DNA from: Pseudomonas kermanshahensis | GTDB taxonomy: Bacteria; Pseudomonadota; Gammaproteobacteria; Pseudomonadales; Pseudomonadaceae | Length of the DNA stretch: 64,000 nucleotides | Reading direction: 5' to 3' | NCBI RefSeq assembly: GCF_014269205.2 | Contig: NZ_JABWRY020000001.1 | Span: 1,984,001-2,048,000, forward strand | Shown: piece by piece, positions 1-64,000 of the stretch | Position numbering within the stretch: position 1 is the first letter of the stretch | Layout: each line of letters begins with the position of its first letter | The notes under the pieces: model-generated | What the model saw: the letters and a program-made list of their open reading frames with translations, nothing else | Databases searched by the model: none | Told to the model about the DNA's origin: nothing | Program-made: the position numbers and the translations under genes

Positions 1-742
1 CCTTGATCAACCCCCGTAACGCCGCCTTGGCCTCAGGCGTACGCAGGCATTCGATAAACAACTGGCTCTCCCGCTCCACAGTGGCCTCCAGCTCCGCGCG
101 CCCCCCCTCCTTGAGCAGGCGCTTGCTAATACGCAGCGCCTCTTGCGGGTAACTTTGCAGCCGCCGCGCCAGCTGCCGGGCGGCTGCCAAGCACTGTTCG
201 CCATCGTCATGCAGCTCACTGGCCAAGCCCCAGGCTACCGCCTGCTCACCCTCAAGCAACGCGTTGCCCATCAGCAAGCGGGCGGCGCGGGCGTGCCCGA
301 GCAGGCGCGGCAGCAGCAGGCTGGAGCCGAACTCCGGGCATACCCCCAACGGCGCAAACGGCATGCGCAGCTTGGCCGTGCGGCTGACCAGCACCTGGTC
401 GCAATGCAGCAGCAGGGTGGCGCCGATGCCGATCGCCGCGCCACTGACGGCAGCGATCAGGGGTTTATCCAGGCCCATCACAATGCGCATCAGGCGGAAC
501 ACCGGGCTGTCCCTGTCGCTGGGCGGGTTGTCGAGGAAATCGCGCAGGTCATTGCCGGCGCTGAAGCAGTGGGGGCCGCCCGTGATCAGCACCGCATCAA
601 CGTGCGGGTCTTCGCCCGCCGCCAGCAGCAGGTCGCCAAACTGGCGGTACATGGCGATGTTCAGGGCATTGAGCTTGTCGGGGCGGTTGAAGGTCAGGGT
701 CAGCAGGCCCTGGTCCAGGTCGCGTGTGATCAGGTCGTTCAT
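1..742 (-). CDS. Enoyl-CoA hydratase/isomerase family protein (3' end outside window)
   Basis: Crotonase-fold enzyme, expected to hydrate or isomerise an enoyl-CoA in the cytoplasm. The ATG lies at 742 and the frame stays open to base 1, giving about 247 residues, so nearly the whole protein (usual size 250-270) is present but its stop is not. Visible crotonase signatures are an N-terminal LTFNRPDKLNALN, the oxyanion-hole stretch HCFSAGNDL, and AAVSGAAIGIGATLLLHCD in the second oxyanion segment, followed by PEFGSSLLLPRL. It is divergent from the TetR gene that starts 130 bp away, which is a common arrangement for a repressor and its target. Substrate is not predictable from sequence alone. 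Confidence 0.85.
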   Translation of the reverse strand, partial: MNDLITRDLDQGLLTLTFNRPDKLNALNIAMYRQFGDLLLAAGEDPHVDAVLITGGPHCFSAGNDLRDFLDNPPSDRDSPVFRLMRIVMGLDKPLIAAVSGAAIGIGATLLLHCDQVLVSRTAKLRMPFAPLGVCPEFGSSLLLPRLLGHARAARLLMGNALLEGEQAVAWGLASELHDDGEQCLAAARQLARRLQSYPQEALRISKRLLKEGGRAELEATVERESQLFIECLRTPEAKAALRGLIK

Positions 743-872
743 GGCAGCCGCTTTTGTTGTTGTGGTCAGGCCCGGCAACAGGGTGCACACCGGGCATTGG
801 CCACTAGGGTTTATCATGGCGCTCGGCTTGCTGTACAGTCGTTCAGCCCAGTCTACTGCCCGAGAATCGCCG

Positions 873-1517
873 ATGAGCCAGGAAGCCCGCTACCACCGCA
901 TGCTGCCGGAATTGCGCAAAGCCAACCTGGTCGAGGCGACCTTGGTGTGCCTCAAACGCCATGGTTTTCAGGGGGCTTCGATCCGCAAGATTTCCGCCGA
1001 GGCGGGGGTTTCGGTGGGGTTGATCAGCCACCATTACGCGGGCAAGGACGAACTGGTGGCCGAAGCTTACATGGCGGTCACCGGGCGGGTCATGGGCTTG
1101 CTGCGCGAAGCCATGGCCCAGGCCGCGCCCACGGCCCGCGAACGGCTGTCGGCGTTCTTCCGTGCCTCGTTTTGCGCCGAACTGCTCGACCCGCAACTGC
1201 TCGATGCCTGGCTGGCGTTCTGGGGCGCGGTGAAGACCGCCGATGCGATCAACCAGGTGCACGACCATTCCTACGGTGAGTACCGCAACGAGTTGAGCCG
1301 GCTGCTCGCCACGCTGGCGGTGGAAGAGGGCTGGCAGGGCTTTGACGCCGACCTGGCGGCGATCAGCCTGAGCGCGTTGCTCGATGGCTTGTGGCTGGAG
1401 TCGGGCCTCAACCCGGGCACCTTTACGCCGGCCCAAGGCGTGCAGATCTGCGAGGCCTGGGTGGATGGCTTGCAGGCCGGTGGTCGGCAACGCTTCAGCC
1501 TGCCCAAGGGCTGTTGA
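873..1517 (+). CDS. TetR-family regulator, BetI-like
   Basis: A 214-residue one-component repressor-type regulator. The N-terminal helix-turn-helix is clear (GFQGASIRKISAEAGVSVGL followed by ISHHYAGKDEL, roughly residues 28-60), and the C-terminal half resembles the ligand domain of BetI-type TetR proteins (FRASFCAELLDPQLLDAWLAFW). I chose the ATG at 873 because upstream in-frame codons would extend into low-complexity shadow sequence of the divergent hydratase. It probably controls that divergent enoyl-CoA hydratase and itself from the 743-872 intergenic region; this is inference from position. It is not the true BetI of the choline operon, since no bet genes are near. Confidence 0.8.
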   Translation: MSQEARYHRMLPELRKANLVEATLVCLKRHGFQGASIRKISAEAGVSVGLISHHYAGKDELVAEAYMAVTGRVMGLLREAMAQAAPTARERLSAFFRASFCAELLDPQLLDAWLAFWGAVKTADAINQVHDHSYGEYRNELSRLLATLAVEEGWQGFDADLAAISLSALLDGLWLESGLNPGTFTPAQGVQICEAWVDGLQAGGRQRFSLPKGC

Positions 1518-1591
1518 TCGTCTGTTCAGTAACGAGTAGGCTGCTGTCGCGAGTGTGTAGAACAAACCAATAAAAAAAGAGACTTCACGCA

Positions 1592-2308
1592 ATGACGCCT
1601 CGGGTATTGATCGTCGATGACGATCCGCTTATTCGTGACTTGCTGCAGGCCTATCTGTCCCAGGAAGGCTATGACGTGCACTGCGCCGACACCGCAGAAA
1701 AGGCCGAGGCATTGCTCGGCAGCCAGGACGTCGACCTGGTGCTGCTGGACATTCGCCTGCCCGGCAAGGACGGCCTGACCCTGACCCGCGAGCTGCGGGT
1801 GCGCTCGGAAGTCGGCATCATCCTCATCACCGGGCGCAATGACGACATCGACCGCATCGTCGGCCTGGAGTGCGGCGCCGACGACTACATCATGAAACCG
1901 CTCAACCCCCGCGAGCTGGTGTCCCGCGCCAAGAACCTGATTCGCCGCGTACGCCATGCCCGCGAGGTGCACCCGGCGCCCGCCTGCGCGCACTCGCTCA
2001 AGCAATTTGCCGACTGGGCACTGGACACTGACCGTCGACGCCTGATCGACCCGCGTGGCGGGCAAACGCTGCTGACCCATGGCGAGTTCCAACTGCTCAG
2101 CGTCTTCCTGCGCAACAGCGGCCACACCCTGAGCCGCGACCAGTTGATGGACCAGATCCGCAACCGTGAGTGGGTACCCAACGACCGCTCCATCGACGTG
2201 CTGGTCGGCCGCCTGCGCCGCAAGCTGCATGACGACCCGGCCGAGCCGCAACTGATCATCACCATTCATGGCACCGGCTACCTGTTCACCGCCAGCGTGG
2301 CCGCGTGA
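1592..2308 (+). CDS. OmpR/TorR-type response regulator
   Basis: A 238-residue two-component response regulator. The receiver domain (about 1-115) has the acidic pocket VDDDP, phospho-acceptor Asp53 in LLDIRLPG, and the conserved Lys in YIMKPLNP. The C-terminal winged helix (about 140-235) has LTHGEFQLLSVFLRNSGHTL and VGRLRRKLHDD typical of the OmpR/PhoB class. The GTG of the next gene overlaps its stop (GTGA), and that gene in turn overlaps a hybrid kinase, so all three are translationally coupled. The order regulator, binding protein, hybrid kinase recalls TorR/TorT/TorS. The likely target is the amino-acid permease that follows the kinase. Confidence 0.9.
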   Translation: MTPRVLIVDDDPLIRDLLQAYLSQEGYDVHCADTAEKAEALLGSQDVDLVLLDIRLPGKDGLTLTRELRVRSEVGIILITGRNDDIDRIVGLECGADDYIMKPLNPRELVSRAKNLIRRVRHAREVHPAPACAHSLKQFADWALDTDRRRLIDPRGGQTLLTHGEFQLLSVFLRNSGHTLSRDQLMDQIRNREWVPNDRSIDVLVGRLRRKLHDDPAEPQLIITIHGTGYLFTASVAA

Positions 2309-3087
2309 GCACCCTGCGCCGCCTGCTGGCGCTGGCGGTGCTGGTACCAGGCTTGCCAGCAGCGGCGGCTGAGCCGGTGCGCTACTGCGACTACCCCGTG
2401 TACCCGCCGATTTCCTGGAGCGATGGCCACCAGGTGCGCGGCCTGGCGCCGACGGTGGTGCGGGAGCTGTTTGCGCGCATGGGCCGAGAGGTGCAAACCG
2501 TGGTGCTGGGCAACTGGAAGCGCTGCCTGATGGACGCTGCCGCCGGGCGGGTGGACGTGGTGCTGGCCTACGACAGCGACCAACGTGACCAAGGCATGCG
2601 TTTTTCGTCGGTACCGGTGATACGTGAAGAGGTGGCGGTGTTTTTCAATCGCCGCCGGCCCGTGCAGTTTCAGCACCTGGAAGACTTGGCCGGGTACCGT
2701 GGCGGCTTGCTCTACGGTGAAAGCTACGGCGCCGACTTCGACCGTTTTGTCGCGCGCCACCAGAACATCGAGCGGGTCTCGTCCAGCCAGCAGAACTTCG
2801 GCAAGCTGATCCGTGGGCGCATCGACTTCGTGATCCAGGAGCGGCGTACCGGCGAGCTGTTCATCGAGCACCTGCCCGGCGCCGAAGACATCCGCGCCTT
2901 GCCGGCCGCGCTGAGCGTGGACTACCTGCGCGTGGCGGTGTCGCGCCAGTCCTCCCTGAGCCAGCACATGGACGAGATCGACCACCAGTTGCGGCGCATG
3001 CACGAAGCTGGCGAGATCGACCGCTGGCTGGAGCAGAGCGAAGTGACCTACCGCGACATGATCAACCTGCCGGCGGATGCCCGATGA
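2305..3087 (+). CDS. Periplasmic solute-binding protein (SBP_bac_3 type) of a sensor operon
   Basis: A 260-residue protein starting with GTG inside the regulator stop codon. Residues 1-20 form a hydrophobic Sec-type signal ending in AAA, and the rest resembles family-3 amino-acid-binding proteins (YPPISWSDG near the start, AAGRVDVVLAY, and GGLLYGESYGADFDRF). No ABC permease or ATPase is adjacent; instead it is sandwiched between a response regulator and a hybrid kinase and overlaps both by 4 bp. This suggests it works as a detached ligand receptor that presents a solute to the kinase sensor domain, as TorT does for TorS, rather than in uptake. The ligand is unknown; the permease downstream makes an amino acid plausible. 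Confidence 0.8.
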   Translation: MSTLRRLLALAVLVPGLPAAAAEPVRYCDYPVYPPISWSDGHQVRGLAPTVVRELFARMGREVQTVVLGNWKRCLMDAAAGRVDVVLAYDSDQRDQGMRFSSVPVIREEVAVFFNRRRPVQFQHLEDLAGYRGGLLYGESYGADFDRFVARHQNIERVSSSQQNFGKLIRGRIDFVIQERRTGELFIEHLPGAEDIRALPAALSVDYLRVAVSRQSSLSQHMDEIDHQLRRMHEAGEIDRWLEQSEVTYRDMINLPADAR

Positions 3088-5336
3088 TCCGCCTGCGCAC
3101 CGACGGCCTGTTGCGCCGCCTGCTGCTGTTTATCCTGCTGTTCAGCCTGTGCTTCACGGTGCTGGCCAGTTCCGTGCAGCTGTATTTCGAGTACCGCCGC
3201 GAGATGCGCGACATCGAGGCGCGCATGGCGTTGATCCGCGCGGGTTACCTGGCCAGCCTGGAACGCAGCCTGTGGGACCTCGACGAAGCGCAACTGGATG
3301 TTCAACTGCGTGGCCTGGTGGACTTTTCAGATGTGGCGCGGGTACGCCTGCTCAGCGATGACTTCACCCTGTTGCGCGGTGAAGCCGAGCCTAAGGGGCC
3401 ACTGCGCATCGAGCGTTTTCCGCTGGATTACCAGCCACCGTCGGGGCCGGCACGGCACCTTGGCGAGCTGGAGGTGAGCATCGACCTGGGCGCGGTGCAC
3501 CGGCGGCTGTATGCCACGGGCCTGGCCAGCCTGTTGTGGATGGGGGTGTTTCTGTGTGGCCTGGCGGTCGCGTTGTCTGGCTTGTTCTACCGCTTGGTGA
3601 CCCGCCATTTGCAAGTCATGGCCGAGTTTGCCCGGCGTATCGGGGCCGGGCACTGGCAGGAGCCGCTGCGCCTGGATCGCCGCCGTTCGGCGCATGCCGA
3701 TGAGATCGATACCGTGGCGCATGCCCTGGACGACATGCGCCGGGCCATCCTCAGCGACATCGAGCGCCGCGAGCTTGACCGCGTGGCCCTGCAGGACAAA
3801 CGTGACGAGCTGCAGGCCATGGTCGAGCGGCGTACCGCGAGCCTGGCCCGGGCCAAGGACGAGGCCGAAGCCGCCAACCTGGCCAAGTCACGCTTTTTGG
3901 CGACCATGAGCCATGAGCTGCGCACGCCGCTCAATGGCATCCTCGGCATGGCTGAACTGCTACGTGGCGCCAGGCTCGATGCGCTCGACCGGCAACGCCT
4001 ACAGGCTTTGTACAAGGCGGGTGAAGGGCTGTTGGCCATTCTTAACGAGGTGCTTTGCTTTGCCCGTCTCGAAGAGGGCGAGAGCCAGGCCGAAATGCTC
4101 GGTTTCTCACTGCGCCAGTTGTGCACGGAGGTGCTGGCATTGCTCGAACCAATGGCCTTGGAACGCGGCGACACCCTGCACGTGGAGGTCGATGAGCAAC
4201 TGGCGGCGCATCAGCATGGCGCCGAGCAGTACCTGCGCCAGGTACTGAGCAACCTGCTGGCCAACGCCATCAAGTTCACCGCGCACGGCCAGGTCGAACT
4301 CAGGGTGCAGGTGCTGGCCAGCGATCAGAACGGGCAGCGCCTGCGCGTGTCGGTCAGTGACAATGGCATTGGCATCGAACCGGCCATGCAGGCGAAGATT
4401 TTTGACCGTTTCGTGCAGGCCAGCGAAGCGGTGGCCCGGCGCTATGGTGGCACTGGCCTGGGCTTGGCGATCTGCAAGCACCTGGTGGAAAAACTTGGCG
4501 GCCGCATCGGCCTGAATAGCGTACCGGGGCAGGGCAGTTGCTTCTGGTTCGAGCTCGACATAGCGCGTGGGCAGCCTGCCGTTGCCCATGAGCCGGCCTG
4601 CTCGGCGTCGGCCAGCCTGCGTATCCTGGTGGTCGAGGACGTGGCGTTGAACCGTGAGGTGGCGGGTGGGTTGCTGGTACGCGATGGCCACCAGGTGTGC
4701 TTTGCCGAGGATGCCGAGCAAGCCCTGCAAGCCTGTGCCCAGCAGCGCTTCGACCTGATCTTGCTGGATGTGCACTTGCCCGGCTTGAGCGGGGTTGAGG
4801 TGTGCCGGCGCATCCGCGCCATCCCAGGGCCAAACCGTGGCAGCCGGATCCTGGCGCTGACTGCCGGGGTGCAACCGGCGCAAGTCCCCGACTACCTGGC
4901 CGCAGGCATGCAGGGGGTACTGGCCAAACCGCTGCGCCTGGAGCACCTGCGCCAGGCCCTGGCCGAGGTTGCGCCTGCCCCGGTGGCTGCTCTTGGCTCG
5001 GGCATGGACTGGTCACTGATGCAAACCCACCGCAGCTTGCTGGGTGAACAGAAGTTGCAGGCGCTGCTGGCAGTGCTGCGCCAATCGATCGAGCAGCACG
5101 CCACGGCGCTGGCCGAAGCCTTGCAGGCACGCGACTGCGCTGCAGTGTCGCACCTGGCGCACCGCCTGGCGGGCAGTTGCGATTCCCTCGGTTTTGCTGG
5201 CCTGGCTGGCGTTTTGCGCCGCCTCGAAGACGCTGCCCAAGGCCAAGATGAACAGGCGCTGCTGGCGCTCAGCGAGCCACTAGCGGCAGAACTGGAACAG
5301 GCCCGCACCACCCTGAAACACTTGATCCAGAGCTGA
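3084..5336 (+). CDS. Hybrid sensor histidine kinase (HisKA-HATPase-REC-Hpt)
   Basis: A 750-residue inner-membrane tripartite phosphorelay kinase. Membrane segments lie at about 11-32 and 145-170 and bracket a periplasmic loop of some 110 residues. A HAMP-like linker follows, then the dimerisation helix with autophosphorylated His277 in [15 protein letters not shown], the ATPase lid motifs [19 protein letters not shown] and [14 protein letters not shown], a receiver ([11 protein letters not shown]) and a C-terminal Hpt with [15 protein letters not shown]. It overlaps the upstream binding-protein gene by ATGA. The architecture matches TorS/ArcB/EvgS-type kinases, so phosphate probably passes His-Asp-His to the Asp53 of the co-encoded regulator. 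The signal is unknown. Confidence 0.9.
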
Positions 5337-5348
5337 CGTACAAAAAAC

Positions 5349-5397
5349 TTACGACTTTTTACATCTTTGATCGGTTCGTACAACGGCACCTTACATC
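5349..5397 (+). promoter_or_regulatory. Candidate response-regulator direct repeats
   Basis: TTACGAC at 5349 and TTACATC at 5359 are spaced exactly 10 bp apart, one helical turn, and a third TTACATC lies at 5391. OmpR-class regulators usually bind such head-to-tail half-sites. The array lies just after the kinase gene and about 140 bp before the permease start, so it may let the co-encoded regulator control the permease. Inference only. Confidence 0.35.
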
Positions 5398-5462
5398 CGT
5401 TTCCAATAATCGATGGCAACCGTGTTGCACGCGGTCCATGAGGCTTATTGGAGATAACAATA

Positions 5463-5540
5463 ATGACATGCCGTAGCGCTCAGCCCCTCCTTGAACGATC
5501 GTTTTGCACCCCCTGCTACAGCGGGGTGAACCATGACTGA
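5463..5540 (+). CDS. Possible 25-residue leader ORF overlapping the permease start
   Basis: ATG at 5463 is preceded by GGAG at 5450-5453, a better ribosome-binding site than the one in front of the permease. The frame encodes 25 residues (begins MTCRSAQPLL) and stops with TGA at 5538-5540, after the permease ATG at 5533. The overlap suggests translational coupling or attenuation. No homologue is recognised, so it may be a chance ORF. Confidence 0.35.
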   Translation: MTCRSAQPLLERSFCTPCYSGVNHD

Positions 5541-6942
5541 TACCCACGAAGGCAAAATCCAGCTGACCCGCGCGCTGAAAAGCCGGCACATCTTCATGCT
5601 GTCGCTGGGCGGCGTGATCGGCACCGGCCTGTTCATGGGCTCGGGCGTCACCATCAACCAGGGCGGGCCGGTGGGGGCGATCCTGGCCTACCTGGTGGCG
5701 GGGCTGTTGATGTACCTGGTGATGGTCTGCCTGGGCGAGCTGTCGGTGCAGATGCCGGTTTCCGGTTCGTTCCAGGCCCATGCCACCAAGTTCATCGGCC
5801 CAGCCACGGGCTTCATGATTGGCTGGGTGTACTGGATGAGTTGGGCCACCACGGTGGGCCTGGAGTTCACCGCTGCGGGCATGCTGATGACCCGCTGGTT
5901 CCCCGAGGTGCCAATCTGGTATTGGTCGGCGTTGTTCGTGGTTGTGCTGTTCGGCCTCAATGCCCTGGCCACACGGGCCTTTGGCGAGGCGGAGTACTGG
6001 TTCTCGGGGATCAAGGTGGCGACCATCCTCGGCTTTATCGTGGTCGGCCTGCTGGTGATCTTCGGCGCCATCCCGCTGAACAACGGGGCGCCGGCACCGA
6101 TGCTGAACAACCTGGTGGGCGAGTCGCTGTTCCCCCATGGCCTGTCGGCGGTGTTCGCGGTGATGATGACCGTGGTGTACGCCTTCCAGGGCTGCGAAAT
6201 CATGGGCGTGGCGGCCGGTGAGACCGAGCACCCGGAAAAGAGCATCCCCCGGGCCGTGCGCAACGTGGTGTTCCGCGTGCTGATCTTCTACGTGCTGGCG
6301 ATTGCCGTGCTGTCGGCCATTGTGCCGTTCGAGCAGGCCGGGTTGATGGAAAGCCCGTTCGTGCAGGTGTTCGACATGGTCGGCATTCCCTATGCGGCCG
6401 ACCTGATGAACTTCGTCATCCTCACCGCCATCCTGTCGGTGGGTAACTCCGGGCTGTATGCCTCCACGCGCATCCTCTGGGCCATGTCCAAGAGCGGCAT
6501 GGCACCCAAGAGCCTGTCGCCGCTGAGCAAGCGCGGCGTGCCACTGCGTGCCCTGAGCATCACCCTGTGCTTTGCCCTGGTGTCGCTGATGACCAGCTTC
6601 GTGGCTGCCGACACCTTGTTCATGGTGTTGATGGCCGTGAGCGGTATGTCGGGCACTGTGACCTGGATCGTCATCGCCCTGGCGCAGTACCGGTTCCGCA
6701 AGGCGTACCTGCGTGATGGCGGGCAATTGCAGGACCTCAAGTACAAGGCGCCGCTGTACCCCTTGGTGCCGCTGCTGTGCATCACCCTGTGCTGTTCGCT
6801 GTTCGTGTTTTTGGCCATCGATGAGACCCAGCGGCCCTCGTTGTACTGGGGCTTTGGTTTCATTGCCCTGTGCTATGCGGCGTATTACGGGGTGAACCGC
6901 CGGCGGCAAGGGGCTTTTGCGCCGAGTGCGCCTGGGGTTTGA
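5533..6942 (+). CDS. Amino-acid permease, APC superfamily (MmuP/ProY-like)
   Basis: A 469-residue inner-membrane amino-acid:proton symporter with about 12 hydrophobic helices. The family start is textbook: RALKSRHIFMLSLGGVIGTG then LFMGSG, followed by MPVSGSFQAHATKF and the long conserved NFVILTAILSVGNSGLYAS segment with RILWAMSKSG. It is closest by eye to S-methylmethionine/proline-type permeases of the AAT family, but the substrate cannot be fixed. It sits directly after a regulator/binding-protein/kinase operon and directly before a catabolic operon with arginine-transaminase-type genes, so it may import the substrate of that operon. The weak ribosome-binding site overlaps a short leader ORF. 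Confidence 0.85.
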   Translation: MTDTHEGKIQLTRALKSRHIFMLSLGGVIGTGLFMGSGVTINQGGPVGAILAYLVAGLLMYLVMVCLGELSVQMPVSGSFQAHATKFIGPATGFMIGWVYWMSWATTVGLEFTAAGMLMTRWFPEVPIWYWSALFVVVLFGLNALATRAFGEAEYWFSGIKVATILGFIVVGLLVIFGAIPLNNGAPAPMLNNLVGESLFPHGLSAVFAVMMTVVYAFQGCEIMGVAAGETEHPEKSIPRAVRNVVFRVLIFYVLAIAVLSAIVPFEQAGLMESPFVQVFDMVGIPYAADLMNFVILTAILSVGNSGLYASTRILWAMSKSGMAPKSLSPLSKRGVPLRALSITLCFALVSLMTSFVAADTLFMVLMAVSGMSGTVTWIVIALAQYRFRKAYLRDGGQLQDLKYKAPLYPLVPLLCITLCCSLFVFLAIDETQRPSLYWGFGFIALCYAAYYGVNRRRQGAFAPSAPGV

Positions 6943-6957
6943 CGCCGCTTGTTGGGG

Positions 6958-7039
6958 GCAGCCTTGTGCTGCGAAGAGGCCGGTGCAGGCATCGACATTG
7001 TTTTGAGCCTGCACTGGCCTCTTCGCAGCACAAGGCTGC
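6958..7039. repeat. REP-type inverted repeat (GCAGCCTTGTGCTGCGAAG family)
   Basis: Arms at about 6958-6990 and 7007-7039 are nearly perfect reverse complements around a short loop. The same family recurs at 44862-45047 and 63896-63991. It lies between the permease stop and the next operon and could act as a transcription terminator or mRNA stabiliser. Confidence 0.85.
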
Positions 7040-7171
7040 TCCTACAAGGGAAGCGCCAGGGTTGTGATCCGAGTTGTGCAAAGTTGTAACAACCCATCCC
7101 GCCTTGTTGAACACTCGTTTAGTATCACCTTCATCACGTCCTCCACCCCAATAACAACAGCGAGGCCTCCC

Positions 7172-7966
7172 ATGACCACCCCGTCATCGTCAGTGTTGAG
7201 CAAGGTCGAAGCCGGCGTTGCCTGGCTCACCCTCAACCGCCCCGAGCAGCGCAACGCACTGGACATTCCCACCCTCAAGCAACTGCATGCCCTGCTCGAC
7301 ACCTGCAACAGCGACCCCGCCGTCCGTGTGGTGGTGCTGACCGGCAGCGGGCGCAGCTTCTGTGCCGGCGCCGACGTGGCGGAATGGGCCGAGGCCGAGG
7401 CCCGTGGGGCACTGGAAAGCTACGGCTGGACCGAGACCGCCCACGCCCTGATGCTGCGCCTGCACAGCCTGGATAAACCGACCCTGGCCGCCATCAACGG
7501 CACCGCCGTCGGCGGCGGCATGGACCTGAGCCTGTGCTGTGACCTGCGCATCGCTGCTGCCTCGGCACGCTTCAAAGCCGGATACACCAGCATGGCCTAC
7601 AGCCCCGATGCCGGCGCCAGCTGGCACCTGCCACGGCTGATTGGCAGCGAGCAGGCCAAACGGCTGTTGTTCCTCGACGAACTGTGGGGCGCCGAACGGG
7701 CTTTGGCGGCAGGGCTGGTGAGCGAGGTCTGCGCCGACGAGCAATTGCCTGCGGTGGCCGCTGAACTGGCGGGCCGCCTGGCCAACGGCCCGACCTTCGC
7801 CTACGCGCAGACCAAGCGGCTGATCCGCGAAGGCGCCCAGCGCACCCTGGCCGAGCAACTCGAAGCCGAGCGCCAGGCCGGCTTGCTATGCGGGCGCAGC
7901 CAGGACGGCGCCGAGGCGCTCAAGGCTTCGGTAGAACGGCGCCCAGCGCACTTCGTCGGCCAATAA
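7172..7966 (+). CDS. Enoyl-CoA hydratase/isomerase
   Basis: A 264-residue crotonase-family enzyme. I placed the start at the ATG at 7172, which has GAGG five bases upstream and begins just before the conserved VAWLTLNRPEQRNALD. Oxyanion-hole residues are in GRSFCAGADV and INGTAVGGGMDLSLCCD; the C-terminal half is regular. It is the first gene of an operon that continues with acyl-CoA dehydrogenase (27-bp gap), acyl-CoA synthetase, AruI-like decarboxylase, racemase, transaminase and quinone reductase. In that setting it probably hydrates the unsaturated CoA ester made by the dehydrogenase from a guanidino or amino acid; that role is inferred. Confidence 0.88.
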   Translation: MTTPSSSVLSKVEAGVAWLTLNRPEQRNALDIPTLKQLHALLDTCNSDPAVRVVVLTGSGRSFCAGADVAEWAEAEARGALESYGWTETAHALMLRLHSLDKPTLAAINGTAVGGGMDLSLCCDLRIAAASARFKAGYTSMAYSPDAGASWHLPRLIGSEQAKRLLFLDELWGAERALAAGLVSEVCADEQLPAVAAELAGRLANGPTFAYAQTKRLIREGAQRTLAEQLEAERQAGLLCGRSQDGAEALKASVERRPAHFVGQ

Positions 7967-7993
7967 CCCGTTACCTCTTCAGGACCTTCGCAG

Positions 7994-9154
7994 ATGAATT
8001 TCCAACTGACCCAAGAACAAGAAATGTTGGTGGATGCGGTACGCAGCTTCGTGGCCAAGGAACTGCTGCCCCATGAAGAAGCGGTAGACCGTGCCGACGC
8101 GGTGTCGCCGGAACTGGCTGCGCAGATCCGCGGCAAGGCCATCGCCGCCGGGTTCTATGCCTTCAACATGCCTGAAGAAGTCGGCGGCGGTGGCCTCGAT
8201 TACCTGTCCCAAGCGCTGATCGAGCGCGAACTGTCCAAGGTTTCCTGGGCGCTGCACGTATTCGTAGCGCGCCCTTCGAAGATTCTCATGGCCTGCAAGG
8301 ACCAGCAGATCACCGACTACCTGCTGCCGTGCGTGCAGGGCGAAAAGACCGATTGCTTCGCCCTTACCGAGCCTGGCGCGGGCTCTGACGCCAACGCCAT
8401 CAAGACCCGCGCCGTGCGCCAGGGCGATGACTTCGTGATCAACGGCAGCAAACACTTCATCAGCCACGCCGGGCATGCCGACTTCGCCATCGTCTTCGCG
8501 GTGACCGACACCTACGAGCACAACGGGCGCAAACGCAATGCGGTCACCGCCTTGCTGGTCGACCGGGACACCCCCGGCATGACCATCCGCCGCGGGCCCA
8601 AGTGCGTGAGCAACCGCGGCTACCACACCTACGAGCTGTTCTTCGACGACTGCCGGGTGCCAGCCAGCAACGTGCTGGGCGAAGTCGGCAAAGGCTGGGA
8701 GGTGGCCAACGCCTGGCTTACCGCTGGCCGGGTGATGGTCGCCGCCAACTGCGTCGGCCAGGCCCAGCGAGCACTGGACGCATCGCTGCAGTGGGCCGCT
8801 GACCGCAAGCAATTTGGCCAGCCCATCGGCAGCTACCAGGGTGTGTCGTTCAAGCTGGCGGACATGGCCACGCAGATCCGCGCCGCCGAACTGCTCACCC
8901 TGCACACCGCCTGGAAGATGGACCAGGGCAGCATGACCGATGGCGAGGCGGGCATGGCCAAGTTGTTTGCCAGCGAAGTGCTGGGCAAGGTCGCTGACGA
9001 AGCCGTGCAGATTTTTGGCGGCATGGGCCTGATGGATGAGGGGCCGGTCGAGCGCATCTGGCGCAACGCCCGCATCGAGCGGATCTGGGAGGGCACGTCG
9101 GAAATCCAGCGGCACATCATTTCCCGTGAGCTGCTGCGCCCGTTGCTGCGCTGA
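7994..9154 (+). CDS. Acyl-CoA dehydrogenase
   Basis: A 386-residue FAD-dependent acyl-CoA dehydrogenase of normal family length. Family signatures are the substrate/FAD loop CFALTEPGAGSDANAIKTRA, GFNMPEEVGGGG-like N-terminal helices, and the C-terminal signature with QIFGGMGLMDEGPVERIWRNARI and IWEGTSEIQRHIISREL. The catalytic base region (Glu in the WEGTSE segment) is present. An AGGA ribosome-binding site precedes the ATG. It follows a hydratase and precedes an acyl-CoA synthetase in one operon, making a compact activation, desaturation and hydration module for a short acyl-CoA. Confidence 0.92.
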   Translation: MNFQLTQEQEMLVDAVRSFVAKELLPHEEAVDRADAVSPELAAQIRGKAIAAGFYAFNMPEEVGGGGLDYLSQALIERELSKVSWALHVFVARPSKILMACKDQQITDYLLPCVQGEKTDCFALTEPGAGSDANAIKTRAVRQGDDFVINGSKHFISHAGHADFAIVFAVTDTYEHNGRKRNAVTALLVDRDTPGMTIRRGPKCVSNRGYHTYELFFDDCRVPASNVLGEVGKGWEVANAWLTAGRVMVAANCVGQAQRALDASLQWAADRKQFGQPIGSYQGVSFKLADMATQIRAAELLTLHTAWKMDQGSMTDGEAGMAKLFASEVLGKVADEAVQIFGGMGLMDEGPVERIWRNARIERIWEGTSEIQRHIISRELLRPLLR

Positions 9155-9172
9155 TCGACCTGGAGACTCAGC

Positions 9173-11290
9173 ATGTCGCATTCCAATCGTGACAACCTCA
9201 AGCGCCTGCTGGCCCCACGGCACCTGGCCTTCGTGGGTGGGCGCAGCATGGCCCGTGCCCTCAAGCGCTGTGCCGAAGGTGGCTTTGCCGGCCCGCTGTG
9301 GCTGGTCAACCCGCAACACGCGAGCCTGGAGGGCATCCCTTGCGTGGCGCGGGTGGCAGACCTGCCATGCGCCCCAGACGCGGTGTTCATCGCCACCCAC
9401 CGTGAGCTGACCTTGCAGTGTGTCGCGGAACTGGCCGCCATCGGTGCCGGTGGCGCCATCTGCTACGCCTCGGGCTTCGCCGAAAGCGGTGAACAAGGCC
9501 GTCTGTTGCAGCAGCGCCTGCTTGAGGCCGCTGGCAGCATGGCTTTGCTTGGCCCCAACTGCTATGGCCTGCTCGACTACTTGCATGGCGCGGCCCTGTG
9601 GCCGGTGGCCCATGGCGGCAAGCAGGTGGAGCAGGGCGTGGCGATCCTGACCCAGAGCGGCAATTTTGCCTACAACCTGTCCATGAGTGACCGCTCGCTG
9701 CCGGTGGCCTACATGGCATCGGTCGGCAACCAGGCGCAGTTGGGCGTGGCCGAACTGATGGACGTGCTGCTCGACGACCCACGGGTGACCGCCATCGGCT
9801 TGCACCTCGAGGGGCTGAAAAACGTGCCGGGCTTTGCCCGCGCCGCCTACAAGGCACTGCAACAGGGCACCCCGATCATTGCCCTGAAAACCGGCGTGTC
9901 GCAGATCGGCGCTGAACTGGCGCTCAGCCACACCAGTTCGCTGTCAGGCTCCGATGCCCTGTACGACAGCCTGTTCCAGCGCCTGGGCGTGATCCGCGTG
10001 AGTGGCCCGGTGAGCTTCGTCGAGACCCTCAAGGCTGCCGCCTGTGGCCGTTTGCCGGCCGGCGACCGGCTGATCGCCCTGGCCTGTTCGGGCGGCGATG
10101 CGGGCTTGATCGCCGACTACGCCGAGCGCAACCAGTTGCGCCTGCCCGCGCTGGCGCCAGGGCAGGTGAGGGCACTGGCCCAGGTACTTCCGGCCTACGC
10201 CAACCTGGTCAATCCGCTGGACTTCACAACAGCGATCTGGGGCGATGAAGTGGCCCTGCAACAGATGCTCGACAGCACCCTGGGCGCTGACGCCGATGCC
10301 GCCATGCTGGTGCTCGACTACCCCGCAGCGTTCACCGGTGAGCGAAAGGAATGCGACCTGTTGCTGGCGCTTTACTGCGACGCCCTGGCGCGCCACGGCA
10401 AGATCGGCTTCGTCACCTCGGCGTTCCCCGAGCTGTTGCCAGCCTCGGCCCGTGAGCGCCTGCATGCCCATGGCATCGCCGCGCTGCAAGGCGTGGAAGA
10501 TGGCCTGGCAGCGTGGGGGCGGATCGTGGCGTATCAGCGCAACCGCCAGCGGCTGCTGGAACAGGGCGAGGCGGCGCAGGTGCCGCTGTGCCCACGGCCC
10601 CTCGCAGGTGAAAGCCGCCTGCTAGACGAATGGCAGTCCAAGCAGGCCCTGAGTGCGTTTGGCCTGCCGGTGCCGGGCGGGGTGCTGAGTACCCCGGAGC
10701 ACGCGCTAAACGATGCCACCCGCGTTGGCTACCCGCTGGTGCTCAAGGCGGTCAGTGCGCAGTTGCCGCACAAGACCGAAGCCGGTGCGGTGGCGCTGAA
10801 CCTGCGTGATGCCGCAGCGCTTCAGGCCGCCCTGGCGCAGATGCGCCAGCGCATCTGCGCCAGGGCGCCGGGGGTAGCGTTCGACCAGGTCTTGCTCGAA
10901 CCCATGGCGCCGCCGCCCTTGGCCGAGTTGATCGTCGGCATCAAGCGTGAAAACGACTTTGCCCTGGCCTTGGTGATCGGGGCGGGCGGTGTGCTGGTGG
11001 AGCTGCTTAAAGACAGCGTCAGCCTGTTGCTACCCACCACCGACAGCGCCATTCGCGCAGCACTGCTTCGCCTGCGCAGCGCCAGCCTGCTGCAGGGTTT
11101 TCGGGGTCGCCCGGCTGCCGACCTGGATGCCCTGGTGGCGGCGATCCGCGCGGTGGCCGACTACGCCTGCGAAAACGCCGGGCAGCTGCTGGAACTGGAT
11201 GTGAACCCATTGATGGTCGGTGCCCACGGCACCACCGCGGTCGATGCGCTGATCCGCCTCGGCCAGCCGCAAGGAGATCAGCATGAATGA
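9173..11290 (+). CDS. ADP/AMP-forming acyl-CoA synthetase (acetate-CoA ligase family, fused alpha-beta)
   Basis: A 705-residue fused nucleoside-diphosphate-forming acyl-CoA synthetase. The N-terminal CoA-binding Rossmann part (about 10-130) is followed by ligase-CoA domains with the phosphohistidine-type stretch around LSHTSSLSGSD, and the C-terminal third is an ATP-grasp domain (LVLKAVSAQLPHKTEAGAVAL, then VIGAGGVLVELLKDSVSLLLP). It follows the dehydrogenase by 18 bp and overlaps the next gene by 8 bp. It should make the CoA ester of the carboxylate produced in this operon; 4-guanidinobutyrate is a reasonable candidate given AruH and AruI types downstream, but this is inference. Confidence 0.88.
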   Translation: MSHSNRDNLKRLLAPRHLAFVGGRSMARALKRCAEGGFAGPLWLVNPQHASLEGIPCVARVADLPCAPDAVFIATHRELTLQCVAELAAIGAGGAICYASGFAESGEQGRLLQQRLLEAAGSMALLGPNCYGLLDYLHGAALWPVAHGGKQVEQGVAILTQSGNFAYNLSMSDRSLPVAYMASVGNQAQLGVAELMDVLLDDPRVTAIGLHLEGLKNVPGFARAAYKALQQGTPIIALKTGVSQIGAELALSHTSSLSGSDALYDSLFQRLGVIRVSGPVSFVETLKAAACGRLPAGDRLIALACSGGDAGLIADYAERNQLRLPALAPGQVRALAQVLPAYANLVNPLDFTTAIWGDEVALQQMLDSTLGADADAAMLVLDYPAAFTGERKECDLLLALYCDALARHGKIGFVTSAFPELLPASARERLHAHGIAALQGVEDGLAAWGRIVAYQRNRQRLLEQGEAAQVPLCPRPLAGESRLLDEWQSKQALSAFGLPVPGGVLSTPEHALNDATRVGYPLVLKAVSAQLPHKTEAGAVALNLRDAAALQAALAQMRQRICARAPGVAFDQVLLEPMAPPPLAELIVGIKRENDFALALVIGAGGVLVELLKDSVSLLLPTTDSAIRAALLRLRSASLLQGFRGRPAADLDALVAAIRAVADYACENAGQLLELDVNPLMVGAHGTTAVDALIRLGQPQGDQHE

Positions 11291-12890
11291 GCACTCGATG
11301 ACCGCCGGCCAGGCGCTGGTACGGTTGCTGGCCAACTATGGGGTGGATACCGTGTTCGGCATCCCAGGGGTGCACACGCTGGAGCTGTACCGCGGCTTGC
11401 CCGGCAGTGGCATCCGCCATGTGCTGACGCGGCATGAGCAGGGCGCGGGCTTCATGGCCGATGGTTACGCCCGGGTCAGCGGCAGGCCGGGCGTGTGTTT
11501 TGTCATCACCGGCCCAGGCGTGACCAATGCCGCCACTGCCATCGGCCAGGCCTATGCCGACTCGATCCCGTTGCTGGTGATATCCAGCGTCAACCACACC
11601 GCCAGCCTGGGCAAAGGTTGGGGCTGCCTGCACGAAACCCAGGACCAGCGCGCCATGACCGCGCCGATCACGGCGTTCTCCGCCGTGGCACTGAGCGCTG
11701 AAGACCTGCCCGAGCTGATTGCCCGTGCCTGGGCAGTGTTCGACAGCGAACGCCCGCGCCCGGTGCACATCTCGGTCCCGCTGGACGTGCTGGCCGCGCC
11801 GGTTGCCCGTGACTGGAGCGACGCGGTGGTACGTCGCCCTGGGCGCGGCCAGCCCGACCGGGGCACGCTGGAGCAGGCCGCGCTGAAACTGGCCGCAGCG
11901 AAACGGCCAATGATCATCGCCGGCGGTGGCGCACTGCAGGCCGCCGCGCAACTCGAACAGTTGAGCACTCGCTTGGCAGCGCCGCTATTCACCAGCGTCG
12001 CTGGCAAGGGCCTGCTGCCGCCTGAGGCGCCATTGAACGCGGGTTCTAGCCTGTGCGTCGCGCCGGGCTGGCAGATGATCAGCGAAGCCGATGTGGTGTT
12101 GGCGGTGGGTACCGAAATGGCCGATACCGACTTCTGGCGCGAGCGCCTGCCGCTCAACGGTGAGTTGCTGCGGGTCGACATCGACCCACGCAAGTTCAAC
12201 GATTTTTACCCGTGCGCGGTGGCCTTGCACGGCGATGCTCGACAGACCCTCGACGCTTTACTGGCGCACTTGCCCGAGGTCGAGCGCGACCCTCGCCAGG
12301 CCATCGAAGCGGTGGCCGGCCTGCGCCAGGCCATTCGCACTGGGCACGCACCGTTGCAGGCCATCCATCAGGCCATTCTCGACCGCATCGACTCGGTGCT
12401 GCCAGACGACGCCTTCATCAGCAGCGACATGACCCAACTGGCCTACACCGGCAACTACGCCTTTGCCAGCCGGGCGCCGCGCAGCTGGTTGCACCCCACC
12501 GGTTACGGCACCCTCGGCTATGGCTTGCCGGCGGGTATCGGCGGCATGCTCGCCACTGATCATCGCCCCGGCCTGGTGCTGGTGGGCGACGGCGGTTTCC
12601 TCTACACCGCCCAGGAACTGGCCACTGCGGTCGAGGAACTGGACCGGCCGTTGGTGGTATTGCTGTGGAACAATGACGCCCTTGGCCAGATCCGCGACGA
12701 TATGCTCGGCCTGGATATCGAGCCGGTCGGCGTACTGCCGCGCAACCCTGATTTCATCGGCCTGGCCCGTGCATTTGGCTGCGCGGTGCGTCAGCCACGT
12801 GACCTGGATGCCTTGCAGGCTGACCTGGCCGACGGCTTCGCCACGCCAGGCGTGACCTTTATCGAACTCAAACATACCTGCGTCTGCTGA
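11283..12890 (+). CDS. aruI: ThDP-dependent 2-oxo acid decarboxylase, AruI-like (5-guanidino-2-oxopentanoate decarboxylase)
   Basis: A 535-residue thiamine-diphosphate enzyme of the acetolactate-synthase fold. The activating Glu lies in LTRHEQGAGFMADGYAR, and the Mg/ThDP motif is VGDGGFLYTAQEL followed by LLWNNDALGQIRDD. The overall pattern, especially GKGWGCLHETQDQ, matches the AruI proteins that decarboxylate 2-ketoarginine to 4-guanidinobutyraldehyde in the Pseudomonas arginine transaminase pathway. The matching AruH-type transaminase is two genes downstream, which supports the call. The start overlaps the synthetase stop by 8 bp. A generic acetolactate synthase is unlikely because no regulatory subunit is present. 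Confidence 0.85.
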   Translation: MNEHSMTAGQALVRLLANYGVDTVFGIPGVHTLELYRGLPGSGIRHVLTRHEQGAGFMADGYARVSGRPGVCFVITGPGVTNAATAIGQAYADSIPLLVISSVNHTASLGKGWGCLHETQDQRAMTAPITAFSAVALSAEDLPELIARAWAVFDSERPRPVHISVPLDVLAAPVARDWSDAVVRRPGRGQPDRGTLEQAALKLAAAKRPMIIAGGGALQAAAQLEQLSTRLAAPLFTSVAGKGLLPPEAPLNAGSSLCVAPGWQMISEADVVLAVGTEMADTDFWRERLPLNGELLRVDIDPRKFNDFYPCAVALHGDARQTLDALLAHLPEVERDPRQAIEAVAGLRQAIRTGHAPLQAIHQAILDRIDSVLPDDAFISSDMTQLAYTGNYAFASRAPRSWLHPTGYGTLGYGLPAGIGGMLATDHRPGLVLVGDGGFLYTAQELATAVEELDRPLVVLLWNNDALGQIRDDMLGLDIEPVGVLPRNPDFIGLARAFGCAVRQPRDLDALQADLADGFATPGVTFIELKHTCVC

Positions 12891-12924
12891 CCGCAGCGCA
12901 TCGTCCATAACAAGAGAAACCACC

Positions 12925-14154
12925 ATGCAATTTCGCCGTACGCTCCTCGCTGCCTCCCTGGCCCTGCTGATCACCGGCCAAGCCCCGCTGTATGCCGCGC
13001 CGCCGCTGTCGATGGACAACGGCAGCAACGCGCTGACCGTGCAAAACAGCAACGCCTGGGTCGAGATCAGTGCCAGTGCCTTGCAACACAACATTCGCAC
13101 CCTGCAAGCGGAGCTGGGTGGCAAGTCCAAGCTGTGCGCCGTGCTCAAGGCAGACGCCTACGGCCACGGTATTGGCCTGGTGATGCCGTCGGTGATCGCC
13201 CTTGGCGTACCTTGCGTGGCGGTGGCCAGCAACGAGGAAGCCCGCGTGGTGCGGGCCAGCGGCTTCACCGGGCAATTGGTGCGGGTACGCCTGGCCAGCC
13301 TGAGCGAGCTGGAAGATGCCCTGCAATACGACATGGAAGAGCTGGTCGGCAGCGCCGAGTTCGCCCGCCAGGCCGATGCCATCGCCGAGCGCCATGGCAA
13401 GACTTTGCGCATTCACCTGGCGCTCAACTCCAGCGGCATGAGCCGTAACGGCGTGGAAATGGCCAGCTGGAGCGGGCGAGGTGAGGCACTGCAGATCACC
13501 GACCAGAAGCACCTCAAGCTGGTGGCGTTGATGACCCACTTCGCCGTTGAAGACAAGGATGACGTGCGCAAGGGCTTGGCAGCGTTCAACGAGCAGGCCG
13601 ACTGGTTGATCAAACATGCCAAGCTCGACCGCCGCCAACTGACCCTGCACGCCGCCAACTCCTTCGCCACCCTGGAGGTGCCGGAAGCACGCCTGGACAT
13701 GGTCCGCACCGGCGGTGCGCTGTTCGGCGACACCGTGCCCGAGCGTACCGAGTACAAGCGTGCCATGCAGTTCAAGTCGCGGGTGGCGGCGGTGCACAGC
13801 TACCCGGCTGGCAACACTGTCGGCTATGACCGCACCTTCACCCTGGCGCGCGACTCGCGCCTGGCCAATATCACCGTCGGCTATTCCGATGGCTACCGCC
13901 GGGTGTTCACCAACAAGGGCCATGTGCTGATCAACGGCCACCGCGTGCCGGTGGTGGGCAAGGTATCGATGAACACCTTGATGGTCGATGTCACCGACTT
14001 CCCAGACGTCAAGAACGGCAACGAGGTGGTGCTGTTCGGTAAACAGGCCGGTGGCGAGATTACCCAGGGCGAGATGGAGGAAATCAACGGCGCTTTACTG
14101 GCCGACCTCTACACCGTGTGGGGCAGCTCGAACCCCAAGATTCTCGTCGATTGA
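12925..14154 (+). CDS. alr: Periplasmic broad-specificity amino-acid racemase (alanine racemase family)
   Basis: A 409-residue PLP racemase with an obvious Sec signal peptide (MQFRRTLLAASLALLITGQA, cleavage near PLYA-A), so it acts in the periplasm, unlike cell-wall alanine racemases. The PLP lysine is Lys75 in CAVLKADAYGHG; the tyrosine base is in NTVGYDRTFTL and the C-terminal metal-like loop in VGYSDGYRRVF. It closely resembles the P. putida broad-specificity racemase acting on lysine, arginine and other amino acids. Placement between an AruI-type decarboxylase and an AruH-type transaminase suggests it converts D-arginine or D-lysine to the L form, or the reverse, before catabolism. Confidence 0.92.
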   Translation: MQFRRTLLAASLALLITGQAPLYAAPPLSMDNGSNALTVQNSNAWVEISASALQHNIRTLQAELGGKSKLCAVLKADAYGHGIGLVMPSVIALGVPCVAVASNEEARVVRASGFTGQLVRVRLASLSELEDALQYDMEELVGSAEFARQADAIAERHGKTLRIHLALNSSGMSRNGVEMASWSGRGEALQITDQKHLKLVALMTHFAVEDKDDVRKGLAAFNEQADWLIKHAKLDRRQLTLHAANSFATLEVPEARLDMVRTGGALFGDTVPERTEYKRAMQFKSRVAAVHSYPAGNTVGYDRTFTLARDSRLANITVGYSDGYRRVFTNKGHVLINGHRVPVVGKVSMNTLMVDVTDFPDVKNGNEVVLFGKQAGGEITQGEMEEINGALLADLYTVWGSSNPKILVD

Positions 14155-14176
14155 CCGCATTTGAAGGGAGACTGCC

Positions 14177-15364
14177 ATGCGCTATGCCAAGCTGACCCAA
14201 CGCATCGCCGGTGACGGTGCTGCCGCCTGGGACATCCACTACCGCGCCCTGGCGATGCAGGCCGAGGGCAAGGACGTTTTGCTGCTGTCGGTGGGCGACC
14301 CGGACTTCGACACCCCGGCCCCCATCGTCGAAGCGGCCATCGACAGCCTGCGTGCCGGCCACACCCATTACGCCGATGTACGCGGCAAACTCGCGCTGCG
14401 CCAGGCCATTGCCGATCGCCACCGGCAGCGCAGCGGCCAGCCCGTCAGTGCTGACCAGGTCACGGTACTGGCGGGTGCCCAATGCGCCTTGTTTTGCGTC
14501 GCCCAGTGCGTGCTCGACCCGGGTGATGAAGTGATCGTCGCCGAGCCGATGTACGTCACTTACGAGGCGGTGTTCGGTGCCTGTGGTGCCACGGTGGTGC
14601 CGGTGCCGGTCAAGCCGGAGAACGGCTTTCGGGTGTGCCCGCAGGACGTGGCCGCGCGCATCACCCCACGCACCCGCGCCCTGGCCCTGAACAGCCCGCA
14701 CAACCCTTCGGGCGCGAGCTTGCCGCGCTCGACCTGGGAGGCGTTGGCCGAGCTGTGCGTCGCCCACGACCTGTGGCTGATCTCCGACGAGGTGTACAGC
14801 GAACTGTTGTACGAAGGCGAGCATGTCAGCCCGGGTAGCCTGCCAGGCATGGCCGAGCGCACCGCAACCCTCAACAGCCTGTCTAAATCCCATGCCATGA
14901 CCGGCTGGCGGGTGGGCTGGGTGGTGGGCTCGCCTGAGCTGGCCACGCACCTGGAGAACCTGGCGCTGTGCATGCTCTATGGCTCGCCGGACTTTATCCA
15001 GGACGCCGCCGTGGTGGCCTTGAATCAGCCCTTGCCCGCCCTTGAGGCGATGCGCGACGCCTATCGCCAGCGCCGGGACCTGGTGTGCGAACAGTTGGCT
15101 GGTTGCCCGGGCGTCAAGGCGCTCAAACCCGACGGTGGCATGTTCGTGATGGTCGATATCCGCGAAACCGGCCTCAGTGCCCAGGCCTTCGCTGACCGCC
15201 TGCTGGACCGCGAAGGTGTGTCGGTACTGGCGGGAGAAGCCTTTGGCCCGAGCGCCGCCGGGCATATTCGCCTGGGGTTGGTGGTAGGCGCCGAAGGCTT
15301 GGCCGAGGCGTGCCAGCGCATTGCCCGGTGTGCGGGTGAACTGATGCAAGGAGAACTGTCGTGA
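14177..15364 (+). CDS. aruH: Arginine:pyruvate transaminase-type aminotransferase (AruH-like)
   Basis: A 395-residue class I PLP aminotransferase. Recognisable parts are LLSVGDPDFDTPAPI near the N terminus, the SPHNPSGASLP loop, the PLP aspartate/tyrosine segment LISDEVYSELLYEGEH, and the Schiff-base lysine in LNSLSKSHAMTGWRVGW. The C-terminal arginine is in IRLGLVVG. With the AruI-like decarboxylase in the same operon it most likely transfers the amino group of L-arginine to pyruvate, giving 2-ketoarginine and alanine. The stop overlaps the next start by 4 bp (GTGA). Other basic amino acids could be substrates. Confidence 0.87.
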   Translation: MRYAKLTQRIAGDGAAAWDIHYRALAMQAEGKDVLLLSVGDPDFDTPAPIVEAAIDSLRAGHTHYADVRGKLALRQAIADRHRQRSGQPVSADQVTVLAGAQCALFCVAQCVLDPGDEVIVAEPMYVTYEAVFGACGATVVPVPVKPENGFRVCPQDVAARITPRTRALALNSPHNPSGASLPRSTWEALAELCVAHDLWLISDEVYSELLYEGEHVSPGSLPGMAERTATLNSLSKSHAMTGWRVGWVVGSPELATHLENLALCMLYGSPDFIQDAAVVALNQPLPALEAMRDAYRQRRDLVCEQLAGCPGVKALKPDGGMFVMVDIRETGLSAQAFADRLLDREGVSVLAGEAFGPSAAGHIRLGLVVGAEGLAEACQRIARCAGELMQGELS

Positions 15365-16062
15365 ATGTATTGATCGTCCATGCTCACCCCGAGCCGCAAT
15401 CCTTCACCGCCGCCCTGCGTGACCAAGCGGTGGCTACCTTTCGCGCCCAGGGCCACGCGGTCAAGGTCAGCGACCTGTATGCCATGGGCTGGAACCCGGT
15501 GGCCAGTGCGGATGATTTCGCCACGCGGGAGAACCCCGAGTACCTGGTGTACGCGCTGGAGCAGCGCCTGGGGGTGAAGAGCGGCGCCATTGCCGCAGAT
15601 ATCCAGCAAGAGCTGGACAAGCTGTTATGGGCCGACTTGCTGGTGCTGAACTTCCCAGTCTTCTGGTTCTCGGCGCCGGCCATGCTCAAGGGCTGGATCG
15701 ATCGGGTGCTGGTGTCGGGTGTCTGTTATGGCGGCAAGCGCTTCTACGACCAGGGTGGGCTGGCCGGCAAGAAGGCACTGGTGACGGTGACCCTTGGCGG
15801 GCGTGAGCACATGTTCGGCGAAGGGGCTATCCATGGGCCGCTCGAGGACATGTTGCGGCCGATTCTGCGGGGGACGCTGGCGTACGTTGGCTTCGATGTA
15901 CTGCCGCCGTTTGTGGCCTGGCATGTGCCGTATATCAGCGACGAAGCGCGGCAGGGTTTTCTGCAGCAGTATCAGCAGCGCCTGCAGCAGTTGGCGGATG
16001 ATCAGCCGCTGGTGTTCCCGCGGTTGGCGCAGTTCGATGAGGCGTTGTACCCGTTGGCGTGA
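15361..16062 (+). CDS. NAD(P)H dehydrogenase (quinone), flavodoxin-like fold
   Basis: A 233-residue flavodoxin-like oxidoreductase of the Kef-ancillary/NQO family. It begins MNVLIVHAHPEPQSF, the FMN/FAD-binding loop of the family, and contains LLVLNFPVFWFSAPAMLKGWIDR and the phosphate loop VTLGGREHMFGEGAIHG. The GTG start overlaps the transaminase stop. It is the last gene of the operon and is followed by a REP palindrome. Its role in the pathway is unclear; it may reoxidise NAD(P)H or protect against quinones. Confidence 0.82.
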   Translation: MNVLIVHAHPEPQSFTAALRDQAVATFRAQGHAVKVSDLYAMGWNPVASADDFATRENPEYLVYALEQRLGVKSGAIAADIQQELDKLLWADLLVLNFPVFWFSAPAMLKGWIDRVLVSGVCYGGKRFYDQGGLAGKKALVTVTLGGREHMFGEGAIHGPLEDMLRPILRGTLAYVGFDVLPPFVAWHVPYISDEARQGFLQQYQQRLQQLADDQPLVFPRLAQFDEALYPLA

Positions 16063-16091
16063 ATCAACCCGAGTTTGAGTCGATTGATCCG

Positions 16092-16183
16092 GCCCTATCG
16101 CCGGCAAGCCGGCTCCCACAGTTACCGCACCGACTCTGGATTGTGTGCGATACCTGTGGGAGCCGGCTTGCCGGCGATAGGGC
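16092..16183. repeat. REP palindrome (GGGAGCCGGCTTGCCGGCGA family)
   Basis: Arms at 16092-16120 and 16155-16183 are reverse complements of each other around a 34-bp spacer. This is the classic Pseudomonas REP pair, placed at the end of the arginine operon. Related copies occur at 21907-21993, 30260-30440, 58184-58299 and 61254-61320. Confidence 0.9.
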
Positions 16184-16313
16184 TATGAGTACCTACCAAT
16201 GAGTATCTGCCCAAAAACGACCACCCACACATTCGGGGTATGTTGCCTTCAAGCAAATCCCCCGATAGTGAACCCATCGGCTCGATCCGGAGCAGTCACA
16301 CGATGGAGTTGCT

Positions 16314-17417
16314 ATGCGCAAGGCACTGAAGGTGATTGGCAGCCTGTTGCTGGCGTCGACCGCGACGCAGGCACTGGCGGTAGAGGGGGACAGCGGTAAC
16401 ACGTTAAGGCTGTACAACTGGACCGACTACATCGGCGAAACCACCTTGGCCGACTTCGAGAAGGCCACCGGCATCAAGGTCATCTACGACACCTTCGATG
16501 GCTACGAAACCGTCCAGACCAAATTGCTCACCGGCCGCTCCGGCTACGACCTGGTAATGCTCAACGCCTCCCTGGTACCCCCGTTGATTCAGGCTGGCGT
16601 GTTCCAGCCGCTGAACAAGCAGCAACTGCCCAGCTGGCACAACCTGGATGAGCAGGTGGTGAGCAACCTGCAAGGTTACGACCCCGGCCTCAAGTACTCG
16701 GCTCCCTATACCTGGGGCAGCTCCGGGATCACTTACAACGTCGACAAGATCACTGCGCGCATGCCCGATGCACCGATCGGCTCGCTGGCCATGCTGTTCG
16801 ACCCCAAGATCGTTTCGCGCTTCGCCGACTGCGGTGTCACCCTGATGGACGCGCCGACCGAGGTGATCCCGCTGGCCCTGCAGTACCTGGGCAAGGACCC
16901 CCGCAGCGCAGCGCCCGCCGACCTCAAGGCTGCCGAGCAGCTGCTGATGGGCATTCGCCCGTACATTCGCAAGTTCGACTCGGTCAACTACCTCACCAGC
17001 CTGCCCAACGGCGATGTCTGCCTGGCCCTGACCTGGTCAGGTGACTACGCCACCGCCCAGGCCCGTGCCATAGAAGCGAAAAAGGCCATCAAGCTGGCGT
17101 TCTTCATCCCCAAGGAAGGCTCGCTGATCTGGTTCGACAACCTCTACATCCCCAAAGACGCGCCGCACGCGGCCAATGCTCACCGCTTCATCGAGTTTTT
17201 GCTGCAGCCGCAGACCATGGCCAAGGTCACTGACTTCATCCACTACGCCAACAGCAATGCGGCTGCCACGGCGCTGGTGCACGCCGACATCCGCCAAGAC
17301 CCGGCGATCTACCCCGATGTCCAGACCCGCCAACGCCTGTTCGCCCAGAAGACCCAGAGCCCCAAGGACATGCGCGCCATCACCCGGGTCTGGAGCACGG
17401 TCAAGACCGGTTTCTGA
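16314..17417 (+). CDS. Periplasmic polyamine-type binding protein (PotF/SpuD family), orphan
   Basis: A 367-residue extracellular solute-binding protein with a Sec signal (MRKALKVIGSLLLASTATQA). It has the PotF/SpuD hallmarks LRLYNWTDYIGETTLADFEK, then VIYDTFDGYETVQTKLLTGR with SGYDLVMLN, and PYTWGSSGITYNVDKI. No ABC permease or ATPase genes lie in the window, so it must use components elsewhere or serve another role. It precedes a class III aminotransferase by 34 bp on the same strand, a pairing typical of putrescine and related amine catabolism. Confidence 0.88.
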   Translation: MRKALKVIGSLLLASTATQALAVEGDSGNTLRLYNWTDYIGETTLADFEKATGIKVIYDTFDGYETVQTKLLTGRSGYDLVMLNASLVPPLIQAGVFQPLNKQQLPSWHNLDEQVVSNLQGYDPGLKYSAPYTWGSSGITYNVDKITARMPDAPIGSLAMLFDPKIVSRFADCGVTLMDAPTEVIPLALQYLGKDPRSAAPADLKAAEQLLMGIRPYIRKFDSVNYLTSLPNGDVCLALTWSGDYATAQARAIEAKKAIKLAFFIPKEGSLIWFDNLYIPKDAPHAANAHRFIEFLLQPQTMAKVTDFIHYANSNAAATALVHADIRQDPAIYPDVQTRQRLFAQKTQSPKDMRAITRVWSTVKTGF

Positions 17418-17451
17418 ACACTGCCAAACGATTCCCGCCAAGGAGCTGCCC

Positions 17452-18864
17452 ATGGCCACACCCAGCAAAGCATTCGCCATTGCCCACGACCCACTGGTGG
17501 ACGCCGACAAGGCCCACTATATGCACGGCTACCATGTGTTCGACGAGCACCGCGAGCAAGGTGCGCTGAACATCGTCGCAGGTGAGGGCGCCTATATTCG
17601 CGATACCCACGGCAACCGTTTTCTCGATGCGGTCGGCGGCATGTGGTGCACCAACATCGGCCTGGGCCGTGAAGAGATGGCCCTGGCCATTGCCGACCAG
17701 GTGCGCAAGCTGGCCTACTCCAACCCGTTCTCCGACATGGCCAATGACGTCGCCATCGCGCTGTGCCAGAAGCTCGCGCAACTGGCGCCAGGTGACCTCG
17801 ACCACGTGTTTCTCACCACCGGTGGCTCTACCGCCGTCGATACCGCCTACCGGCTGATTCAGTACTACCAGAACTGCCGGGGCAAACCGGACAAGAAGCA
17901 CGTGATCGCGCGCTACAACGCCTATCACGGCTCCACCACCCTGACCATGGCGATTGGCAACAAGGCTGCCGACCGCGTGCCAGAGTTCGACTACGACCAT
18001 GACTTGATCCACCATGTCTCCAACCCCAACCCGTACCGTGCCCCGGACGACATGGACGAGGCCGAGTTTCTCGACTTCCTGGTGGCCGAGTTCGAGGACA
18101 AGATTCTCTCCCTGGGCGCCGACAATGTGGCGGCGTTCTTCGCCGAGCCGATCATGGGCTCGGGCGGGGTGATCATCCCGCCCAAGGGCTACTTCGAGCG
18201 TATGTGGCAGGTGTGCCAGACCTACGACATCCTGTTCGTCGCCGACGAGGTGGTGACCTCATTCGGCCGCCTGGGCACCTTCTTCGCCAGCGAGGAACTG
18301 TTCGGTGTCACGCCAGACATCATCACCACCGCCAAAGGCCTGACCTCGGCCTACCTGCCGCTGGGCGCGTGCATCTTCTCCGAGCGGATCTGGCAGGTGA
18401 TCGCCGAGCCAGGCAAGGGCCGCTGCTTCACCCACGGGTTCACCTACAGCGGGCACCCGGTGTGCTGCACGGCGGCATTGAAGAACATCGAAATCATCGA
18501 ACGCGAGCAGTTGCTGGCGCACGTCAAGGACGTGGGCAGCTACCTGGAGCAACGGCTGCAAACCTTGCGCGACCTGCCTTTGGTGGGGGATGTGCGTTGC
18601 CTGAAACTGATGGCCTGTGTCGAGTTCGTTGCCGATAAAGCCAGCAAGGCGCTGTTCCCTGATGCGGTCAACATCGGTGAGCGTATCCACAGCAAAGCCC
18701 AGGCCAAGGGGCTGCTGGTGCGGCCGATCATGCACCTGAACGTGATGTCGCCGCCGTTGATCATCACGCATGCGCAAGTCGACGAGATCGTCGAAACCCT
18801 GCGCCAGTGCATCATCGAAACGGCGCGCGAACTGACCGCGCAAGGGCTGTACCAAGGGCGATGA
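17452..18864 (+). CDS. Class III PLP aminotransferase (polyamine/omega-amino acid:pyruvate type)
   Basis: A 470-residue class III aminotransferase. The start at 17452 has AAGGAG upstream and yields the standard N terminus. Motifs include HGNRFLDAVGGMWCTNIG, the YNAYHGSTT phosphate loop, LFVADEVVTSFGRLG with the PLP aspartate, TTAKGLTSAYLPLGA with the Schiff-base lysine, and FTHGFTYSGHP. The pattern is that of SpuC-like putrescine or beta-alanine:pyruvate transaminases. It follows a polyamine-type binding protein and overlaps the LuxR gene if the upstream ATG of the latter is used. An amine or omega-amino acid substrate is likely; identity is not determined. Confidence 0.88.
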   Translation: MATPSKAFAIAHDPLVDADKAHYMHGYHVFDEHREQGALNIVAGEGAYIRDTHGNRFLDAVGGMWCTNIGLGREEMALAIADQVRKLAYSNPFSDMANDVAIALCQKLAQLAPGDLDHVFLTTGGSTAVDTAYRLIQYYQNCRGKPDKKHVIARYNAYHGSTTLTMAIGNKAADRVPEFDYDHDLIHHVSNPNPYRAPDDMDEAEFLDFLVAEFEDKILSLGADNVAAFFAEPIMGSGGVIIPPKGYFERMWQVCQTYDILFVADEVVTSFGRLGTFFASEELFGVTPDIITTAKGLTSAYLPLGACIFSERIWQVIAEPGKGRCFTHGFTYSGHPVCCTAALKNIEIIEREQLLAHVKDVGSYLEQRLQTLRDLPLVGDVRCLKLMACVEFVADKASKALFPDAVNIGERIHSKAQAKGLLVRPIMHLNVMSPPLIITHAQVDEIVETLRQCIIETARELTAQGLYQGR

Positions 18865-18917
18865 GCCTGGCGCAAAGGGCTGTGCGTGGGCGTGCCTGGC
18901 AGGCTAGACTGCCGGGC

Positions 18918-19763
18918 ATGACCCAGGCCACTTCCGACACTCCGCTCACCCTCTCGCTGGGGGCGCTGCAGCACTGGCATGCAGCGCTGCAGCGTGCGCT
19001 CGCCCACTGTGAATCAGCCGATGCCCTGAGCTACGTGGCGGCTGCGATCAGCCAACTGGTGCAGGTCGAGTCGATGATGATCAGCCTCGAATGCCAGGGG
19101 CGTGCACCGCGCCTGCTGTACAAGCAGGGCATCCCCGAGGTGCATCGTGATGCGGTGCTAGGGCGTTATTTCAGCGCGGGCTACCTGCTCGACCCCTTTT
19201 GCCTGGCCGTGCAGAGTGGCTTGGCCGAAGGGTTCTATCACTTGCAGGAAATCGCCCCGGACAACTTCTTCGACAGCGACTACTACAAGGCCTACTACCT
19301 GGGCACCGGCTGCAGTGAAGACAGTTACTACATCGTCGACCTCAGCGAGGGCCGCAAGCTTTCGTTCAGCTTGTTTCAGGGGTGCAGTGGCACGGGTTTG
19401 AGTAGCGGGCAGATCGACCTGTTGCGGGCGGTCGAGCCCATGGTGCGCGAGCTGCTGGTGCGTTATGCCCGCTACAACCTTGAACCTGCCACGGCCTCGG
19501 CCGAACGGGGCAGCGTACAGGCAGCGTTCGAGAGTTTTGGCTGCCAGGTGCTTACGGATCGTGAGCGTGAAGTGGCGCATATGATCTTGCGCGGGCACTC
19601 GGTGAAGTCCACGGCGGTGGAGTTGGGGATCTCGCCGGAGACCGTGCGCATGCACCGCAAGAATTTGTACCTGAAGCTTGAGATCAATTCACAGTCGGAG
19701 CTGTTTGCGCGGTTTATCGACTGGTTGCGCCAGGGTGCCGTCGAGCACACCCAGGCGTTGTAG
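18918..19763 (+). CDS. LuxR-family transcriptional regulator
   Basis: A 281-residue regulator if the ATG at 18918 is used; an in-frame ATG at 18861 overlaps the aminotransferase stop (ATGA) and would add 19 residues, and neither has a strong ribosome-binding site. The C terminus (about 215-275) is a GerE/LuxR helix-turn-helix: LTDREREVAHMILRGHSVKS, then ELGISPETVRMHRKNLYLKL. The N-terminal part has no receiver aspartate and no clear autoinducer domain, so it may sense a small molecule. It probably controls the preceding aminotransferase and binding-protein genes, to which it is adjacent and co-oriented. Confidence 0.82.
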   Translation: MTQATSDTPLTLSLGALQHWHAALQRALAHCESADALSYVAAAISQLVQVESMMISLECQGRAPRLLYKQGIPEVHRDAVLGRYFSAGYLLDPFCLAVQSGLAEGFYHLQEIAPDNFFDSDYYKAYYLGTGCSEDSYYIVDLSEGRKLSFSLFQGCSGTGLSSGQIDLLRAVEPMVRELLVRYARYNLEPATASAERGSVQAAFESFGCQVLTDREREVAHMILRGHSVKSTAVELGISPETVRMHRKNLYLKLEINSQSELFARFIDWLRQGAVEHTQAL

Positions 19764-19779
19764 GCGCGGCCCTGCGACG

Positions 19780-20871
19780 TCAGGCCTCGATCAGGGCAGT
19801 GATGGCCCGGCCGACCTCCTGGGTGGACTTTTGCCCGCCCATGTCGCGGGTGGTGTTGCCTGCGGCGATGACCTGCTCGATGGCCTTGAGGATGTCATCG
19901 TGAGCAGCGCGGTAGCGCGGGTCGGCACCGTCGTTGCCGAGGAATTCGAGCATCAGCGCACCGGACCAGATCATCGCGATCGGGTTGGCGATGTTTTTGC
20001 CGAAGATGTCCGGCGCCGAGCCGTGTACCGGTTCGAACAGGGACGGGAACTTGCGTTCGGGGTTGAGGTTGGCCGAAGGGGCGATGCCGATGGTGCCTGC
20101 GCAGGCCGGGCCGAGGTCGGAAAGGATGTCGCCGAACAGGTTAGAGGCCACGACCACGTCGAAGCGGTCCGGTTGCAGCACGAAGCGGGCGCAGAGGATA
20201 TCAATGTGCTGCTTGTCCCAGCTGATTTCCGGGTAATTGGCAGCCATGGCTGCGGTGCGTTCGTCCCAGTACGGCATGCTCACGGCCATGCCGTTGGACT
20301 TGGTGGCCGAGGTGACGTGCTTGCGCGCGCGGGTTTGTGCCACGTCGAAGGCGTATTTGAGGATGCGGTCGACCCCACGGCGGGTGAACACCGATTCTTG
20401 CAGCACAATCTCGTTTTCGGTGCCTTCGAACATGCGCCCGCCCAGGGACGAGTACTCGCCTTCGGTGTTCTCGCGGATCACCACGAAGTCGATGTCGCCG
20501 GGTGCGCGGCCGGCCAGCGGGCACGGCACGCCCGGGAACAGGCGCACCGGGCGAATGTTCACGTACTGGTCGAAGTCGCGGCGGAACTTGAGCAGCGAGC
20601 CCCACAGCGAGATGTGGTCCGGGACCTTGTCGGGCCAGCCGACTGCGCCGAAGTACAGAGCGTCGAAGCCTTTGAGCTGCTCGAACCAGTCGTCCGGCAT
20701 CATCTTGCCGTGGGCCAGGTAGTAATCGCAGCTGGCCCACTCGAAGAACTCGAAGCTGATGGCCAGGCCGTGCTTGCGAGCGGCAGCCTCGACCACGCGA
20801 ATGCCTTCGGGGAGCACTTCGGTGCCGATGCCGTCACCGGGGATGGCTGCGATTCTGAATGTCTTGGTCAT
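19780..20871 (-). CDS. Tartrate dehydrogenase / D-malate dehydrogenase (decarboxylating)
   Basis: A 363-residue NAD- and Mn-dependent beta-decarboxylating dehydrogenase. It starts MTKTFRIAAIPGDGIGTEVL and has FVVIRENTEGEYSSLGGRMF, the typical substrate and cofactor loop of tartrate/D-malate enzymes, and SNLFGDILSDLGPACAGTIG with metal-binding aspartates, then EPVHGSAPDIFGKNIANPIA. I chose ATG 20871 because the longer form needs a GTG in a poor context. It is divergent from a LysR gene with 97 bp between, the same layout as dmlA/dmlR in other bacteria, so it likely serves growth on D-malate or tartrate. Confidence 0.88.
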   Translation of the reverse strand: MTKTFRIAAIPGDGIGTEVLPEGIRVVEAAARKHGLAISFEFFEWASCDYYLAHGKMMPDDWFEQLKGFDALYFGAVGWPDKVPDHISLWGSLLKFRRDFDQYVNIRPVRLFPGVPCPLAGRAPGDIDFVVIRENTEGEYSSLGGRMFEGTENEIVLQESVFTRRGVDRILKYAFDVAQTRARKHVTSATKSNGMAVSMPYWDERTAAMAANYPEISWDKQHIDILCARFVLQPDRFDVVVASNLFGDILSDLGPACAGTIGIAPSANLNPERKFPSLFEPVHGSAPDIFGKNIANPIAMIWSGALMLEFLGNDGADPRYRAAHDDILKAIEQVIAAGNTTRDMGGQKSTQEVGRAITALIEA

Positions 20872-20968
20872 GGGGCGCACTCGTTGGCTAGGGAACAGGT
20901 GCGAGCCATGCTATAAGGCCTTCAATCGGAGATAATCCAGCCTTTCATGGATTCTTGGAACACGAAAC

Positions 20969-21880
20969 GTGAATAATCTGCCCAACCTCGACGACCTCAA
21001 TATCTTTCTGCAGGTGGCCAAGCGCGCCAGCTTTGCCGCCGTGGCCGACGAGCTGGGCATGTCGGCGGCGTACATCAGCAAACGCATTCGCGTGCTCGAG
21101 CAAAACCTGCAGGTGCGCTTGCTGCACCGCACCACGCGGCGGGTGACGATCAGCGAAGAGGGTGAGCGGGTGTACCAGTGGGCGCTGCAGATTTTCGATG
21201 CGGTGCAGCGCATGGGCGATGACATCAGTGCCCAGCACCGCGAACCGGCAGGGCAACTGCGCATCGCCAGCAGCTTGGGCCTGGGGCGCAGGTTCGTGGC
21301 CCCAGCCTTGTCGGAACTGGCCGAGCGCTACCCGCGTCTGGATATTCGGCTGGATGTGCATGACCGCCTGGTGGACCTGATCGAGGAGGGGGTCGACCTG
21401 GACATCCGCGTGGGCAATACCATCGCGCCCAATCTGATCGCCAAGTTGCTGGCCAAGAACCGGCGAGTGCTCTGTGCTTCACCTGCGTACCTGGCGCGGC
21501 AAGGCACACCGAAAGTGCTGGCCGACCTGGGCAGCCATGACTGCTTGGTGATCAAGGAGCGCGACCACCCGTTTGGTATCTGGCAGCTCGAAGGCCCTGA
21601 GGGCCAAGAAAGCGTGCGGGTGACAGGGGGCTTGTCCAGCAACCATGGCGAGGTGGCCCACCAGTGGTGCCTGGATGGGCGTGGGATATTGCTGCGTTCC
21701 TGGTGGGATGTGCACGACAGCCTGCAGGATGGGCGCTTGGTGCAAGTCCTGAGTGACTATCACCAGCCTGCCGATATCTGGGCCGTGTACACCTCGCCGC
21801 TGGCCAGTTCGGCCAAGGTGCGGGTGGCGGTGGATTTCTTTCGGCAGTACTTTGCCGAGCGGTACAGCTTGCCGGATTGA
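20969..21880 (+). CDS. LysR-family regulator (DmlR-like)
   Basis: A 303-residue LysR regulator with a GTG start (MNNLPNLDDLNIFLQVAKRA). The N-terminal winged helix is complete (FAAVADELGMSAAYISKRIR, then LLHRTTRRVTISEEG), followed by the type-2 periplasmic-fold effector domain. It is divergent from the tartrate/D-malate dehydrogenase, so activation of that gene in response to its substrate is the simplest reading. A REP palindrome follows its stop. Confidence 0.85.
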   Translation: MNNLPNLDDLNIFLQVAKRASFAAVADELGMSAAYISKRIRVLEQNLQVRLLHRTTRRVTISEEGERVYQWALQIFDAVQRMGDDISAQHREPAGQLRIASSLGLGRRFVAPALSELAERYPRLDIRLDVHDRLVDLIEEGVDLDIRVGNTIAPNLIAKLLAKNRRVLCASPAYLARQGTPKVLADLGSHDCLVIKERDHPFGIWQLEGPEGQESVRVTGGLSSNHGEVAHQWCLDGRGILLRSWWDVHDSLQDGRLVQVLSDYHQPADIWAVYTSPLASSAKVRVAVDFFRQYFAERYSLPD

Positions 21881-21906
21881 GTTTGGCTTTAAAGGTAGCG
21901 ACATCT

Positions 21907-21993
21907 CTGTGGGAGCGGGCTCGCCCGCGAAGATGGCGACTCGGTGTATGGCACCGGCTTCGCCGGTGTTCGCGGGCAAGCCCGCTCCCACAG
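21907..21993. repeat. REP palindrome
   Basis: Arms CTGTGGGAGCGGGCTCGCCC (from 21907) and the reverse complement ending at 21993 flank a short spacer that holds a smaller GCACCGGCTTCGCCGGTG hairpin. It sits between the convergent LysR and Lrp genes and may terminate both. Confidence 0.85.
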
Positions 21994-22017
21994 GGTAGGA
22001 TGGTTGTTTCTATGCGG

Positions 22018-22500
22018 CTACCTCACCGGTATCCGGCTAACCGCCTTGATTTCGCGCAAAGCCAGGCTCGACTGGATCGAAGCAATACCGGGTTGCCGCC
22101 GCAACACGTCTTCGACGAAACGGCCATAGCTTTCCAGGTCGGTCGCCAGCACCGTCAGCACGTAATCAGCCTCACCCGTGACCTTGTGGCAGGACAATAC
22201 CTGCGGCAATTTCAGAATCACCTGCTCGAAGTCGTCAGGTGCTTCGGCCGAATGGTTGCCGAAGCGCACCTGGGCGAAGGCCATGACGTCATAACCCAGT
22301 TTCTTGCGGTCCAGGTTGGCCTGGTAGTCCTTGATCAGGCCCAGCTCCTCCAGGCGTTTGCGCCTGCGCCAGCAGGGCGTCACGGTCATCGACAGGCGCT
22401 CGCCCAAGGCGGCGCTGGACAAGGTGCCGTCCTCCTGCAGTAGGCGCAGCAGTTCGCGGTCTACTTCGTCCAGTTCTTCGTAAGCAAAGGCTTTGCTCAT
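22018..22500 (-). CDS. Lrp/AsnC-family regulator
   Basis: A 160-residue feast/famine regulator. The N-terminal helix-turn-helix (LLQEDGTLSSAALGERLSMT then VTPCWRRRKRLEELGLI) is followed by the ligand-binding RAM domain (LSCHKVTGEADYVLTVLATD). It is divergent from the histone-deacetylase-like gene with 123 bp between them, which suggests it controls that gene and perhaps the CycA/DsdA pair beyond. Lrp-family members respond to amino acids, consistent with the D-serine genes nearby. Confidence 0.88.
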   Translation of the reverse strand: MSKAFAYEELDEVDRELLRLLQEDGTLSSAALGERLSMTVTPCWRRRKRLEELGLIKDYQANLDRKKLGYDVMAFAQVRFGNHSAEAPDDFEQVILKLPQVLSCHKVTGEADYVLTVLATDLESYGRFVEDVLRRQPGIASIQSSLALREIKAVSRIPVR

Positions 22501-22623
22501 TATGGGGCTACCGGGTGAATGTTTCGCTCAAGCATCCGGTTTGGCTGAGCATAAAGCAAAGCATTTTCAGCGGTCTGTCGCGAAAATTGGTTATCCGATA
22601 CCACCTTGAAAAAGGACATTCGC

Positions 22624-23658
22624 GTGCTGACAGTCTTTAGCAACAAACACCGCTTGCACCATGGCTCCGAGCTCAAGGACGGGGCCATCACGCCGTCATT
22701 CGAGAACCCTCAGCGTGCCGATACCGTGCTGGCGCGTGTGCAGTCCACAGGCCTGGGCGATGTCATCGCCGAGCAATCGTTCGACCGTGCCTGCTATGTC
22801 GCGGCGCACAGCGAGCGCTATGTGAGCTTTCTGGAAAATGCCTGGGCAGAATGGACCGCCACCGGCAAGACCCATGATGCGCTGCCGCTGGTATGGCCGG
22901 TGCGCGACCTGGCCATCGACCGGGAGCCGGGCTTCATCGATGGCAAACTGGGCTTCTACGCCATGGACGCCGGCGCGCCGATTACCGGCGGCACCTGGGA
23001 AGCCGTGCGCAGCAGTGCCAACGTGGCACTGACCGGCATGCAGCGTGTAATCGATGGCGCGCCCAGTGCCTTCGCCCTGTGCCGCCCCCCTGGGCACCAT
23101 GCGGCCCGCGAATACATGGGCGGCTATTGCTACCTCAACAATGCCGCCATTGCCGCCGAACGCTGCCTGAGCCAGGGTGCACGGCGCGTGGCCGTGCTGG
23201 ACGTGGATTTCCACCACGGCAACGGCACGCAGAACATCTTCTACGGCCGCCCCGATGTGTTTTTCGCCTCGATCCACGGTGATCCGCATGTGTCCTACCC
23301 GTACTTCTCCGGCTATGCCCACGAACAGGGCGCGGGGGCCGGGGAGGGCTTCAATGCCAACTACCCGCTGGGCAAAGGCACCCTCTGGGCGCAGTACCGG
23401 CTGGCGTTGCAGGACGCGCTCAAGCGCGTTGTCGCGCACCAGCCGGACTTTCTTGTCGTGTCGCTTGGCGTCGATACCTTCGAGGACGACCCGATCAGCC
23501 ACTTCAAGCTCACCAGCGAAGACTTCCTGCGCCTGGGCGCCGAGATCGCACGCGTAGGCATCCCGACGCTGTTCGTGATGGAGGGCGGCTACATGGTCGA
23601 TGAAATCGGCATCAATGCCGTGAACACGCTGCAAGGGTTCGAAGGCGCGGTTCGATAG
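22624..23658 (+). CDS. Histone-deacetylase-superfamily amidohydrolase (acetylpolyamine amidohydrolase-like)
   Basis: A 344-residue zinc-dependent deacetylase-fold enzyme. I prefer the GTG at 22624, which has AAGGA seven bases upstream, over the TTG at 22606. Hallmarks are CRPPGHHAAREYMGGYCYLN with the paired catalytic histidines, VAVLDVDFHHGNGTQNIFYG with zinc ligands Asp and His, and LVVSLGVDTFEDDP with the third ligand, then FVMEGGYMVDEIG. Bacterial members deacetylate acetylated polyamines or other small acetamides rather than histones. It lies between an Lrp regulator and a D-amino-acid transporter, so an N-acetylated amino compound is possible; the substrate is not known. Confidence 0.85.
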   Translation: MLTVFSNKHRLHHGSELKDGAITPSFENPQRADTVLARVQSTGLGDVIAEQSFDRACYVAAHSERYVSFLENAWAEWTATGKTHDALPLVWPVRDLAIDREPGFIDGKLGFYAMDAGAPITGGTWEAVRSSANVALTGMQRVIDGAPSAFALCRPPGHHAAREYMGGYCYLNNAAIAAERCLSQGARRVAVLDVDFHHGNGTQNIFYGRPDVFFASIHGDPHVSYPYFSGYAHEQGAGAGEGFNANYPLGKGTLWAQYRLALQDALKRVVAHQPDFLVVSLGVDTFEDDPISHFKLTSEDFLRLGAEIARVGIPTLFVMEGGYMVDEIGINAVNTLQGFEGAVR

Positions 23659-23728
23659 CACACCGCGGCAAGGCCCTGCGCGGGCCTTGTTCGAAAGCCC
23701 TGATACCCACAATAAAAAGAGGTCGCTC

Positions 23729-25126
23729 ATGCAAGACATGTCCGCAAGCCTTGATCAAAGCAAACCTACAGACTCAGCCCAAGACGGGCACCTCAAACGC
23801 ACGCTGGAAAACCGCCATATCCAGCTGATCTCCATTGGTGGCGCCATCGGCACCGGCTTGTTCATGGGCTCGGGCAAGGTCATCGCGCTGTCCGGTACCT
23901 CCATTCTGCTGGTCTACGCGATCCTCGGTTTTTTCGTGTTCTTCGTCATGCGTGCCATGGGCGAGCTGCTGCTTTCTGACCTGCGTTTCAAATCGTTCGC
24001 CGACATCGTCGCCCACTACCTGGGCCCGCGCGCCGGCTTCGTGCTGAGCTGGTCCTACTGGCTGAGCTGGAGCGTGGCGGTGGTCGGCGACGTGGTGGTC
24101 GTGGCGGGGTTCTTCCAGTACTGGTATGCGGATGTGCCCGCGTGGATACCGGCGTTCTTCACCCTGTTCGTGCTGCTTGGGCTGAACATGTTGGCGGTGC
24201 GGATCTTCGGCGAAGTGGAGTTCTGGTTCGGGATCATCAAGATCGTGGCCATCGTCACGCTGATCATCACCGCAGCGGTGATGATCGCCACCGCCTATGT
24301 GTCACCCAATGGCGTGGTGGCCTCGCTGTCCAACGTGGTGGCGCCCGGGGCGGTGCTGCCCCATGGCATCAGTGGGTTTTTCGCAGGCTTCCAGATTGCC
24401 GTGTTTTCCTTCGCTGGCACCGAGCTGATCGGTACCACCGCCGCCGAGGCAAAGAACCCGCACCGTTCGCTGCCCAAGGCCATCAACACTATTCCTTTGC
24501 GCATCCTGCTGTTCTACATCCTGGCGCTGGTGTGCATCATCAGCGTGGTCTCGTGGGCAGAAGTGCCGGCCAACCGCAGCCCCTTCGTCGAGCTGTTCCT
24601 GTTGGCCGGCTTTCCCGCCGCTGCCGGCATGCTCAACTTCGTGGTGCTGACGTCGGCGGCATCCTCTGCCAACAGCGGCGTCTATTCAGGCTGCCGAATG
24701 CTGTTTGGCCTGGCTGAGCGGCGCAATGCACCCGCCATCTTTGCCAGGCTTTCGGCTCTGAGCGTGCCGGTGCACAGCTTGCTGTTTTCGGCGATGTGCA
24801 TGCTGGCCGGGCTGGCCCTGTTGTTCATCATCCCCGAGGTGATGACGGTGTTCACGCTGATTTCGACCATCTCGGCGATTCTGGTGATCTTCACCTGGTC
24901 GATGATCCTCGCCGCGTACATCGCCTACCGCAAGCACAACCCGGCCGCGCACCAGGCGTCGAAGTTCAAGCTGCCGGGTGGCGTGCCGATGGCCGTCACC
25001 TCGCTGGCCTTCCTCGGCTTCGTGCTGGTGCTTCTGGCCCTTGAGCCGGATACGCGGATGGCCCTGTGCGTGATGCCGTTGTGGTTTGTCTTTCTGCTTG
25101 TGGCTTATCGCCGGCGCAAGGCCTAA
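23729..25126 (+). CDS. cycA: D-serine/D-alanine/glycine transporter (CycA-like APC permease)
   Basis: A 465-residue APC permease with about 12 helices. After a hydrophilic N-terminal tail it shows [20 protein letters not shown] and the CycA-type segment [20 protein letters not shown] followed by RMLFGLA, which separates CycA-like carriers from other AAT-family members. I chose ATG 23729. Its stop overlaps the stop of the convergent D-serine dehydratase (shared CTAA), which supports D-serine as a substrate: one imports it and the other deaminates it. Confidence 0.85.
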
Positions 25127-26454
25127 CGCCCCTTGGCCAGGTAGGCGGCATATTCGTCATCCGGCACCATGCTGCCACCGGTGCCCCACACCAAGTGGGT
25201 GGCGTTGGCCATGCGCTGCGCCGTCAGCCCCATGCGCGCCAGGTACTGCGTTGCTTGCAGTACCTGCACCATGCCGGGCATGCCGGCCAGCGCCGAGGGC
25301 TCGAGGCGTACCTGCTCCAGATCATGGGCCAGCACCAGCAATTGGTACAGCCGCTCGTCCGTGACCGTGTAGTAGCCGTCGAGCAGGCGCTGCATGGCCT
25401 TGCCGACAAAGCCGGAAGGGCGGCCTACCGCCAGGCCATCGGCTGCGGTGACGTTGTCGATGCCGAAGTCCTGCACGCTGGTTTCGTCATGCAGCCCGGT
25501 GTACACGCCAAGGAACATGCAGGGCGAATGGGTGGGTTCGGCGAAGACGCAGTGCACGTGATCACCAAACAGCAGCTTCAAGCCGAACGCCACCCCACCA
25601 GGCCCGCCACCCACGCCGCAGGGCAGGTAGACGAACAGCGGGTGCTCGGCATCGACCTTGATGCCGGCGGCCTTGAACTGGCCCTGCAAGCGTTCGGCAG
25701 CCACGGCATAACCGAGGAACAGGTGAGGCGAGTTTTCATCATCGACGAAGTAGCAAGTAGGGTCCGCTGCTGCTTGCTGGCGGCCTTGTTCCACCGCAAC
25801 GCTGTAGTCGGAGGGGTACTCGATCACGCTCACGCCGTTGGCGCGCAGCTTGTCCTTTTTCCACTGCCGCGCATCCGACGACATGTGCACCGTGGCCTGG
25901 AAACCCAGCCGCGCGCTCATGATGCCGATCGACAGCCCGAGGTTGCCGGTCGAGCCGACCGCTACCTTGTACTGGCTGAAAAATTGCCGGGCGTCATCGC
26001 TGGCCAGTACTCGGTAATCGCTGCCCAGGGTGATCAGGCCGGCCGCCAGGGCCAGGTCTTCGGCATGCTTGAGCACTTCGTGGATGCCGCCGCGGGCCTT
26101 GATCGAGCCGGAAATCGGCAGCTCGCTGTCGGCCTTGAGCCACAGCGCACCGCCTTGGGCAAGACCAGCTTCTTGCAGCAAGGTGTGCTGCAGGGCAGGC
26201 AGCGGGCGAATCGGCGACTCGATGATGCCGCCAGACGCGGCGGTGTCGGGGAACACCTCGGCCAGGTACGGTGCAAACCGCTGCAGCCGGGCACTGGCTG
26301 CGCTGACGTCGGTGGCAGTGAGGCCGACGTCGCCCAGGGCTTGTGCGGTGGGCACGATGCCTGGGTTGAACCAGCAGGTTTCGCGCAGCGCGACCAAGTC
26401 CTCGACCCGCGGGTGGGAGGCGTACCAAGCGTCTAGCGTTTTGCCGTGAATCAT
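25123..26454 (-). CDS. dsdA: D-serine ammonia-lyase (D-serine dehydratase)
   Basis: A 443-residue fold-II PLP enzyme converting D-serine to pyruvate and ammonia. The Schiff-base lysine is in [17 protein letters not shown], the phosphate-binding loop is [15 protein letters not shown], and the glycine-rich [15 protein letters not shown] and [14 protein letters not shown] match DsdA. The ATG at 26454 gives the usual family length. It is convergent with a CycA-like carrier, with stops overlapping. No dsdC-type activator adjoins it; the nearest same-strand gene upstream is catR, 169 bp away, and is unrelated. Confidence 0.92.
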
Positions 26455-26623
26455 GCGTTGTTCCTGTGCTGGTGGGGATTGCCAGGGGGCTGATGGCTCT
26501 TGTAAGAGTGGCCGTGCTGGGGCGCCGGACCGGTCGGAAAGGGCTCCAAGCTTGGCCAGTTCATGTAAGTTACGGTGGTGTTGGTGCTCCCACTGGTCGC
26601 TCTCGATGTGATAGCGCAGCCCA

Positions 26624-27496
26624 TCACGTCGCCTGTTGTGCAATCAACGCCAGGCACCGTTGCACGATCGGGCTCACATCGCCCTTGCGACGGCTTAGGA
26701 TGATCGGGCTGACGGCGCTGGTGTCCAGCAAGCTGACATACTCGATATCCGTGCGGTGCTGCTGTTGCACCGACGCCGGCACCAGGGTCACGCCGAGCCC
26801 GACGGCCACCAGGCCGATGGCCGTTTGCAGTTCGTTGGCCCACTGGCTGATCTTCAGGGTCATGCCGTGGTGGGCGAACAGGGCCAGCACATGGTCGGCA
26901 TAGCTGGGCCTGGGGTTGGCCGGGTACAGAATGAACGGCTCCTTGGCCAGTTGCGCGAGGGTCAGCGGGGTGCCTGCCAACGGGTGGCCCTTGGGCAATA
27001 CCGCGACCAAGGGGTCTTCGCACAGCACCTGCTGGAGGATGGCCGGGTCATCGATACGAATACGGCCGAAGGCGATGTCGATGCGGCCACTCTTGAGTGC
27101 CTCGACCTGCTGCAGCGTGGTCATTTCGCTCAACCCCAGTTCCAGCTCGTTGTCCTGGCGCAGTTCGCGGATCAGCGCTGGCAGCACGGTGTACAAGGTC
27201 GAGGGAGCAAAACCGATGCCCAGCCATTGGCGTTGCCCGTGGCCGATGCGGCGGGTGTTGTCGCTGATGTTTTCCAGTTGCTGGAGCAGGGTGCAGGTCT
27301 GTTCATAGAAGAACCGCCCGGCTTCGGTCAGGCGCAGCGGGCGCTCACGCAGCACCAGCAGCGTGCCGAGCTGCTCCTCGAGCTGGCTGATCTGCCGGCT
27401 TAGCGGCGGCTGGGCGATATGCAGCAGCTCAGCGGCACGGGTGAAGTTCAGCGTTTCGGCCAGCACCTTGAAGTAGCGAAGGTGGCGCAGTTCCAT
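26624..27496 (-). CDS. catR: LysR-family activator of catechol genes, CatR
   Basis: A 290-residue LysR regulator divergent from catBCA. The N-terminal winged helix reads [20 protein letters not shown], then [20 protein letters not shown], which is the CatR/BenM/ClcR subgroup signature. The effector domain would bind cis,cis-muconate, the CatA product, and activate catBCA, as known for P. putida CatR. The start at 27496 is 135 bp from the catB start, and the intergenic region contains the expected dyad. No odd features. Confidence 0.93.
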
Positions 27497-27499
27497 CAG

Positions 27500-27515
27500 A
27501 CCTCCAGGGTATGGT
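27500..27515 (+). promoter_or_regulatory. Candidate CatR recognition dyad between catR and catB
   Basis: An ACC-N10-GGT dyad next to the catR start, in the sequence ACCTCCAGGGTATGGT. It has the position and appearance of the upstream high-affinity CatR site of P. putida catBCA, which both represses catR and activates catB. The activation half would lie closer to catB, within about 27530-27600. Confidence 0.6.
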
Positions 27516-27631
27516 GGGAGATTCATTTGATATTGGACGGGTATCAGGGTCTCGCGCAATGCTTGATCAAACAAGTAAGTGCAACTATCGGGTCTGCCAT
27601 CTGCGGTCCGATCTGACGGGACCTGGCAACA

Positions 27632-28753
27632 ATGACAAACACCCTGATTGAACGTATAGATGCAATTATCGTCGACCTGCCGACCATTCGCCCGCACAAG
27701 CTGGCCATGCACACTATGCAGCAGCAAACCCTGGTGGTATTGCGCGTGCGTTGCAGCGACGGCGTCGAAGGTATCGGCGAGGCAACCACCATCGGTGGCC
27801 TGGCCTACGGCTACGAAAGCCCCGAGGGCATCAAGGCCAATATCGACGCACACTTGGCACCGGCGCTGATCGGCCTGCCGGCTGACAACATCAACGCCGC
27901 CATGCTCAAGCTGGACAAGCTGGCCAAGGGCAACACCTTTGCTAAGTCGGGGCTCGAAAGCGCCTTGCTCGATGCCCAGGGCAAGCGCCTGGGCCTGCCG
28001 GTCAGCGAACTGCTGGGCGGCCGAGTACGCGATAGCCTGGAAGTGGCCTGGACCCTGGCCAGTGGCGATACCGCCCGTGATATCGCCGAAGCCCAGCACA
28101 TGCTGGAGATCCGTCGCCACCGTGTGTTCAAGCTGAAGATCGGCGCCAACCCGGTGGAGCAGGACCTCAAGCACGTGGTGGCGATCAAGCGCGAGCTGGG
28201 TGACAGCGCCAGCGTGCGGGTCGACGTCAATCAGTACTGGGACGAGTCCCAGGCCCTGCGCGCCTGCCAGGTGCTCGGCGACAACGGAATCGACCTCATC
28301 GAACAGCCCATTTCGCGGATCAACCGCGGCGGCCAGGTGCGTCTCAATCAGCGCAGCCCAGCGCCGATCATGGCCGACGAATCGATCGAAAGCGTCGAAG
28401 ACGCCTTCAGCCTGGCCGCCGACGGTGCCGCCAGCATCTTTGCCCTGAAAATTGCCAAGAACGGCGGCCCACGTGCAGTGCTGCGCACAGCGCAAATCGC
28501 CGAAGCGGCCGGTATCGCCCTGTACGGCGGGACCATGCTTGAAGGCTCGATCGGCACCCTGGCTTCGGCCCACGCGTTCCTCACCTTGCGCCAGCTGACC
28601 TGGGGCACCGAGCTGTTCGGGCCGCTGCTGCTGACCGAAGAGATCGTCAACGAGCCGCCGCAGTACCACGACTTCCAGCTGCACATTCCACGCACGCCAG
28701 GCCTTGGCCTGACCCTGGACGAGCAGCGCCTGGCGCGCTTCGCCCGCCGCTGA
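27632..28753 (+). CDS. catB: Muconate cycloisomerase
   Basis: A 373-residue enolase-superfamily enzyme that converts cis,cis-muconate to muconolactone. The catalytic lysine pair is in VFKLKIGANP, the metal-binding acids are in VRVDVNQYWDE, IEQPISR and IMADESIES, and the second catalytic lysine is in ALKIAKNGG. The N terminus contains PTIRPHKLAMHTMQQQTLVV, typical of CatB. It opens catBCA, divergent from catR. Downstream catC follows after 32 bp. Confidence 0.95.
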   Translation: MTNTLIERIDAIIVDLPTIRPHKLAMHTMQQQTLVVLRVRCSDGVEGIGEATTIGGLAYGYESPEGIKANIDAHLAPALIGLPADNINAAMLKLDKLAKGNTFAKSGLESALLDAQGKRLGLPVSELLGGRVRDSLEVAWTLASGDTARDIAEAQHMLEIRRHRVFKLKIGANPVEQDLKHVVAIKRELGDSASVRVDVNQYWDESQALRACQVLGDNGIDLIEQPISRINRGGQVRLNQRSPAPIMADESIESVEDAFSLAADGAASIFALKIAKNGGPRAVLRTAQIAEAAGIALYGGTMLEGSIGTLASAHAFLTLRQLTWGTELFGPLLLTEEIVNEPPQYHDFQLHIPRTPGLGLTLDEQRLARFARR

Positions 28754-28785
28754 ACTGTACATTCAACGCCTTAAGGAGAACCCGC

Positions 28786-29076
28786 ATGCTGTTCCACGTG
28801 AAGATGACCGTGAAACTGCCGGTCGACATGGACCCGGCCAAGGCCGCCAAGCTCAAGGCCGATGAAAAGGAACTGGCCCAGCGCCTTCAACAAGAAGGTA
28901 CCTGGCGCCACCTGTGGCGCATTGCCGGGCACTACGCCAACTACAGCGTGTTCGATGTGGCAAGCGTCGAGGCCCTGCACGACACCCTGATGCAACTGCC
29001 GCTGTTCCCGTACATGGAGATCGAGGTGGACGGCTTGTGCCGCCACCCGTCGTCGATCCACAGTGACGACCGCTGA
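28786..29076 (+). CDS. catC: Muconolactone delta-isomerase
   Basis: A 96-residue protein, exactly the usual CatC size. It isomerises muconolactone to beta-ketoadipate enol-lactone and forms a large ring oligomer in known structures. It begins MLFHVKMTVKLPVDMDP and ends with MEIEVDGLCRHPSSIHSDDR, both diagnostic. AAGGAG precedes its ATG. It lies between catB and catA in the order catB-catC-catA that is standard for P. putida. Confidence 0.95.
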   Translation: MLFHVKMTVKLPVDMDPAKAAKLKADEKELAQRLQQEGTWRHLWRIAGHYANYSVFDVASVEALHDTLMQLPLFPYMEIEVDGLCRHPSSIHSDDR

Positions 29077-29119
29077 TTCGTCCCTGACTACCTGACAAGA
29101 ACAAGATGAGGTAAGCAAA

Positions 29120-30055
29120 ATGACCGTGAAAATTTCCCACACTGCCGAGATCCAGTCGTTTTTTGAAGAAGTCGCAGGCCTTGGGCACGCCGAGGGTAAC
29201 CCGCGCTTCAAACAGATCATCCTGCGCGTGCTGCAGGACACTGCCCGCCTGATCGAAGACCTTGAAGTGAGCGAGGACGAGTTCTGGCATGCCGTCGACT
29301 ACCTCAACCGCCTGGGCGGCCGTAACGAGGCGGGCCTGCTGGCAGCGGGCCTGGGGATCGAGCACTTCATCGACCTGCTGCAAGACGCCAAGGATGCCGA
29401 AGCGGGCTTGACCGGCGGTACCCCGCGCACCATCGAGGGCCCGCTGTACGTTGCAGGCGCGCCGCTTAGCCAAGGTGAAGCACGCATGGACGATGGCACC
29501 GACCCCGGCGTAGTGATGTTCCTTCAGGGCCAGGTATTCGGCGCCGACGGCAAGCCGCTGGCAGGCGCTACCGTCGACCTCTGGCACGCCAACACCCAGG
29601 GCACCTATTCGTACTTCGATTCGACCCAGTCCGAGTACAACCTGCGCCGACGCATCATCACTGACGCAGAGGGCCGCTACCGCGCCCGCTCCATCGTGCC
29701 GTCCGGTTATGGTTGCGACCCGCAGGGGCCAACTCAGGAGTGCCTGGACTTGCTTGGCCGCCACGGCCAGCGCCCGGCGCACGTGCATTTCTTCATCTCC
29801 GCGCCGGGGCATCGCCACCTGACCACGCAGATCAACTTCGCCGGTGACCAATACCTGTGGGATGACTTTGCCTATGCCACCCGTGATGGGCTGATCGGTG
29901 ACCTGCGCTTTGTCGAGGATGCGGCGGCGGCGCATGATCGGGGCGTGCAAGGGGAGCGTTTCGCCGAGTTGGCCTTCGACTTCACGTTGCAGGCTGCGCA
30001 GGCGCCTGAGGCTGAAACCCGCAGCCATCGACCGCGTGCTTTGCAAGACGGCTAA
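29120..30055 (+). CDS. catA: Catechol 1,2-dioxygenase
   Basis: A 311-residue intradiol dioxygenase that opens catechol to cis,cis-muconate with a non-haem Fe(III). Iron ligands are visible as tyrosine in the GTYSYFD / YRARSIVPSGYGCDP regions and histidines in RPAHVHFFISAPGHRHL. The N-terminal helical dimerisation domain (about 1-110) is complete. It is the last gene of catBCA and is followed by a hairpin with a T-run. In this window it receives catechol produced by the indole-3-acetate cluster about 9 kb downstream. Confidence 0.95.
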   Translation: MTVKISHTAEIQSFFEEVAGLGHAEGNPRFKQIILRVLQDTARLIEDLEVSEDEFWHAVDYLNRLGGRNEAGLLAAGLGIEHFIDLLQDAKDAEAGLTGGTPRTIEGPLYVAGAPLSQGEARMDDGTDPGVVMFLQGQVFGADGKPLAGATVDLWHANTQGTYSYFDSTQSEYNLRRRIITDAEGRYRARSIVPSGYGCDPQGPTQECLDLLGRHGQRPAHVHFFISAPGHRHLTTQINFAGDQYLWDDFAYATRDGLIGDLRFVEDAAAAHDRGVQGERFAELAFDFTLQAAQAPEAETRSHRPRALQDG

Positions 30056-30673
30056 AGCTCGACCCTTGTAGGAGCAGCCAGCCTCCACAGTATTCACCGT
30101 TTATGCCTGGGCCTTTCCGTGCGGGGAGGGTCCGGGCTTTTTTGTGTTTACAAGGAATATTGGGGAAGCGGGCTGCTATGTGCTTGTTGGCAGACAGGGT
30201 GAAGGCGGCCAGGTGCTTGCCTTGGGCTTGGAGGTGGGGCGGATATCGAGCGCCGCCCGCGCGGCGCTTCGCGGGGCAAGCCCGCTCCCACATCTGTTTC
30301 GGGACAGTCTCGCCTGTAATAGAGGCGCGCGGCCCCTTGTTCGTACGACGCGATATTGAGGTGGGCGAGAAAAGGGGGCGCGAGCCAATGCTTCAGGAAT
30401 AACTGGCCCGAAACAGATGTGGGAGCGGGCTTGCCCCGCGAAGCGCCGCGCGGGCGGCGCTCGAACTGATAGGCGCTGAAAATGCCGAGCCAGGCACCTG
30501 GTTTGTCGGCAGACAGGGTGAAGGCAGCCAGGTGCTTGCCTTGGGCATGGAGGTAGGGCGGATATCGAGCGCCGCGCGGGCGGCGCTCGATCTGATAGGC
30601 GCTGAAAATGCCAAGCCTGGCACCCAGTGCCCCCGACTACAATCGGGTCATGCTGGCCTATGTGGCCAACACT
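30056..30673. repeat. Gene-free 618-bp region: terminator and mosaic of REP elements
   Basis: No convincing gene. After the catA terminator the stretch is built from repeats. A segment of about 68 bp at 30189-30256 recurs at 30508-30575 in direct orientation with a few mismatches. REP arms with GGGAGCGGGCTTGCCCCGCG appear on both strands near 30265-30290 and 30420-30440. A second palindrome, ATCGAGCGCCGCG with its complement CGGCGCTCGAT, occupies 30564-30591. At 30440-30465 the two families are joined into one hybrid. The segment separates catBCA from the convergent transporter gene. Confidence 0.75.
30105..30143 (+). terminator. Rho-independent terminator after catA
   Basis: Stem GCCTGGGCC (30105-30113) pairs with GGTCCGGGC (30129-30137), with two G-U pairs, and is followed by six T residues. 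It lies 50 bp after the catA stop and should end the catBCA transcript. Confidence 0.7.
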
Positions 30674-32032
30674 TCAGGCCGCGACGGGGTGCTCACGCTG
30701 CATGCTGTGTCGGAAGCACTTGCAGCCTTTGGCCAGCAACACGATGGCCAGCAACGACGCGACGAAGCTGACAATCGACATCGAAGAACCGACCGCAGCC
30801 GGTACACCGAAGTAGCGGTCGGTGATCAGCGCCACCAGCGTGGTGCCCAAGCCCAGGCCCAGCAGGTTACTGATCAGCAGGAATACCGCCGATACCTGCG
30901 CACGCACCTGGTTCGGCGAGAGGATCTGCATGGCCGCAGTGGACGCCGGCATGGGGAACGAGGCGAAGAACATGGCCGGTACCAGCAGGGTCACCGACAG
31001 CCACAGTTGGTCCACCTGCGAATACAGCACGGCCGGCACGATCATGCCCAGCGCACCGATTACCCCGGTACGCATGGCTGCATCGCTGCGGCCGCGCTTG
31101 GCCAGGTGGTCGGTCAGCCAACCGCCGAACACCACACCCGTGGTGTTGGCCAGCAGCAGGATGGTGCCGAGCATGAAGCCGGCTTGCTCGGGGCTCATGC
31201 CGAACTTGCGGATGTACAGCGCCGGTGTCCAGCTCATCATGCAGAACAGCGCCATGGCGTAGAACGAGAAGCCCAGGTAGTGGCAGCTGAACGTGGCCCG
31301 GTGACGGCCGATGAAGCGCAGGCCGTCGGTGAGCTTCACCTTGCGCACATTACCGTCGGCGTCCAGCTGCGCGCCCTTGCGCTCGGGGTTGCGCACGGTC
31401 AGCCAGATCAGCAGGCCCACGATCACCCCAGGCAGGCCGACGATGAAGAACGCCAGTTGCCAGGCCTTCATGGCGCCAAGGAAGGCCACCTCGATGGTCT
31501 GTGCGTCCTTGAGCAAGGTGATCACGTAGCCGCCGACCAGAAAGGCAATGCCGCCACCGACGAACGACCCGATGGAGTAGATGCCCACTGCGCGGCCGAG
31601 CTTTTCCTTGGGGAACAGGTCGCTGAACATCGAGTAGGCCGAAGGCGACAGGGCCGCTTCGCCGACGCCCACGCCGATACGGGCAAGGAACATCTGCGTG
31701 AAGTTCTTGCTCAGGCCGCAGGCGGCGGTGGCGAAGCTCCAGAAAATCACCCCGACCGCGATGATGCGTGGCCGCGAAAAGCGGTCGGCCAGGTAGGCGA
31801 TGGGCATGCCCATGAAGGCGTAGAACAGCGAAAACGCCAGGCCGTGCAGCAGGCTGAACTGGGTGTCGCTCAGCTGCAGGTCGGCTTTTATCGGCTCGAT
31901 CATCAGGGCCAGAATCTGCCGGTCAACGAAGGAGAAGATGTAGGCCACCATGCACAGGATGACCACATACCATTCGTACACGTAACGTTTTTGGGTGTGC
32001 TTGAGGTGTTGCGCTTCGGTCAGGGTATTCAT
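30674..32032 (-). CDS. MFS transporter (spinster-like/ anion-symporter type)
   Basis: A 452-residue major-facilitator protein with 12 predicted helices. It begins after MNTLTEAQHLKHTQKRYVYE and has YIFSFVDRQILALMIEPIKA, PIAYLADRFSRPRI (loop 2-3 signature) and ARIGVGVGEAALSPSAYSMF, typical of the spinster-like family often found with aromatic or sugar-acid catabolism. The ATG at 32032 is chosen; an extended form has no better context. It is the distal gene of a leftward run (oxygenase, reductase, OprD, MHS transporter, this one). It probably carries the organic acid used by that run; the substrate is unknown. Confidence 0.85.
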   Translation of the reverse strand: MNTLTEAQHLKHTQKRYVYEWYVVILCMVAYIFSFVDRQILALMIEPIKADLQLSDTQFSLLHGLAFSLFYAFMGMPIAYLADRFSRPRIIAVGVIFWSFATAACGLSKNFTQMFLARIGVGVGEAALSPSAYSMFSDLFPKEKLGRAVGIYSIGSFVGGGIAFLVGGYVITLLKDAQTIEVAFLGAMKAWQLAFFIVGLPGVIVGLLIWLTVRNPERKGAQLDADGNVRKVKLTDGLRFIGRHRATFSCHYLGFSFYAMALFCMMSWTPALYIRKFGMSPEQAGFMLGTILLLANTTGVVFGGWLTDHLAKRGRSDAAMRTGVIGALGMIVPAVLYSQVDQLWLSVTLLVPAMFFASFPMPASTAAMQILSPNQVRAQVSAVFLLISNLLGLGLGTTLVALITDRYFGVPAAVGSSMSIVSFVASLLAIVLLAKGCKCFRHSMQREHPVAA

Positions 32033-32126
32033 GCTTGCAAGTTCCTGAGGGGACAGCCCTGATTGGGACAGCCTGATGGCCCCTTCGCAGCCCAAGGCCG
32101 CTCCTGCGAAGGGGCTGAACACGCGG

Positions 32127-33434
32127 TCAGTTATTGTCTGCAGAGGCTTGTGGCTTGATGGAAATCACCGCCAGGGTGGTGATCGCGCCCATCACCACGA
32201 GCATCACCGACACCGGCCAGGCATCCTTGTAAATGCTGAACAGTGCCGTCGCCGCCAGTGGCGCCAGGCCGCCGGAGAAGATCGAGGCAATCTCGTGCCC
32301 CATGGCCAGCCCCGAATAGCGCACCTTGGCCGGGAACAGCTCACCCATCAGCGCCGGCTGGGTGCCGATCATCGCGCCGTGACAGAAGGCCATGCCCAGC
32401 AACGCCGCCAGGTACACCCACACCGGTGAGTGGGTATCGAGCATCCAGAAGAACGGGAACGCCAGCACCATCAAACCGACCGAGCCGATGGCATACACCA
32501 CCCGCCGGCCAATGATGTCCGACAGCCAACCCCAGAACACGATGGTGCCGGCCTCGACGATCATCGCCACCATCACGCTGGCCAGCACCAGTTGCGTATC
32601 CAGGCCGGTGAACTTGGCGTAGGCGATGGTGAAGGCGAGGAACAGGTAGGCGCTGCCGTTTTCGGCAATGCGGATACCCATGGCCTGCAGCACGGCCTTG
32701 GGGTGGTTGCGCAGCACTTCCATGGCCGGCATGTGCTCGGGCTTGTCCTGCTGGGCCTGTTCCTCGACGAAGGCTTTGCTCTCTGGGAGGCGACGGCGGA
32801 TGTACACCCCTACGCCAAAGATCAGGATGCTGGCCAAAAATGGCACCCGCCAGCCCCAGCTCATCATGTCTTCGACGGGCAGCATCTGCACCAGGTAGAA
32901 CGCAGCGGCAGACAGTACGAACCCGCCGGAAACACCCAGCTGGCTCCAGGCCGCATAGAAGCCGACGCGGTCCTTGGGTGCGTTCTCGCTCAGCAGCAGC
33001 ACGCCACCGCCCCATTCGCCGCCCGAGGCAACGCCTTGCAGCACGCGCAGGATCACCAGGCAGGCGGGGGCCAGGTAGCCGACCTGTTCGAAGGTTGGCA
33101 GCAGGCCCATGGCGAAGGTTGCCGCACCCATGATCGCCAGGGTCATCACCAAGGCCTTCTTGCGCCCGGCCTTGTCGCCGATATGGCCAAAGATCAGGCC
33201 ACCCAGCGGGCGTGCCAGAAAGCCCACGGCGAAACCGGCAAACGAGGCCATGGTGCCAAGCACCGGGTCGGTGCCGGCGGGGAAGAACAGCGGGGCGAAA
33301 ATCAGTGCTGCGGCCGTGCCGTAGAGGAAGAAGTCATACCATTCCAGGGCATTGCCCAGGACCGAGGCGATGACAATGCGGCGCATGGTGCGCGGGTCGG
33401 TATCGCGGGTGATGCTGGTGTTCAGGTTACTCAT
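32127..33434 (-). CDS. MFS transporter, metabolite:H+ symporter (MHS) family
   Basis: A 435-residue MHS-family symporter. Diagnostic segments are ASVLGNALEWYDFFLYGTAA near the N terminus, FLARPLGGLIFGHIGDKAGR with KKAL, and LLSENAPKDRVGFYAAWSQL. Twelve hydrophobic helices are evident. MHS members import shikimate, citrate, aromatic acids and betaines. It lies between an OprD-type porin (22 bp) and a second MFS gene (94 bp) on the same strand, forming an outer-plus-inner membrane uptake set for the neighbouring oxygenase operons. Indole-3-acetate is an attractive candidate substrate but this is inference. Confidence 0.88.
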   Translation of the reverse strand: MSNLNTSITRDTDPRTMRRIVIASVLGNALEWYDFFLYGTAAALIFAPLFFPAGTDPVLGTMASFAGFAVGFLARPLGGLIFGHIGDKAGRKKALVMTLAIMGAATFAMGLLPTFEQVGYLAPACLVILRVLQGVASGGEWGGGVLLLSENAPKDRVGFYAAWSQLGVSGGFVLSAAAFYLVQMLPVEDMMSWGWRVPFLASILIFGVGVYIRRRLPESKAFVEEQAQQDKPEHMPAMEVLRNHPKAVLQAMGIRIAENGSAYLFLAFTIAYAKFTGLDTQLVLASVMVAMIVEAGTIVFWGWLSDIIGRRVVYAIGSVGLMVLAFPFFWMLDTHSPVWVYLAALLGMAFCHGAMIGTQPALMGELFPAKVRYSGLAMGHEIASIFSGGLAPLAATALFSIYKDAWPVSVMLVVMGAITTLAVISIKPQASADNN

Positions 33435-33456
33435 GAGCCATCTCCATGCGGGCCGG

Positions 33457-34701
33457 TCACCAGAACTTCCAGGTGTAGGAAGTGATCAGGCGATACTCGT
33501 TGTAGTCGTTGCCGTACTGCTGTTGGGTACGCATGTTCTTCAGGTCGAAGGCCAGGTCCTTGAGCGGGCCGCTCTGGATCACGTAGCTGAGCATGATGTC
33601 GCGCTCGCTTTCCTGGTCCCTTGCAAGGCCCGGGCCGCGGTCGATGTCGGTGCCTTTGATGTAGCGGGTGAACAGCTTCAGCCCGGGCAGCCCCATGGCG
33701 GCGAAGTTGTAGCCATAACGCACCGACCAGCTGCGTTCATCCGGGCGAATGAACGGCAGGCCCGCCCAGTTCGGCAGCCACAGCTGCGGCACGTAGCCGT
33801 TCAACGTCGGGAACACGGTATCGCCGGTCATGCGCTGGTAGCTCAGGCCCAGCATGTGCCCGCTTTTTTCCAGGGTGACCAGGCCGAAGTAGGCGCGGTT
33901 GTCCACGGCGCCGCTGCGTGCGGCGCCGTCTTCACGGTTGTTGAAGTACCCCACGTCGGTTTTCAACTGGTAGCCGTCGGCGAACTTCAGGGCGTGCTTG
34001 ATGCCGCCGTAGTCCTGCTTGTAGATGTCGTTGAGCACACCATGGAAGTAACTGGCTTGCAGGTCTGGGGTCAGGGCGTAGGTGGCGCCGGCGAAGTCCA
34101 GGCCATCACTGTCCTGGTCGTCGCGGGTGCCGTAGCGGTAGAGGCGCTCATGGTTGGACGACTCGCGGGTGACGATGGACCAGAAGCGCCCGCCAACGAG
34201 GGTCAGGTTGTCGATGTCGCGTGATTCGATCACCGCGCCCTGGTAAATCGTGTCGAGCTGCCGGCTGGGGTCGTTGGAGGCGACGGGGTAGAAAGGTTTC
34301 TGATCGCCGATCAGTACCTTGGTGTTGGCGTACTTGAGCTTCAGGGTCGCACCGCCGCGGCTGTAGTCGTCGGCGGCCTGCTGGCGGTGCTTGCTGAAGG
34401 GCAGCGAGCCATCGTTGCCGGTGGAGTCCAGGCGCACGGCGTATTGGCCGTTGAGGTCGAGACCGACCGCCACGGGGGTATCGGTGTAACCGGATTCGAA
34501 CTGCAGGTCGAAGCCCTGCGACCAGTTGCCGACCTTGGACACCGGCGCGCTGGGGTTGGTGAAGTTACGGTTCAGGTAGAGGTTTCTGAAATTGAGCGAG
34601 AGGTGGCTGTCATCCACCACATCGGCCAAGCACATCAGGGGTAATACGGCGCCCACACACAAGCAAAACGGTTTCGCACGCAACGGCCATTTGAGTTCCA
34701 T
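33457..34701 (-). CDS. OprD-family outer-membrane porin
   Basis: A 414-residue porin with an N-terminal signal (MELKWPLRAKPFCLCVGAVL, cleavage near LA-DVVDD). The mature protein is an alternating amphipathic beta pattern with the OprD starts LSLNFRNLYLNRNFT and GWSQGFDL-like strand 2, and ends SYTWKFW with a terminal aromatic, as needed for barrel assembly. OprD-family channels admit specific small carboxylates such as benzoate or vanillate. It is encoded with two MFS carriers downstream and an oxygenase reductase upstream, so it should pass the aromatic or carboxylate substrate of that cluster. Confidence 0.9.
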   Translation of the reverse strand: MELKWPLRAKPFCLCVGAVLPLMCLADVVDDSHLSLNFRNLYLNRNFTNPSAPVSKVGNWSQGFDLQFESGYTDTPVAVGLDLNGQYAVRLDSTGNDGSLPFSKHRQQAADDYSRGGATLKLKYANTKVLIGDQKPFYPVASNDPSRQLDTIYQGAVIESRDIDNLTLVGGRFWSIVTRESSNHERLYRYGTRDDQDSDGLDFAGATYALTPDLQASYFHGVLNDIYKQDYGGIKHALKFADGYQLKTDVGYFNNREDGAARSGAVDNRAYFGLVTLEKSGHMLGLSYQRMTGDTVFPTLNGYVPQLWLPNWAGLPFIRPDERSWSVRYGYNFAAMGLPGLKLFTRYIKGTDIDRGPGLARDQESERDIMLSYVIQSGPLKDLAFDLKNMRTQQQYGNDYNEYRLITSYTWKFW

Positions 34702-34809
34702 GGGGTAATCCTGGAAGTGTGATCAGTACAAGTCCTGGGCAGTCGAGCAACTGGGCAGAAGGGCTGCAGGTCTTGCGCCCGCTTGTCTGTCACGTATTGT
34801 TTTTGTTTT

Positions 34810-35769
34810 TCAAATATCCAGCACCAGGCGCTTGCCGCGCGCCCGGGAACAGCACAGTACGATCTGCTCGTTGGTGTGTTTCTCCTCTTCGGTCAGGTAG
34901 TGGTCACGGTGGTCGGGTTCGCCTTCGAGCACGTCGCACAGGCAGGTGCCGCACACACCTTGCTCGCAGGACACCTCGACCTTGATCCCGATACTGCGCA
35001 GGGCGGCGGTCAGGGGCTGGCCTTCCTGCACCTGAACGGTCTTGCCGCTGCGTGCGGCGACCACCTCGAAACTGCCGCCCGAGGTGTCGACCTCGGCCTG
35101 GAAGTACTCGTGGTGGATGTGTGGGTCGTCGTAGCCTTGCTGGCGCGCCCCCGCGATCACCCAATCCATGAAGCCCGCCGGGCCGCAGGTGTACAGGTGC
35201 ACGCCAGGCATGGCGGGGCCCAGCACCTGGGCCAGGTCCAGGTGCTGCTCAGGGCCTTCATCGCTGAAGTGGGTGAACACGCTGGCCGCGAACGGTGCGC
35301 CGAGCAGTTCGTCGACGAACGCGCAGCGGCTGCGTGAGCGGCCGCGGTAATGCAGCTCGAACGGTTTACCTTGGGCATGCAGGGCATGGGCCATGGCGAT
35401 CATCGGGGTGATGCCGATGCCACCGCCCAGCAAGATCGAGCGCGTGGCGTCGCAGGCCAGCGGGAACAGGTTGCGTGGCGCGCTGATGCGCATTGGCGTG
35501 CCGGGCTGCAGCTGCTCGTGCACCGCCACCGAGCCACCACGAGACTGGCTGTCCTTGAGCACGCCCAGGCGGTAGACATTGGCATGCGCGGGGTCGCCGC
35601 ATAGCGAATACTGCCGCACCAGGCCGGGCGCCAGGTGCAGGTCGACGTGGGCGCCTGCCGCAAAGCGCGGCAGGGCCTGGCCGTCGACCGCGGCCAGCTC
35701 CAGTACGACCACGTCGCCGCCTTGCACTTCGCGGGCTTGCACGATCACATCGAGCAGTTGTTCGCTCAT
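34810..35769 (-). CDS. Ring-hydroxylating oxygenase reductase (FMN/2Fe-2S), paralogue of IacF
   Basis: A 319-residue phthalate-dioxygenase-reductase-type electron carrier. It has the flavin segment VRQYSLCGDPA, the NAD-binding SILLGGGIGITPMIAMAHAL and LYTCGPAGFMDWV, and a C-terminal plant-type 2Fe-2S site CEQGVCGTCLCDVLEG with a further CC near the end. It is 319 residues like the IacF copy at 43374-44333 and about 70% identical to it by eye, far less than the adjacent oxygenase genes. It would supply electrons to the leftward alpha/beta oxygenase. The start at 35769 lies 10 bp after the beta-subunit stop. Confidence 0.9.
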   Translation of the reverse strand: MSEQLLDVIVQAREVQGGDVVVLELAAVDGQALPRFAAGAHVDLHLAPGLVRQYSLCGDPAHANVYRLGVLKDSQSRGGSVAVHEQLQPGTPMRISAPRNLFPLACDATRSILLGGGIGITPMIAMAHALHAQGKPFELHYRGRSRSRCAFVDELLGAPFAASVFTHFSDEGPEQHLDLAQVLGPAMPGVHLYTCGPAGFMDWVIAGARQQGYDDPHIHHEYFQAEVDTSGGSFEVVAARSGKTVQVQEGQPLTAALRSIGIKVEVSCEQGVCGTCLCDVLEGEPDHRDHYLTEEEKHTNEQIVLCCSRARGKRLVLDI

Positions 35770-35779
35770 GGTCGTGGCC

Positions 35780-36256
35780 CTAAAGGATGTAGCCGATACC
35801 GGCGAGGGTATCGTCACTGTTGATCAGGCTGATCACCTTGCGGTGGATCTTGAAGCTGCCTTGCGCCCGTACCAGGGTGTAGGTCAGGTCGGCGCTGTAG
35901 TGCTTGAGGCTCTCTTTGCGGAACTCGCGCACGTTCTGTGCGCAGCGCACGGTCACGTTGACGCCGTCGTCGCCCAGCACCCGGAAGCGCGAAATCGTGC
36001 GCACGGTACGTGGCTGCGGGCTGGTGGAAATCGACTCGCCGCCGATCAACCGCTGCACGCGCAGGCCACGCATGTGGTGGTCGTCGTAGGCGTAGTTGAG
36101 GGTGTTTTCGTAGTCGCTCTCGCGCGGGTCGATGGGGATGATGTACGTGCCTTTTTCGGTCCATTGGCCGAGCCAGGTGTCGTACTCGCCGTGGTCGAGC
36201 ATGTCGCCTTCCTGCCAGATGAAGGCGGTGACTTCTTGCAGCAATTGCAGGTTCAT
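35780..36256 (-). CDS. Ring-hydroxylating oxygenase beta subunit, second copy of iacD
   Basis: A 158-residue SnoaL/NTF2-fold small subunit of a Rieske oxygenase. The protein is identical, residue for residue by my reading, to the one encoded at 42083-42559 on the other strand. It starts MNLQLLQEVTAFIWQEGDML, 14 bp after the alpha-subunit stop. Structural role only in known oxygenases (alpha3beta3). It is part of the left arm of a long inverted repeat that ends inside its last sense codon: the two copies finish with CTT-TAG and CTG-TGA respectively. Confidence 0.92.
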   Translation of the reverse strand: MNLQLLQEVTAFIWQEGDMLDHGEYDTWLGQWTEKGTYIIPIDPRESDYENTLNYAYDDHHMRGLRVQRLIGGESISTSPQPRTVRTISRFRVLGDDGVNVTVRCAQNVREFRKESLKHYSADLTYTLVRAQGSFKIHRKVISLINSDDTLAGIGYIL

Positions 36257-37545
36257 AGGGTTCTCCACGCTCACGCCGACATCATCTTTTTCCACTGCTG
36301 GTACGCCGCGCGCATGCCGGTTTCGGCACTCACGTCGGACACCAGCCCGTCTGCGCTGGGCTTCTCGCCCGGCAGGCCGCGGTTGAGCATGATCCACAGG
36401 TCTTCACCGGCACGAGCGCCTTTCTGCACGCGCTCCCAGGCCTCGGAATCGTCCGGGGTGCCAAAGCCCATCGGGCCTTGGAAGTGCTCGTGCAGGCGCA
36501 GCCGGTAGCGGTTGGCTGCGGCTGGGCCGCCGTCCATGGTAATCACCGAGTGGTGGATTTCGGTCTCGGTCACCGAGATCGGCTGCAGCACGCGGAAAAA
36601 CGCCATCGAGCAGGCGACGTTGGGGAACAGGTTGAGGTTGAAGCCCGAGCCACCGACGGCGCGGACGATGCGGCGCACCTGCTGCTCGTCGATGCCTTCG
36701 TCGCGCAGTTCGGCAGCGAGGGACTCGAAGCGCTCGGGGATCGGCTTGTCGAGGTCGGCTTCCAGGTCCACCAGCTCGGGGATCATCACCATCACGCTGT
36801 GGCCGTTGCCGAGGTCCTCGACATAGCCGGGGCCTTTGACGAAGTCGAACAGCTCCAGGGTCTGTTCATCGACCGAGGACAGGAAGCTTTTGTGCACCAA
36901 CGGGAAGTGGTAGGCGTCGGTGGTGTTTTCCAGCTGGATCTTCCAGTTGCCGGGGAAGCGGAAGCGGTGCTCGCCGGGGACCTTGATGCCGTAGCCGGCG
37001 CCTTGCTTCATGAACAGGTCCATCCACTTCTTCGCGGCGCCGAGGAAGTCTTCGAGCGGTTCGATGTCGTCCTTGAAGGTGGCGAAGACCATGCCGGCGT
37101 AGCGCTCGACGCGCAGGCTGACCAGTGGCAGCTCGGCCTTGTCCAGGCAGTCGCCGTAGCTTTCCGGGTGGGGAATGCCGCGCAGCGAGCCGTCGAGGGC
37201 GTAGCCCCAGCCGTGGTAGGGGCAGACGAAGCTGTTGGTCTTGCCCTTCTTGTGCTCGCAGACCGTGGCGCCGCGGTGGCGGCAGCGGTTGAGCAGCACG
37301 TTGATGGCCTTTTTGCGGTCACGCACGACGATCACCGGCTGTTTGCCGATGAAGGTGGTCTTGTAGCTGCCGGGCTCGGGGACTTCGCTCTCGTGGGCGA
37401 CCCAGATCCAGGTGCTGTGGAAGATCTTCTGCAGTTCGGCGTCGAACAGGGCCGGGTCGGTGTAGAGGGAGGTGTGGACACGGTCGGGCTGGACCAGCTC
37501 GGCCGGGTCGACCGTCAGGTTGACGGCGGGGATCAGGTTGCTCAC
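35784..37545. repeat. Left arm of 1.76-kb inverted repeat (oxygenase alpha/beta genes)
   Basis: Read base by base against 40794-42555 in reverse complement, this arm shows about 19 mismatches and no gaps (about 98.9% identity). One mismatch changes an amino acid. Similarity stops at the alpha start codon on one side and in the last beta codon on the other. Confidence 0.93.
36271..37545 (-). CDS. Rieske ring-hydroxylating oxygenase alpha subunit, second copy of iacC
   Basis: A 424-residue Rieske non-haem iron oxygenase with GTG start. The Rieske centre is Cys88-x-His90 and Cys108-x2-His111 (NRCRHRGATVCEH and FVCPYHGW). The mononuclear iron ligands lie in TTDAYHFPLVHKSF. It differs from the copy at 40794-42068 only at residue 47 (Ile here, Val there). 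It heads a leftward unit with beta subunit, reductase, OprD porin and MHS transporter. Either it supplements the Iac oxygenase or it acts on a different substrate with its own reductase; identical proteins make the first more likely. A LysR gene lies upstream. Confidence 0.92.
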   Translation of the reverse strand: MSNLIPAVNLTVDPAELVQPDRVHTSLYTDPALFDAELQKIFHSTWIWVAHESEVPEPGSYKTTFIGKQPVIVVRDRKKAINVLLNRCRHRGATVCEHKKGKTNSFVCPYHGWGYALDGSLRGIPHPESYGDCLDKAELPLVSLRVERYAGMVFATFKDDIEPLEDFLGAAKKWMDLFMKQGAGYGIKVPGEHRFRFPGNWKIQLENTTDAYHFPLVHKSFLSSVDEQTLELFDFVKGPGYVEDLGNGHSVMVMIPELVDLEADLDKPIPERFESLAAELRDEGIDEQQVRRIVRAVGGSGFNLNLFPNVACSMAFFRVLQPISVTETEIHHSVITMDGGPAAANRYRLRLHEHFQGPMGFGTPDDSEAWERVQKGARAGEDLWIMLNRGLPGEKPSADGLVSDVSAETGMRAAYQQWKKMMSA

Positions 37546-37629
37546 GGGGTCACCTATGGGGCGTTTTCTTATGAGAGCAACGCTAAAGGGCAGGGGGGTG
37601 GGGCTCAATGACAGGGGGGATCAATGTTG

Positions 37630-37644
37630 TTGCGTTTTTTGCAA
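37630..37644. promoter_or_regulatory. T-N11-A dyad upstream of leftward oxygenase operon
   Basis: TTGCGTTTTTTGCAA is a perfect TTGC-N7-GCAA dyad containing a T-N11-A LysR box. It lies 85 bp upstream of the leftward alpha-subunit GTG and between that gene and the LysR gene. Candidate operator for the LysR protein; not tested. Confidence 0.4.
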
Positions 37645-37690
37645 TGGGGGGTGGCTATGCGTTCGGCGTAGTTTTTTTGTGGGGGCGGAC

Positions 37691-37718
37691 ATCGAGCGCC
37701 GCGCGGGCGGCGCTCGAT
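37691..37718. repeat. REP-like palindrome, GAGCGCC family
   Basis: ATCGAGCGCCGCG and CGGCGCTCGAT form a near-perfect palindrome. The same element occurs at 30564-30591, and a half copy occurs at 50666-50678. It may help end the LysR transcript. Confidence 0.75.
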
Positions 37719-37742
37719 CTCATAGGCGCTGCATCTCCCAAA

Positions 37743-37790
37743 ACAAGCACCAAGACAAGCACCAAGACAAGCACCAAGACAAGCACCAAG
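37743..37790. repeat. Tandem 12-bp repeat, four perfect copies
   Basis: ACAAGCACCAAG is repeated four times without change, ending one base before the stop codon of the leftward LysR gene. It resembles a simple-sequence repeat able to gain or lose copies by slippage. It is outside the coding sequence as drawn. Confidence 0.9.
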
Positions 37791-37791
37791 A

Positions 37792-38709
37792 TCACAACGC
37801 CATCCGCACCGCCTTGGCCATCTCCGTCGCCAATTCCCGGCTCATGCCATCCAAGGTTCGCCCACGGCGCGTAACAATCTGGATATCGGTCGCGTTCATC
37901 GCCTCGCAATCGATGGCCAGGGCCTTGAAGGTGCCGTTCTTGAGCTCGTCGATGATCGGCAGTTCGGCCAGCAAGGTGGCGCCCAGCCCCGACCGAACGA
38001 AGTCCAGAATCACCGCCAGGGAGTTGGAGGTGAGGGTGGGCACGATGGCGAACGGCTGGTCCTTGCAGGCGGCATCCGCCAGCTCCCGCACGCGGAAGTT
38101 GGCGCCGGGCAGCACCAGTGATTCGCGGGCCACTTCGGCGAGGCTGACCGTGGAGCGCTCGGCCATCCGGCTGTCACGGTGAACAATCATCCGCAATGGC
38201 TGCGCCAGGCTGAACAGGCGCGTCAGGCGGGCCGATGCGTTAGGCGCAAAGACCACGCCGAGGTGCGCCTCGTCGTTCATCACCATGCGCTGCACCTCCA
38301 ATGACGGGGCGCTGATGATCTCGGCCTTGTGCGCATTGTGCGCGTGCAAAAAGCCCTGCAACGAATTGATCGCCCGTGCCCCCAGCAGGCCTTCGCCGAT
38401 GGCGATCACCGTCGAGGCTTGCTGGCGGCTTCGCAATTCATCCAGCCGGTCGACCAGCAGCGCGTGTTGACGAATGCGTTCGATGTAGTAGTCCACGGCA
38501 GCCTCGCCCGCGGCGGTCAGGCTGATGCGGTGGGTGCCGGGGCGCACCAGTTCGATGCCCAGTTCTTCTTCCAGCCGGGCGATCTGCCGGCTGACCGATG
38601 AGGTGGCGACGCCGAGCACTTCGGCAGCGGCGCGCATGGAGCCCTTGTCATGGCTCAGGTGCAGGTAGCGCAGGCGGTGGTCCTGCAGATCGATATGGCG
38701 GGTGGGCAT
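37792..38709 (-). CDS. LysR-family regulator between the two oxygenase copies
   Basis: A 305-residue LysR regulator if the ATG at 38709 is used (MPTRHIDLQDHRLRYLHLSH), which has GAGG just upstream; in-frame ATGs at 38742 and 38760 and the codon at 38868 would add up to 53 residues of non-family sequence. The helix-turn-helix is GSMRAAAEVLGVATSSVSRQ followed by IARLEEELGIELV. It is divergent from iacA and reads toward the leftward oxygenase operon, so it can act on both. It could be an inducer-responsive activator complementing the MarR-type IacR. Ligand unknown. Confidence 0.83.
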   Translation of the reverse strand: MPTRHIDLQDHRLRYLHLSHDKGSMRAAAEVLGVATSSVSRQIARLEEELGIELVRPGTHRISLTAAGEAAVDYYIERIRQHALLVDRLDELRSRQQASTVIAIGEGLLGARAINSLQGFLHAHNAHKAEIISAPSLEVQRMVMNDEAHLGVVFAPNASARLTRLFSLAQPLRMIVHRDSRMAERSTVSLAEVARESLVLPGANFRVRELADAACKDQPFAIVPTLTSNSLAVILDFVRSGLGATLLAELPIIDELKNGTFKALAIDCEAMNATDIQIVTRRGRTLDGMSRELATEMAKAVRMAL

Positions 38710-39043
38710 GACCTCGACCTCGGGAGTAATCACGGCAGGCATTGGCGTGTCCCCATCCATCCTGGTGGGGCGTTGGCTTGTTTTTTTTGTGTGCTCGGCG
38801 TGGGTGGCCGGCGTTGTCGCGCTCCATGCCAGGCCATCGTACACGCGTTTTTTTCTGTCCGAAATCATGTGAAAAAGGCGCTAAAAATTTTTCGTGATAT
38901 CGGCGCGGGTCGTTAGTTTTTTTAGGCGCGTTGAAACCGGTTTTTGAAGTCGTATAAATCCATTTAAATCATGTAGATAGCCAATTTTTAGAGGGTTTAT
39001 CCGTTAGGTATAGGTAAATTTTTCTCCTGTTTTAGCGTGAAAA

Positions 39044-39064
39044 TTCAATTGACAATTCACGTAA
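39044..39064 (+). promoter_or_regulatory. Candidate iac-regulon operator, copy 1 (before iacA)
   Basis: A 21-bp sequence of the form TTCA-N-TTGA-N3-TTCA-N-G-N-AA. It contains TTGACA at 39049-39054, a consensus -35, with a weak AAATAT near 39073. It is flanked by outer arms CGTGAA and TTCACG (39036-39061). A repressor bound here would block the iacA promoter. The same pattern occurs at 45639 and 50425. Confidence 0.6.
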
Positions 39065-39112
39065 ATCGCCGCAAATATTTGTCACCGGCACCTAAAACAA
39101 GAGAGACAGACC

Positions 39113-39214
39113 ATGCCGCCCGAACCTGCCTTCGCCCCTCTGTATGGCCAGTGCTTGCCTTCCACGAGCCCAGCCAACGCCCCCCACAAGCATCAGTACA
39201 AAAACCGCGCCTGA
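39113..39214 (+). CDS. Possible 33-residue leader ORF before iacA
   Basis: ATG at 39113, with AGAGAG upstream, opens a 33-codon frame (begins MPPEPAFAPL, ends KNRA) that stops 14 bp before the iacA ATG at 39229. It lies between the presumed promoter and iacA. It may be a translated leader that affects iacA expression; no homologue is recognised and it may be chance. Confidence 0.35.
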   Translation: MPPEPAFAPLYGQCLPSTSPANAPHKHQYKNRA

Positions 39215-39228
39215 GACGGAGAATGTCC

Positions 39229-40398
39229 ATGGATTCGCTTTGCCTGCGTGCCGCGCCTGTGTCGGCGCTCGCCTCTGGCCCTGCTTTCGAGGCCTTGCTT
39301 GACGGTGTTCGTGATCGTGCTCGCCTCGGTGAGTTCGACCGCCAGCGCTACATATCCCGCGATGTGATCGACGCGTTCAAGGCCCATGGCGTGTACCGCG
39401 CCTTGGTGCCTAAGCGCTTTGGTGGGCTTGAGTGCTCGCCGGGGGCCTTCTGTGAAATGATCGAACGCATCTCCCATGCAGACGGCTCTGCCGGCTGGGT
39501 GGCCAGCTTCGGCATGAGCCCCGTGTACCTGGCGGCGCTGCCGCTGGAGACCATCGCCGAGATCTACGGCAACAGCCCCGACACGGTGTTTGCCGGAGGC
39601 ATCTTCCCGCCACAACCGGCCGAGATCGTGCCTGGAGGCTTCAAGGTCAACGGCCGCTGGAAGTACTCCAGCGGGTCCATGGGTGCGGACATCGTGGGTG
39701 TCGGGATTGCCCCACGCAATGGCGACAAGCTCGACCTGCCGCGCCTGGCCGTGATGCCGCGCCAGCAGGCGCGCATCGAAGAAACCTGGGACACCGTCGG
39801 CCTGCTCGGCACCGGCAGCCACGACCTGGTGGTCGAGGACGTGGTGGTGGGCGAGCAGTGGACCTTCGTGCGCGGCGGCAAGCCCAACCTGGACGAGCCG
39901 TTCTTCCGTTACCCATCGCTGTCGTTCGCCACCCAGGTGCTCTCGGTGGTCGGGCTGGGCATTGCCCGCGCTGCATTGGACGAACTGTCAGGCATGGCCA
40001 GTGGGCGCATCTCGGTGACCGGCGCCCCGGCACTGGCCGACCGGCCGCTGGCCCAGGTCGATGTGGCCAAGGCCGAGGCGGCGCTGCGCTCGGCGCGCGC
40101 GTTCTTCTACGAGTCCATCGAACGTGCCTGGGAGCACGTGGTGGCGGGCGACCCGGTACCGGTCGACGTCACCAACCTGTTGCGCCTGTCCTCCACCCAT
40201 GCCGCCCGCGTGGCCGCTGAAGTGGCACGCAGTGCGCAGATGCTCTCGGGCATGACCGGCATCTACAACGAAAGCCCGCTGGCCCGCTGCGTCAACGATG
40301 CGCAGGTGGTGACCCAGCACGCCTTCATGGGCGACGTCACGTACCAGAACGCCGGTGCGATGTTCTTCGGTAAACAGCCCCTTCCGGGCTACCTGTAA
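39229..40398 (+). CDS. iacA: Indole-3-acetate monooxygenase, acyl-CoA-dehydrogenase fold
   Basis: A 389-residue flavin-dependent monooxygenase of the acyl-CoA dehydrogenase/HpaB-like superfamily. I chose ATG 39229 because GGAG at 39218 is seven bases upstream; ATG 39223 is too close to it. Family features include ALVPKRFGGLECSPGAFCEM, HADGSAGWVASFGMSPVYLA and GRWKYSSGSMGAD. In the known iac pathway IacA oxidises indole-3-acetate as the first step, using reduced flavin supplied by IacG. It heads iacABCDEFG and is divergent from a LysR gene. The cluster content and order match the published P. putida 1290 iac locus as I remember it. Confidence 0.9.
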   Translation: MDSLCLRAAPVSALASGPAFEALLDGVRDRARLGEFDRQRYISRDVIDAFKAHGVYRALVPKRFGGLECSPGAFCEMIERISHADGSAGWVASFGMSPVYLAALPLETIAEIYGNSPDTVFAGGIFPPQPAEIVPGGFKVNGRWKYSSGSMGADIVGVGIAPRNGDKLDLPRLAVMPRQQARIEETWDTVGLLGTGSHDLVVEDVVVGEQWTFVRGGKPNLDEPFFRYPSLSFATQVLSVVGLGIARAALDELSGMASGRISVTGAPALADRPLAQVDVAKAEAALRSARAFFYESIERAWEHVVAGDPVPVDVTNLLRLSSTHAARVAAEVARSAQMLSGMTGIYNESPLARCVNDAQVVTQHAFMGDVTYQNAGAMFFGKQPLPGYL

Positions 40399-40415
40399 CT
40401 TTCGGGAATTTTGTC

Positions 40416-40778
40416 ATGAGCGATAAGAAAGCGTTGCGTGTGCTGTTCTGCATGGGCATCAACCAGAACTTCTTCGATGCCCCCCGTGAGGAGCAGCTGC
40501 AGGTGTGGGCCGCCTTCAGCGCGATGTGGAATGGCATTCACGACCTGACCGGGGTGAACGTGCTGGGCAACATGGACGATGACCAAGGTATGGTCGGCCC
40601 GTCCGACGGCTTCCCCTGGACCACCTACCTGCTGGCCGACGTACCGGACATCGAGACCGTGCACGCCGCCTGCAACCTGTTCCGCACCACGGCCGTGGGC
40701 GAGGGGCCGTACAAGCTGTGGCGCTACGCCAAGGTCGAGGCCCGTGTCGGCCGCGAACTGATCATCCAGCGCGCCTGA
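40416..40778 (+). CDS. iacB: Iac cluster protein IacB
   Basis: A 120-residue cytoplasmic protein with no signal or membrane helix, starting MSDKKALRVLFCMGINQNFF. It lies 17 bp after iacA and 15 bp before iacC. It corresponds by size and position to IacB, a small conserved protein of iac clusters whose exact role is not settled. The stretch PSDGFPWTTYLLADVPDIET followed by VHAACNLFRTT suggests a small alpha/beta dimeric barrel, but I cannot assign an activity. Confidence 0.82.
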   Translation: MSDKKALRVLFCMGINQNFFDAPREEQLQVWAAFSAMWNGIHDLTGVNVLGNMDDDQGMVGPSDGFPWTTYLLADVPDIETVHAACNLFRTTAVGEGPYKLWRYAKVEARVGRELIIQRA

Positions 40779-40793
40779 GTCGAGGACGATACC

Positions 40794-42068
40794 GTGAGCA
40801 ACCTGATCCCCGCCGTCAACCTGACGGTAGACCCGGCCGAGCTGGTCCAGCCCGACCGCGTCCACACCTCCCTCTACACCGACCCGGCCCTGTTCGACGC
40901 CGAACTGCAGAAGATCTTCCACAGCACCTGGGTCTGGGTCGCCCACGAGAGCGAAGTCCCCGAGCCCGGCAGCTACAAGACCACCTTCATCGGCAAACAG
41001 CCGGTGATCGTCGTGCGTGACCGCAAAAAGGCCATCAACGTGCTGCTCAACCGCTGCCGCCACCGCGGCGCCACGGTCTGCGAGCACAAGAAGGGCAAGA
41101 CCAACAGCTTCGTCTGCCCCTACCACGGCTGGGGCTACGCCCTCGATGGCTCGCTGCGCGGCATTCCCCACCCGGAAAGCTACGGCGACTGCCTGGACAA
41201 GGCCGAGCTGCCACTGGTCAGCCTGCGCGTCGAGCGCTACGCCGGCATGGTCTTCGCCACCTTCAAGGACGACATCGAACCGCTCGAAGACTTCCTCGGC
41301 GCCGCGAAGAAGTGGATGGACCTGTTCATGAAGCAAGGCGCCGGCTACGGCATCAAGGTCCCCGGCGAGCACCGCTTCCGCTTCCCCGGCAACTGGAAGA
41401 TCCAGCTGGAAAACACCACCGACGCCTACCACTTCCCGTTGGTGCACAAAAGCTTCCTGTCCTCGGTCGACGAGCAGACCCTGGAGCTGTTCGACTTCGT
41501 CAAAGGCCCAGGCTACGTCGAAGACCTCGGCAACGGCCACAGCGTGATGGTGATGATCCCCGAGCTGGTGGACCTGGAAGCCGACCTCGACAAGCCGATC
41601 CCCGAGCGCTTCGAGTCCCTCGCCGCCGAACTGCGCGACGAAGGCATCGACGAGCAGCAGGTGCGCCGCATCGTCCGCGCCGTCGGTGGCTCGGGCTTCA
41701 ACCTCAACCTGTTCCCCAACGTCGCCTGCTCGATGGCGTTTTTCCGCGTGCTGCAGCCGATCTCGGTGACCGAGACCGAAATCCACCACTCGGTGATCAC
41801 CATGGACGGCGGCCCAGCCGCAGCCAACCGCTACCGCCTGCGCCTGCACGAGCACTTCCAAGGCCCGATGGGCTTTGGCACCCCGGACGATTCCGAGGCC
41901 TGGGAGCGCGTGCAGAAAGGCGCTCGTGCCGGTGAAGACCTGTGGATCATGCTCAACCGCGGCCTGCCGGGCGAGAAGCCCAGCGCAGACGGGCTGGTGT
42001 CCGACGTGAGTGCCGAAACCGGCATGCGCGCGGCGTACCAGCAGTGGAAAAAGATGATGTCGGCGTGA
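40794..42068 (+). CDS. iacC: Rieske oxygenase alpha subunit, IacC
   Basis: A 424-residue Rieske oxygenase large subunit with GTG start. Rieske ligands are Cys88, His90, Cys108 and His111; the mononuclear iron site is around DAYHFPLVHKSF. In the iac pathway this oxygenase acts on the oxidised indole-acetate intermediate (dioxindole-3-acetate) on the way to catechol. It carries Val47 where the leftward copy has Ile. Its gene lies in the iacABCDEFG operon, 15 bp after iacB and 14 bp before iacD. It forms the right arm of the inverted repeat. Confidence 0.93.
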   Translation: MSNLIPAVNLTVDPAELVQPDRVHTSLYTDPALFDAELQKIFHSTWVWVAHESEVPEPGSYKTTFIGKQPVIVVRDRKKAINVLLNRCRHRGATVCEHKKGKTNSFVCPYHGWGYALDGSLRGIPHPESYGDCLDKAELPLVSLRVERYAGMVFATFKDDIEPLEDFLGAAKKWMDLFMKQGAGYGIKVPGEHRFRFPGNWKIQLENTTDAYHFPLVHKSFLSSVDEQTLELFDFVKGPGYVEDLGNGHSVMVMIPELVDLEADLDKPIPERFESLAAELRDEGIDEQQVRRIVRAVGGSGFNLNLFPNVACSMAFFRVLQPISVTETEIHHSVITMDGGPAAANRYRLRLHEHFQGPMGFGTPDDSEAWERVQKGARAGEDLWIMLNRGLPGEKPSADGLVSDVSAETGMRAAYQQWKKMMSA

Positions 42069-42555
42069 GCGTGGAGAACCCTATGAACCTGCAATTGCTG
42101 CAAGAAGTCACCGCTTTCATCTGGCAGGAAGGCGACATGCTCGACCACGGCGAGTACGACACCTGGCTCGGCCAATGGACCGAAAAAGGCACGTACATCA
42201 TCCCCATCGACCCGCGCGAGAGTGACTACGAGAACACCCTCAACTACGCCTACGACGACCACCACATGCGTGGCCTGCGCGTGCAGCGGTTGATCGGCGG
42301 CGAGTCGATTTCCACCAGCCCGCAGCCGCGCACCGTGCGCACGATTTCGCGCTTCCGGGTGCTGGGCGACGACGGCGTCAACGTCACCGTGCGCTGCGCG
42401 CAGAACGTGCGCGAGTTCCGCAAAGAGAGCCTCAAGCACTACAGCGCCGACCTGACCTACACCCTGGTACGGGCGCAAGGCAGCTTCAAGATCCACCGCA
42501 AGGTGATCAGCCTGATCAACAGTGACGATACCCTCGCCGGTATCGGCTACATCCT
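40794..42555. repeat. Right arm of 1.76-kb inverted repeat (iacCD)
   Basis: Mirror of 35784-37545. The 3.25 kb between the arms holds the LysR gene, iacA and iacB. Outside the arms the flanks are unrelated at once on the alpha side, apart from a few bases before the start codon, and diverge in the beta stop codon on the other. Confidence 0.93.
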
Positions 42556-42559
42556 GTGA
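42083..42559 (+). CDS. iacD: Rieske oxygenase beta subunit, IacD
   Basis: A 158-residue small subunit with a cone-shaped SnoaL/NTF2 fold, starting MNLQLLQEVTAFIWQEGDML. It pairs with IacC. The protein is identical to that at 35780-36256, with about seven silent base differences in the gene. It lies 14 bp after iacC and 10 bp before iacE. Confidence 0.93.
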   Translation: MNLQLLQEVTAFIWQEGDMLDHGEYDTWLGQWTEKGTYIIPIDPRESDYENTLNYAYDDHHMRGLRVQRLIGGESISTSPQPRTVRTISRFRVLGDDGVNVTVRCAQNVREFRKESLKHYSADLTYTLVRAQGSFKIHRKVISLINSDDTLAGIGYIL

Positions 42560-42569
42560 GGAACCGACC

Positions 42570-43322
42570 ATGAACCAAGTCGCATTGGTAACCGGCGCCG
42601 GCCAGGGCTTGGGCCAGCGCTTCTGCGCGCAACTGCTTGCCGCAGGCTTTGACGTGGTGGTCTCGGACCGTGACCTGGCGCTCGCTCAGGCCAGCGCCGA
42701 ACAACTGCAGCAAGCCCGGCAAGGGCAGGGCGGCCGTACCCTCGCGGTCAAGCTCGATGTCGCCAGCAAGGCCGATTTCGAGCAGGCGCTGGCCCAGGTG
42801 CTGGAGCACTTTGGCGCCCTGCACGTGGTGATCAACAACGCTGCGGTGACCAAGACCACGCCGCTGATGCAGATCAGCCCGGAAGAATTCGACGCCGTGG
42901 TTGGCCTGAACCTGCGCAGCGTGTTCCTCGGTTGCCAGGTGTTCGGCGCGTACCTGGCCGAGGCCGGTTACGGGCGGATCATCAACATGGCCTCGCTGGC
43001 CGGGCAGAACGGCGGCACCGCGACCGGCGCGCACTACGCGGCGAGCAAGGGCGCGATCGTCACCCTGACCAAGATCTTCGCCAAGGAGTTCGCTGCCCGT
43101 GGCGTCACGGTCAACGCCATCGCCCCCGGCCCGATCGATTCGCCGGCGGTGCATGCCGCGGTGCCTGCCGAGCGCCTGCCAGGGCTACTGGCGAACATCC
43201 CGGTGCAGCGCCTGGGGGACGCCGGTTTTCTGGGCGACCTGATCGTGCAACTGGCGCGGCCCGAAGCCTACTTCACCACCGGGGCGACCTGGGACGTGAA
43301 CGGCGGCCTGTTCATGCGTTGA
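42570..43322 (+). CDS. iacE: Short-chain dehydrogenase IacE
   Basis: A 250-residue classical SDR. The cofactor loop is VTGAGQGLG, the structural motif is INNAAV, and the catalytic Ser-Tyr-Lys is in MASLAG and HYAASKGA. NAD(H) or NADP(H) oxidoreductase in the cytoplasm. Published work places IacE together with IacA in forming dioxindole-3-acetate from indole-3-acetate. The ATG at 42570 follows iacD by 10 bp, and iacF begins 51 bp after its stop. Confidence 0.92.
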   Translation: MNQVALVTGAGQGLGQRFCAQLLAAGFDVVVSDRDLALAQASAEQLQQARQGQGGRTLAVKLDVASKADFEQALAQVLEHFGALHVVINNAAVTKTTPLMQISPEEFDAVVGLNLRSVFLGCQVFGAYLAEAGYGRIINMASLAGQNGGTATGAHYAASKGAIVTLTKIFAKEFAARGVTVNAIAPGPIDSPAVHAAVPAERLPGLLANIPVQRLGDAGFLGDLIVQLARPEAYFTTGATWDVNGGLFMR

Positions 43323-43373
43323 TTTTTTTTGCGGGGCGCTGCGCGCCTCCTGTCGTTACACGGGACACCGGCC

Positions 43374-44333
43374 ATGAATGAACAATTGTTGAACGTAGTC
43401 GTGCGCAAGCGCGAGATCCAAGGGGCCGACGTGGTCGTCCTCGATCTGGGGCACGCTGATGGCGCGGCGTTGCCGGCCTTCGAGGCGGGCGCGCATGTCG
43501 ATATCCACGTCGCGCCCGGCGTGGTGCGCCAGTATTCGCTGTGCAGTGACCCGGCCGATGCTTCGGTGTATCGCCTGGGCGTGCTGAAAGACCCAGCTTC
43601 ACGCGGCGGCTCGCTGGGCGTGCACGAGACTTTGCTGGAAGGGCGCGAGCTGCAGATCAGTGCGCCGCGCAACCTGTTCCCGCTGGCGCCGCAGGCCAGC
43701 CGTTCGATCCTGCTGGGCGGTGGTATCGGCATCACGCCGATGATCGCCATGGCCCATGCCCTGCACCAGCAGGGCGCGGATTTTGAACTGCATTATTGCG
43801 GGCGCTCGCGCAGCCGCAGTGCGTTTCTCGAGGCGCTGGCGGCGGCGCCGTTCGCCGCGCGGGTGGTCACTCACTTCGATGATGAAGACCCGGCACAGCG
43901 CCTGAACCTGCAGGCGGTGCTGGGCACTGCCAGCCAGGGCACCCACCTGTACACCTGCGGCCCGTCCGGCTTCATGGACTGGGTGATTGAGGGCGCGCGT
44001 CGGCAGGGTTATGCCGAAGACCACATCCACAAGGAGTACTTCCAGGTCGAGGTCGACGCCAGTGGCCAAGGTTTCGAAGTGGTGGCGGCGCGCAGCAACA
44101 AGACCGTGCAGGTGGCCGAGGGGCAGACCATCCTCGAAGCGCTTGCCCAGGTTGGCATCAAGATCGACATTTCTTGCGAGCAGGGCGTCTGCGGGACCTG
44201 CATGTGCGAAGTGCTCGAAGGCGAGCCGGACCACCGCGATGTGTACCTGACCGATGAAGAAAAAGCCGCGAACGACCAGATCCTGGTGTGCTGCTCGCGG
44301 GCCAAGTCCAACAAGCTGGTGCTGGATATCTGA
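43374..44333 (+). CDS. iacF: Oxygenase reductase IacF (FMN/2Fe-2S)
   Basis: A 319-residue reductase with flavin motif VRQYSLCSDPA, NAD-binding SILLGGGIGITPMIAMAHAL, YTCGPSGFMDWV and the C-terminal plant-type 2Fe-2S cysteines CEQGVCGTCMCEVLEG. It passes electrons from NADH to the Rieske centre of IacC. It is about 70% identical by eye to the reductase at 34810-35769. The ATG at 43374 gives the same length as the paralogue. Confidence 0.93.
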   Translation: MNEQLLNVVVRKREIQGADVVVLDLGHADGAALPAFEAGAHVDIHVAPGVVRQYSLCSDPADASVYRLGVLKDPASRGGSLGVHETLLEGRELQISAPRNLFPLAPQASRSILLGGGIGITPMIAMAHALHQQGADFELHYCGRSRSRSAFLEALAAAPFAARVVTHFDDEDPAQRLNLQAVLGTASQGTHLYTCGPSGFMDWVIEGARRQGYAEDHIHKEYFQVEVDASGQGFEVVAARSNKTVQVAEGQTILEALAQVGIKIDISCEQGVCGTCMCEVLEGEPDHRDVYLTDEEKAANDQILVCCSRAKSNKLVLDI

Positions 44334-44344
44334 GGAGCATGACC

Positions 44345-44842
44345 ATGGTAGATGTAAGCCAGTTTCGCAATGCAATGGCGCTGCTCGGTGGCGCCGTATC
44401 GGTCATCACCACCGATGGCCCCGCAGGCCGTTTCGGTTTTACCGCGTCGGCGGTGTGCAGCGTGACCGACGCGCCGCCCACGTTGTTGGTGTGCATGAAC
44501 CGCGCCTCGTATTCGAATGAGCAATTCAAGGCCAACGGTGCGCTGTGCGTGAACGTGCTGGCCGGTACCCATCAGGAGCTGTCGGGGGCGTTTGCCAACC
44601 GCAACCTGAGCACGGAAGAGCGCTTTGCGACCACGCACTGGACCGTGCTGGAGAGCGGCGCGCCGGTGATGCAGGAGGCGCTGGTCAACTTCGACTGCCG
44701 CATTGCCCAGGTGCATGAGGTGGGTTCGCACAGCATTTTCTACTGCGAGATCCAGGACATCCGCCAGGGTGGGGCGGACGATGGGCTGGTGTATTTCAAC
44801 CGCGCCTATCACCGGGTATGCGAGGCCTCGAAGGCGTGCTGA
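44345..44842 (+). CDS. iacG: Flavin reductase IacG
   Basis: A 165-residue flavin reductase-like protein (FMN-binding split barrel). Typical stretches are FRNAMALLGGAVSVITTDG and FTASAVCSVTDAPPTLLVCM, then the NVLAGTHQELSGAFA loop. It should provide reduced flavin to the IacA monooxygenase. ATG 44345 is preferred over 44339 because GAGGAG is then seven bases upstream. It ends the iacABCDEFG run and its 3' end is part of a 91-bp tandem duplication with REP sequences. Confidence 0.9.
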   Translation: MVDVSQFRNAMALLGGAVSVITTDGPAGRFGFTASAVCSVTDAPPTLLVCMNRASYSNEQFKANGALCVNVLAGTHQELSGAFANRNLSTEERFATTHWTVLESGAPVMQEALVNFDCRIAQVHEVGSHSIFYCEIQDIRQGGADDGLVYFNRAYHRVCEASKAC

Positions 44843-45047
44843 GCAGCTTGCGCTGACCCTGTGTAGGAGCAGCCTTGTGCTGCGAAGAGGCCGGTGAAAG
44901 CACCCGCGATGTGTGCTCCCGAAGGCGTGCCGAACAGCTTGCGCGGACCTGTGTAGGAGCAGCCTTGTGCTGCGAAGAGGCCAGTGAAAGTACCGGCGAT
45001 GTGTGCCGTTTGCGCCGGCCTCTTCGCAGCACAAGGCTGCTCCTACA
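44830..45047. repeat. 91-bp approximate tandem repeat with REP arms after iacG
   Basis: The segment from about 44830 (inside the last codons of iacG) recurs 91 bp downstream at 44921, each unit carrying TGTAGGAGCAGCCTTGTGCT, and an inverted arm of the same REP family closes the block at 45014-45047. It lies between the convergent iacG and iacR genes and could fold into alternative hairpins. Confidence 0.8.
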
Positions 45048-45069
45048 GGGGGGGGGATTGGGCGTTAAG

Positions 45070-45549
45070 TTAAAGTGTTTCGAGGTTATGGAACACCACT
45101 TCCAGCATCCGGTTCAGGCGCTGCACCTGTGCTTCGGTCAGCCCCTTGAAACTGCGCTGGAATAGTTCGCGCGTCACGTCCTGCATGCGCTCGATGTTCT
45201 GCAGGCCGACTTCGGTGATCCGCACCTGGGTCACGCGCCCATCCTCCGGGCTTGGTGCGGTATCGACCAGGCCGTCGTCCTTCATGCGGTAGACGATCTT
45301 GGTGATGGTCGACAGCTTGGCGATGGCGTGGGTGGAGATCTCGGAAATGCTCGATTCACCGTTCTCGTTGAGGATCCACAGCACGCGCCAGCGCGGCACG
45401 TCGAGGTCGATCTTCTTGAGCAGACGTTCCATGTTCTGGGTGTAGCGGCCATGCACGCGCGCCAGCCAGTAGAAGGGGAAATCTTCCTTGCGAAATTCAT
45501 CGCTGGCTGGGTCGTGGTGGCTGTGGCCTGTGTTTTTCGAGTTGCTCAT
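45070..45549 (-). CDS. iacR: MarR-family repressor IacR
   Basis: A 159-residue MarR regulator with a winged helix: VPRWRVLWILNENGESSISE, then ISTHAIAKLSTITKIVYRMK and DDGLVDTAPSPEDGRVTQVR. It is on the minus strand between iacG and iacH, the place of iacR in known clusters. IacR-type proteins repress iac genes until indole-3-acetate or a product binds. The 174 bp between iacR and iacH contain copy 2 of a 21-bp motif that also precedes iacA, so it probably binds both and represses itself. Confidence 0.9.
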   Translation of the reverse strand: MSNSKNTGHSHHDPASDEFRKEDFPFYWLARVHGRYTQNMERLLKKIDLDVPRWRVLWILNENGESSISEISTHAIAKLSTITKIVYRMKDDGLVDTAPSPEDGRVTQVRITEVGLQNIERMQDVTRELFQRSFKGLTEAQVQRLNRMLEVVFHNLETL

Positions 45550-45638
45550 CGATTCACTACTTGTGCGGAAATAGTCGCGACATCATAGACGTTTCCGCGC
45601 ATTTGGCTACCGTAAAGCGGGCGCATAATACTGGAATG

Positions 45639-45659
45639 TTCAGTTGACATTTCAAGTAA
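45639..45659 (+). promoter_or_regulatory. Candidate iac-regulon operator, copy 2 (iacR/iacH)
   Basis: Same TTCA-N-TTGA-N3-TTCA-N-G-N-AA pattern as copy 1, again with TTGACA (45644-45649) inside. It lies 85 bp upstream of iacH and 90 bp upstream of iacR in the opposite direction, so it can serve both. Confidence 0.6.
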
Positions 45660-45723
45660 TCGGCACGCATTTTATCGGCTGGGCCAAGGCCCGGCATCCA
45701 TTCTTGAAGAGGGCTGCACAACA

Positions 45724-46848
45724 ATGACAATCATAGTAGAAACCCTTGATCTGGGCGGCACCGGCCCCCGGGTCGTGGTCAAGGACACCATCGATGTCGC
45801 CGGTACTGCGACCCGCGCCAGCAGCCAGGCGTTAGAGGATGCGCCGTTGGCCGAGCGGCATGCCGACGTGGTCAGCCAGTTGTTGGCGGCCGGTGCCCGG
45901 CTGACCGGCAAGGTTAGCCTGCACGAACTGGCGTTCGGCACGACCGGCATCAACCGCTATACCGGCACGGCCGCCAACCCGCGCTTTCCGGGGCGCATAC
46001 CCGGTGGCTCGTCCAGCGGCTCGGCAGCTGCGGTGGCCGCGGGCCTGGCGGATTTCAGCCTGGGCACCGACACCGGTGGCTCGGTGCGTGTCCCGGCCTG
46101 TTGCTGTGGCGTGTTCGGCCTCAAGCCAACGTTTGGCCGGGTAAGCCGTAAAGGCGTGATGCCGGCTCGCACCAGCCTCGACTGCGTGGGCCCGTTCGCC
46201 GCGAGCCTGCCGATGCTGGTACGCGCCATGAGCATGATCGACCCCAGTTTCGTCCCCGCCCAGGTACCGGCCAGGGCGCGCATCGGCGTATTGCGGGTGA
46301 CCGCCGAGGCCGCCATCCACAAGGTGGTGCACGGGGCCCTGAGCGCCAGTGGCTTGCCGTTGGGCAATGTCGAACTCAAACACTTTGGCGCCGCCTATGA
46401 CGCCGGCATGGTCGTGATCAACCGCGAGACGTTCGAAGGCTGTGGTCACCTTCTGCAAACCGGCAAGGTCGGCAGCGATATCGCCGGGCGCCTGGCGGCA
46501 GCGGGGCAGACCACTGACACGGCGCTGGCCGAGGCAGAGGAGGTGCGTCGACGCTTTACTGAAGAAGTCGACCAGGCCCTGGCCAACTTCGATGTCCTGG
46601 CCCTGCCGACCATGCCGGACTTCCCACTGCGCCTGGAGGACGCCGCCGATACCCGCGCGGTGCTGGGCATGACCTCGCTGGTGCGGCCGTTCAACCTGTC
46701 GGGGCACCCGGCGTTGAGCATTCCGCTAGGCAGCGAGGCAGGTTTGCCGGTTGGCCTGCAACTGGTGGCGGCCAAAGGCGCCGATGAGAAATTGCTGGCA
46801 GTGGCCGAGCGCGTGCTGCTGAACCTGTACGCCGGCAACGATCATTGA
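45724..46848 (+). CDS. iacH: Amidase IacH
   Basis: A 374-residue amidase-signature hydrolase. The Ser-cisSer-Lys triad is visible: Lys20 in VVKDTIDVAG, cis-Ser near 96 in PGGSSSGSA and nucleophile Ser120 in TDTGGSVRVPA. Shorter than many amidases (450-500) but consistent with IacH. It might hydrolyse amide conjugates of indole-3-acetate or an amide intermediate; its exact step is not settled. It is transcribed away from iacR and followed by iacI after 13 bp. Confidence 0.88.
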   Translation: MTIIVETLDLGGTGPRVVVKDTIDVAGTATRASSQALEDAPLAERHADVVSQLLAAGARLTGKVSLHELAFGTTGINRYTGTAANPRFPGRIPGGSSSGSAAAVAAGLADFSLGTDTGGSVRVPACCCGVFGLKPTFGRVSRKGVMPARTSLDCVGPFAASLPMLVRAMSMIDPSFVPAQVPARARIGVLRVTAEAAIHKVVHGALSASGLPLGNVELKHFGAAYDAGMVVINRETFEGCGHLLQTGKVGSDIAGRLAAAGQTTDTALAEAEEVRRRFTEEVDQALANFDVLALPTMPDFPLRLEDAADTRAVLGMTSLVRPFNLSGHPALSIPLGSEAGLPVGLQLVAAKGADEKLLAVAERVLLNLYAGNDH

Positions 46849-46861
46849 GGCCACGATTGCG

Positions 46862-47374
46862 ATGACCGATATCCTCGAACTCCAGGCCCGCCTGCGCAGC
46901 TTTGAACACCAGCAGGCCATCCGCGTCTGCATCAACCGCTACATGGCGTTGTGCGACCAACTGGACGCGCGATCCCCGCTCGATGAACTGGCGCAGCTGT
47001 TTTGCCGTGATGCGGTGTGGGAGGGCAAGGGCGCCAAGTACGCCGAGAGTTTTGGCGGCTACCGCGGGCGCGAAGCGATCCGGGCGATGTTCGCCACCTA
47101 CATGAAGACCCCGGCGCATTTCGCCTTGAATGTGCACTTTCTGACCAGTGAGGTTATCGAGGTGGCCGGTGAGGAAGGGCTGGGGCGCTGGGTGATGTTG
47201 CAGACCAGTACCTTTGCCGACGGCGCCTCACACCTCAATGCTGCCCGGCTGACCGTGCGCTTTGCGCTGGAAGAGGGCCAGTGGCGCATGGCGCATTTCC
47301 AGACCGAGAACCTGTTCAGCCGGCCAGTGACGGCGTGGAACAGCGACGCGCCGTTGCCGGTGCCAGAGCGGTAG
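46862..47374 (+). CDS. iacI: SnoaL-like protein IacI
   Basis: A 170-residue NTF2/SnoaL-fold protein (RVCINRYMALCDQLDARSPL, FCRDAVWEGKGAKYAESFGG and the C-terminal strand with FALEEGQWRMAHFQTENLFS). It lies 13 bp after iacH and ends the rightward iac genes. The fold is shared by isomerases, dehydratases and oxygenase small subunits. In known clusters IacI is present and of uncertain function. Confidence 0.85.
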   Translation: MTDILELQARLRSFEHQQAIRVCINRYMALCDQLDARSPLDELAQLFCRDAVWEGKGAKYAESFGGYRGREAIRAMFATYMKTPAHFALNVHFLTSEVIEVAGEEGLGRWVMLQTSTFADGASHLNAARLTVRFALEEGQWRMAHFQTENLFSRPVTAWNSDAPLPVPER

Positions 47375-47416
47375 TCACGGATGCTGGGGCTGCAAAGCAG
47401 CCCCAGTGCCTGCAGC

Positions 47417-48736
47417 TCAGAAGGTACTGACGAACACCACCTGGCCATACAGGTTGTCGTGGTGGTTGCCCAACTGCGTCCCCCCTTGCTCCACGCTGCG
47501 ATCCGGCTGATACAACCCCACCAGCGGCACGATCATCAGGTGATCATTGAGGGTCCACTCGGCATAGATATCCAGCTCGCGTCCGTCCACATTGCCCAGG
47601 CTGCGATCGATGGTGTCGAAATGGAACCCCATCACGCCAAGGTTCAACGTCGGCGTCGGGCTGACCGTCAGGCCGACCTTCTGCACCCGCGCATTGCTGT
47701 TGAATGGCCCGGCATAGTTACCGGCCACTTCACCCTGGAACCAGGTACCCAACCCGCGCCCGAGGCCATAGAACAGCGTGTCGTACTGCTCGGAAAAGCG
47801 GCTGTAGCGGTAGCTCAGGTTCGGTTGCCAGGGCAGGTCGGCGAAGGTCCAGCCGGCTTCCAGGTACCAGGCGTCCTCGGTGGCGGTATGGGGTTTGTCC
47901 TGTTTGGCGTATTCCCCGGACAAAAACAGGTTGTCTACCCCGGCATTGCCCTGGCCACGCAGGCTGTAAGTCTTCATGCCATCGCGTTCCAGTTGCAGCG
48001 GGGAGGCGTACTGCTCGTCGACATGGGTAGTGCCGATATAGGTCAGGCCGACGGTGCCGGCGTCCGCCACGTGCTCAAGGGTGGCGACGTGCAGTTCGGT
48101 GTTGGCCTGCGCGCGGTTGTCTGACTGCAGCCACATCAGGTCGCCGCGCCAACCACTGCTGCCGCCCAGGCGCAGCACGGCGGTCTTGTCGAAGCTCTTG
48201 CGAGCGGCAAGGTAGTACGCACCGCCCCGGTTGAACTGACCATCGGCAAGGCCATGGCCGACGTTCAGCGAGTCACCCTGAAGCAGAAACCCATCGCCCA
48301 CGGCGACCATCTGCTTGCCGAACGACAGGTCGATACCGTCCTCGCCCAGGATCGGCACCAGGTTGCCGGACTTCCAGCCCACGTAGGCATCCTCGATCTT
48401 GCTGGTGCGTTCGCTGCCATCGCTGAAGCCGGCAGCATCACCGTCGCCCCAGGTCGCTGAGCTGAGCATGGCGAAGGCGCCGTACAGCGAACCGACGCTG
48501 CCCAGGGCCTGGTCGGCGCTCAAGCCATACTTGATATAGCCTTCCCGCCACGAGGTGGAGCCGGGTTGGCCGCGGGCGATGGCGTAGCTGCGTTCGCTGT
48601 GGAATGCCCCGAACACGGCTTCCACATTGGCGTTCAGATGGCGTTCGGCATCGCTGTACAGCTCGTGCGCGGACGCACTCAGCGAAGCCCCGGCCAGGAG
48701 TGCGGCCAAGGTTAGGCGGAACGGGCGGTGGTGCAT
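47417..48736 (-). CDS. Outer-membrane beta-barrel protein (alginate-export/porin-like)
   Basis: A 439-residue predicted barrel with Sec signal (MHHRPFRLTLAALLAGASLS, cleavage near ASA-HELYS) and a final phenylalanine (VVFVSTF). Alternating hydrophobic strands and a repeated pattern of aromatic girdles support the barrel. It is not OprD-like; by eye it is nearer to alginate-export-type or general substrate porins. The ATG at 48736 is preferred because the signal peptide begins there. It is convergent with iacI, 42 bp away, and may let aromatic amines or acids through the outer membrane. Confidence 0.78.
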   Translation of the reverse strand: MHHRPFRLTLAALLAGASLSASAHELYSDAERHLNANVEAVFGAFHSERSYAIARGQPGSTSWREGYIKYGLSADQALGSVGSLYGAFAMLSSATWGDGDAAGFSDGSERTSKIEDAYVGWKSGNLVPILGEDGIDLSFGKQMVAVGDGFLLQGDSLNVGHGLADGQFNRGGAYYLAARKSFDKTAVLRLGGSSGWRGDLMWLQSDNRAQANTELHVATLEHVADAGTVGLTYIGTTHVDEQYASPLQLERDGMKTYSLRGQGNAGVDNLFLSGEYAKQDKPHTATEDAWYLEAGWTFADLPWQPNLSYRYSRFSEQYDTLFYGLGRGLGTWFQGEVAGNYAGPFNSNARVQKVGLTVSPTPTLNLGVMGFHFDTIDRSLGNVDGRELDIYAEWTLNDHLMIVPLVGLYQPDRSVEQGGTQLGNHHDNLYGQVVFVSTF

Positions 48737-48881
48737 GGTCTGGCTTCCTTTGTCATGGTTTTGGCAGAAGTTCCGAAGACGTGCCAATGATCATGAAGCA
48801 AGCCCAGCCCTGGGCTTTTGCCCTGGCTGCCAGTTGACTTTGGCGGTGTGCCAAGCTGATGGGGCGGGCGTTAAAAACGCA

Positions 48882-48904
48882 GAAGGCCCCATTGCGGGGC
48901 CTTC
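48882..48904 (-). terminator. Rho-independent terminator after cytochrome c gene
   Basis: Perfect stem GAAGGCCCC / GGGGCCTTC with a 5-base loop. On the minus strand it is followed by TGCG and five T residues. It lies just after the stop of the leftward cytochrome c gene (48919). Confidence 0.8.
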
Positions 48905-48918
48905 GTGGGCAAACGTGG

Positions 48919-49317
48919 TTACTTGAGGCCGGCGAGGAAACACGTCACCGACTGGCGTTCGCCCGCGTCCGGCAACCCTGCATAAGGCATGTAGGTGCCG
49001 GGTACTGCCGCCTGTGGCTGGGCAATGAAGGCGCCGATGCTTTGCGCCGTCCAGGCCGCCTGGCGGGTTTTCATGGCCTGAGAGTAATTGGCCCCTGGCA
49101 CGGTACCGGGGGTACGGCCCACCACGTCGTGCAGGTTGGGGCCCATCATCACTGGGCCATCCTTTTGCGCCGAATGGCACGCCGCGCAGTCGCGCGCAAA
49201 CACCTGTTCGCCCTGTTGGCGCTGCGGGGCTGCGCAGTCTTCGGCCAGGGCCAGCGGGCTGGCCAGCGCGGCGAGCAGGAAGGGCATTACGAACTTGCTG
49301 GATACGACGGTCGACAT
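48919..49317 (-). CDS. Periplasmic monohaem c-type cytochrome
   Basis: A 132-residue cytochrome c with a signal peptide (MSTVVSSKFVMPFLLAALAS, cleavage near ALA-ED) and one haem site CAACH. A distal Met ligand is likely in TYMPYAGLPD or nearby. ATG 49317 has AGGAA upstream. It follows the FeaR-like regulator on the same strand and has its own terminator. It may accept electrons from the TTQ amine dehydrogenase encoded nearby and pass them to the oxidase; this is inferred from location. Confidence 0.85.
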   Translation of the reverse strand: MSTVVSSKFVMPFLLAALASPLALAEDCAAPQRQQGEQVFARDCAACHSAQKDGPVMMGPNLHDVVGRTPGTVPGANYSQAMKTRQAAWTAQSIGAFIAQPQAAVPGTYMPYAGLPDAGERQSVTCFLAGLK

Positions 49318-49435
49318 CACGCACGGTTCCTGGGTAGGGCAGCGCGGGGCTGCTTCTTGTTGGTGTTCTGCTTGATTGTGTGCGAGTACAGGCGGGCGGG
49401 TTTTGTTGTGCCTGCCAGGGTGTTTGCTGGGCTTG

Positions 49436-50350
49436 TCAGTTGGCGTGACGCTTGCGGTACTCGCCTGGGGTCATGCCAAACCGGCCTTTGAATGCGGTGC
49501 TGAAATAACTCGAATCGGAAAAACCCCAGGCATACCCCAGCGACGACACCTTCTGATCCATCGACGGATTGCGCAGGCTTTCGGCGCAGAAGTCGAGGCG
49601 ACGGTTGCGGATGTACTGGGCGATGACCAAGTCGTGCTTGGCGAAGATGCGGTACAGGCTGCGCATGGAGATGCCCACTTCGCGGGCAATGAACTCAGGT
49701 GTCAGGCTTTCGCAGGTGATGCGCTGGTCAATCAGTGCCAGGGCCTTGCGGAACATGCGCTCGTGGCTGCCGGGCACCGAGTCCTGGGTGATGGCGGGGC
49801 GCAGCAAGGCGATCAGCGCCTCCAGTACCGCCTGGCTTTCGTTGTTGGCCATGTGCTGGGTGCGGCCGGCTTCGAGCATCATCTGGCGGGCCATGCTGGC
49901 CAACGGGGTTTGCGCTTCGATGCGTTTGGCGCAGGCCACGCTGACGCCGCGGGTGCCGCTTTCGACCTGAGTGCGCGGCAAAATCAGCGACAACTGGCGC
50001 GAGCGCTGGTGGAAGTGCATGTCCAGCGGGGCACTGGCGTCGATCAGTGTGAGGTCGCCGGGCCGCAGTTCGATGCGTGCATCCTGGTGCTCGATATGCG
50101 AGGTGCCGGCCATCTGCAAGACTGCATAGTAGTTGTCGGCACCGCTGGCGCGTATTTCCCGCGGGCCGCGGAACAGGTTGACGTGGGTCATGTCGACGAT
50201 GCTCATGGAAATCTGGCCTACCTGGCACTTTTCGAGCTGGCCGACGAAGCCTGCGTCGAGCTTGCGGGCGTTGAAGTGGCCGCAGGCATCGTTGACCTGG
50301 CTGAGCCAGGCCTGGAAGTGATCGTCGGTAACACAGGTTGCTGGTGTCAT
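49436..50350 (-). CDS. AraC-family regulator, FeaR-like
   Basis: A 304-residue AraC/XylS regulator similar in length and sequence to FeaR, which activates phenylethylamine/tyramine oxidation in E. coli. The N-terminal cupin-like sensor (about 1-190) starts HFQAWLSQVNDACGHFNARK; the C-terminal double helix-turn-helix has FIAREVGISMRSLYRIFAKH, then VIAQYIRNRRLDFCAESLRN and GFSDSSYFSTAFKGRFGMTP. It lies next to the aromatic amine dehydrogenase operon and probably activates it and the divergent aldehyde dehydrogenase. Its promoter is overlapped by copy 3 of the 21-bp iac motif. Confidence 0.87.
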   Translation of the reverse strand: MTPATCVTDDHFQAWLSQVNDACGHFNARKLDAGFVGQLEKCQVGQISMSIVDMTHVNLFRGPREIRASGADNYYAVLQMAGTSHIEHQDARIELRPGDLTLIDASAPLDMHFHQRSRQLSLILPRTQVESGTRGVSVACAKRIEAQTPLASMARQMMLEAGRTQHMANNESQAVLEALIALLRPAITQDSVPGSHERMFRKALALIDQRITCESLTPEFIAREVGISMRSLYRIFAKHDLVIAQYIRNRRLDFCAESLRNPSMDQKVSSLGYAWGFSDSSYFSTAFKGRFGMTPGEYRKRHAN

Positions 50351-50424
50351 GGGGGCCTCGCACGGTAGGACGTGGAACGGTTCGCTTGAGCGAACTCTTG
50401 GAGGGGTGCCTTAAAGCATTATAA

Positions 50425-50445
50425 TTCACTTGAATTTTCAAGCAA
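50425..50445 (-). promoter_or_regulatory. Candidate iac-regulon operator, copy 3 (FeaR-like gene promoter)
   Basis: Matches the same 21-bp pattern and holds a perfect CTTGAA-TT-TTCAAG dyad. On the minus strand it covers a TTGCTT -35-like hexamer and the 16-bp spacer in front of TATAAT (50419-50424), about 70 bp upstream of the FeaR-like ATG. A repressor here would block transcription. Confidence 0.55.
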
Positions 50446-50793
50446 AAATCGGGCCTGAGAGGTAGTGGTGTAGCAGGGGGTATTTGCTAGTGAATTGTTT
50501 TAATTGGGATTAATTTTATTTGTGATGAGGGTGTTGGCAGTGGTAGTGGTGTGATTAGTGCGCTGGAATGCGCTGGGATGTAGCCAATTGATACAGGTTT
50601 GTTTCCAGATGTTGCACTTTGGCAGGGTGGGTGAGGGCGACGAGGTGCCTGCCTCAGGTTGTGAGGCGGCGCTCGATCTCACAGGCGCCGAAAATCCTGC
50701 GACGAACACCCCCAACCCCCCCCAAAAAAACCACCCGACAACCAAAAAAAAGCCCGCTGACAGGGCGGGCTGAAGGCACAACGCTTGCGTGAT
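50446..50793. other. Gene-free region with terminator and REP half-site
   Basis: AT-rich from 50446 to about 50620, with no plausible gene. A half REP of the GGCGGCGCTCGATCT type is at 50666-50678. C- and A-homopolymer runs lie at 50706-50751. The terminator of the leftward amine dehydrogenase operon is at 50743-50770. Confidence 0.65.
50743..50770 (-). terminator. Rho-independent terminator of aauBEDA-cytochrome operon
   Basis: On the minus strand GCCCGC-N7-GCGGGC is followed by nine T residues. It lies 23 bp after the cytochrome stop at 50794. Confidence 0.85.
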
Positions 50794-51312
50794 TCAGTGG
50801 CCAAGCCCATCGCTGATGGGAATGCCCTTGGCCTGCATCGCTTCGATCAACCCGGCGCGCACATGCGGCAGGTTGAGCATGCTGTTCTGACGTACCCGAT
50901 GCACTTCCTCGCCGCTGTACGCCGGCCATTGTTCGGGTGAGCTGTTGCCGGCCATCCCGTCCCGCGCCAGCAGCCAATTAAGCAAATCGGCAATCTGCTG
51001 ATCATTAAGCGCCGACTGGGAGATCCCCGGCACCCGCACGAGAAACTCGCGCCCGCCCGGCACCCGCAGGAAGTTGCCGACAAACCCCTGCATGCGCGGC
51101 GTGTCGTTGGCCGCCGAGCCTTCGCCGTTGTCGCGGTGGCAGCCGGCGCATTGCAACTGATAATTCACCGGCACCGAATAACCGGCCTGGGCAATCGGCA
51201 CCGGTGGCACCTCGTTGCCCGGCGCCGGGCGCTGGTTGGGGTTGGGCAGGGTCCTGGCCTGGGCGACAGGCGCCAGCAGGCACAGGATCAACACCGCGGT
51301 CAGGGCCTTCAC
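50794..51312 (-). CDS. Monohaem c-type cytochrome of aromatic amine dehydrogenase operon
   Basis: A 172-residue cytochrome c starting with GTG at 51312 (MKALTAVLILCLLAPVAQA as signal). One haem site CAGCH lies at about residue 55; Met ligands are possible in PRMQGFVG or NSMLNLPH. The gene begins 4 bp after the TTQ subunit stop, so it is co-translated. It is a natural candidate for electron acceptor of the dehydrogenase in place of azurin, none of which is seen here. It has a single haem and is too short to be the dihaem MauG needed for TTQ maturation. Confidence 0.85.
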   Translation of the reverse strand: MKALTAVLILCLLAPVAQARTLPNPNQRPAPGNEVPPVPIAQAGYSVPVNYQLQCAGCHRDNGEGSAANDTPRMQGFVGNFLRVPGGREFLVRVPGISQSALNDQQIADLLNWLLARDGMAGNSSPEQWPAYSGEEVHRVRQNSMLNLPHVRAGLIEAMQAKGIPISDGLGH

Positions 51313-51316
51313 GGCG

Positions 51317-51838
51317 CTAGACCGCCACACCGCGGATGATGGTAACGGTGCAGTTGTAGATCTTCGACTCAGCCCCGAGGCACCAGTTGATGTCGTTGTT
51401 GTTGAACGGGCGATACAAGGGTTGTTCATCGTCGTTGCGCGAGCAGGCGCACTGGCCGCACGCGTGCTTACCGCAGCAGTCGTTGTACGAGATGATGTAG
51501 TTCTTGCCATCGGCCGGGTTGCGGCAGGTGCCGATCCAGGTCACCAGCGAGGCATCGGTGCCGGGCGGGCAGGAGGTAATCGAACCGCCGCAGCACGAGC
51601 ACAGGAAGCCGTCGATCGAGCAGTTGCGCCAATAGTCACAGCTGGTCGGGTCACCTGGGTCGCCCATTTTCGGCTGCTCGGCGGCCAGCGCCTTGGCGGT
51701 GCGGTCGATCGGCAACAGCACCGGCAGGGCCGCGCCGGCGACGATCAGCGAGCCCAGGCGCGCCAGCACCTTGCGCCGTGAGGTGGTGTCGGCGACATGA
51801 CGGCTGGAGCGTTCAAACAGTTTGTCGAGAAAACTCAT
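51317..51838 (-). CDS. aauA: Aromatic amine dehydrogenase beta (light) subunit, TTQ protein
   Basis: A 173-residue cysteine-rich periplasmic subunit holding tryptophan tryptophylquinone. Trp101 (VTWIGTC) and Trp152 (INWCLG) are 51 residues apart, the same spacing as Trp109/Trp160 of Alcaligenes faecalis AADH. The catalytic base and neighbour match by offset: Asp120 corresponds to Asp128, and Thr164 to Thr172. Fourteen cysteines fit the six-disulphide fold. The leader has a twin-arginine motif (TSRRKVLARLG) and a hydrophobic stretch. It oxidises aromatic primary amines such as tyramine, phenylethylamine or tryptamine to aldehydes and ammonia. Confidence 0.94.
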   Translation of the reverse strand: MSFLDKLFERSSRHVADTTSRRKVLARLGSLIVAGAALPVLLPIDRTAKALAAEQPKMGDPGDPTSCDYWRNCSIDGFLCSCCGGSITSCPPGTDASLVTWIGTCRNPADGKNYIISYNDCCGKHACGQCACSRNDDEQPLYRPFNNNDINWCLGAESKIYNCTVTIIRGVAV

Positions 51839-51852
51839 GGTGTGCTCCGCGA

Positions 51853-52494
51853 TCAGTGTTGCGCGCTGTGTGGGTGGGCATGGTCATGGTCGTGAGCATG
51901 GCCGTGCGCGTGGTTGCCGTGCAGGTACTGCTGCAGGCTCGCGCTGCCCAGGTGCACGGTCTCGAACAGGCTGTCGAGGTGCTCGCGGGAGTTGACCAGG
52001 CCCTTGGCGCGCAGGGTGCCGGCCTGGTCGATCAACACGGCGTACGGCAGCTTGCCAATCTGGTAGGTCATGCCGATCTCGGGGCCGACCACATAGGTGG
52101 CTTGCTGCAAGTCGTTGGCGTCGATCAGGGCCTGCTGTTCGGCAAAATCACCGTCGCTGACATAGATCACGTCCAGCTCGCCGCTGTTGTCCTTGGCAAT
52201 CGACTTGACCGCCGGCAGCAGCGATTTGCACACCGGGCAGCCGGGCGCGAGGAAGAACAGCAGTTGCGAGCGTTCGCTGCGGTAGCCGATGTTTACCGGG
52301 CGGCCATGACGGTCGGCGGCGGTGACCTGTGGGGCGGGGTCGTTGACCGTCACGCCTTTGTCTACCATCAGCGCACCGGCAGGCGCGATGCGGCCATGCA
52401 GCACGCCGATCTGGCGCACCAGGGCCATGACCGTGAACGCCACCGCGATCAGCAGCAGCCAGAGCAAAATGTTCGATGCGATAAGCAGTTGCAT
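51853..52494 (-). CDS. aauD: MauD/AauD-like thioredoxin-fold maturation protein
   Basis: A 213-residue protein anchored by an N-terminal helix (about 5-27) with a periplasmic thioredoxin-like domain. The redox pair is Cys86-Pro-Val-Cys89 in FFLAPGCPVCKSLLP. MauD-type proteins help form the many disulphides of the TTQ subunit. A histidine-rich tail (HGNHAHGHAHDHDHAHPH) ends the protein and could bind metal. It lies between aauE and aauA, 14 bp before the latter. Confidence 0.9.
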   Translation of the reverse strand: MQLLIASNILLWLLLIAVAFTVMALVRQIGVLHGRIAPAGALMVDKGVTVNDPAPQVTAADRHGRPVNIGYRSERSQLLFFLAPGCPVCKSLLPAVKSIAKDNSGELDVIYVSDGDFAEQQALIDANDLQQATYVVGPEIGMTYQIGKLPYAVLIDQAGTLRAKGLVNSREHLDSLFETVHLGSASLQQYLHGNHAHGHAHDHDHAHPHSAQH

Positions 52495-52497
52495 GGG

Positions 52498-53034
52498 TTA
52501 TCTCCCAGTCAATTTGGCAAGACGCGGCTGGTTGGCCAGCAGGCCATCCACCGCCACATGAATCAGCAGCGCCACGGCACTGGCCGCAATCACCACGAAA
52601 ATATCCAGGGCACCGAGTGCACGCTCGGCCATGGGCAGCGCCGCCAGGCCGGCCAACAGGGCGATCACCAGGTTGCGCAGCAACAGCACTGGGCGCAGTG
52701 GCTGGGCAGCGCCGGGGCCTGAACAGCCGCAATCGATGTCGCGGCGGCCACGCCACAGGTTGATGCCGATGGCGCTGGCATACAGCGCCATCAACAGCAC
52801 CACCGCCAACGCCGCGCTGGCTCGCCCACCGGGTAGCAGCAAGGCCAGCGCCAGGGCCAGTTCGGCCAGTGCAAGGCTTGCCGTGGCTACCGGTGCCAGG
52901 GGTGCTGGCAGCAGTTGGTAGTCGCGCACGATGGCGCTGAACGCGCGCAGGTCACGTAGCTTGTGGCTGGCGGCACTGGCCAGCAGCGTCGCCAAAGCGG
53001 TACTGCTGGCAATCACGAGAACAGGGTCGAGCAT
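52498..53034 (-). CDS. aauE: MauE/AauE-like membrane maturation protein
   Basis: A 178-residue inner-membrane protein with four to five helices (DoxX/MauE fold). A cysteine pair lies in RDIDCGCSGPG, typical of MauE and suggestive of a disulphide-relay role with AauD. It is between aauB and aauD, with a 3-bp gap before aauD. MauE is essential for making the TTQ subunit in methylamine utilisers. Confidence 0.9.
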   Translation of the reverse strand: MLDPVLVIASSTALATLLASAASHKLRDLRAFSAIVRDYQLLPAPLAPVATASLALAELALALALLLPGGRASAALAVVLLMALYASAIGINLWRGRRDIDCGCSGPGAAQPLRPVLLLRNLVIALLAGLAALPMAERALGALDIFVVIAASAVALLIHVAVDGLLANQPRLAKLTGR

Positions 53035-53049
53035 GGTCGGGTCTCCTGT

Positions 53050-54201
53050 TTACCAAGGGGCCAAGGTGAGCACGGGCGTGTCGGCGATCTGGTCCATGGC
53101 ACCGCTGTGCTTGCCGGTGGCCAGGTCGAAGAACTGCACGCCGCCTTCCAGGTCAGTGGCCACCAGAATGGGCGCCTTGTCATGGCTGGCCTGCAGGCTC
53201 CAGACTGGCTTGGGCGAGTCGAGCGTGCCGAGCTTCTTGCCCGTCTTCAGGTCGAACGCCCAGATGGTGGTGCTCGGGTCTTCCCATTTGCCATCGGTGT
53301 GCTGGTCATGCATCAGCGCATACAGCCGGTTCAGGCCTGGCGCCAAGGCCAGGGCTTGCCAGCCACCCGGCGCCCAGCCTTGCTTGCGTTCCTCGTCGCT
53401 GACCAGCGACCAGGTGGGCTGCGGCTTGGCCTTGCCCCCTTCGAAACTCACCGGGTACACCTCGCCATGGGTGGTGGTGAAATAGTAGGTGTCGCCGTTG
53501 GCGATGGCGCGCTCGTTGAGGCGGACCTTGTTCGGGTCGAAGAACGGCGTCTGGGTGCGCGAGACTTCCTTGCCGTCATCATCCAGTGTCACCACCAGCA
53601 GTTGGCCGTCACCGCACAGTGACGCGAAGCTGCGTTTGCCGACTGGGTAGTTGAGTACGCAGCCGCTGATGGCGACTTCGCTGGCGACCGTGTGCGTCTG
53701 AGTATTGACCACGGTCACCGATGTCGACGGCGTCAGGTTGAAGACATATGCCAGCTTGCTGTCGGCGCTGACGCCCATCGCGTACTTCTCGGTGAGCGTG
53801 GAGGCGCGCTTGGCGGGCAGTACCACTTCCCATTGCGGGCGCAGGGTCTGGGTGTCCCACGCCACCAGTACGTCGGTGCGTTCGCCGTAGGTGCCACGCG
53901 AGTAGAACAGGTTGGCCGAGTACAGGGTGCGGTTGTCTGGGCTCAGCGCCGTTGGGGCGACGAAGGCGTTGGTGGTCATGCCGAGCATGCGCTTGGCCTT
54001 GGGGTCGACCACCACCACCTTGCCGGCGATGGGGTTCTTGAAGTCCACATCGAGGATGTAGACACGGTGAGGGTCCGGCGGGAACGGCAGGGTGTTCTGG
54101 CCGATCTCTTCGGCGGGCAGGTCGGCCCGCACCGCGCTTGTGCTCGCAGCCAGGGCCAAGGCCAGGGCTGCCGAGATGCTAAGCCTGTCTACGCGACGCA
54201 T
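53050..54201 (-). CDS. aauB: Aromatic amine dehydrogenase alpha (heavy) subunit
   Basis: A 383-residue periplasmic beta-propeller subunit with Sec signal (MRRVDRLSISAALALALAAS, cleavage near VRA-DLP). Propeller-type stretches include RVYILDVDFKNPIAGKVVVV, TLYSANLFYSRGTYGERTDV and VWAFDLKTGKKLGTLDSPK-like repeats. It matches MauB/AauB, which packs against two TTQ subunits in an alpha2beta2 enzyme. It heads aauBEDA-cytochrome, the same gene order as the Alcaligenes faecalis aau cluster. It is divergent from an aldehyde dehydrogenase 201 bp away. Confidence 0.92.
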   Translation of the reverse strand: MRRVDRLSISAALALALAASTSAVRADLPAEEIGQNTLPFPPDPHRVYILDVDFKNPIAGKVVVVDPKAKRMLGMTTNAFVAPTALSPDNRTLYSANLFYSRGTYGERTDVLVAWDTQTLRPQWEVVLPAKRASTLTEKYAMGVSADSKLAYVFNLTPSTSVTVVNTQTHTVASEVAISGCVLNYPVGKRSFASLCGDGQLLVVTLDDDGKEVSRTQTPFFDPNKVRLNERAIANGDTYYFTTTHGEVYPVSFEGGKAKPQPTWSLVSDEERKQGWAPGGWQALALAPGLNRLYALMHDQHTDGKWEDPSTTIWAFDLKTGKKLGTLDSPKPVWSLQASHDKAPILVATDLEGGVQFFDLATGKHSGAMDQIADTPVLTLAPW

Positions 54202-54236
54202 TGGCTATCTCCGATGTTGTTATGGGTTATGCAGAT

Positions 54237-54254
54237 ATCGCAGTGATCGCAGTG
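54237..54254. promoter_or_regulatory. Perfect 9-bp tandem direct repeat between aauB and aldehyde dehydrogenase
   Basis: ATCGCAGTG occurs twice back to back in the divergent intergenic region (54202-54402). AraC-type regulators often bind direct repeats, so this is a candidate site for the FeaR-like protein, controlling both aauB and the aldehyde dehydrogenase. Spacing of only 9 bp is shorter than usual for AraC half-sites. Confidence 0.35.
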
Positions 54255-54402
54255 TGCCGCCTGGGCCGGCGTGGTGATTTGGCCAGCGTGACATTCTCTT
54301 GAGGCTCCCTGACAAAACGCCGGTCGGGGCTGGCAGGCGGGTAGGCGGGGGCCTGAAGATCGGCCCGCACACACTTTTGCGCTGCCTTCCAGGAGTCATG
54401 TC

Positions 54403-55890
54403 ATGAGCGATATCCAACTGTTACCTGCCGTGGTCGAGTTCCTCGCCAGGCCCCATGGCCATTTCATCGAGGGCCAATACCAGGCGGGTGAGGCGTGGCC
54501 GTCAGTCGATATCCACGACCCCTCCAGCGGCACGGTCATCAGCCGGGTTGCCGAGGCCAGCGAGGTGGAAGTAGCACGTGCGGTGCTCAGTGCCCGGCAG
54601 GCCTTCAAGGGCAGTTGGGCTGAGGTTTCCCCCTATCAGAAAGGCGTGGTGCTCAACCGCTTGGCTGACCTGATCGAGGCCAATGCCGAAGAGCTGGCAC
54701 AGCTCGAGACCCTGTGTTCCGGCAAGTCGATCAACCTCTCGCGGGGGTTGGAGATCGCTCAAAGTGTAGTCTTCCTGCGTTATTTCGCGGGTTGGGCGAC
54801 CAAGATCACTGGGCAGACCATGACCCCGTCGCTGCCTTCATTCGGTGGCGAGCGCTACACCGCCTTTACCCTGCGTGAGCCGGTGGGCGTGGTCGCGGGG
54901 ATCGTGCCGTGGAATTTCTCGGTGATGATCGGTATCTGGAAGATCGCCTCTGCCTTGGTCACCGGTTGCACCATCGTGATCAAACCCAGCGAATTCACGC
55001 CGCTGACGCTGCTGCGCATCGCCGAACTGGCGGTCGAGGCAGGGGTGCCGGCGGGGGTGTTCAACGTGGTTAATGGGCGCGGGCAGGCGGGCCAGCTGTT
55101 GATTGAGCACCCGCTCGTGGCCAAGGTCGCGTTCACAGGCTCGGTGCCGACCGGTATCGCCGTCGGCAAGGCCGCGATGGCGGCCAACCTGACCCGCGCC
55201 ACGCTGGAGCTGGGGGGCAAGAACCCGGCAGCGTTGTTGGCCGATGTGGACGTGGACGGCGCCGTGGCAGGCATCCTGCAGACGGCCTTCGTGCACCAGG
55301 GGCAAGTGTGCGCTTCGCCGGAGCGGGTGTATGTGCACCGCAGCAAGGTTCAGGAATTTACCCGCAAGCTGGGTGAAGCGCTGGGGCAGTTGAAGATTGG
55401 TTCGGCGCTCGACCCCGACGCCCAGTTCGGCCCTTTGGCCAATGCTGCGCACCTGCAGAAGATTCTCGGCTTCTTCGAGCGTGCCCGGGCCAGTAACACG
55501 GTGGTCTGTGGGGCGAAGGCGCTTGATCGGCCGGGCTACTTCGTCGAGCCTACGGTGGTGCTGGCCAATGACCCCAGTGACCCGTTGCTGCACGAGGAAA
55601 CGTTCGGCCCGATCGTCTGTGTGCTGCCGTTCGACGATGAAGAGCAGTTGCTGGCGTTGATGAACGATAGCCCCTATGGCCTGACCGCCAGCCTGTGGAC
55701 CAACGACCTGTCCAAGGCGCTGCGGCTGATCCCGCAGATCGAAGCGGGCACGGTGTGGGTCAACATGCACACCTTCCTCGACCCGGCGGTGCCGTTTGGT
55801 GGGTCGAAGGCATCCGGGGTAGGGCGTGAGTTTGGCAGTGCGTTCATCGAGGATTACACCGAACTGAAATCGGTGATGATCAGGTACTGA
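54403..55890 (+). CDS. NAD-dependent aldehyde dehydrogenase (phenylacetaldehyde/indole-acetaldehyde type)
   Basis: A 495-residue aldehyde dehydrogenase close to FeaB/StyD phenylacetaldehyde dehydrogenases. Motifs are VAGIVPWNFSVMIGIWKIAS, VTGCTIVIKPSEFTPLTLLR, the glutamate motif ATLELGGKNPAALL, the catalytic cysteine in HQGQVCASPERVYVH, and PFGGSKASGVGREFG. It is divergent from aauB. It should oxidise the aldehydes made by the amine dehydrogenase: indole-3-acetaldehyde to indole-3-acetate for the neighbouring iac genes, or phenylacetaldehyde and its 4-hydroxy form. The specific choice is inferred from context. Confidence 0.9.
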   Translation: MSDIQLLPAVVEFLARPHGHFIEGQYQAGEAWPSVDIHDPSSGTVISRVAEASEVEVARAVLSARQAFKGSWAEVSPYQKGVVLNRLADLIEANAEELAQLETLCSGKSINLSRGLEIAQSVVFLRYFAGWATKITGQTMTPSLPSFGGERYTAFTLREPVGVVAGIVPWNFSVMIGIWKIASALVTGCTIVIKPSEFTPLTLLRIAELAVEAGVPAGVFNVVNGRGQAGQLLIEHPLVAKVAFTGSVPTGIAVGKAAMAANLTRATLELGGKNPAALLADVDVDGAVAGILQTAFVHQGQVCASPERVYVHRSKVQEFTRKLGEALGQLKIGSALDPDAQFGPLANAAHLQKILGFFERARASNTVVCGAKALDRPGYFVEPTVVLANDPSDPLLHEETFGPIVCVLPFDDEEQLLALMNDSPYGLTASLWTNDLSKALRLIPQIEAGTVWVNMHTFLDPAVPFGGSKASGVGREFGSAFIEDYTELKSVMIRY

Positions 55891-55961
55891 TGAAGGGTGA
55901 GGGGCCAGGCACGTCCCCGCCTTCAGCCCTTCGTACGGCAAAGGACAGTGCAGCAAAATTC

Positions 55962-55977
55962 TGTGAACCACTTCACA
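55962..55977 (+). promoter_or_regulatory. Perfect CRP/Vfr-type site upstream of PAS-GGDEF-EAL gene
   Basis: TGTGA-ACCACT-TCACA matches the CRP consensus TGTGA-N6-TCACA exactly and is a perfect 6-4-6 dyad. A CATAAT -10-like hexamer lies at 55994-55999, so the site would sit around -37 to -42, typical of class II activation. It is 115 bp before the gene start. Confidence 0.55.
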
Positions 55978-56076
55978 AAATACGAGTGACCGGCATAATG
56001 CCATCACTTCTGTACAAGACCCGGTTGCGCAGCGCCGGGGTCCTTTTCGTGGCCGTCGAAGGTTCAGGTTAATTTC

Positions 56077-58176
56077 ATGTCGCTAGTCGCAAGCCCCGAC
56101 ATCATGTATCGGCTGTTGATCCAGAGCGTGGTGGACTATGCCATCTACCTGCTCACCCCCGAAGGCATTGTTGCCAACTGGAACCCCGGCGCCCAGCGGG
56201 CCAAGGGGTACCTTGCCGACGAGATCGTCGGCAAGCATTACTCGTTGTTCTACAGCGAAGCCGAACGGGCTGCCGGGCTGCCCGCGCACAACCTTGAACA
56301 GGCGCGTTGCACGGGGCGCTTCGAAGAGGTGGGTGTGCGGCTGCGCAAGGATGGCTCGGCCTTCCATGCGCATGTGGTGATCGACGCGGTGCATGACGAT
56401 GACGGCCGCCTGGTGGGGTTCGCCAAGGTCACCCGCGACATCTCCGAACGCCACCAGCAGGAGCTGGAGCTGCTCAAAGCCAAGGAACTGGCCGAACAGT
56501 ACAGCCAAGAGATGGCCAAGCTGTCGCAGTTTCTTGACTCGGTCATTGCCAACATCCCGGCCAGTGTCATGGTTCAGGACCTGGAGAGCCAGCGCATCCT
56601 GCTGGCCAACCAGCAGGCCGAACGCCTTTTTGGTGTGCCGGGTTCAAGCATGATCGGGCAACTGCCTGCCCAAAGCCTGGCGCCGGCTGCAGCCGATTAC
56701 CTGGAGCAACAGCTCGCTCGCGGGGCACGCAGCACCAAGGGCTATGCCGCCGAAACCCGGGTCGACACCCAGTGCGGGCCACGCACCCTGCGCAGCCGTA
56801 CGCTGCTCAGCCAGCACCGCGAGGGCCAGGCCGACTATGTGCTGTTCGTGGCCGAAGATGCCACTGAAGAGTTGGCGGCCCACGCGCAGATCCACCATAT
56901 GGCGCACCACGATGCCCTCACCGGGCTGCCCAACCGCACGCTGTTCCATGAGCGTTTGCGCCAAGCCTTGGTACGCGGTGATGAGAACGCCAAGCTGACC
57001 GCTGCCCTGTGCCTGGACCTGGACAACTTCAAGAACATCAACGATTCGTTAGGTCACGCGTTCGGCGACAAGCTGCTGCGTGAGCTGGGCAAGCGCTTGC
57101 GCCGCGAACTGCGCGAGCACGACACGTTGGCCCGCCTGGGCGGTGACGAGTTTGCCATCGTGCTCACGGGGCTGGATGGCCGTGATGCCGCGTGCAATAC
57201 CGCGCAGCGCCTGATCAATGCCATTTGCCCGCCGTTTCAGATCGAGGGGCATCAGTTCACGGTGGGTGTGAGTATCGGCGTGGCGATCGCCCCCGACGAC
57301 AATGACCAGGCCGAGCAACTGCTGGGCTATGCCGACATGGCGTTGTACGAAGCCAAGCGCAATGGACGCAACCGGTACGAGTGCTTCAATGTCGAGCTGG
57401 ATGTCGCCGCCCGCCAACGCCGCCTGGTGGAAACCGACCTGCGTACGGCGCTGCACCTTGGTCAACTGCAGTTGCACTACCAGCCGGTGGTCGATCAGCA
57501 GACCAGCAGTGTGACGGGGTATGAGGCGTTGTTGCGCTGGGAGCACCCGACCCGCGGCATGGTCATGCCCATGGACTTCATCCCCATCGCCGAAGAGACC
57601 GGGCTGATTCACGAGCTCGGCATCCGCGCGCTGAACCTGGCGTGCCAGGAAGCGGCCAGCTGGGACAGCGAACAGACAGTGTCGGTCAACCTGTCCCCGG
57701 TGCAGTTCAAGAATGCCAACCTGGTCCATACCGTGGCTTTGGCCCTGTCTGATTCGGGCTTGCCGGCGCGGCGCCTGGAGCTGGAGATCACCGAGTCGGT
57801 GTTGCTGGGTAACAGTGAAGAGAACGTGCGCACCTTGCGGGCGCTGAAAGACCTGGGTGTGTCGATTTCGCTGGACGACTTCGGTACCGGGTATTCGTCG
57901 CTGGGGTACTTGCGTTCGTTCCCGTTCGACCGGATCAAGATCGACAAGTCGTTCGTGCATGACATGTGCGACAGCCGCGAAGCCATGTCGATCATCCGCG
58001 CCATTACCGACCTGTCCAACAGCCTGATGATCAAGACCACGGCCGAGGGTGTGGAGTCAGAAGAGCAGATGCGGCGCCTGGCGGCAGAGGGGTGCTCGCA
58101 CTTCCAGGGCTACCTGTATGGGCGGCCTGTGCCGGCGAGTGAGCGGTTGAAGCAGGTGGCGTTGCTGTGGGGCTAG
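56077..58176 (+). CDS. PAS-PAS-GGDEF-EAL cyclic-di-GMP signalling protein
   Basis: A 699-residue cytoplasmic sensor protein without membrane helices. A PAS domain with PAC (about 8-125; YAIYLLTPEGIVANWNPGAQ, VTRDISERHQ), a coiled linker, and a second PAS (about 150-265) precede GGDEF (about 275-430) with intact active site RLGGDEFAIVL, then EAL (about 440-695) with YEALLRWEHP, DDFGTGYSS and IKIDKSFVHD. Both catalytic sites look complete, so it could be bifunctional or a phosphodiesterase. A perfect CRP-type site is upstream, linking c-di-GMP to cAMP. It stands alone, followed by REP. Confidence 0.93.
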   Translation: MSLVASPDIMYRLLIQSVVDYAIYLLTPEGIVANWNPGAQRAKGYLADEIVGKHYSLFYSEAERAAGLPAHNLEQARCTGRFEEVGVRLRKDGSAFHAHVVIDAVHDDDGRLVGFAKVTRDISERHQQELELLKAKELAEQYSQEMAKLSQFLDSVIANIPASVMVQDLESQRILLANQQAERLFGVPGSSMIGQLPAQSLAPAAADYLEQQLARGARSTKGYAAETRVDTQCGPRTLRSRTLLSQHREGQADYVLFVAEDATEELAAHAQIHHMAHHDALTGLPNRTLFHERLRQALVRGDENAKLTAALCLDLDNFKNINDSLGHAFGDKLLRELGKRLRRELREHDTLARLGGDEFAIVLTGLDGRDAACNTAQRLINAICPPFQIEGHQFTVGVSIGVAIAPDDNDQAEQLLGYADMALYEAKRNGRNRYECFNVELDVAARQRRLVETDLRTALHLGQLQLHYQPVVDQQTSSVTGYEALLRWEHPTRGMVMPMDFIPIAEETGLIHELGIRALNLACQEAASWDSEQTVSVNLSPVQFKNANLVHTVALALSDSGLPARRLELEITESVLLGNSEENVRTLRALKDLGVSISLDDFGTGYSSLGYLRSFPFDRIKIDKSFVHDMCDSREAMSIIRAITDLSNSLMIKTTAEGVESEEQMRRLAAEGCSHFQGYLYGRPVPASERLKQVALLWG

Positions 58177-58183
58177 GTGCGCG

Positions 58184-58299
58184 GGGGCCGCTGCGCGCCC
58201 CATCGCCGGCAAGCCGGCTCCCACAGGTACAGCGTTGATCGCGAGGTGCGCGCAATTTGTGGGAGCCGGCTTGCCGGCGATGGGGCGCACAGCGGCCCC
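58184..58299. repeat. REP palindrome pair
   Basis: Arms 58184-58225 and 58258-58299 are reverse complements with the GGGAGCCGGCTTGCCGGCGA core and extended GCGCCCC / GGGGCGC tips. It sits between convergent genes and may terminate both. Confidence 0.88.
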
Positions 58300-58307
58300 G
58301 GTCATGC

Positions 58308-59132
58308 TCAGCTATTCCAGTCAGGCGCAAAGTCGGGGCTGACCACGCGCTGATCCTTAGGCAAACCCGCAATCAATGCCCGGTCTTCATCATCCAGCCG
58401 CACGTCCAGCGCCGCCAAATTCGCCATCTGGTTCTCGCGGCTGCTGGCCTTGGGGATCACCGCGACGCCGTCCTGGTCAAGCAACCACTTCAGTGCCACC
58501 TGGCTCGGCAGGACGCCATGCTTGCGGGCGATCGCCTGGATCACCTCTTGCTGCGCCGCCTGCCCGCGTGCCAGCGGGGTGTAGGCCGTGAGCAGCAAGT
58601 CGTGGCGGCGCGCATAGTCGAGCAACGGCTGCTGGTCGAGCAGCACGTGGTACTCCACCTGAATGGCCGACAACGGCGCGCCCAGCGTCTCGACCACTTG
58701 GCGCAGCAGGCCAAGCGGGAAGTTGGCGACACCAATGCTGCGCGCCTTGCCTTCGTCACGCAGGGCTACCAAGGTCTCGATGCTGCGGGCCAAGTCCCAG
58801 TCCTTGCCCGGCCAGTGGATGTGGAACAGGTCGACCTGCTCGGTGCCCAGCACGCGCAGGCTGTCTTCCAGCGACTGACGCATGGCTTTGGGGTCCAGGC
58901 GGTCCCACCAGACCTTGGTGGTCAGGTGGATCTGCTCGCGTGGCACGTCGCTCTCGCGCAGGGCTTGGCCCACGGCCGCTTCATTGTTGTAGGCGGTGGC
59001 GGTGTCGATGTGTCGGTAACCCAGGTCCAGGGCCTGGCGCACGGCCTGGGTGCACTCGCTGCCGGTCATCGGCCAGGTGCCCAGGCCGATGCAGGGCAGG
59101 TCCAGGCCGTTAGGGGTGGTGAGCCTTCGCAT
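58308..59132 (-). CDS. Aldo/keto reductase
   Basis: A 274-residue NADPH-dependent aldo/keto reductase of the 2,5-diketo-gluconate reductase (DkgA/B) type. Catalytic Asp-Tyr-Lys-His are in YRHIDTATAYNNE, LTTKVWWD and DLFHIHWPG, and the NADP loop is AVIPKASSRENQMANLAALD. Usual family length. Broad aldehyde or methylglyoxal reduction is likely. It is divergent from the DMT exporter gene, 247 bp away, a stretch in which I see nothing distinct. Confidence 0.9.
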   Translation of the reverse strand: MRRLTTPNGLDLPCIGLGTWPMTGSECTQAVRQALDLGYRHIDTATAYNNEAAVGQALRESDVPREQIHLTTKVWWDRLDPKAMRQSLEDSLRVLGTEQVDLFHIHWPGKDWDLARSIETLVALRDEGKARSIGVANFPLGLLRQVVETLGAPLSAIQVEYHVLLDQQPLLDYARRHDLLLTAYTPLARGQAAQQEVIQAIARKHGVLPSQVALKWLLDQDGVAVIPKASSRENQMANLAALDVRLDDEDRALIAGLPKDQRVVSPDFAPDWNS

Positions 59133-59379
59133 GACAGTTCCTTGTAGTGGTTACAGAGTCCGTAGGGAATGGTCTTCGATCAGCCCGGCGCGGACCATGC
59201 GCGGCGGGGCGAAAGTGGTCGATCAGCGAACGGAAATTGCGTTTGGCCTGGACAAGCGCTAATTGAACTTCCTTATGCTCGGCTATCTCTTCTAGAATTC
59301 GAGCAGTTTCATCCGCCAGGCCAGCCCTGTGCGGCTTTCCCTGGGCGCAGCATCCGGCCGCGCCGCCGTCGAGAACGCC

Positions 59380-60258
59380 ATGAGTTCCAGAACACCGCTG
59401 TCCGGAGTCAATCAACCGCTGCGTGGTATCGCCCTGGTGGTGGTGGCGACGTTCCTGTTCGCCAGCCACGATGCCCTGTCCAAGTTCCTCGGTGGCCTGT
59501 ACCCGATCATCATGGTGGTGTGGGCGCGTTATGTGGTGCACACCCTGCTGATGGCCGGGATCTTCCTGCCCAAGTCTGGCCTCAATGTACTGCGCACCCG
59601 TCGCCCGTTGTTGCAGACCCTGCGTGCCCTGAGCCTGCTCAGCACCAGCCTGCTGTTCACCACCGGCCTGCAATACCTGCCGCTGGCGGAGGCCACGGCG
59701 GTCAACTTCCTCGCGCCCGTGCTGGTCACGGCCTTGTCGGCACCCCTGCTCAAGGAGCGGGTGACGGTGGGGCAGTGGGTGGCGGTGGTGATGGGCTTTA
59801 TCGGGGTACTGGTGGTGGTGCACCCCGGGGGGGCGATGTTCACGCCAGCGATCCTGTACCCCTTCGGCTCGGCGCTGGGCTTTTGCTTCTATCAGTTGCT
59901 GACGCGGATTCTGGCTGCCCATGACAGCCCCACCACCAGCAACTTCTATGCAGGGCTGTGCAACACCCTGGCGATGAGTGCACTGGTGCCGTTTTTCTGG
60001 GAGGTGCCGCGCTGGGACCACGCGCTGTTGATGCTGGCGCTGGGTGGTTTCGGCATGACGGCCCACCTGCTGCTGACCCAGGCGTTTCGCCATGCCGCAC
60101 CGGCGCTGCTGGCGCCGTTCAGCTACTGCCAGATCGTGTTTGCCGGGCTGCTTGGGCTGCTGTTTTACAGCCAGGTGCCAGACAGCCTGAGCCTGGTGGG
60201 GATCTCGATCATCTGCATCAGTGGCCTGGGCGCGGCGTGGATGCAGCGGAGCAAGTGA
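59380..60258 (+). CDS. DMT-superfamily transporter (EamA domains)
   Basis: A 292-residue inner-membrane protein with ten hydrophobic helices arranged as two EamA repeats (TFLFASHDALSKFLGGLYPI in repeat one; LGFCFYQLLTRILAAHDSPT in repeat two). The ATG at 59380 begins directly before the first helix; an upstream codon at 59329 would add 17 polar residues. Such proteins usually export amino acids, purines or other metabolites. Substrate unknown. Confidence 0.88.
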   Translation: MSSRTPLSGVNQPLRGIALVVVATFLFASHDALSKFLGGLYPIIMVVWARYVVHTLLMAGIFLPKSGLNVLRTRRPLLQTLRALSLLSTSLLFTTGLQYLPLAEATAVNFLAPVLVTALSAPLLKERVTVGQWVAVVMGFIGVLVVVHPGGAMFTPAILYPFGSALGFCFYQLLTRILAAHDSPTTSNFYAGLCNTLAMSALVPFFWEVPRWDHALLMLALGGFGMTAHLLLTQAFRHAAPALLAPFSYCQIVFAGLLGLLFYSQVPDSLSLVGISIICISGLGAAWMQRSK

Positions 60259-60270
60259 CACGGCCTGGGT

Positions 60271-61176
60271 TCATGGCGAGGCCATGAACTGCAGGATCCG
60301 CTCGCGCAACCAGCGCTCGGCCGGGTCGTTGTCCTGGGCGCCACTCCAGACCATCGACAGTTCTGCCTCGGTGATTTCGAAGGGCGCTGGGTCGGCGCGC
60401 AAGCTGCCGTCATCGGCCAGGGCGCAGGCGGCGTAGTCCGGTACTGTGGCGATCAGTTCGGTGTTGCGCAGCAGCGCGCGCAGGCTGCCGAACTGCGGCA
60501 CGGCCAGCACCACCTTGCGGCAACGGCCGATACGCGCCAGGTCCAGGTCGATGTTGCCGCTCATGTCGCCAGAAAACGACACCATCACATGCGGGCGGGC
60601 GCAGTACTCGTCAAGGGTCAGTGGCCCCGGTCGATCGTCGGCACGCAGCACGCGCACGCCAATGTCGCGCAACTTGCGGCGCTTGGCATTGGCCGGCAGG
60701 TCGGTGGTGTAGCTCACGCCCACCGAAATCTCGCCGCTGGAGAGCAGGCCTGGCATCAACAGGAAGTTGGCCCGCCGCACCACCACGCTGATTTCGGGTG
60801 CCTCTTCGCGCAAGGCTTGAAGCAGGGCAGGGAGCAGGCCGAACTCGGCGTCGTCCGAAAGCCCGAGGCGGAATACGTTGCAGCTGTTGGCGGGGTCGAA
60901 CGCCCGCGCACGGCTGATGGCGGAAGAAATCACATCCATGGCCGGCCCCAGCTCGGTGAAAATCTGCATCGCCCGTGGCGTGGGCTCCATGGCCCGACCG
61001 TTGCGGATCAGCAGCGGGTCGTCGAACAGCTCGCGCAGGCGGGCGAGGGCGGCGCTGACGGTGGACTGGGTGATGAACAGTTTTTCGCCGACGCGGGTCA
61101 GGTTGCGTTCGATCATCAGGGCTTCGAACAGCACCAGCAGGTTCATGTCGACGCGGCGCAGGTCGTTGCGGTTCAT
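60271..61176 (-). CDS. LysR-family regulator (NodD/LeuO-like subgroup)
   Basis: A 301-residue LysR protein that starts MNRNDLRRVDMNLLVLFEAL, the form seen in the NodD/NahR/LeuO group. The helix-turn-helix is RNLTRVGEKLFITQSTVSAA, followed by LARLRELFDDPLLIRNG. It is convergent with the DMT exporter (12 bp between stops). Target unknown; regulation of the exporter or of katG is possible but unsupported. Confidence 0.87.
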   Translation of the reverse strand: MNRNDLRRVDMNLLVLFEALMIERNLTRVGEKLFITQSTVSAALARLRELFDDPLLIRNGRAMEPTPRAMQIFTELGPAMDVISSAISRARAFDPANSCNVFRLGLSDDAEFGLLPALLQALREEAPEISVVVRRANFLLMPGLLSSGEISVGVSYTTDLPANAKRRKLRDIGVRVLRADDRPGPLTLDEYCARPHVMVSFSGDMSGNIDLDLARIGRCRKVVLAVPQFGSLRALLRNTELIATVPDYAACALADDGSLRADPAPFEITEAELSMVWSGAQDNDPAERWLRERILQFMASP

Positions 61177-63870
<2,694 letters not shown>

Positions 63871-63895
63871 AGCGTGCCTGAAACCCCACAGCCTG

Positions 63896-63991
63896 TGTAG
63901 GAGCAGCCTTGTGCTGCGAAGAGGCCGGTACAGATAGCCGCAATTCGGGCTGCCTGTACCGGCCTCTTCGCAGCACAAGGCTGCTCCTACA
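63896..63991. repeat. REP-type inverted repeat after katG
   Basis: Perfect 38-bp arms at 63896-63933 and 63954-63991 of the GTAGGAGCAGCCTTGTGCTG family. A likely terminator structure for katG and the last feature in the window. Confidence 0.9.
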
Positions 63992-64000
63992 CGTCGGTGG

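Follow-up and report, generated by a model that had tools for sequence, protein, structure and literature searches.

A contiguous stretch of about 29.3 kb in a Pseudomonas putida-group genome (Pseudomonas kermanshahensis) holds aauBEDA, a divergent phenylacetaldehyde-type dehydrogenase, iacABCDEFG-R-HI, and catRBCA (26624-55890, with all of catR counted), and is probably a catabolic island that would carry aromatic amines, tryptamine above all, into the beta-ketoadipate pathway. Coordinates (Table 1) are those of the window, the whole 64,000-nucleotide stretch of DNA that was analyzed.

Gene content and regulatory sites

The first-pass annotation had placed the named aau, iac, and cat genes and the aldehyde dehydrogenase within 28 kb, accompanied by porins and MFS carriers. 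All of these genes are present, and the longer extent given here includes catR in full; two MFS genes and one OprD porin were found, the second porin-like gene being a weak match below cut-off. That annotation did not list a second iacC-D-F set (34810-37545, minus strand) with its own LysR, OprD, and MFS genes, nor the cytochromes cyc1 and cyc2.

Table 1. Genes and FeaR-type box pairs of the locus, with the basis of each assignment
Feature	Position	Strand	Basis
catR, LysR regulator, catechol genes	26624..27496	-	LysR domains at C-terminal end of 712-aa minus-strand ORF
catB, muconate cycloisomerase	27632..28753	+	TIGR02534, 523.9 bits vs cut-off 334.95
catC, muconolactone isomerase	28786..29076	+	TIGR03221, 153.7 vs 130.6
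catA, catechol 1,2-dioxygenase	29120..30055	+	TIGR02439, 489.3 vs 392
mfs1, MFS transporter	30674..32032	-	PF07690
mfs2, MFS transporter, metabolite:H+ symporter type	32127..33434	-	TIGR00883, 399.9 bits, below cut-off 443.45
OprD-family porin	33457..34701	-	PF03573, 2.8e-120
iacF2, reductase of second dioxygenase set	34810..35769	-	72.5% DNA identity to iacF
iacD2, dioxygenase small subunit	35780..36265	-	97.9% DNA identity to iacD
iacC2, dioxygenase large subunit	36271..37545	-	99.1% DNA identity to iacC
LysR regulator next to iacCDF2 unit	37792..38868	-	PF00126 and PF03466
iacA, flavin-dependent monooxygenase (acyl-CoA dehydrogenase fold)	39223..40398	+	HsaA-like; ATG at 39223
iacB	40416..40778	+	Conserved position, 95-98% identity in L042, L044, L047, L049; no NCBIfam or Pfam family matched in profile searches
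iacC, Rieske dioxygenase large subunit	40794..42068	+	Family match
iacD, dioxygenase small subunit	42074..42559	+	Family match
iacE, short-chain dehydrogenase	42570..43322	+	Family match
iacF, ferredoxin reductase-type protein	43374..44333	+	Family match
iacG, flavin reductase	44339..44842	+	PF01613; RutF/HpaC-like but below those cut-offs
iacR, MarR regulator	45070..45549	-	Near-identical to solved MarR protein 7kua over 154 residues
iacH, amidase family	45724..46848	+	Family match
iacI, small protein	46862..47374	+	Position and 87-93% identity in L042, L044, L047; also L067; no NCBIfam match in profile search
porin2, outer-membrane porin-like	47417..48736	-	Weak PF13372 match, below cut-off
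FeaR-type box pair upstream of porin2	48817-48853
cyc1, cytochrome c	48919..49317	-	PF00034; CycA c550-like, below cut-off
FeaR-type box pair upstream of cyc1	49402-49438
feaR, AraC-family regulator	49436..50350	-	NF007243, 387 bits vs cut-off 199
cyc2, single-CxxCH cytochrome c	50794..51300	-	One CAGCH motif in translation; directly after aauA
aauA, TTQ light chain	51317..51838	-	Aligns with aromatic amine dehydrogenase light chain 2agl_D, TTQ tryptophans kept
aauD, MauD-type	51853..52494	-	TIGR02661, 213.8 vs 188.6
aauE, MauE-type membrane protein	52498..53034	-	Position and conservation in relatives; no NCBIfam match in profile search
aauB, heavy chain	53050..54201	-	Best solved relative 2h3x, aromatic amine dehydrogenase
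FeaR-type box pair upstream of aauB	54278-54314
Aldehyde dehydrogenase, phenylacetaldehyde-dehydrogenase type	54403..55890	+	Best solved relatives 4o5h, 4qyj

CatA, CatB, and CatC all exceed their NCBIfam cut-offs and are thereby members of the catechol ortho-cleavage families; a catR orthologue adjoins catBCA in loci L044, L047, L160, and L161. The iac genes form one complete cluster, iacA through iacI with a MarR regulator (iacA-G 39223-44842, plus strand; iacR 45070-45549, minus; iacH-iacI 45724-47374, plus). IacA is 98% identical to its counterparts in P. putida 1290 (L042) and P. capeferrum WCS358 (L156) and 96% to that of W15Oct28 (L044), and the near-identity to the P. putida 1290 proteins leads us to infer that the Iac proteins of the window convert indole-3-acetate to catechol. 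For IacI of Caballeronia glathei, a SnoaL-fold domain is described in the part of PMC7225977 drawn on here.

The iacCDF duplicate has already been reported for P. putida 1290 (PMC6624763). In the window, the iacCD2 stretch lies inverted relative to iacCD and matches it at 98% identity across 1,787 nt. What is new here is the pattern of identity within genomes: in each of four genomes the two copies of iacC share 97.5-99.9% identity, whereas iacF and iacF2 have diverged (72.5%). The likeness of the iacC copies is best explained by gene conversion. The neighboring mfs2, which has a 97% identical orthologue in the assembly of P. putida 1290 (G245), is probably the gene named IacT1-like in that strain (PMC6624763).

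The aldehyde dehydrogenase scores 553.1 bits against the StyD NCBIfam equivalog, below the cut-off of 850, and so falls outside StyD; its closest type is phenylacetaldehyde dehydrogenase. In the 1290 assembly, it is matched as two overlapping pieces.

The regulator encoded between the two cytochrome genes exceeds the NCBIfam equivalog cut-off for FeaR. Using TGNCA-N8-AAA, which we take to be the FeaR motif, we found three direct-repeat box pairs in the window with 21-bp spacing and no more than one mismatch, upstream of porin2, cyc1, and aauB; among the other spacings tried (14-31), only 26 and 30 gave further pairs, one each. No pair with at most one mismatch occurs at iacA or iacH in the window, or anywhere in the eight divergent-iac loci examined. 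These tandem boxes before a porin, a cytochrome c, and aauB are also new here. In Escherichia coli, FeaR regulates phenylethylamine and tyramine use, and tynA-feaB-feaR works with a copper amine oxidase; that system and the window share a FeaR-type regulator and a phenylacetaldehyde-type dehydrogenase, but the window encodes a TTQ dehydrogenase adjoining cytochromes c in place of the copper enzyme.

Co-occurrence of aau and iac across genomes

The first-pass annotation had proposed a genome search for co-occurrence of aau and iac, and such a search yields an association. Among 298 Pseudomonas genomes, IacC relatives are found in 60, and iac is present in 37 of the 39 genomes with aau versus 23 of the 259 without it (odds ratio 190, a test that overstates independence, the genomes being related). 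In 26 of the 39 aau genomes, one contig holds both clusters no more than 25 kb apart; in 11 more they were not seen within that distance (9 on separate contigs, 2 with about 150-160 kb between them), and two aau genomes (G128 and G230) have no iac. Both classical iac and a divergent iac (IacC about 64%) are linked to aau, and each of the 23 genomes (of 298) with the divergent type also carries aau (0/259 without it). Among the best 80 of 332 named AauB loci, iac lies within 10 kb in 38, and the flank is without iac in 39, of which 13 are covered for under 10 kb to one side. P. ceruminis, from the window's own AauB clade, carries aau with no IacC match at all. In Pseudomonas sp. Root71 (L124), the divergent iac adjoins aau; this name is also borne by an indole-3-acetate degrader in PMC11630574, where, in the portion of that paper used here, RNA-seq of five strains including Root71 is reported to show iac/iad clusters upregulated with indole-3-acetate.

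Outside Pseudomonas, the linkage is rare. No iac cluster was found near any of 20 sampled TTQ places outside the genus or near plasmid loci L063-L066, and on a plasmid of Novosphingobium EMRT-2, IacC and AauB are 328 kb apart. A Cupriavidus plasmid carries a similar divergent iac operon, with no aau in the 19 kb examined. Plasmid pNL2 of Novosphingobium aromaticivorans DSM 12444, however, unites iac, aau, and cat in 23 kb, the same three modules as in the window, with no iacF match in that region. Its gene order differs, its AauB and IacC are 31% and 64% identical to those of the window, a TonB receptor stands where the window has a porin, and further beta-ketoadipate genes lie on the plasmid.

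It is also conceivable that Aau serves mainly phenylethylamine (and tyramine) on the way to a phenylacetate pathway encoded elsewhere, the adjacency of iac then marking a shared neighborhood for plant aromatics and not one pathway. We think this unlikely as an account of the locus; phenylethylamine nonetheless appears to be a real alternative substrate, because aau tracks paaA, which is present in 36 of the 39 genomes with aau versus 42 of the 259 without and lies within 25 kb of aau in 9 of the 39. The kinship of the aldehyde dehydrogenase, the E. coli role of FeaR, and the lack of FeaR-type boxes at iac promoters fit such a role as well. Yet paaA is 649 kb distant in the window genome and 518 kb in P. 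putida 1290, with iac adjoining aau in both; aau is linked to iac more often than to paaA; the divergent iac never occurs without aau in the Pseudomonas sample; and on pNL2 the partners of aau are iac and cat, no phenylacetate gene being annotated across the 28 kb examined. A further point against this alternative is that HpaD, the 4-hydroxyphenylacetate ring-cleavage family, gives only two weak matches in the window genome, both below cut-off.

It is improbable that the island instead produces auxin, converting tryptamine to indole-3-acetate for signaling while iac merely sets the level. Consumption of auxin is the better fit, given that the stretch carries a full iac operon, a second iacCDF, and catBCA. 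On the other side, tryptamine is known as a precursor of auxin, the window genome encodes a PLP-dependent group II decarboxylase as a possible source of it, and indole-3-acetate production has been noted in P. putida 1290 (PMC6624763).

Identity of the amine dehydrogenase

In phmmer searches of solved structures, AauB scores 161.8 bits against 2h3x and 126.4 bits against the best methylamine dehydrogenase listed. Aligned to 2agl_D, AauA keeps the two TTQ tryptophans, in WIGTC and NWC, and the catalytic aspartate, in YNDCCG; the same residues are common to methylamine dehydrogenase. Both subunits miss the methylamine dehydrogenase equivalog cut-offs (TIGR02659, 174.2 vs 196.85; TIGR02658, 157.7 vs 454.45). 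CCP_MauG (PF03150) has no match at E <= 0.001 in the whole window genome, and there are no further mau-type genes among those mapped around aauBEDA (beyond the locus, MauG alone was sought). It is thus very hard to credit the view, implied by the genome note on P. putida 1290 when it lists methylamine use among the island functions (PMC6624763), that the TTQ genes encode a methylamine dehydrogenase unconnected with auxin breakdown. In its favor, the light chain finds its top solved match in a methylamine dehydrogenase chain (164 bits), slightly above aromatic amine dehydrogenase (158.8).

The position of cyc2 after aauA is kept in nearly all Pseudomonas aau loci. The aau cluster of Alcaligenes faecalis, which Chistoserdov is said to have described in 2001, reportedly has the same layout as the window, aauBEDA followed by a small cytochrome c and without mauG. 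The AauB of the window is clearly diverged from the A. faecalis sequence (161.8 bits), and we know of no adjoining iac or cat genes described in A. faecalis.

The assembly of P. putida 1290 shares with the window the order of iac, the duplicate, the porin, cyc1, feaR, aau, and the aldehyde dehydrogenase, at 85-99% protein identity; the iac region of 1290 likewise includes LysR, OprD, and MFS genes, and that catRBCA lies near iac there is taken from PMC6624763, being outside the stretch compared. The same paper describes an island of about 30 kb with iac and genes for "methylamine" and "phenylacetaldehyde" use, which are neither named nor joined with iac into one route. Because the 1290 assembly holds the same block, these are almost certainly the aau and aldehyde dehydrogenase genes. 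The first-pass statement that no description of aau and iac in one locus was known therefore needs amending. The gene set is partly in print already, with the neighbors of iac presented as separate functions and not as the upstream part of a route; the advance is the reading of these genes as one tryptamine pathway, and our literature searches, in which long result lists were covered partly, found no published account joining aau, the aldehyde dehydrogenase, and iac.

A proposed route from tryptamine to catechol

In the tryptamine pathway as we envisage it, the amine would enter the periplasm through porin2, and the TTQ dehydrogenase AauAB would oxidize tryptamine to indole-3-acetaldehyde, passing electrons to the cytochromes c, with cyc1 the likely acceptor beside cyc2. 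The aldehyde dehydrogenase would then yield indole-3-acetate in the cytoplasm, where IacA/G, IacE/B, IacCDF, and perhaps IacI would convert it to catechol, whose ring would be opened and processed by CatA, CatB, and CatC. In the presence of the amine, FeaR may turn on porin2, cyc1, and aau, and the MarR repressor IacR may free the iac operon once indole-3-acetate forms; the second iacCDF, accompanied by LysR, OprD, and MFS genes of its own, could boost the dioxygenase step or bring a late intermediate in from outside. The steps from indole-3-acetate onward draw on published work with close homologues, and we infer the earlier steps and the regulatory wiring from sequence. In the parts of PMC7225977 available here, C. 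glathei IacA did not oxidize tryptamine, which on that evidence must therefore first be deaminated, and growth of P. putida 1290 on indole-3-acetaldehyde is reported.

The family assignments, the recurrent linkage of aau with two types of iac in Pseudomonas, and the pNL2 assembly with its other gene order all support the earlier reading of the locus as a route from tryptamine to the beta-ketoadipate pathway. One reservation concerns substrate range: aau also tracks the paa pathway, and Aau probably acts broadly on aromatic amines, so that tryptamine need not be its sole or main substrate. A more ambitious reading can be offered only tentatively, as a possibility in which our confidence is low: aau and iac may form a recurrently assembled, selected tryptamine-to-catechol system and not a chance feature of a single genome, in which the Pseudomonas divergent iac, there found only with aau, is specialized for tryptamine-derived auxin, and iacCDF2-LysR-OprD-MFS is a second entry that takes up products of plant auxin degradation (dioxindole-3-acetate or oxindole-3-acetate) and passes them straight to the dioxygenase, with its iacCD kept identical to the main copy by gene conversion. 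We lowered our estimate of this reading because of the Cupriavidus operon described above.

Auxin-destroying bacteria shape root growth, and the studies considered take indole-3-acetate as the entry point. If the proposed route is correct, the "methylamine" reading in P. putida 1290, the best-studied strain, would be corrected. If aau feeds iac, many pseudomonads would also be able to remove tryptamine, an auxin precursor and bioactive amine, and oxidizing it outside the cytoplasm would yield them energy.

Composition of the island and identity of its dehydrogenases

The island in which genes for a TTQ aromatic amine dehydrogenase (aauBEDA) accompany those for indole-3-acetate breakdown (iac) is genuine and recurrent, and is put together from known modules. 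Comparison with NCBIfam, Pfam, and PDB sequences bore out every gene listed in the first-pass annotation, which had proposed a contiguous route from tryptamine to the beta-ketoadipate pathway. Its list did not hold a second iacC-D-F set (iacCDF2), which lies in inverted orientation and, across its iacCD portion, matches the first at 98% identity over 1,787 nt.

Features of the island in the order in which they lie, followed by neighboring and related features (G000, genome of the window; L-numbers, fetched loci)
Feature	Coordinates	Strand	Remark
Whole island	window 26624-55890		catR first, aldehyde dehydrogenase last
catR		-	
catBCA		+	
Two MFS genes		-	
oprD		-	
iacF2-D2-C2		-	
LysR gene		-	
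Lone FeaR box	window 39050		5' of iacA
iacABCDEFG		+	
iacR		-	
Two-mismatch FeaR box pair	window 45650		between iacR and iacH
iacHI		+	
Porin-like gene (porin2)		-	
Cytochrome c gene cyc1		-	
feaR		-	
cyc2-aauA-D-E-B		-	
Aldehyde dehydrogenase		+	
GC-rich repeated elements, 72-93 nt	window 30184-30627, 37683-37754		flank the MFS-oprD-iacCDF2 block; inverted copies included
PAS-GGDEF-EAL protein gene	window 56077-58176		after the aldehyde dehydrogenase; same-side orthologue in L067, L070, L071
5-guanidino-2-oxopentanoate decarboxylase; D-serine ammonia-lyase beside amino acid permease	window 11283-12890, 25123-26643		5' of island
PLP-dependent group II decarboxylase	G000:C1:3592844-3593941		single, distant from island; might produce tryptamine or related amines
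P. putida 1290 aldehyde dehydrogenase	L043, 5607-7090		matched as two overlapping pieces
N. aromaticivorans DSM 12444 pNL2 region	L062, 4184-26944		matches to iacG, E, B, A, I, D, C, H, no iacF match; aldehyde dehydrogenase, AraC regulator, cytochrome c, aauBEDA; CoA-transferase subunits, pcaF, pcaD, LysR gene, catBCA

Judged by its closest relatives, the genome falls in the P. putida group of Pseudomonas; its AauB is 97% identical to that of P. capeferrum WCS358. In the PDB comparison the heavy chain scores 161.8 bits against aromatic amine dehydrogenase, above the best methylamine dehydrogenase listed (126.4); the light chain, in which the TTQ residues are present, scores nearly equally against both enzymes. 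The identity of a methylamine dehydrogenase was rejected on this heavy-chain similarity, on scores of both chains below the methylamine dehydrogenase NCBIfam cut-offs, and on the lack of any CCP_MauG match in the whole genome. Since that genome nonetheless encodes a TTQ enzyme, TTQ may form without a MauG-family protein. The one-heme cytochrome encoded by cyc2, adjoining aauA, is a candidate partner. The aldehyde dehydrogenase is closest in PDB sequence comparison to phenylacetaldehyde dehydrogenases, a type expected to take arylacetaldehydes; in the assembly of P. putida 1290, the most thoroughly studied iac strain, its frame looks broken, by either a true break or a sequencing error.

The duplicated dioxygenase genes

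The iacCDF2 unit was compared among four genomes (the window's, WCS358, 1290, and the sampled genome G003), with iacC and iacD taken at the DNA level. Within a genome, iacC and iacC2 are 99.1% identical in the window, 99.9% in WCS358, 98.5% in 1290, and 97.5% in G003; between these genomes, iacC is 88.6-95.0% identical. The iacD pair follows the same pattern in three of the four, the 1290 pair being just 90.1% identical and no nearer to each other than to other species. For iacF and iacF2 in the window the figure is 72.5%; at the protein level, identity of iacF2 to the window's copy is 92% in WCS358, 88% in 1290, and 80% in G003. The simplest reading has an old duplication in which iacC, mostly together with iacD, would have been repeatedly homogenised by gene conversion acting across the two inverted arms. 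The duplication in 1290 has been reported, with an MFS gene likened to IacT1, which is implicated in the transport of a pathway intermediate; gene conversion of the duplicate is unmentioned there (PMC6624763). LysR and OprD genes lie beside iacA without iacCDF2 in P. plecoglossicida (L159) and P. faucium (L049). A rearranged iac region in another sampled genome (L158, G188) holds two same-direction iacC copies, of which one aligns across 360 of 424 residues; its iacG is split in two and iacA is almost wholly missing.

Recurrence of aau-iac linkage

Co-occurrence was counted in 298 Pseudomonas genomes (AauB at >=55% identity, IacC at E <= 1e-100), leaving out beforehand the AauB matches of about 30% identity, which were the sole matches in 10 of 49 positive genomes. 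AauB was found in 39 genomes, IacC in 60, and paaA of the phenylacetate pathway (paa) in 78. The genome search for aau-iac co-occurrence that the first-pass annotation had proposed recovered iac in 37 of the 39 aau genomes versus 23 of the 259 without aau (odds ratio 190, Fisher P 6e-29). For paa the counts are 36/39 versus 42/259 (odds ratio 62, P 3e-21). Both P values overstate the evidence because the sampled genomes are related. Genomes with iac carried paa in 38 of 60 cases, versus 40 of 238 without iac. The physical adjacency of aau and iac, and the differing gene orders in which it occurs, hold independently of these P values: the two lie within 25 kb on one contig in 26 of the 39 aau genomes (21 with divergent iac and 5 with classical iac, two of the latter at 22 kb), and aau and paa do so in 9.

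Classical iac is the window's type, with IacA 96-98% identical to the window's in P. putida 1290, WCS358, and W15Oct28. The divergent type, which most aau-linked cases carry, has the gene order A-B-I-H-C-D-E-F, with IacC about 64% and IacA 51-56% identical to the window's. Of the 298 genomes, 23 have divergent iac, all of them with aau, and none of the 259 genomes without aau has it. As a general rule, this association was rejected on the counterexample of Cupriavidus sp. P-10 plasmid pMTS1 (L155), where an operon 52-83% identical to divergent iac proteins (IacC 83%) has no aau within the 19 kb seen around it. In Acinetobacter, Klebsiella, and Azospirillum, the plasmid-borne iac loci (L152-L154) likewise have flanks free of aau.

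Among named AauB loci (the best 80 of 332, with iac sought within 10 kb), 38 are iac-linked, 34 to divergent and 4 to classical clusters, including one (L098) on four iac genes only; iacR alone was found in 3 and nothing in 39, of which 13 have less than 10 kb on one side. The classical cases among these best 80 are WCS358, P. putida W15Oct28, P. entomophila WZ006 (L074), and Pseudomonas sp. BGr12; 1290 (G245) is a further one. A quick tree of AauB sequences resolves the window's group as a single supported clade, 10 rows in all (5 classical-linked, 2 unlinked, 3 short-flanked), separate from the divergent-linked rows; no iac lies within 10 kb in the sister group, made up of P. nitroreducens and its kin. 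Two members of the window's clade, P. faucium and P. ceruminis, retain both aau and the aldehyde dehydrogenase; feaR, cyc1, porin2, and iac are all absent from their aau flanks, and IacC has no match anywhere in P. ceruminis. We read this as aau and iac having probably been joined separately at least twice in Pseudomonas, the AauB tree being without power to separate gains from losses. Pseudomonas composti LY1 has two aau loci (L100, L117), one of them next to genes resembling iacR (66%) and the aldehyde dehydrogenase (71%).

Outside Pseudomonas, plasmid pNL2 carries iac, aau, cat, and further beta-ketoadipate genes within about 23 kb, with an AauB only 31% identical to the window's; two tyrosine-type recombinase genes adjoin the region. 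TTQ genes occurred in 10 of 274 genomes of a class sample and 13 of 398 of a phylum sample, the window's own genome counted in both. Twenty TTQ places were fetched, leaving out G372 (above the methylamine cut-off), G821 and G850 (weak fragments), and G113 (Pseudomonas). None of the 20 has an iac cluster nearby, several stretches stopping early at contig ends, and stray SDR, amidase, or reductase matches number at most two per place. Plasmid loci L063-L066 have no iac with their TTQ genes, and on a Novosphingobium EMRT-2 plasmid IacC and AauB lie 328 kb apart; across all of these, pNL2 is the sole linkage found.

Regulation and the metabolic reading

The E. coli FeaR box is TGNCA-N8-AAA. This consensus has 11 matches in the window versus 5.3 expected, a count reached in 2 of 100 shuffles. 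Three direct-repeat pairs have a spacing of 21 bp and no more than one mismatch, 5' of porin2 (next to iacI), cyc1, and aauB; at spacings of 14-31 the only other pairs are at 26 and 30, one each. Across 87 related loci (the 80 named ones plus 7 divergent ones, with many near copies among them), pairs number 31 at 21 bp, 10 at 20 bp, and 4 over the remaining spacings together; none of the 31 falls within a mapped gene. The paired sites suggest a single FeaR regulon that takes in porin2, cyc1, and aau. Extension of FeaR control to the iac operon is unsupported, with no such pair 5' of iacA or iacH in the window; the lone box 5' of iacA, identical in WCS358, W15Oct28, G289, and P. entomophila, has no partner. 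Box pairs are likewise absent from the eight divergent-iac loci listed, which leaves such control unsupported there too. The iacA and iacH promoters of the window, where FeaR pairs are absent, would be the sites of IacR, whose sequence is nearly identical to that of the solved MarR protein 7kua. LuxR and IacS regulators of Pseudomonas iac operons are noted in PMC11630574, and a histidine kinase gene sits between aauB and iacA in one aau-iac locus (L051).

PMC7225977 states that IacA oxidises indole-3-acetate, that IacE yields dioxindole-3-acetate, that C. glathei IacA does not oxidise tryptamine, and that indole-3-acetaldehyde supports growth of P. putida 1290. These statements fit a route in which Aau and the aldehyde dehydrogenase would be required upstream. 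In Pseudomonas sp. Root71 (L124) divergent iac adjoins aau, and a strain bearing that name was grown on indole-3-acetate for RNA-seq, with its catechol genes up (PMC11630574). The terms "amine dehydrogenase" and "tryptamine" do not occur in the main text of PMC11630574 or PMC9613470. The first-pass annotation knew of no description of aau and iac in one locus; PMC6624763, however, places iac, its duplicate, and catRBCA of 1290 with "methylamine" and "phenylacetaldehyde" genes in an island of about 30 kb, and co-location is therefore already in print. No account of one tryptamine route, its recurrence, a FeaR regulon, or gene conversion was found in the literature searched, most subscription papers lying outside its reach.

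It is conceivable, if rather unlikely, that aau and iac form a recurrently assembled, selected tryptamine-to-catechol system, in which divergent iac is specialised for tryptamine-derived auxin and the iacCDF2 unit is a second entry point; the Cupriavidus operon without aau makes this reading slightly less probable. A tryptamine function for the island is likely, and Aau probably acts on phenylethylamine too.
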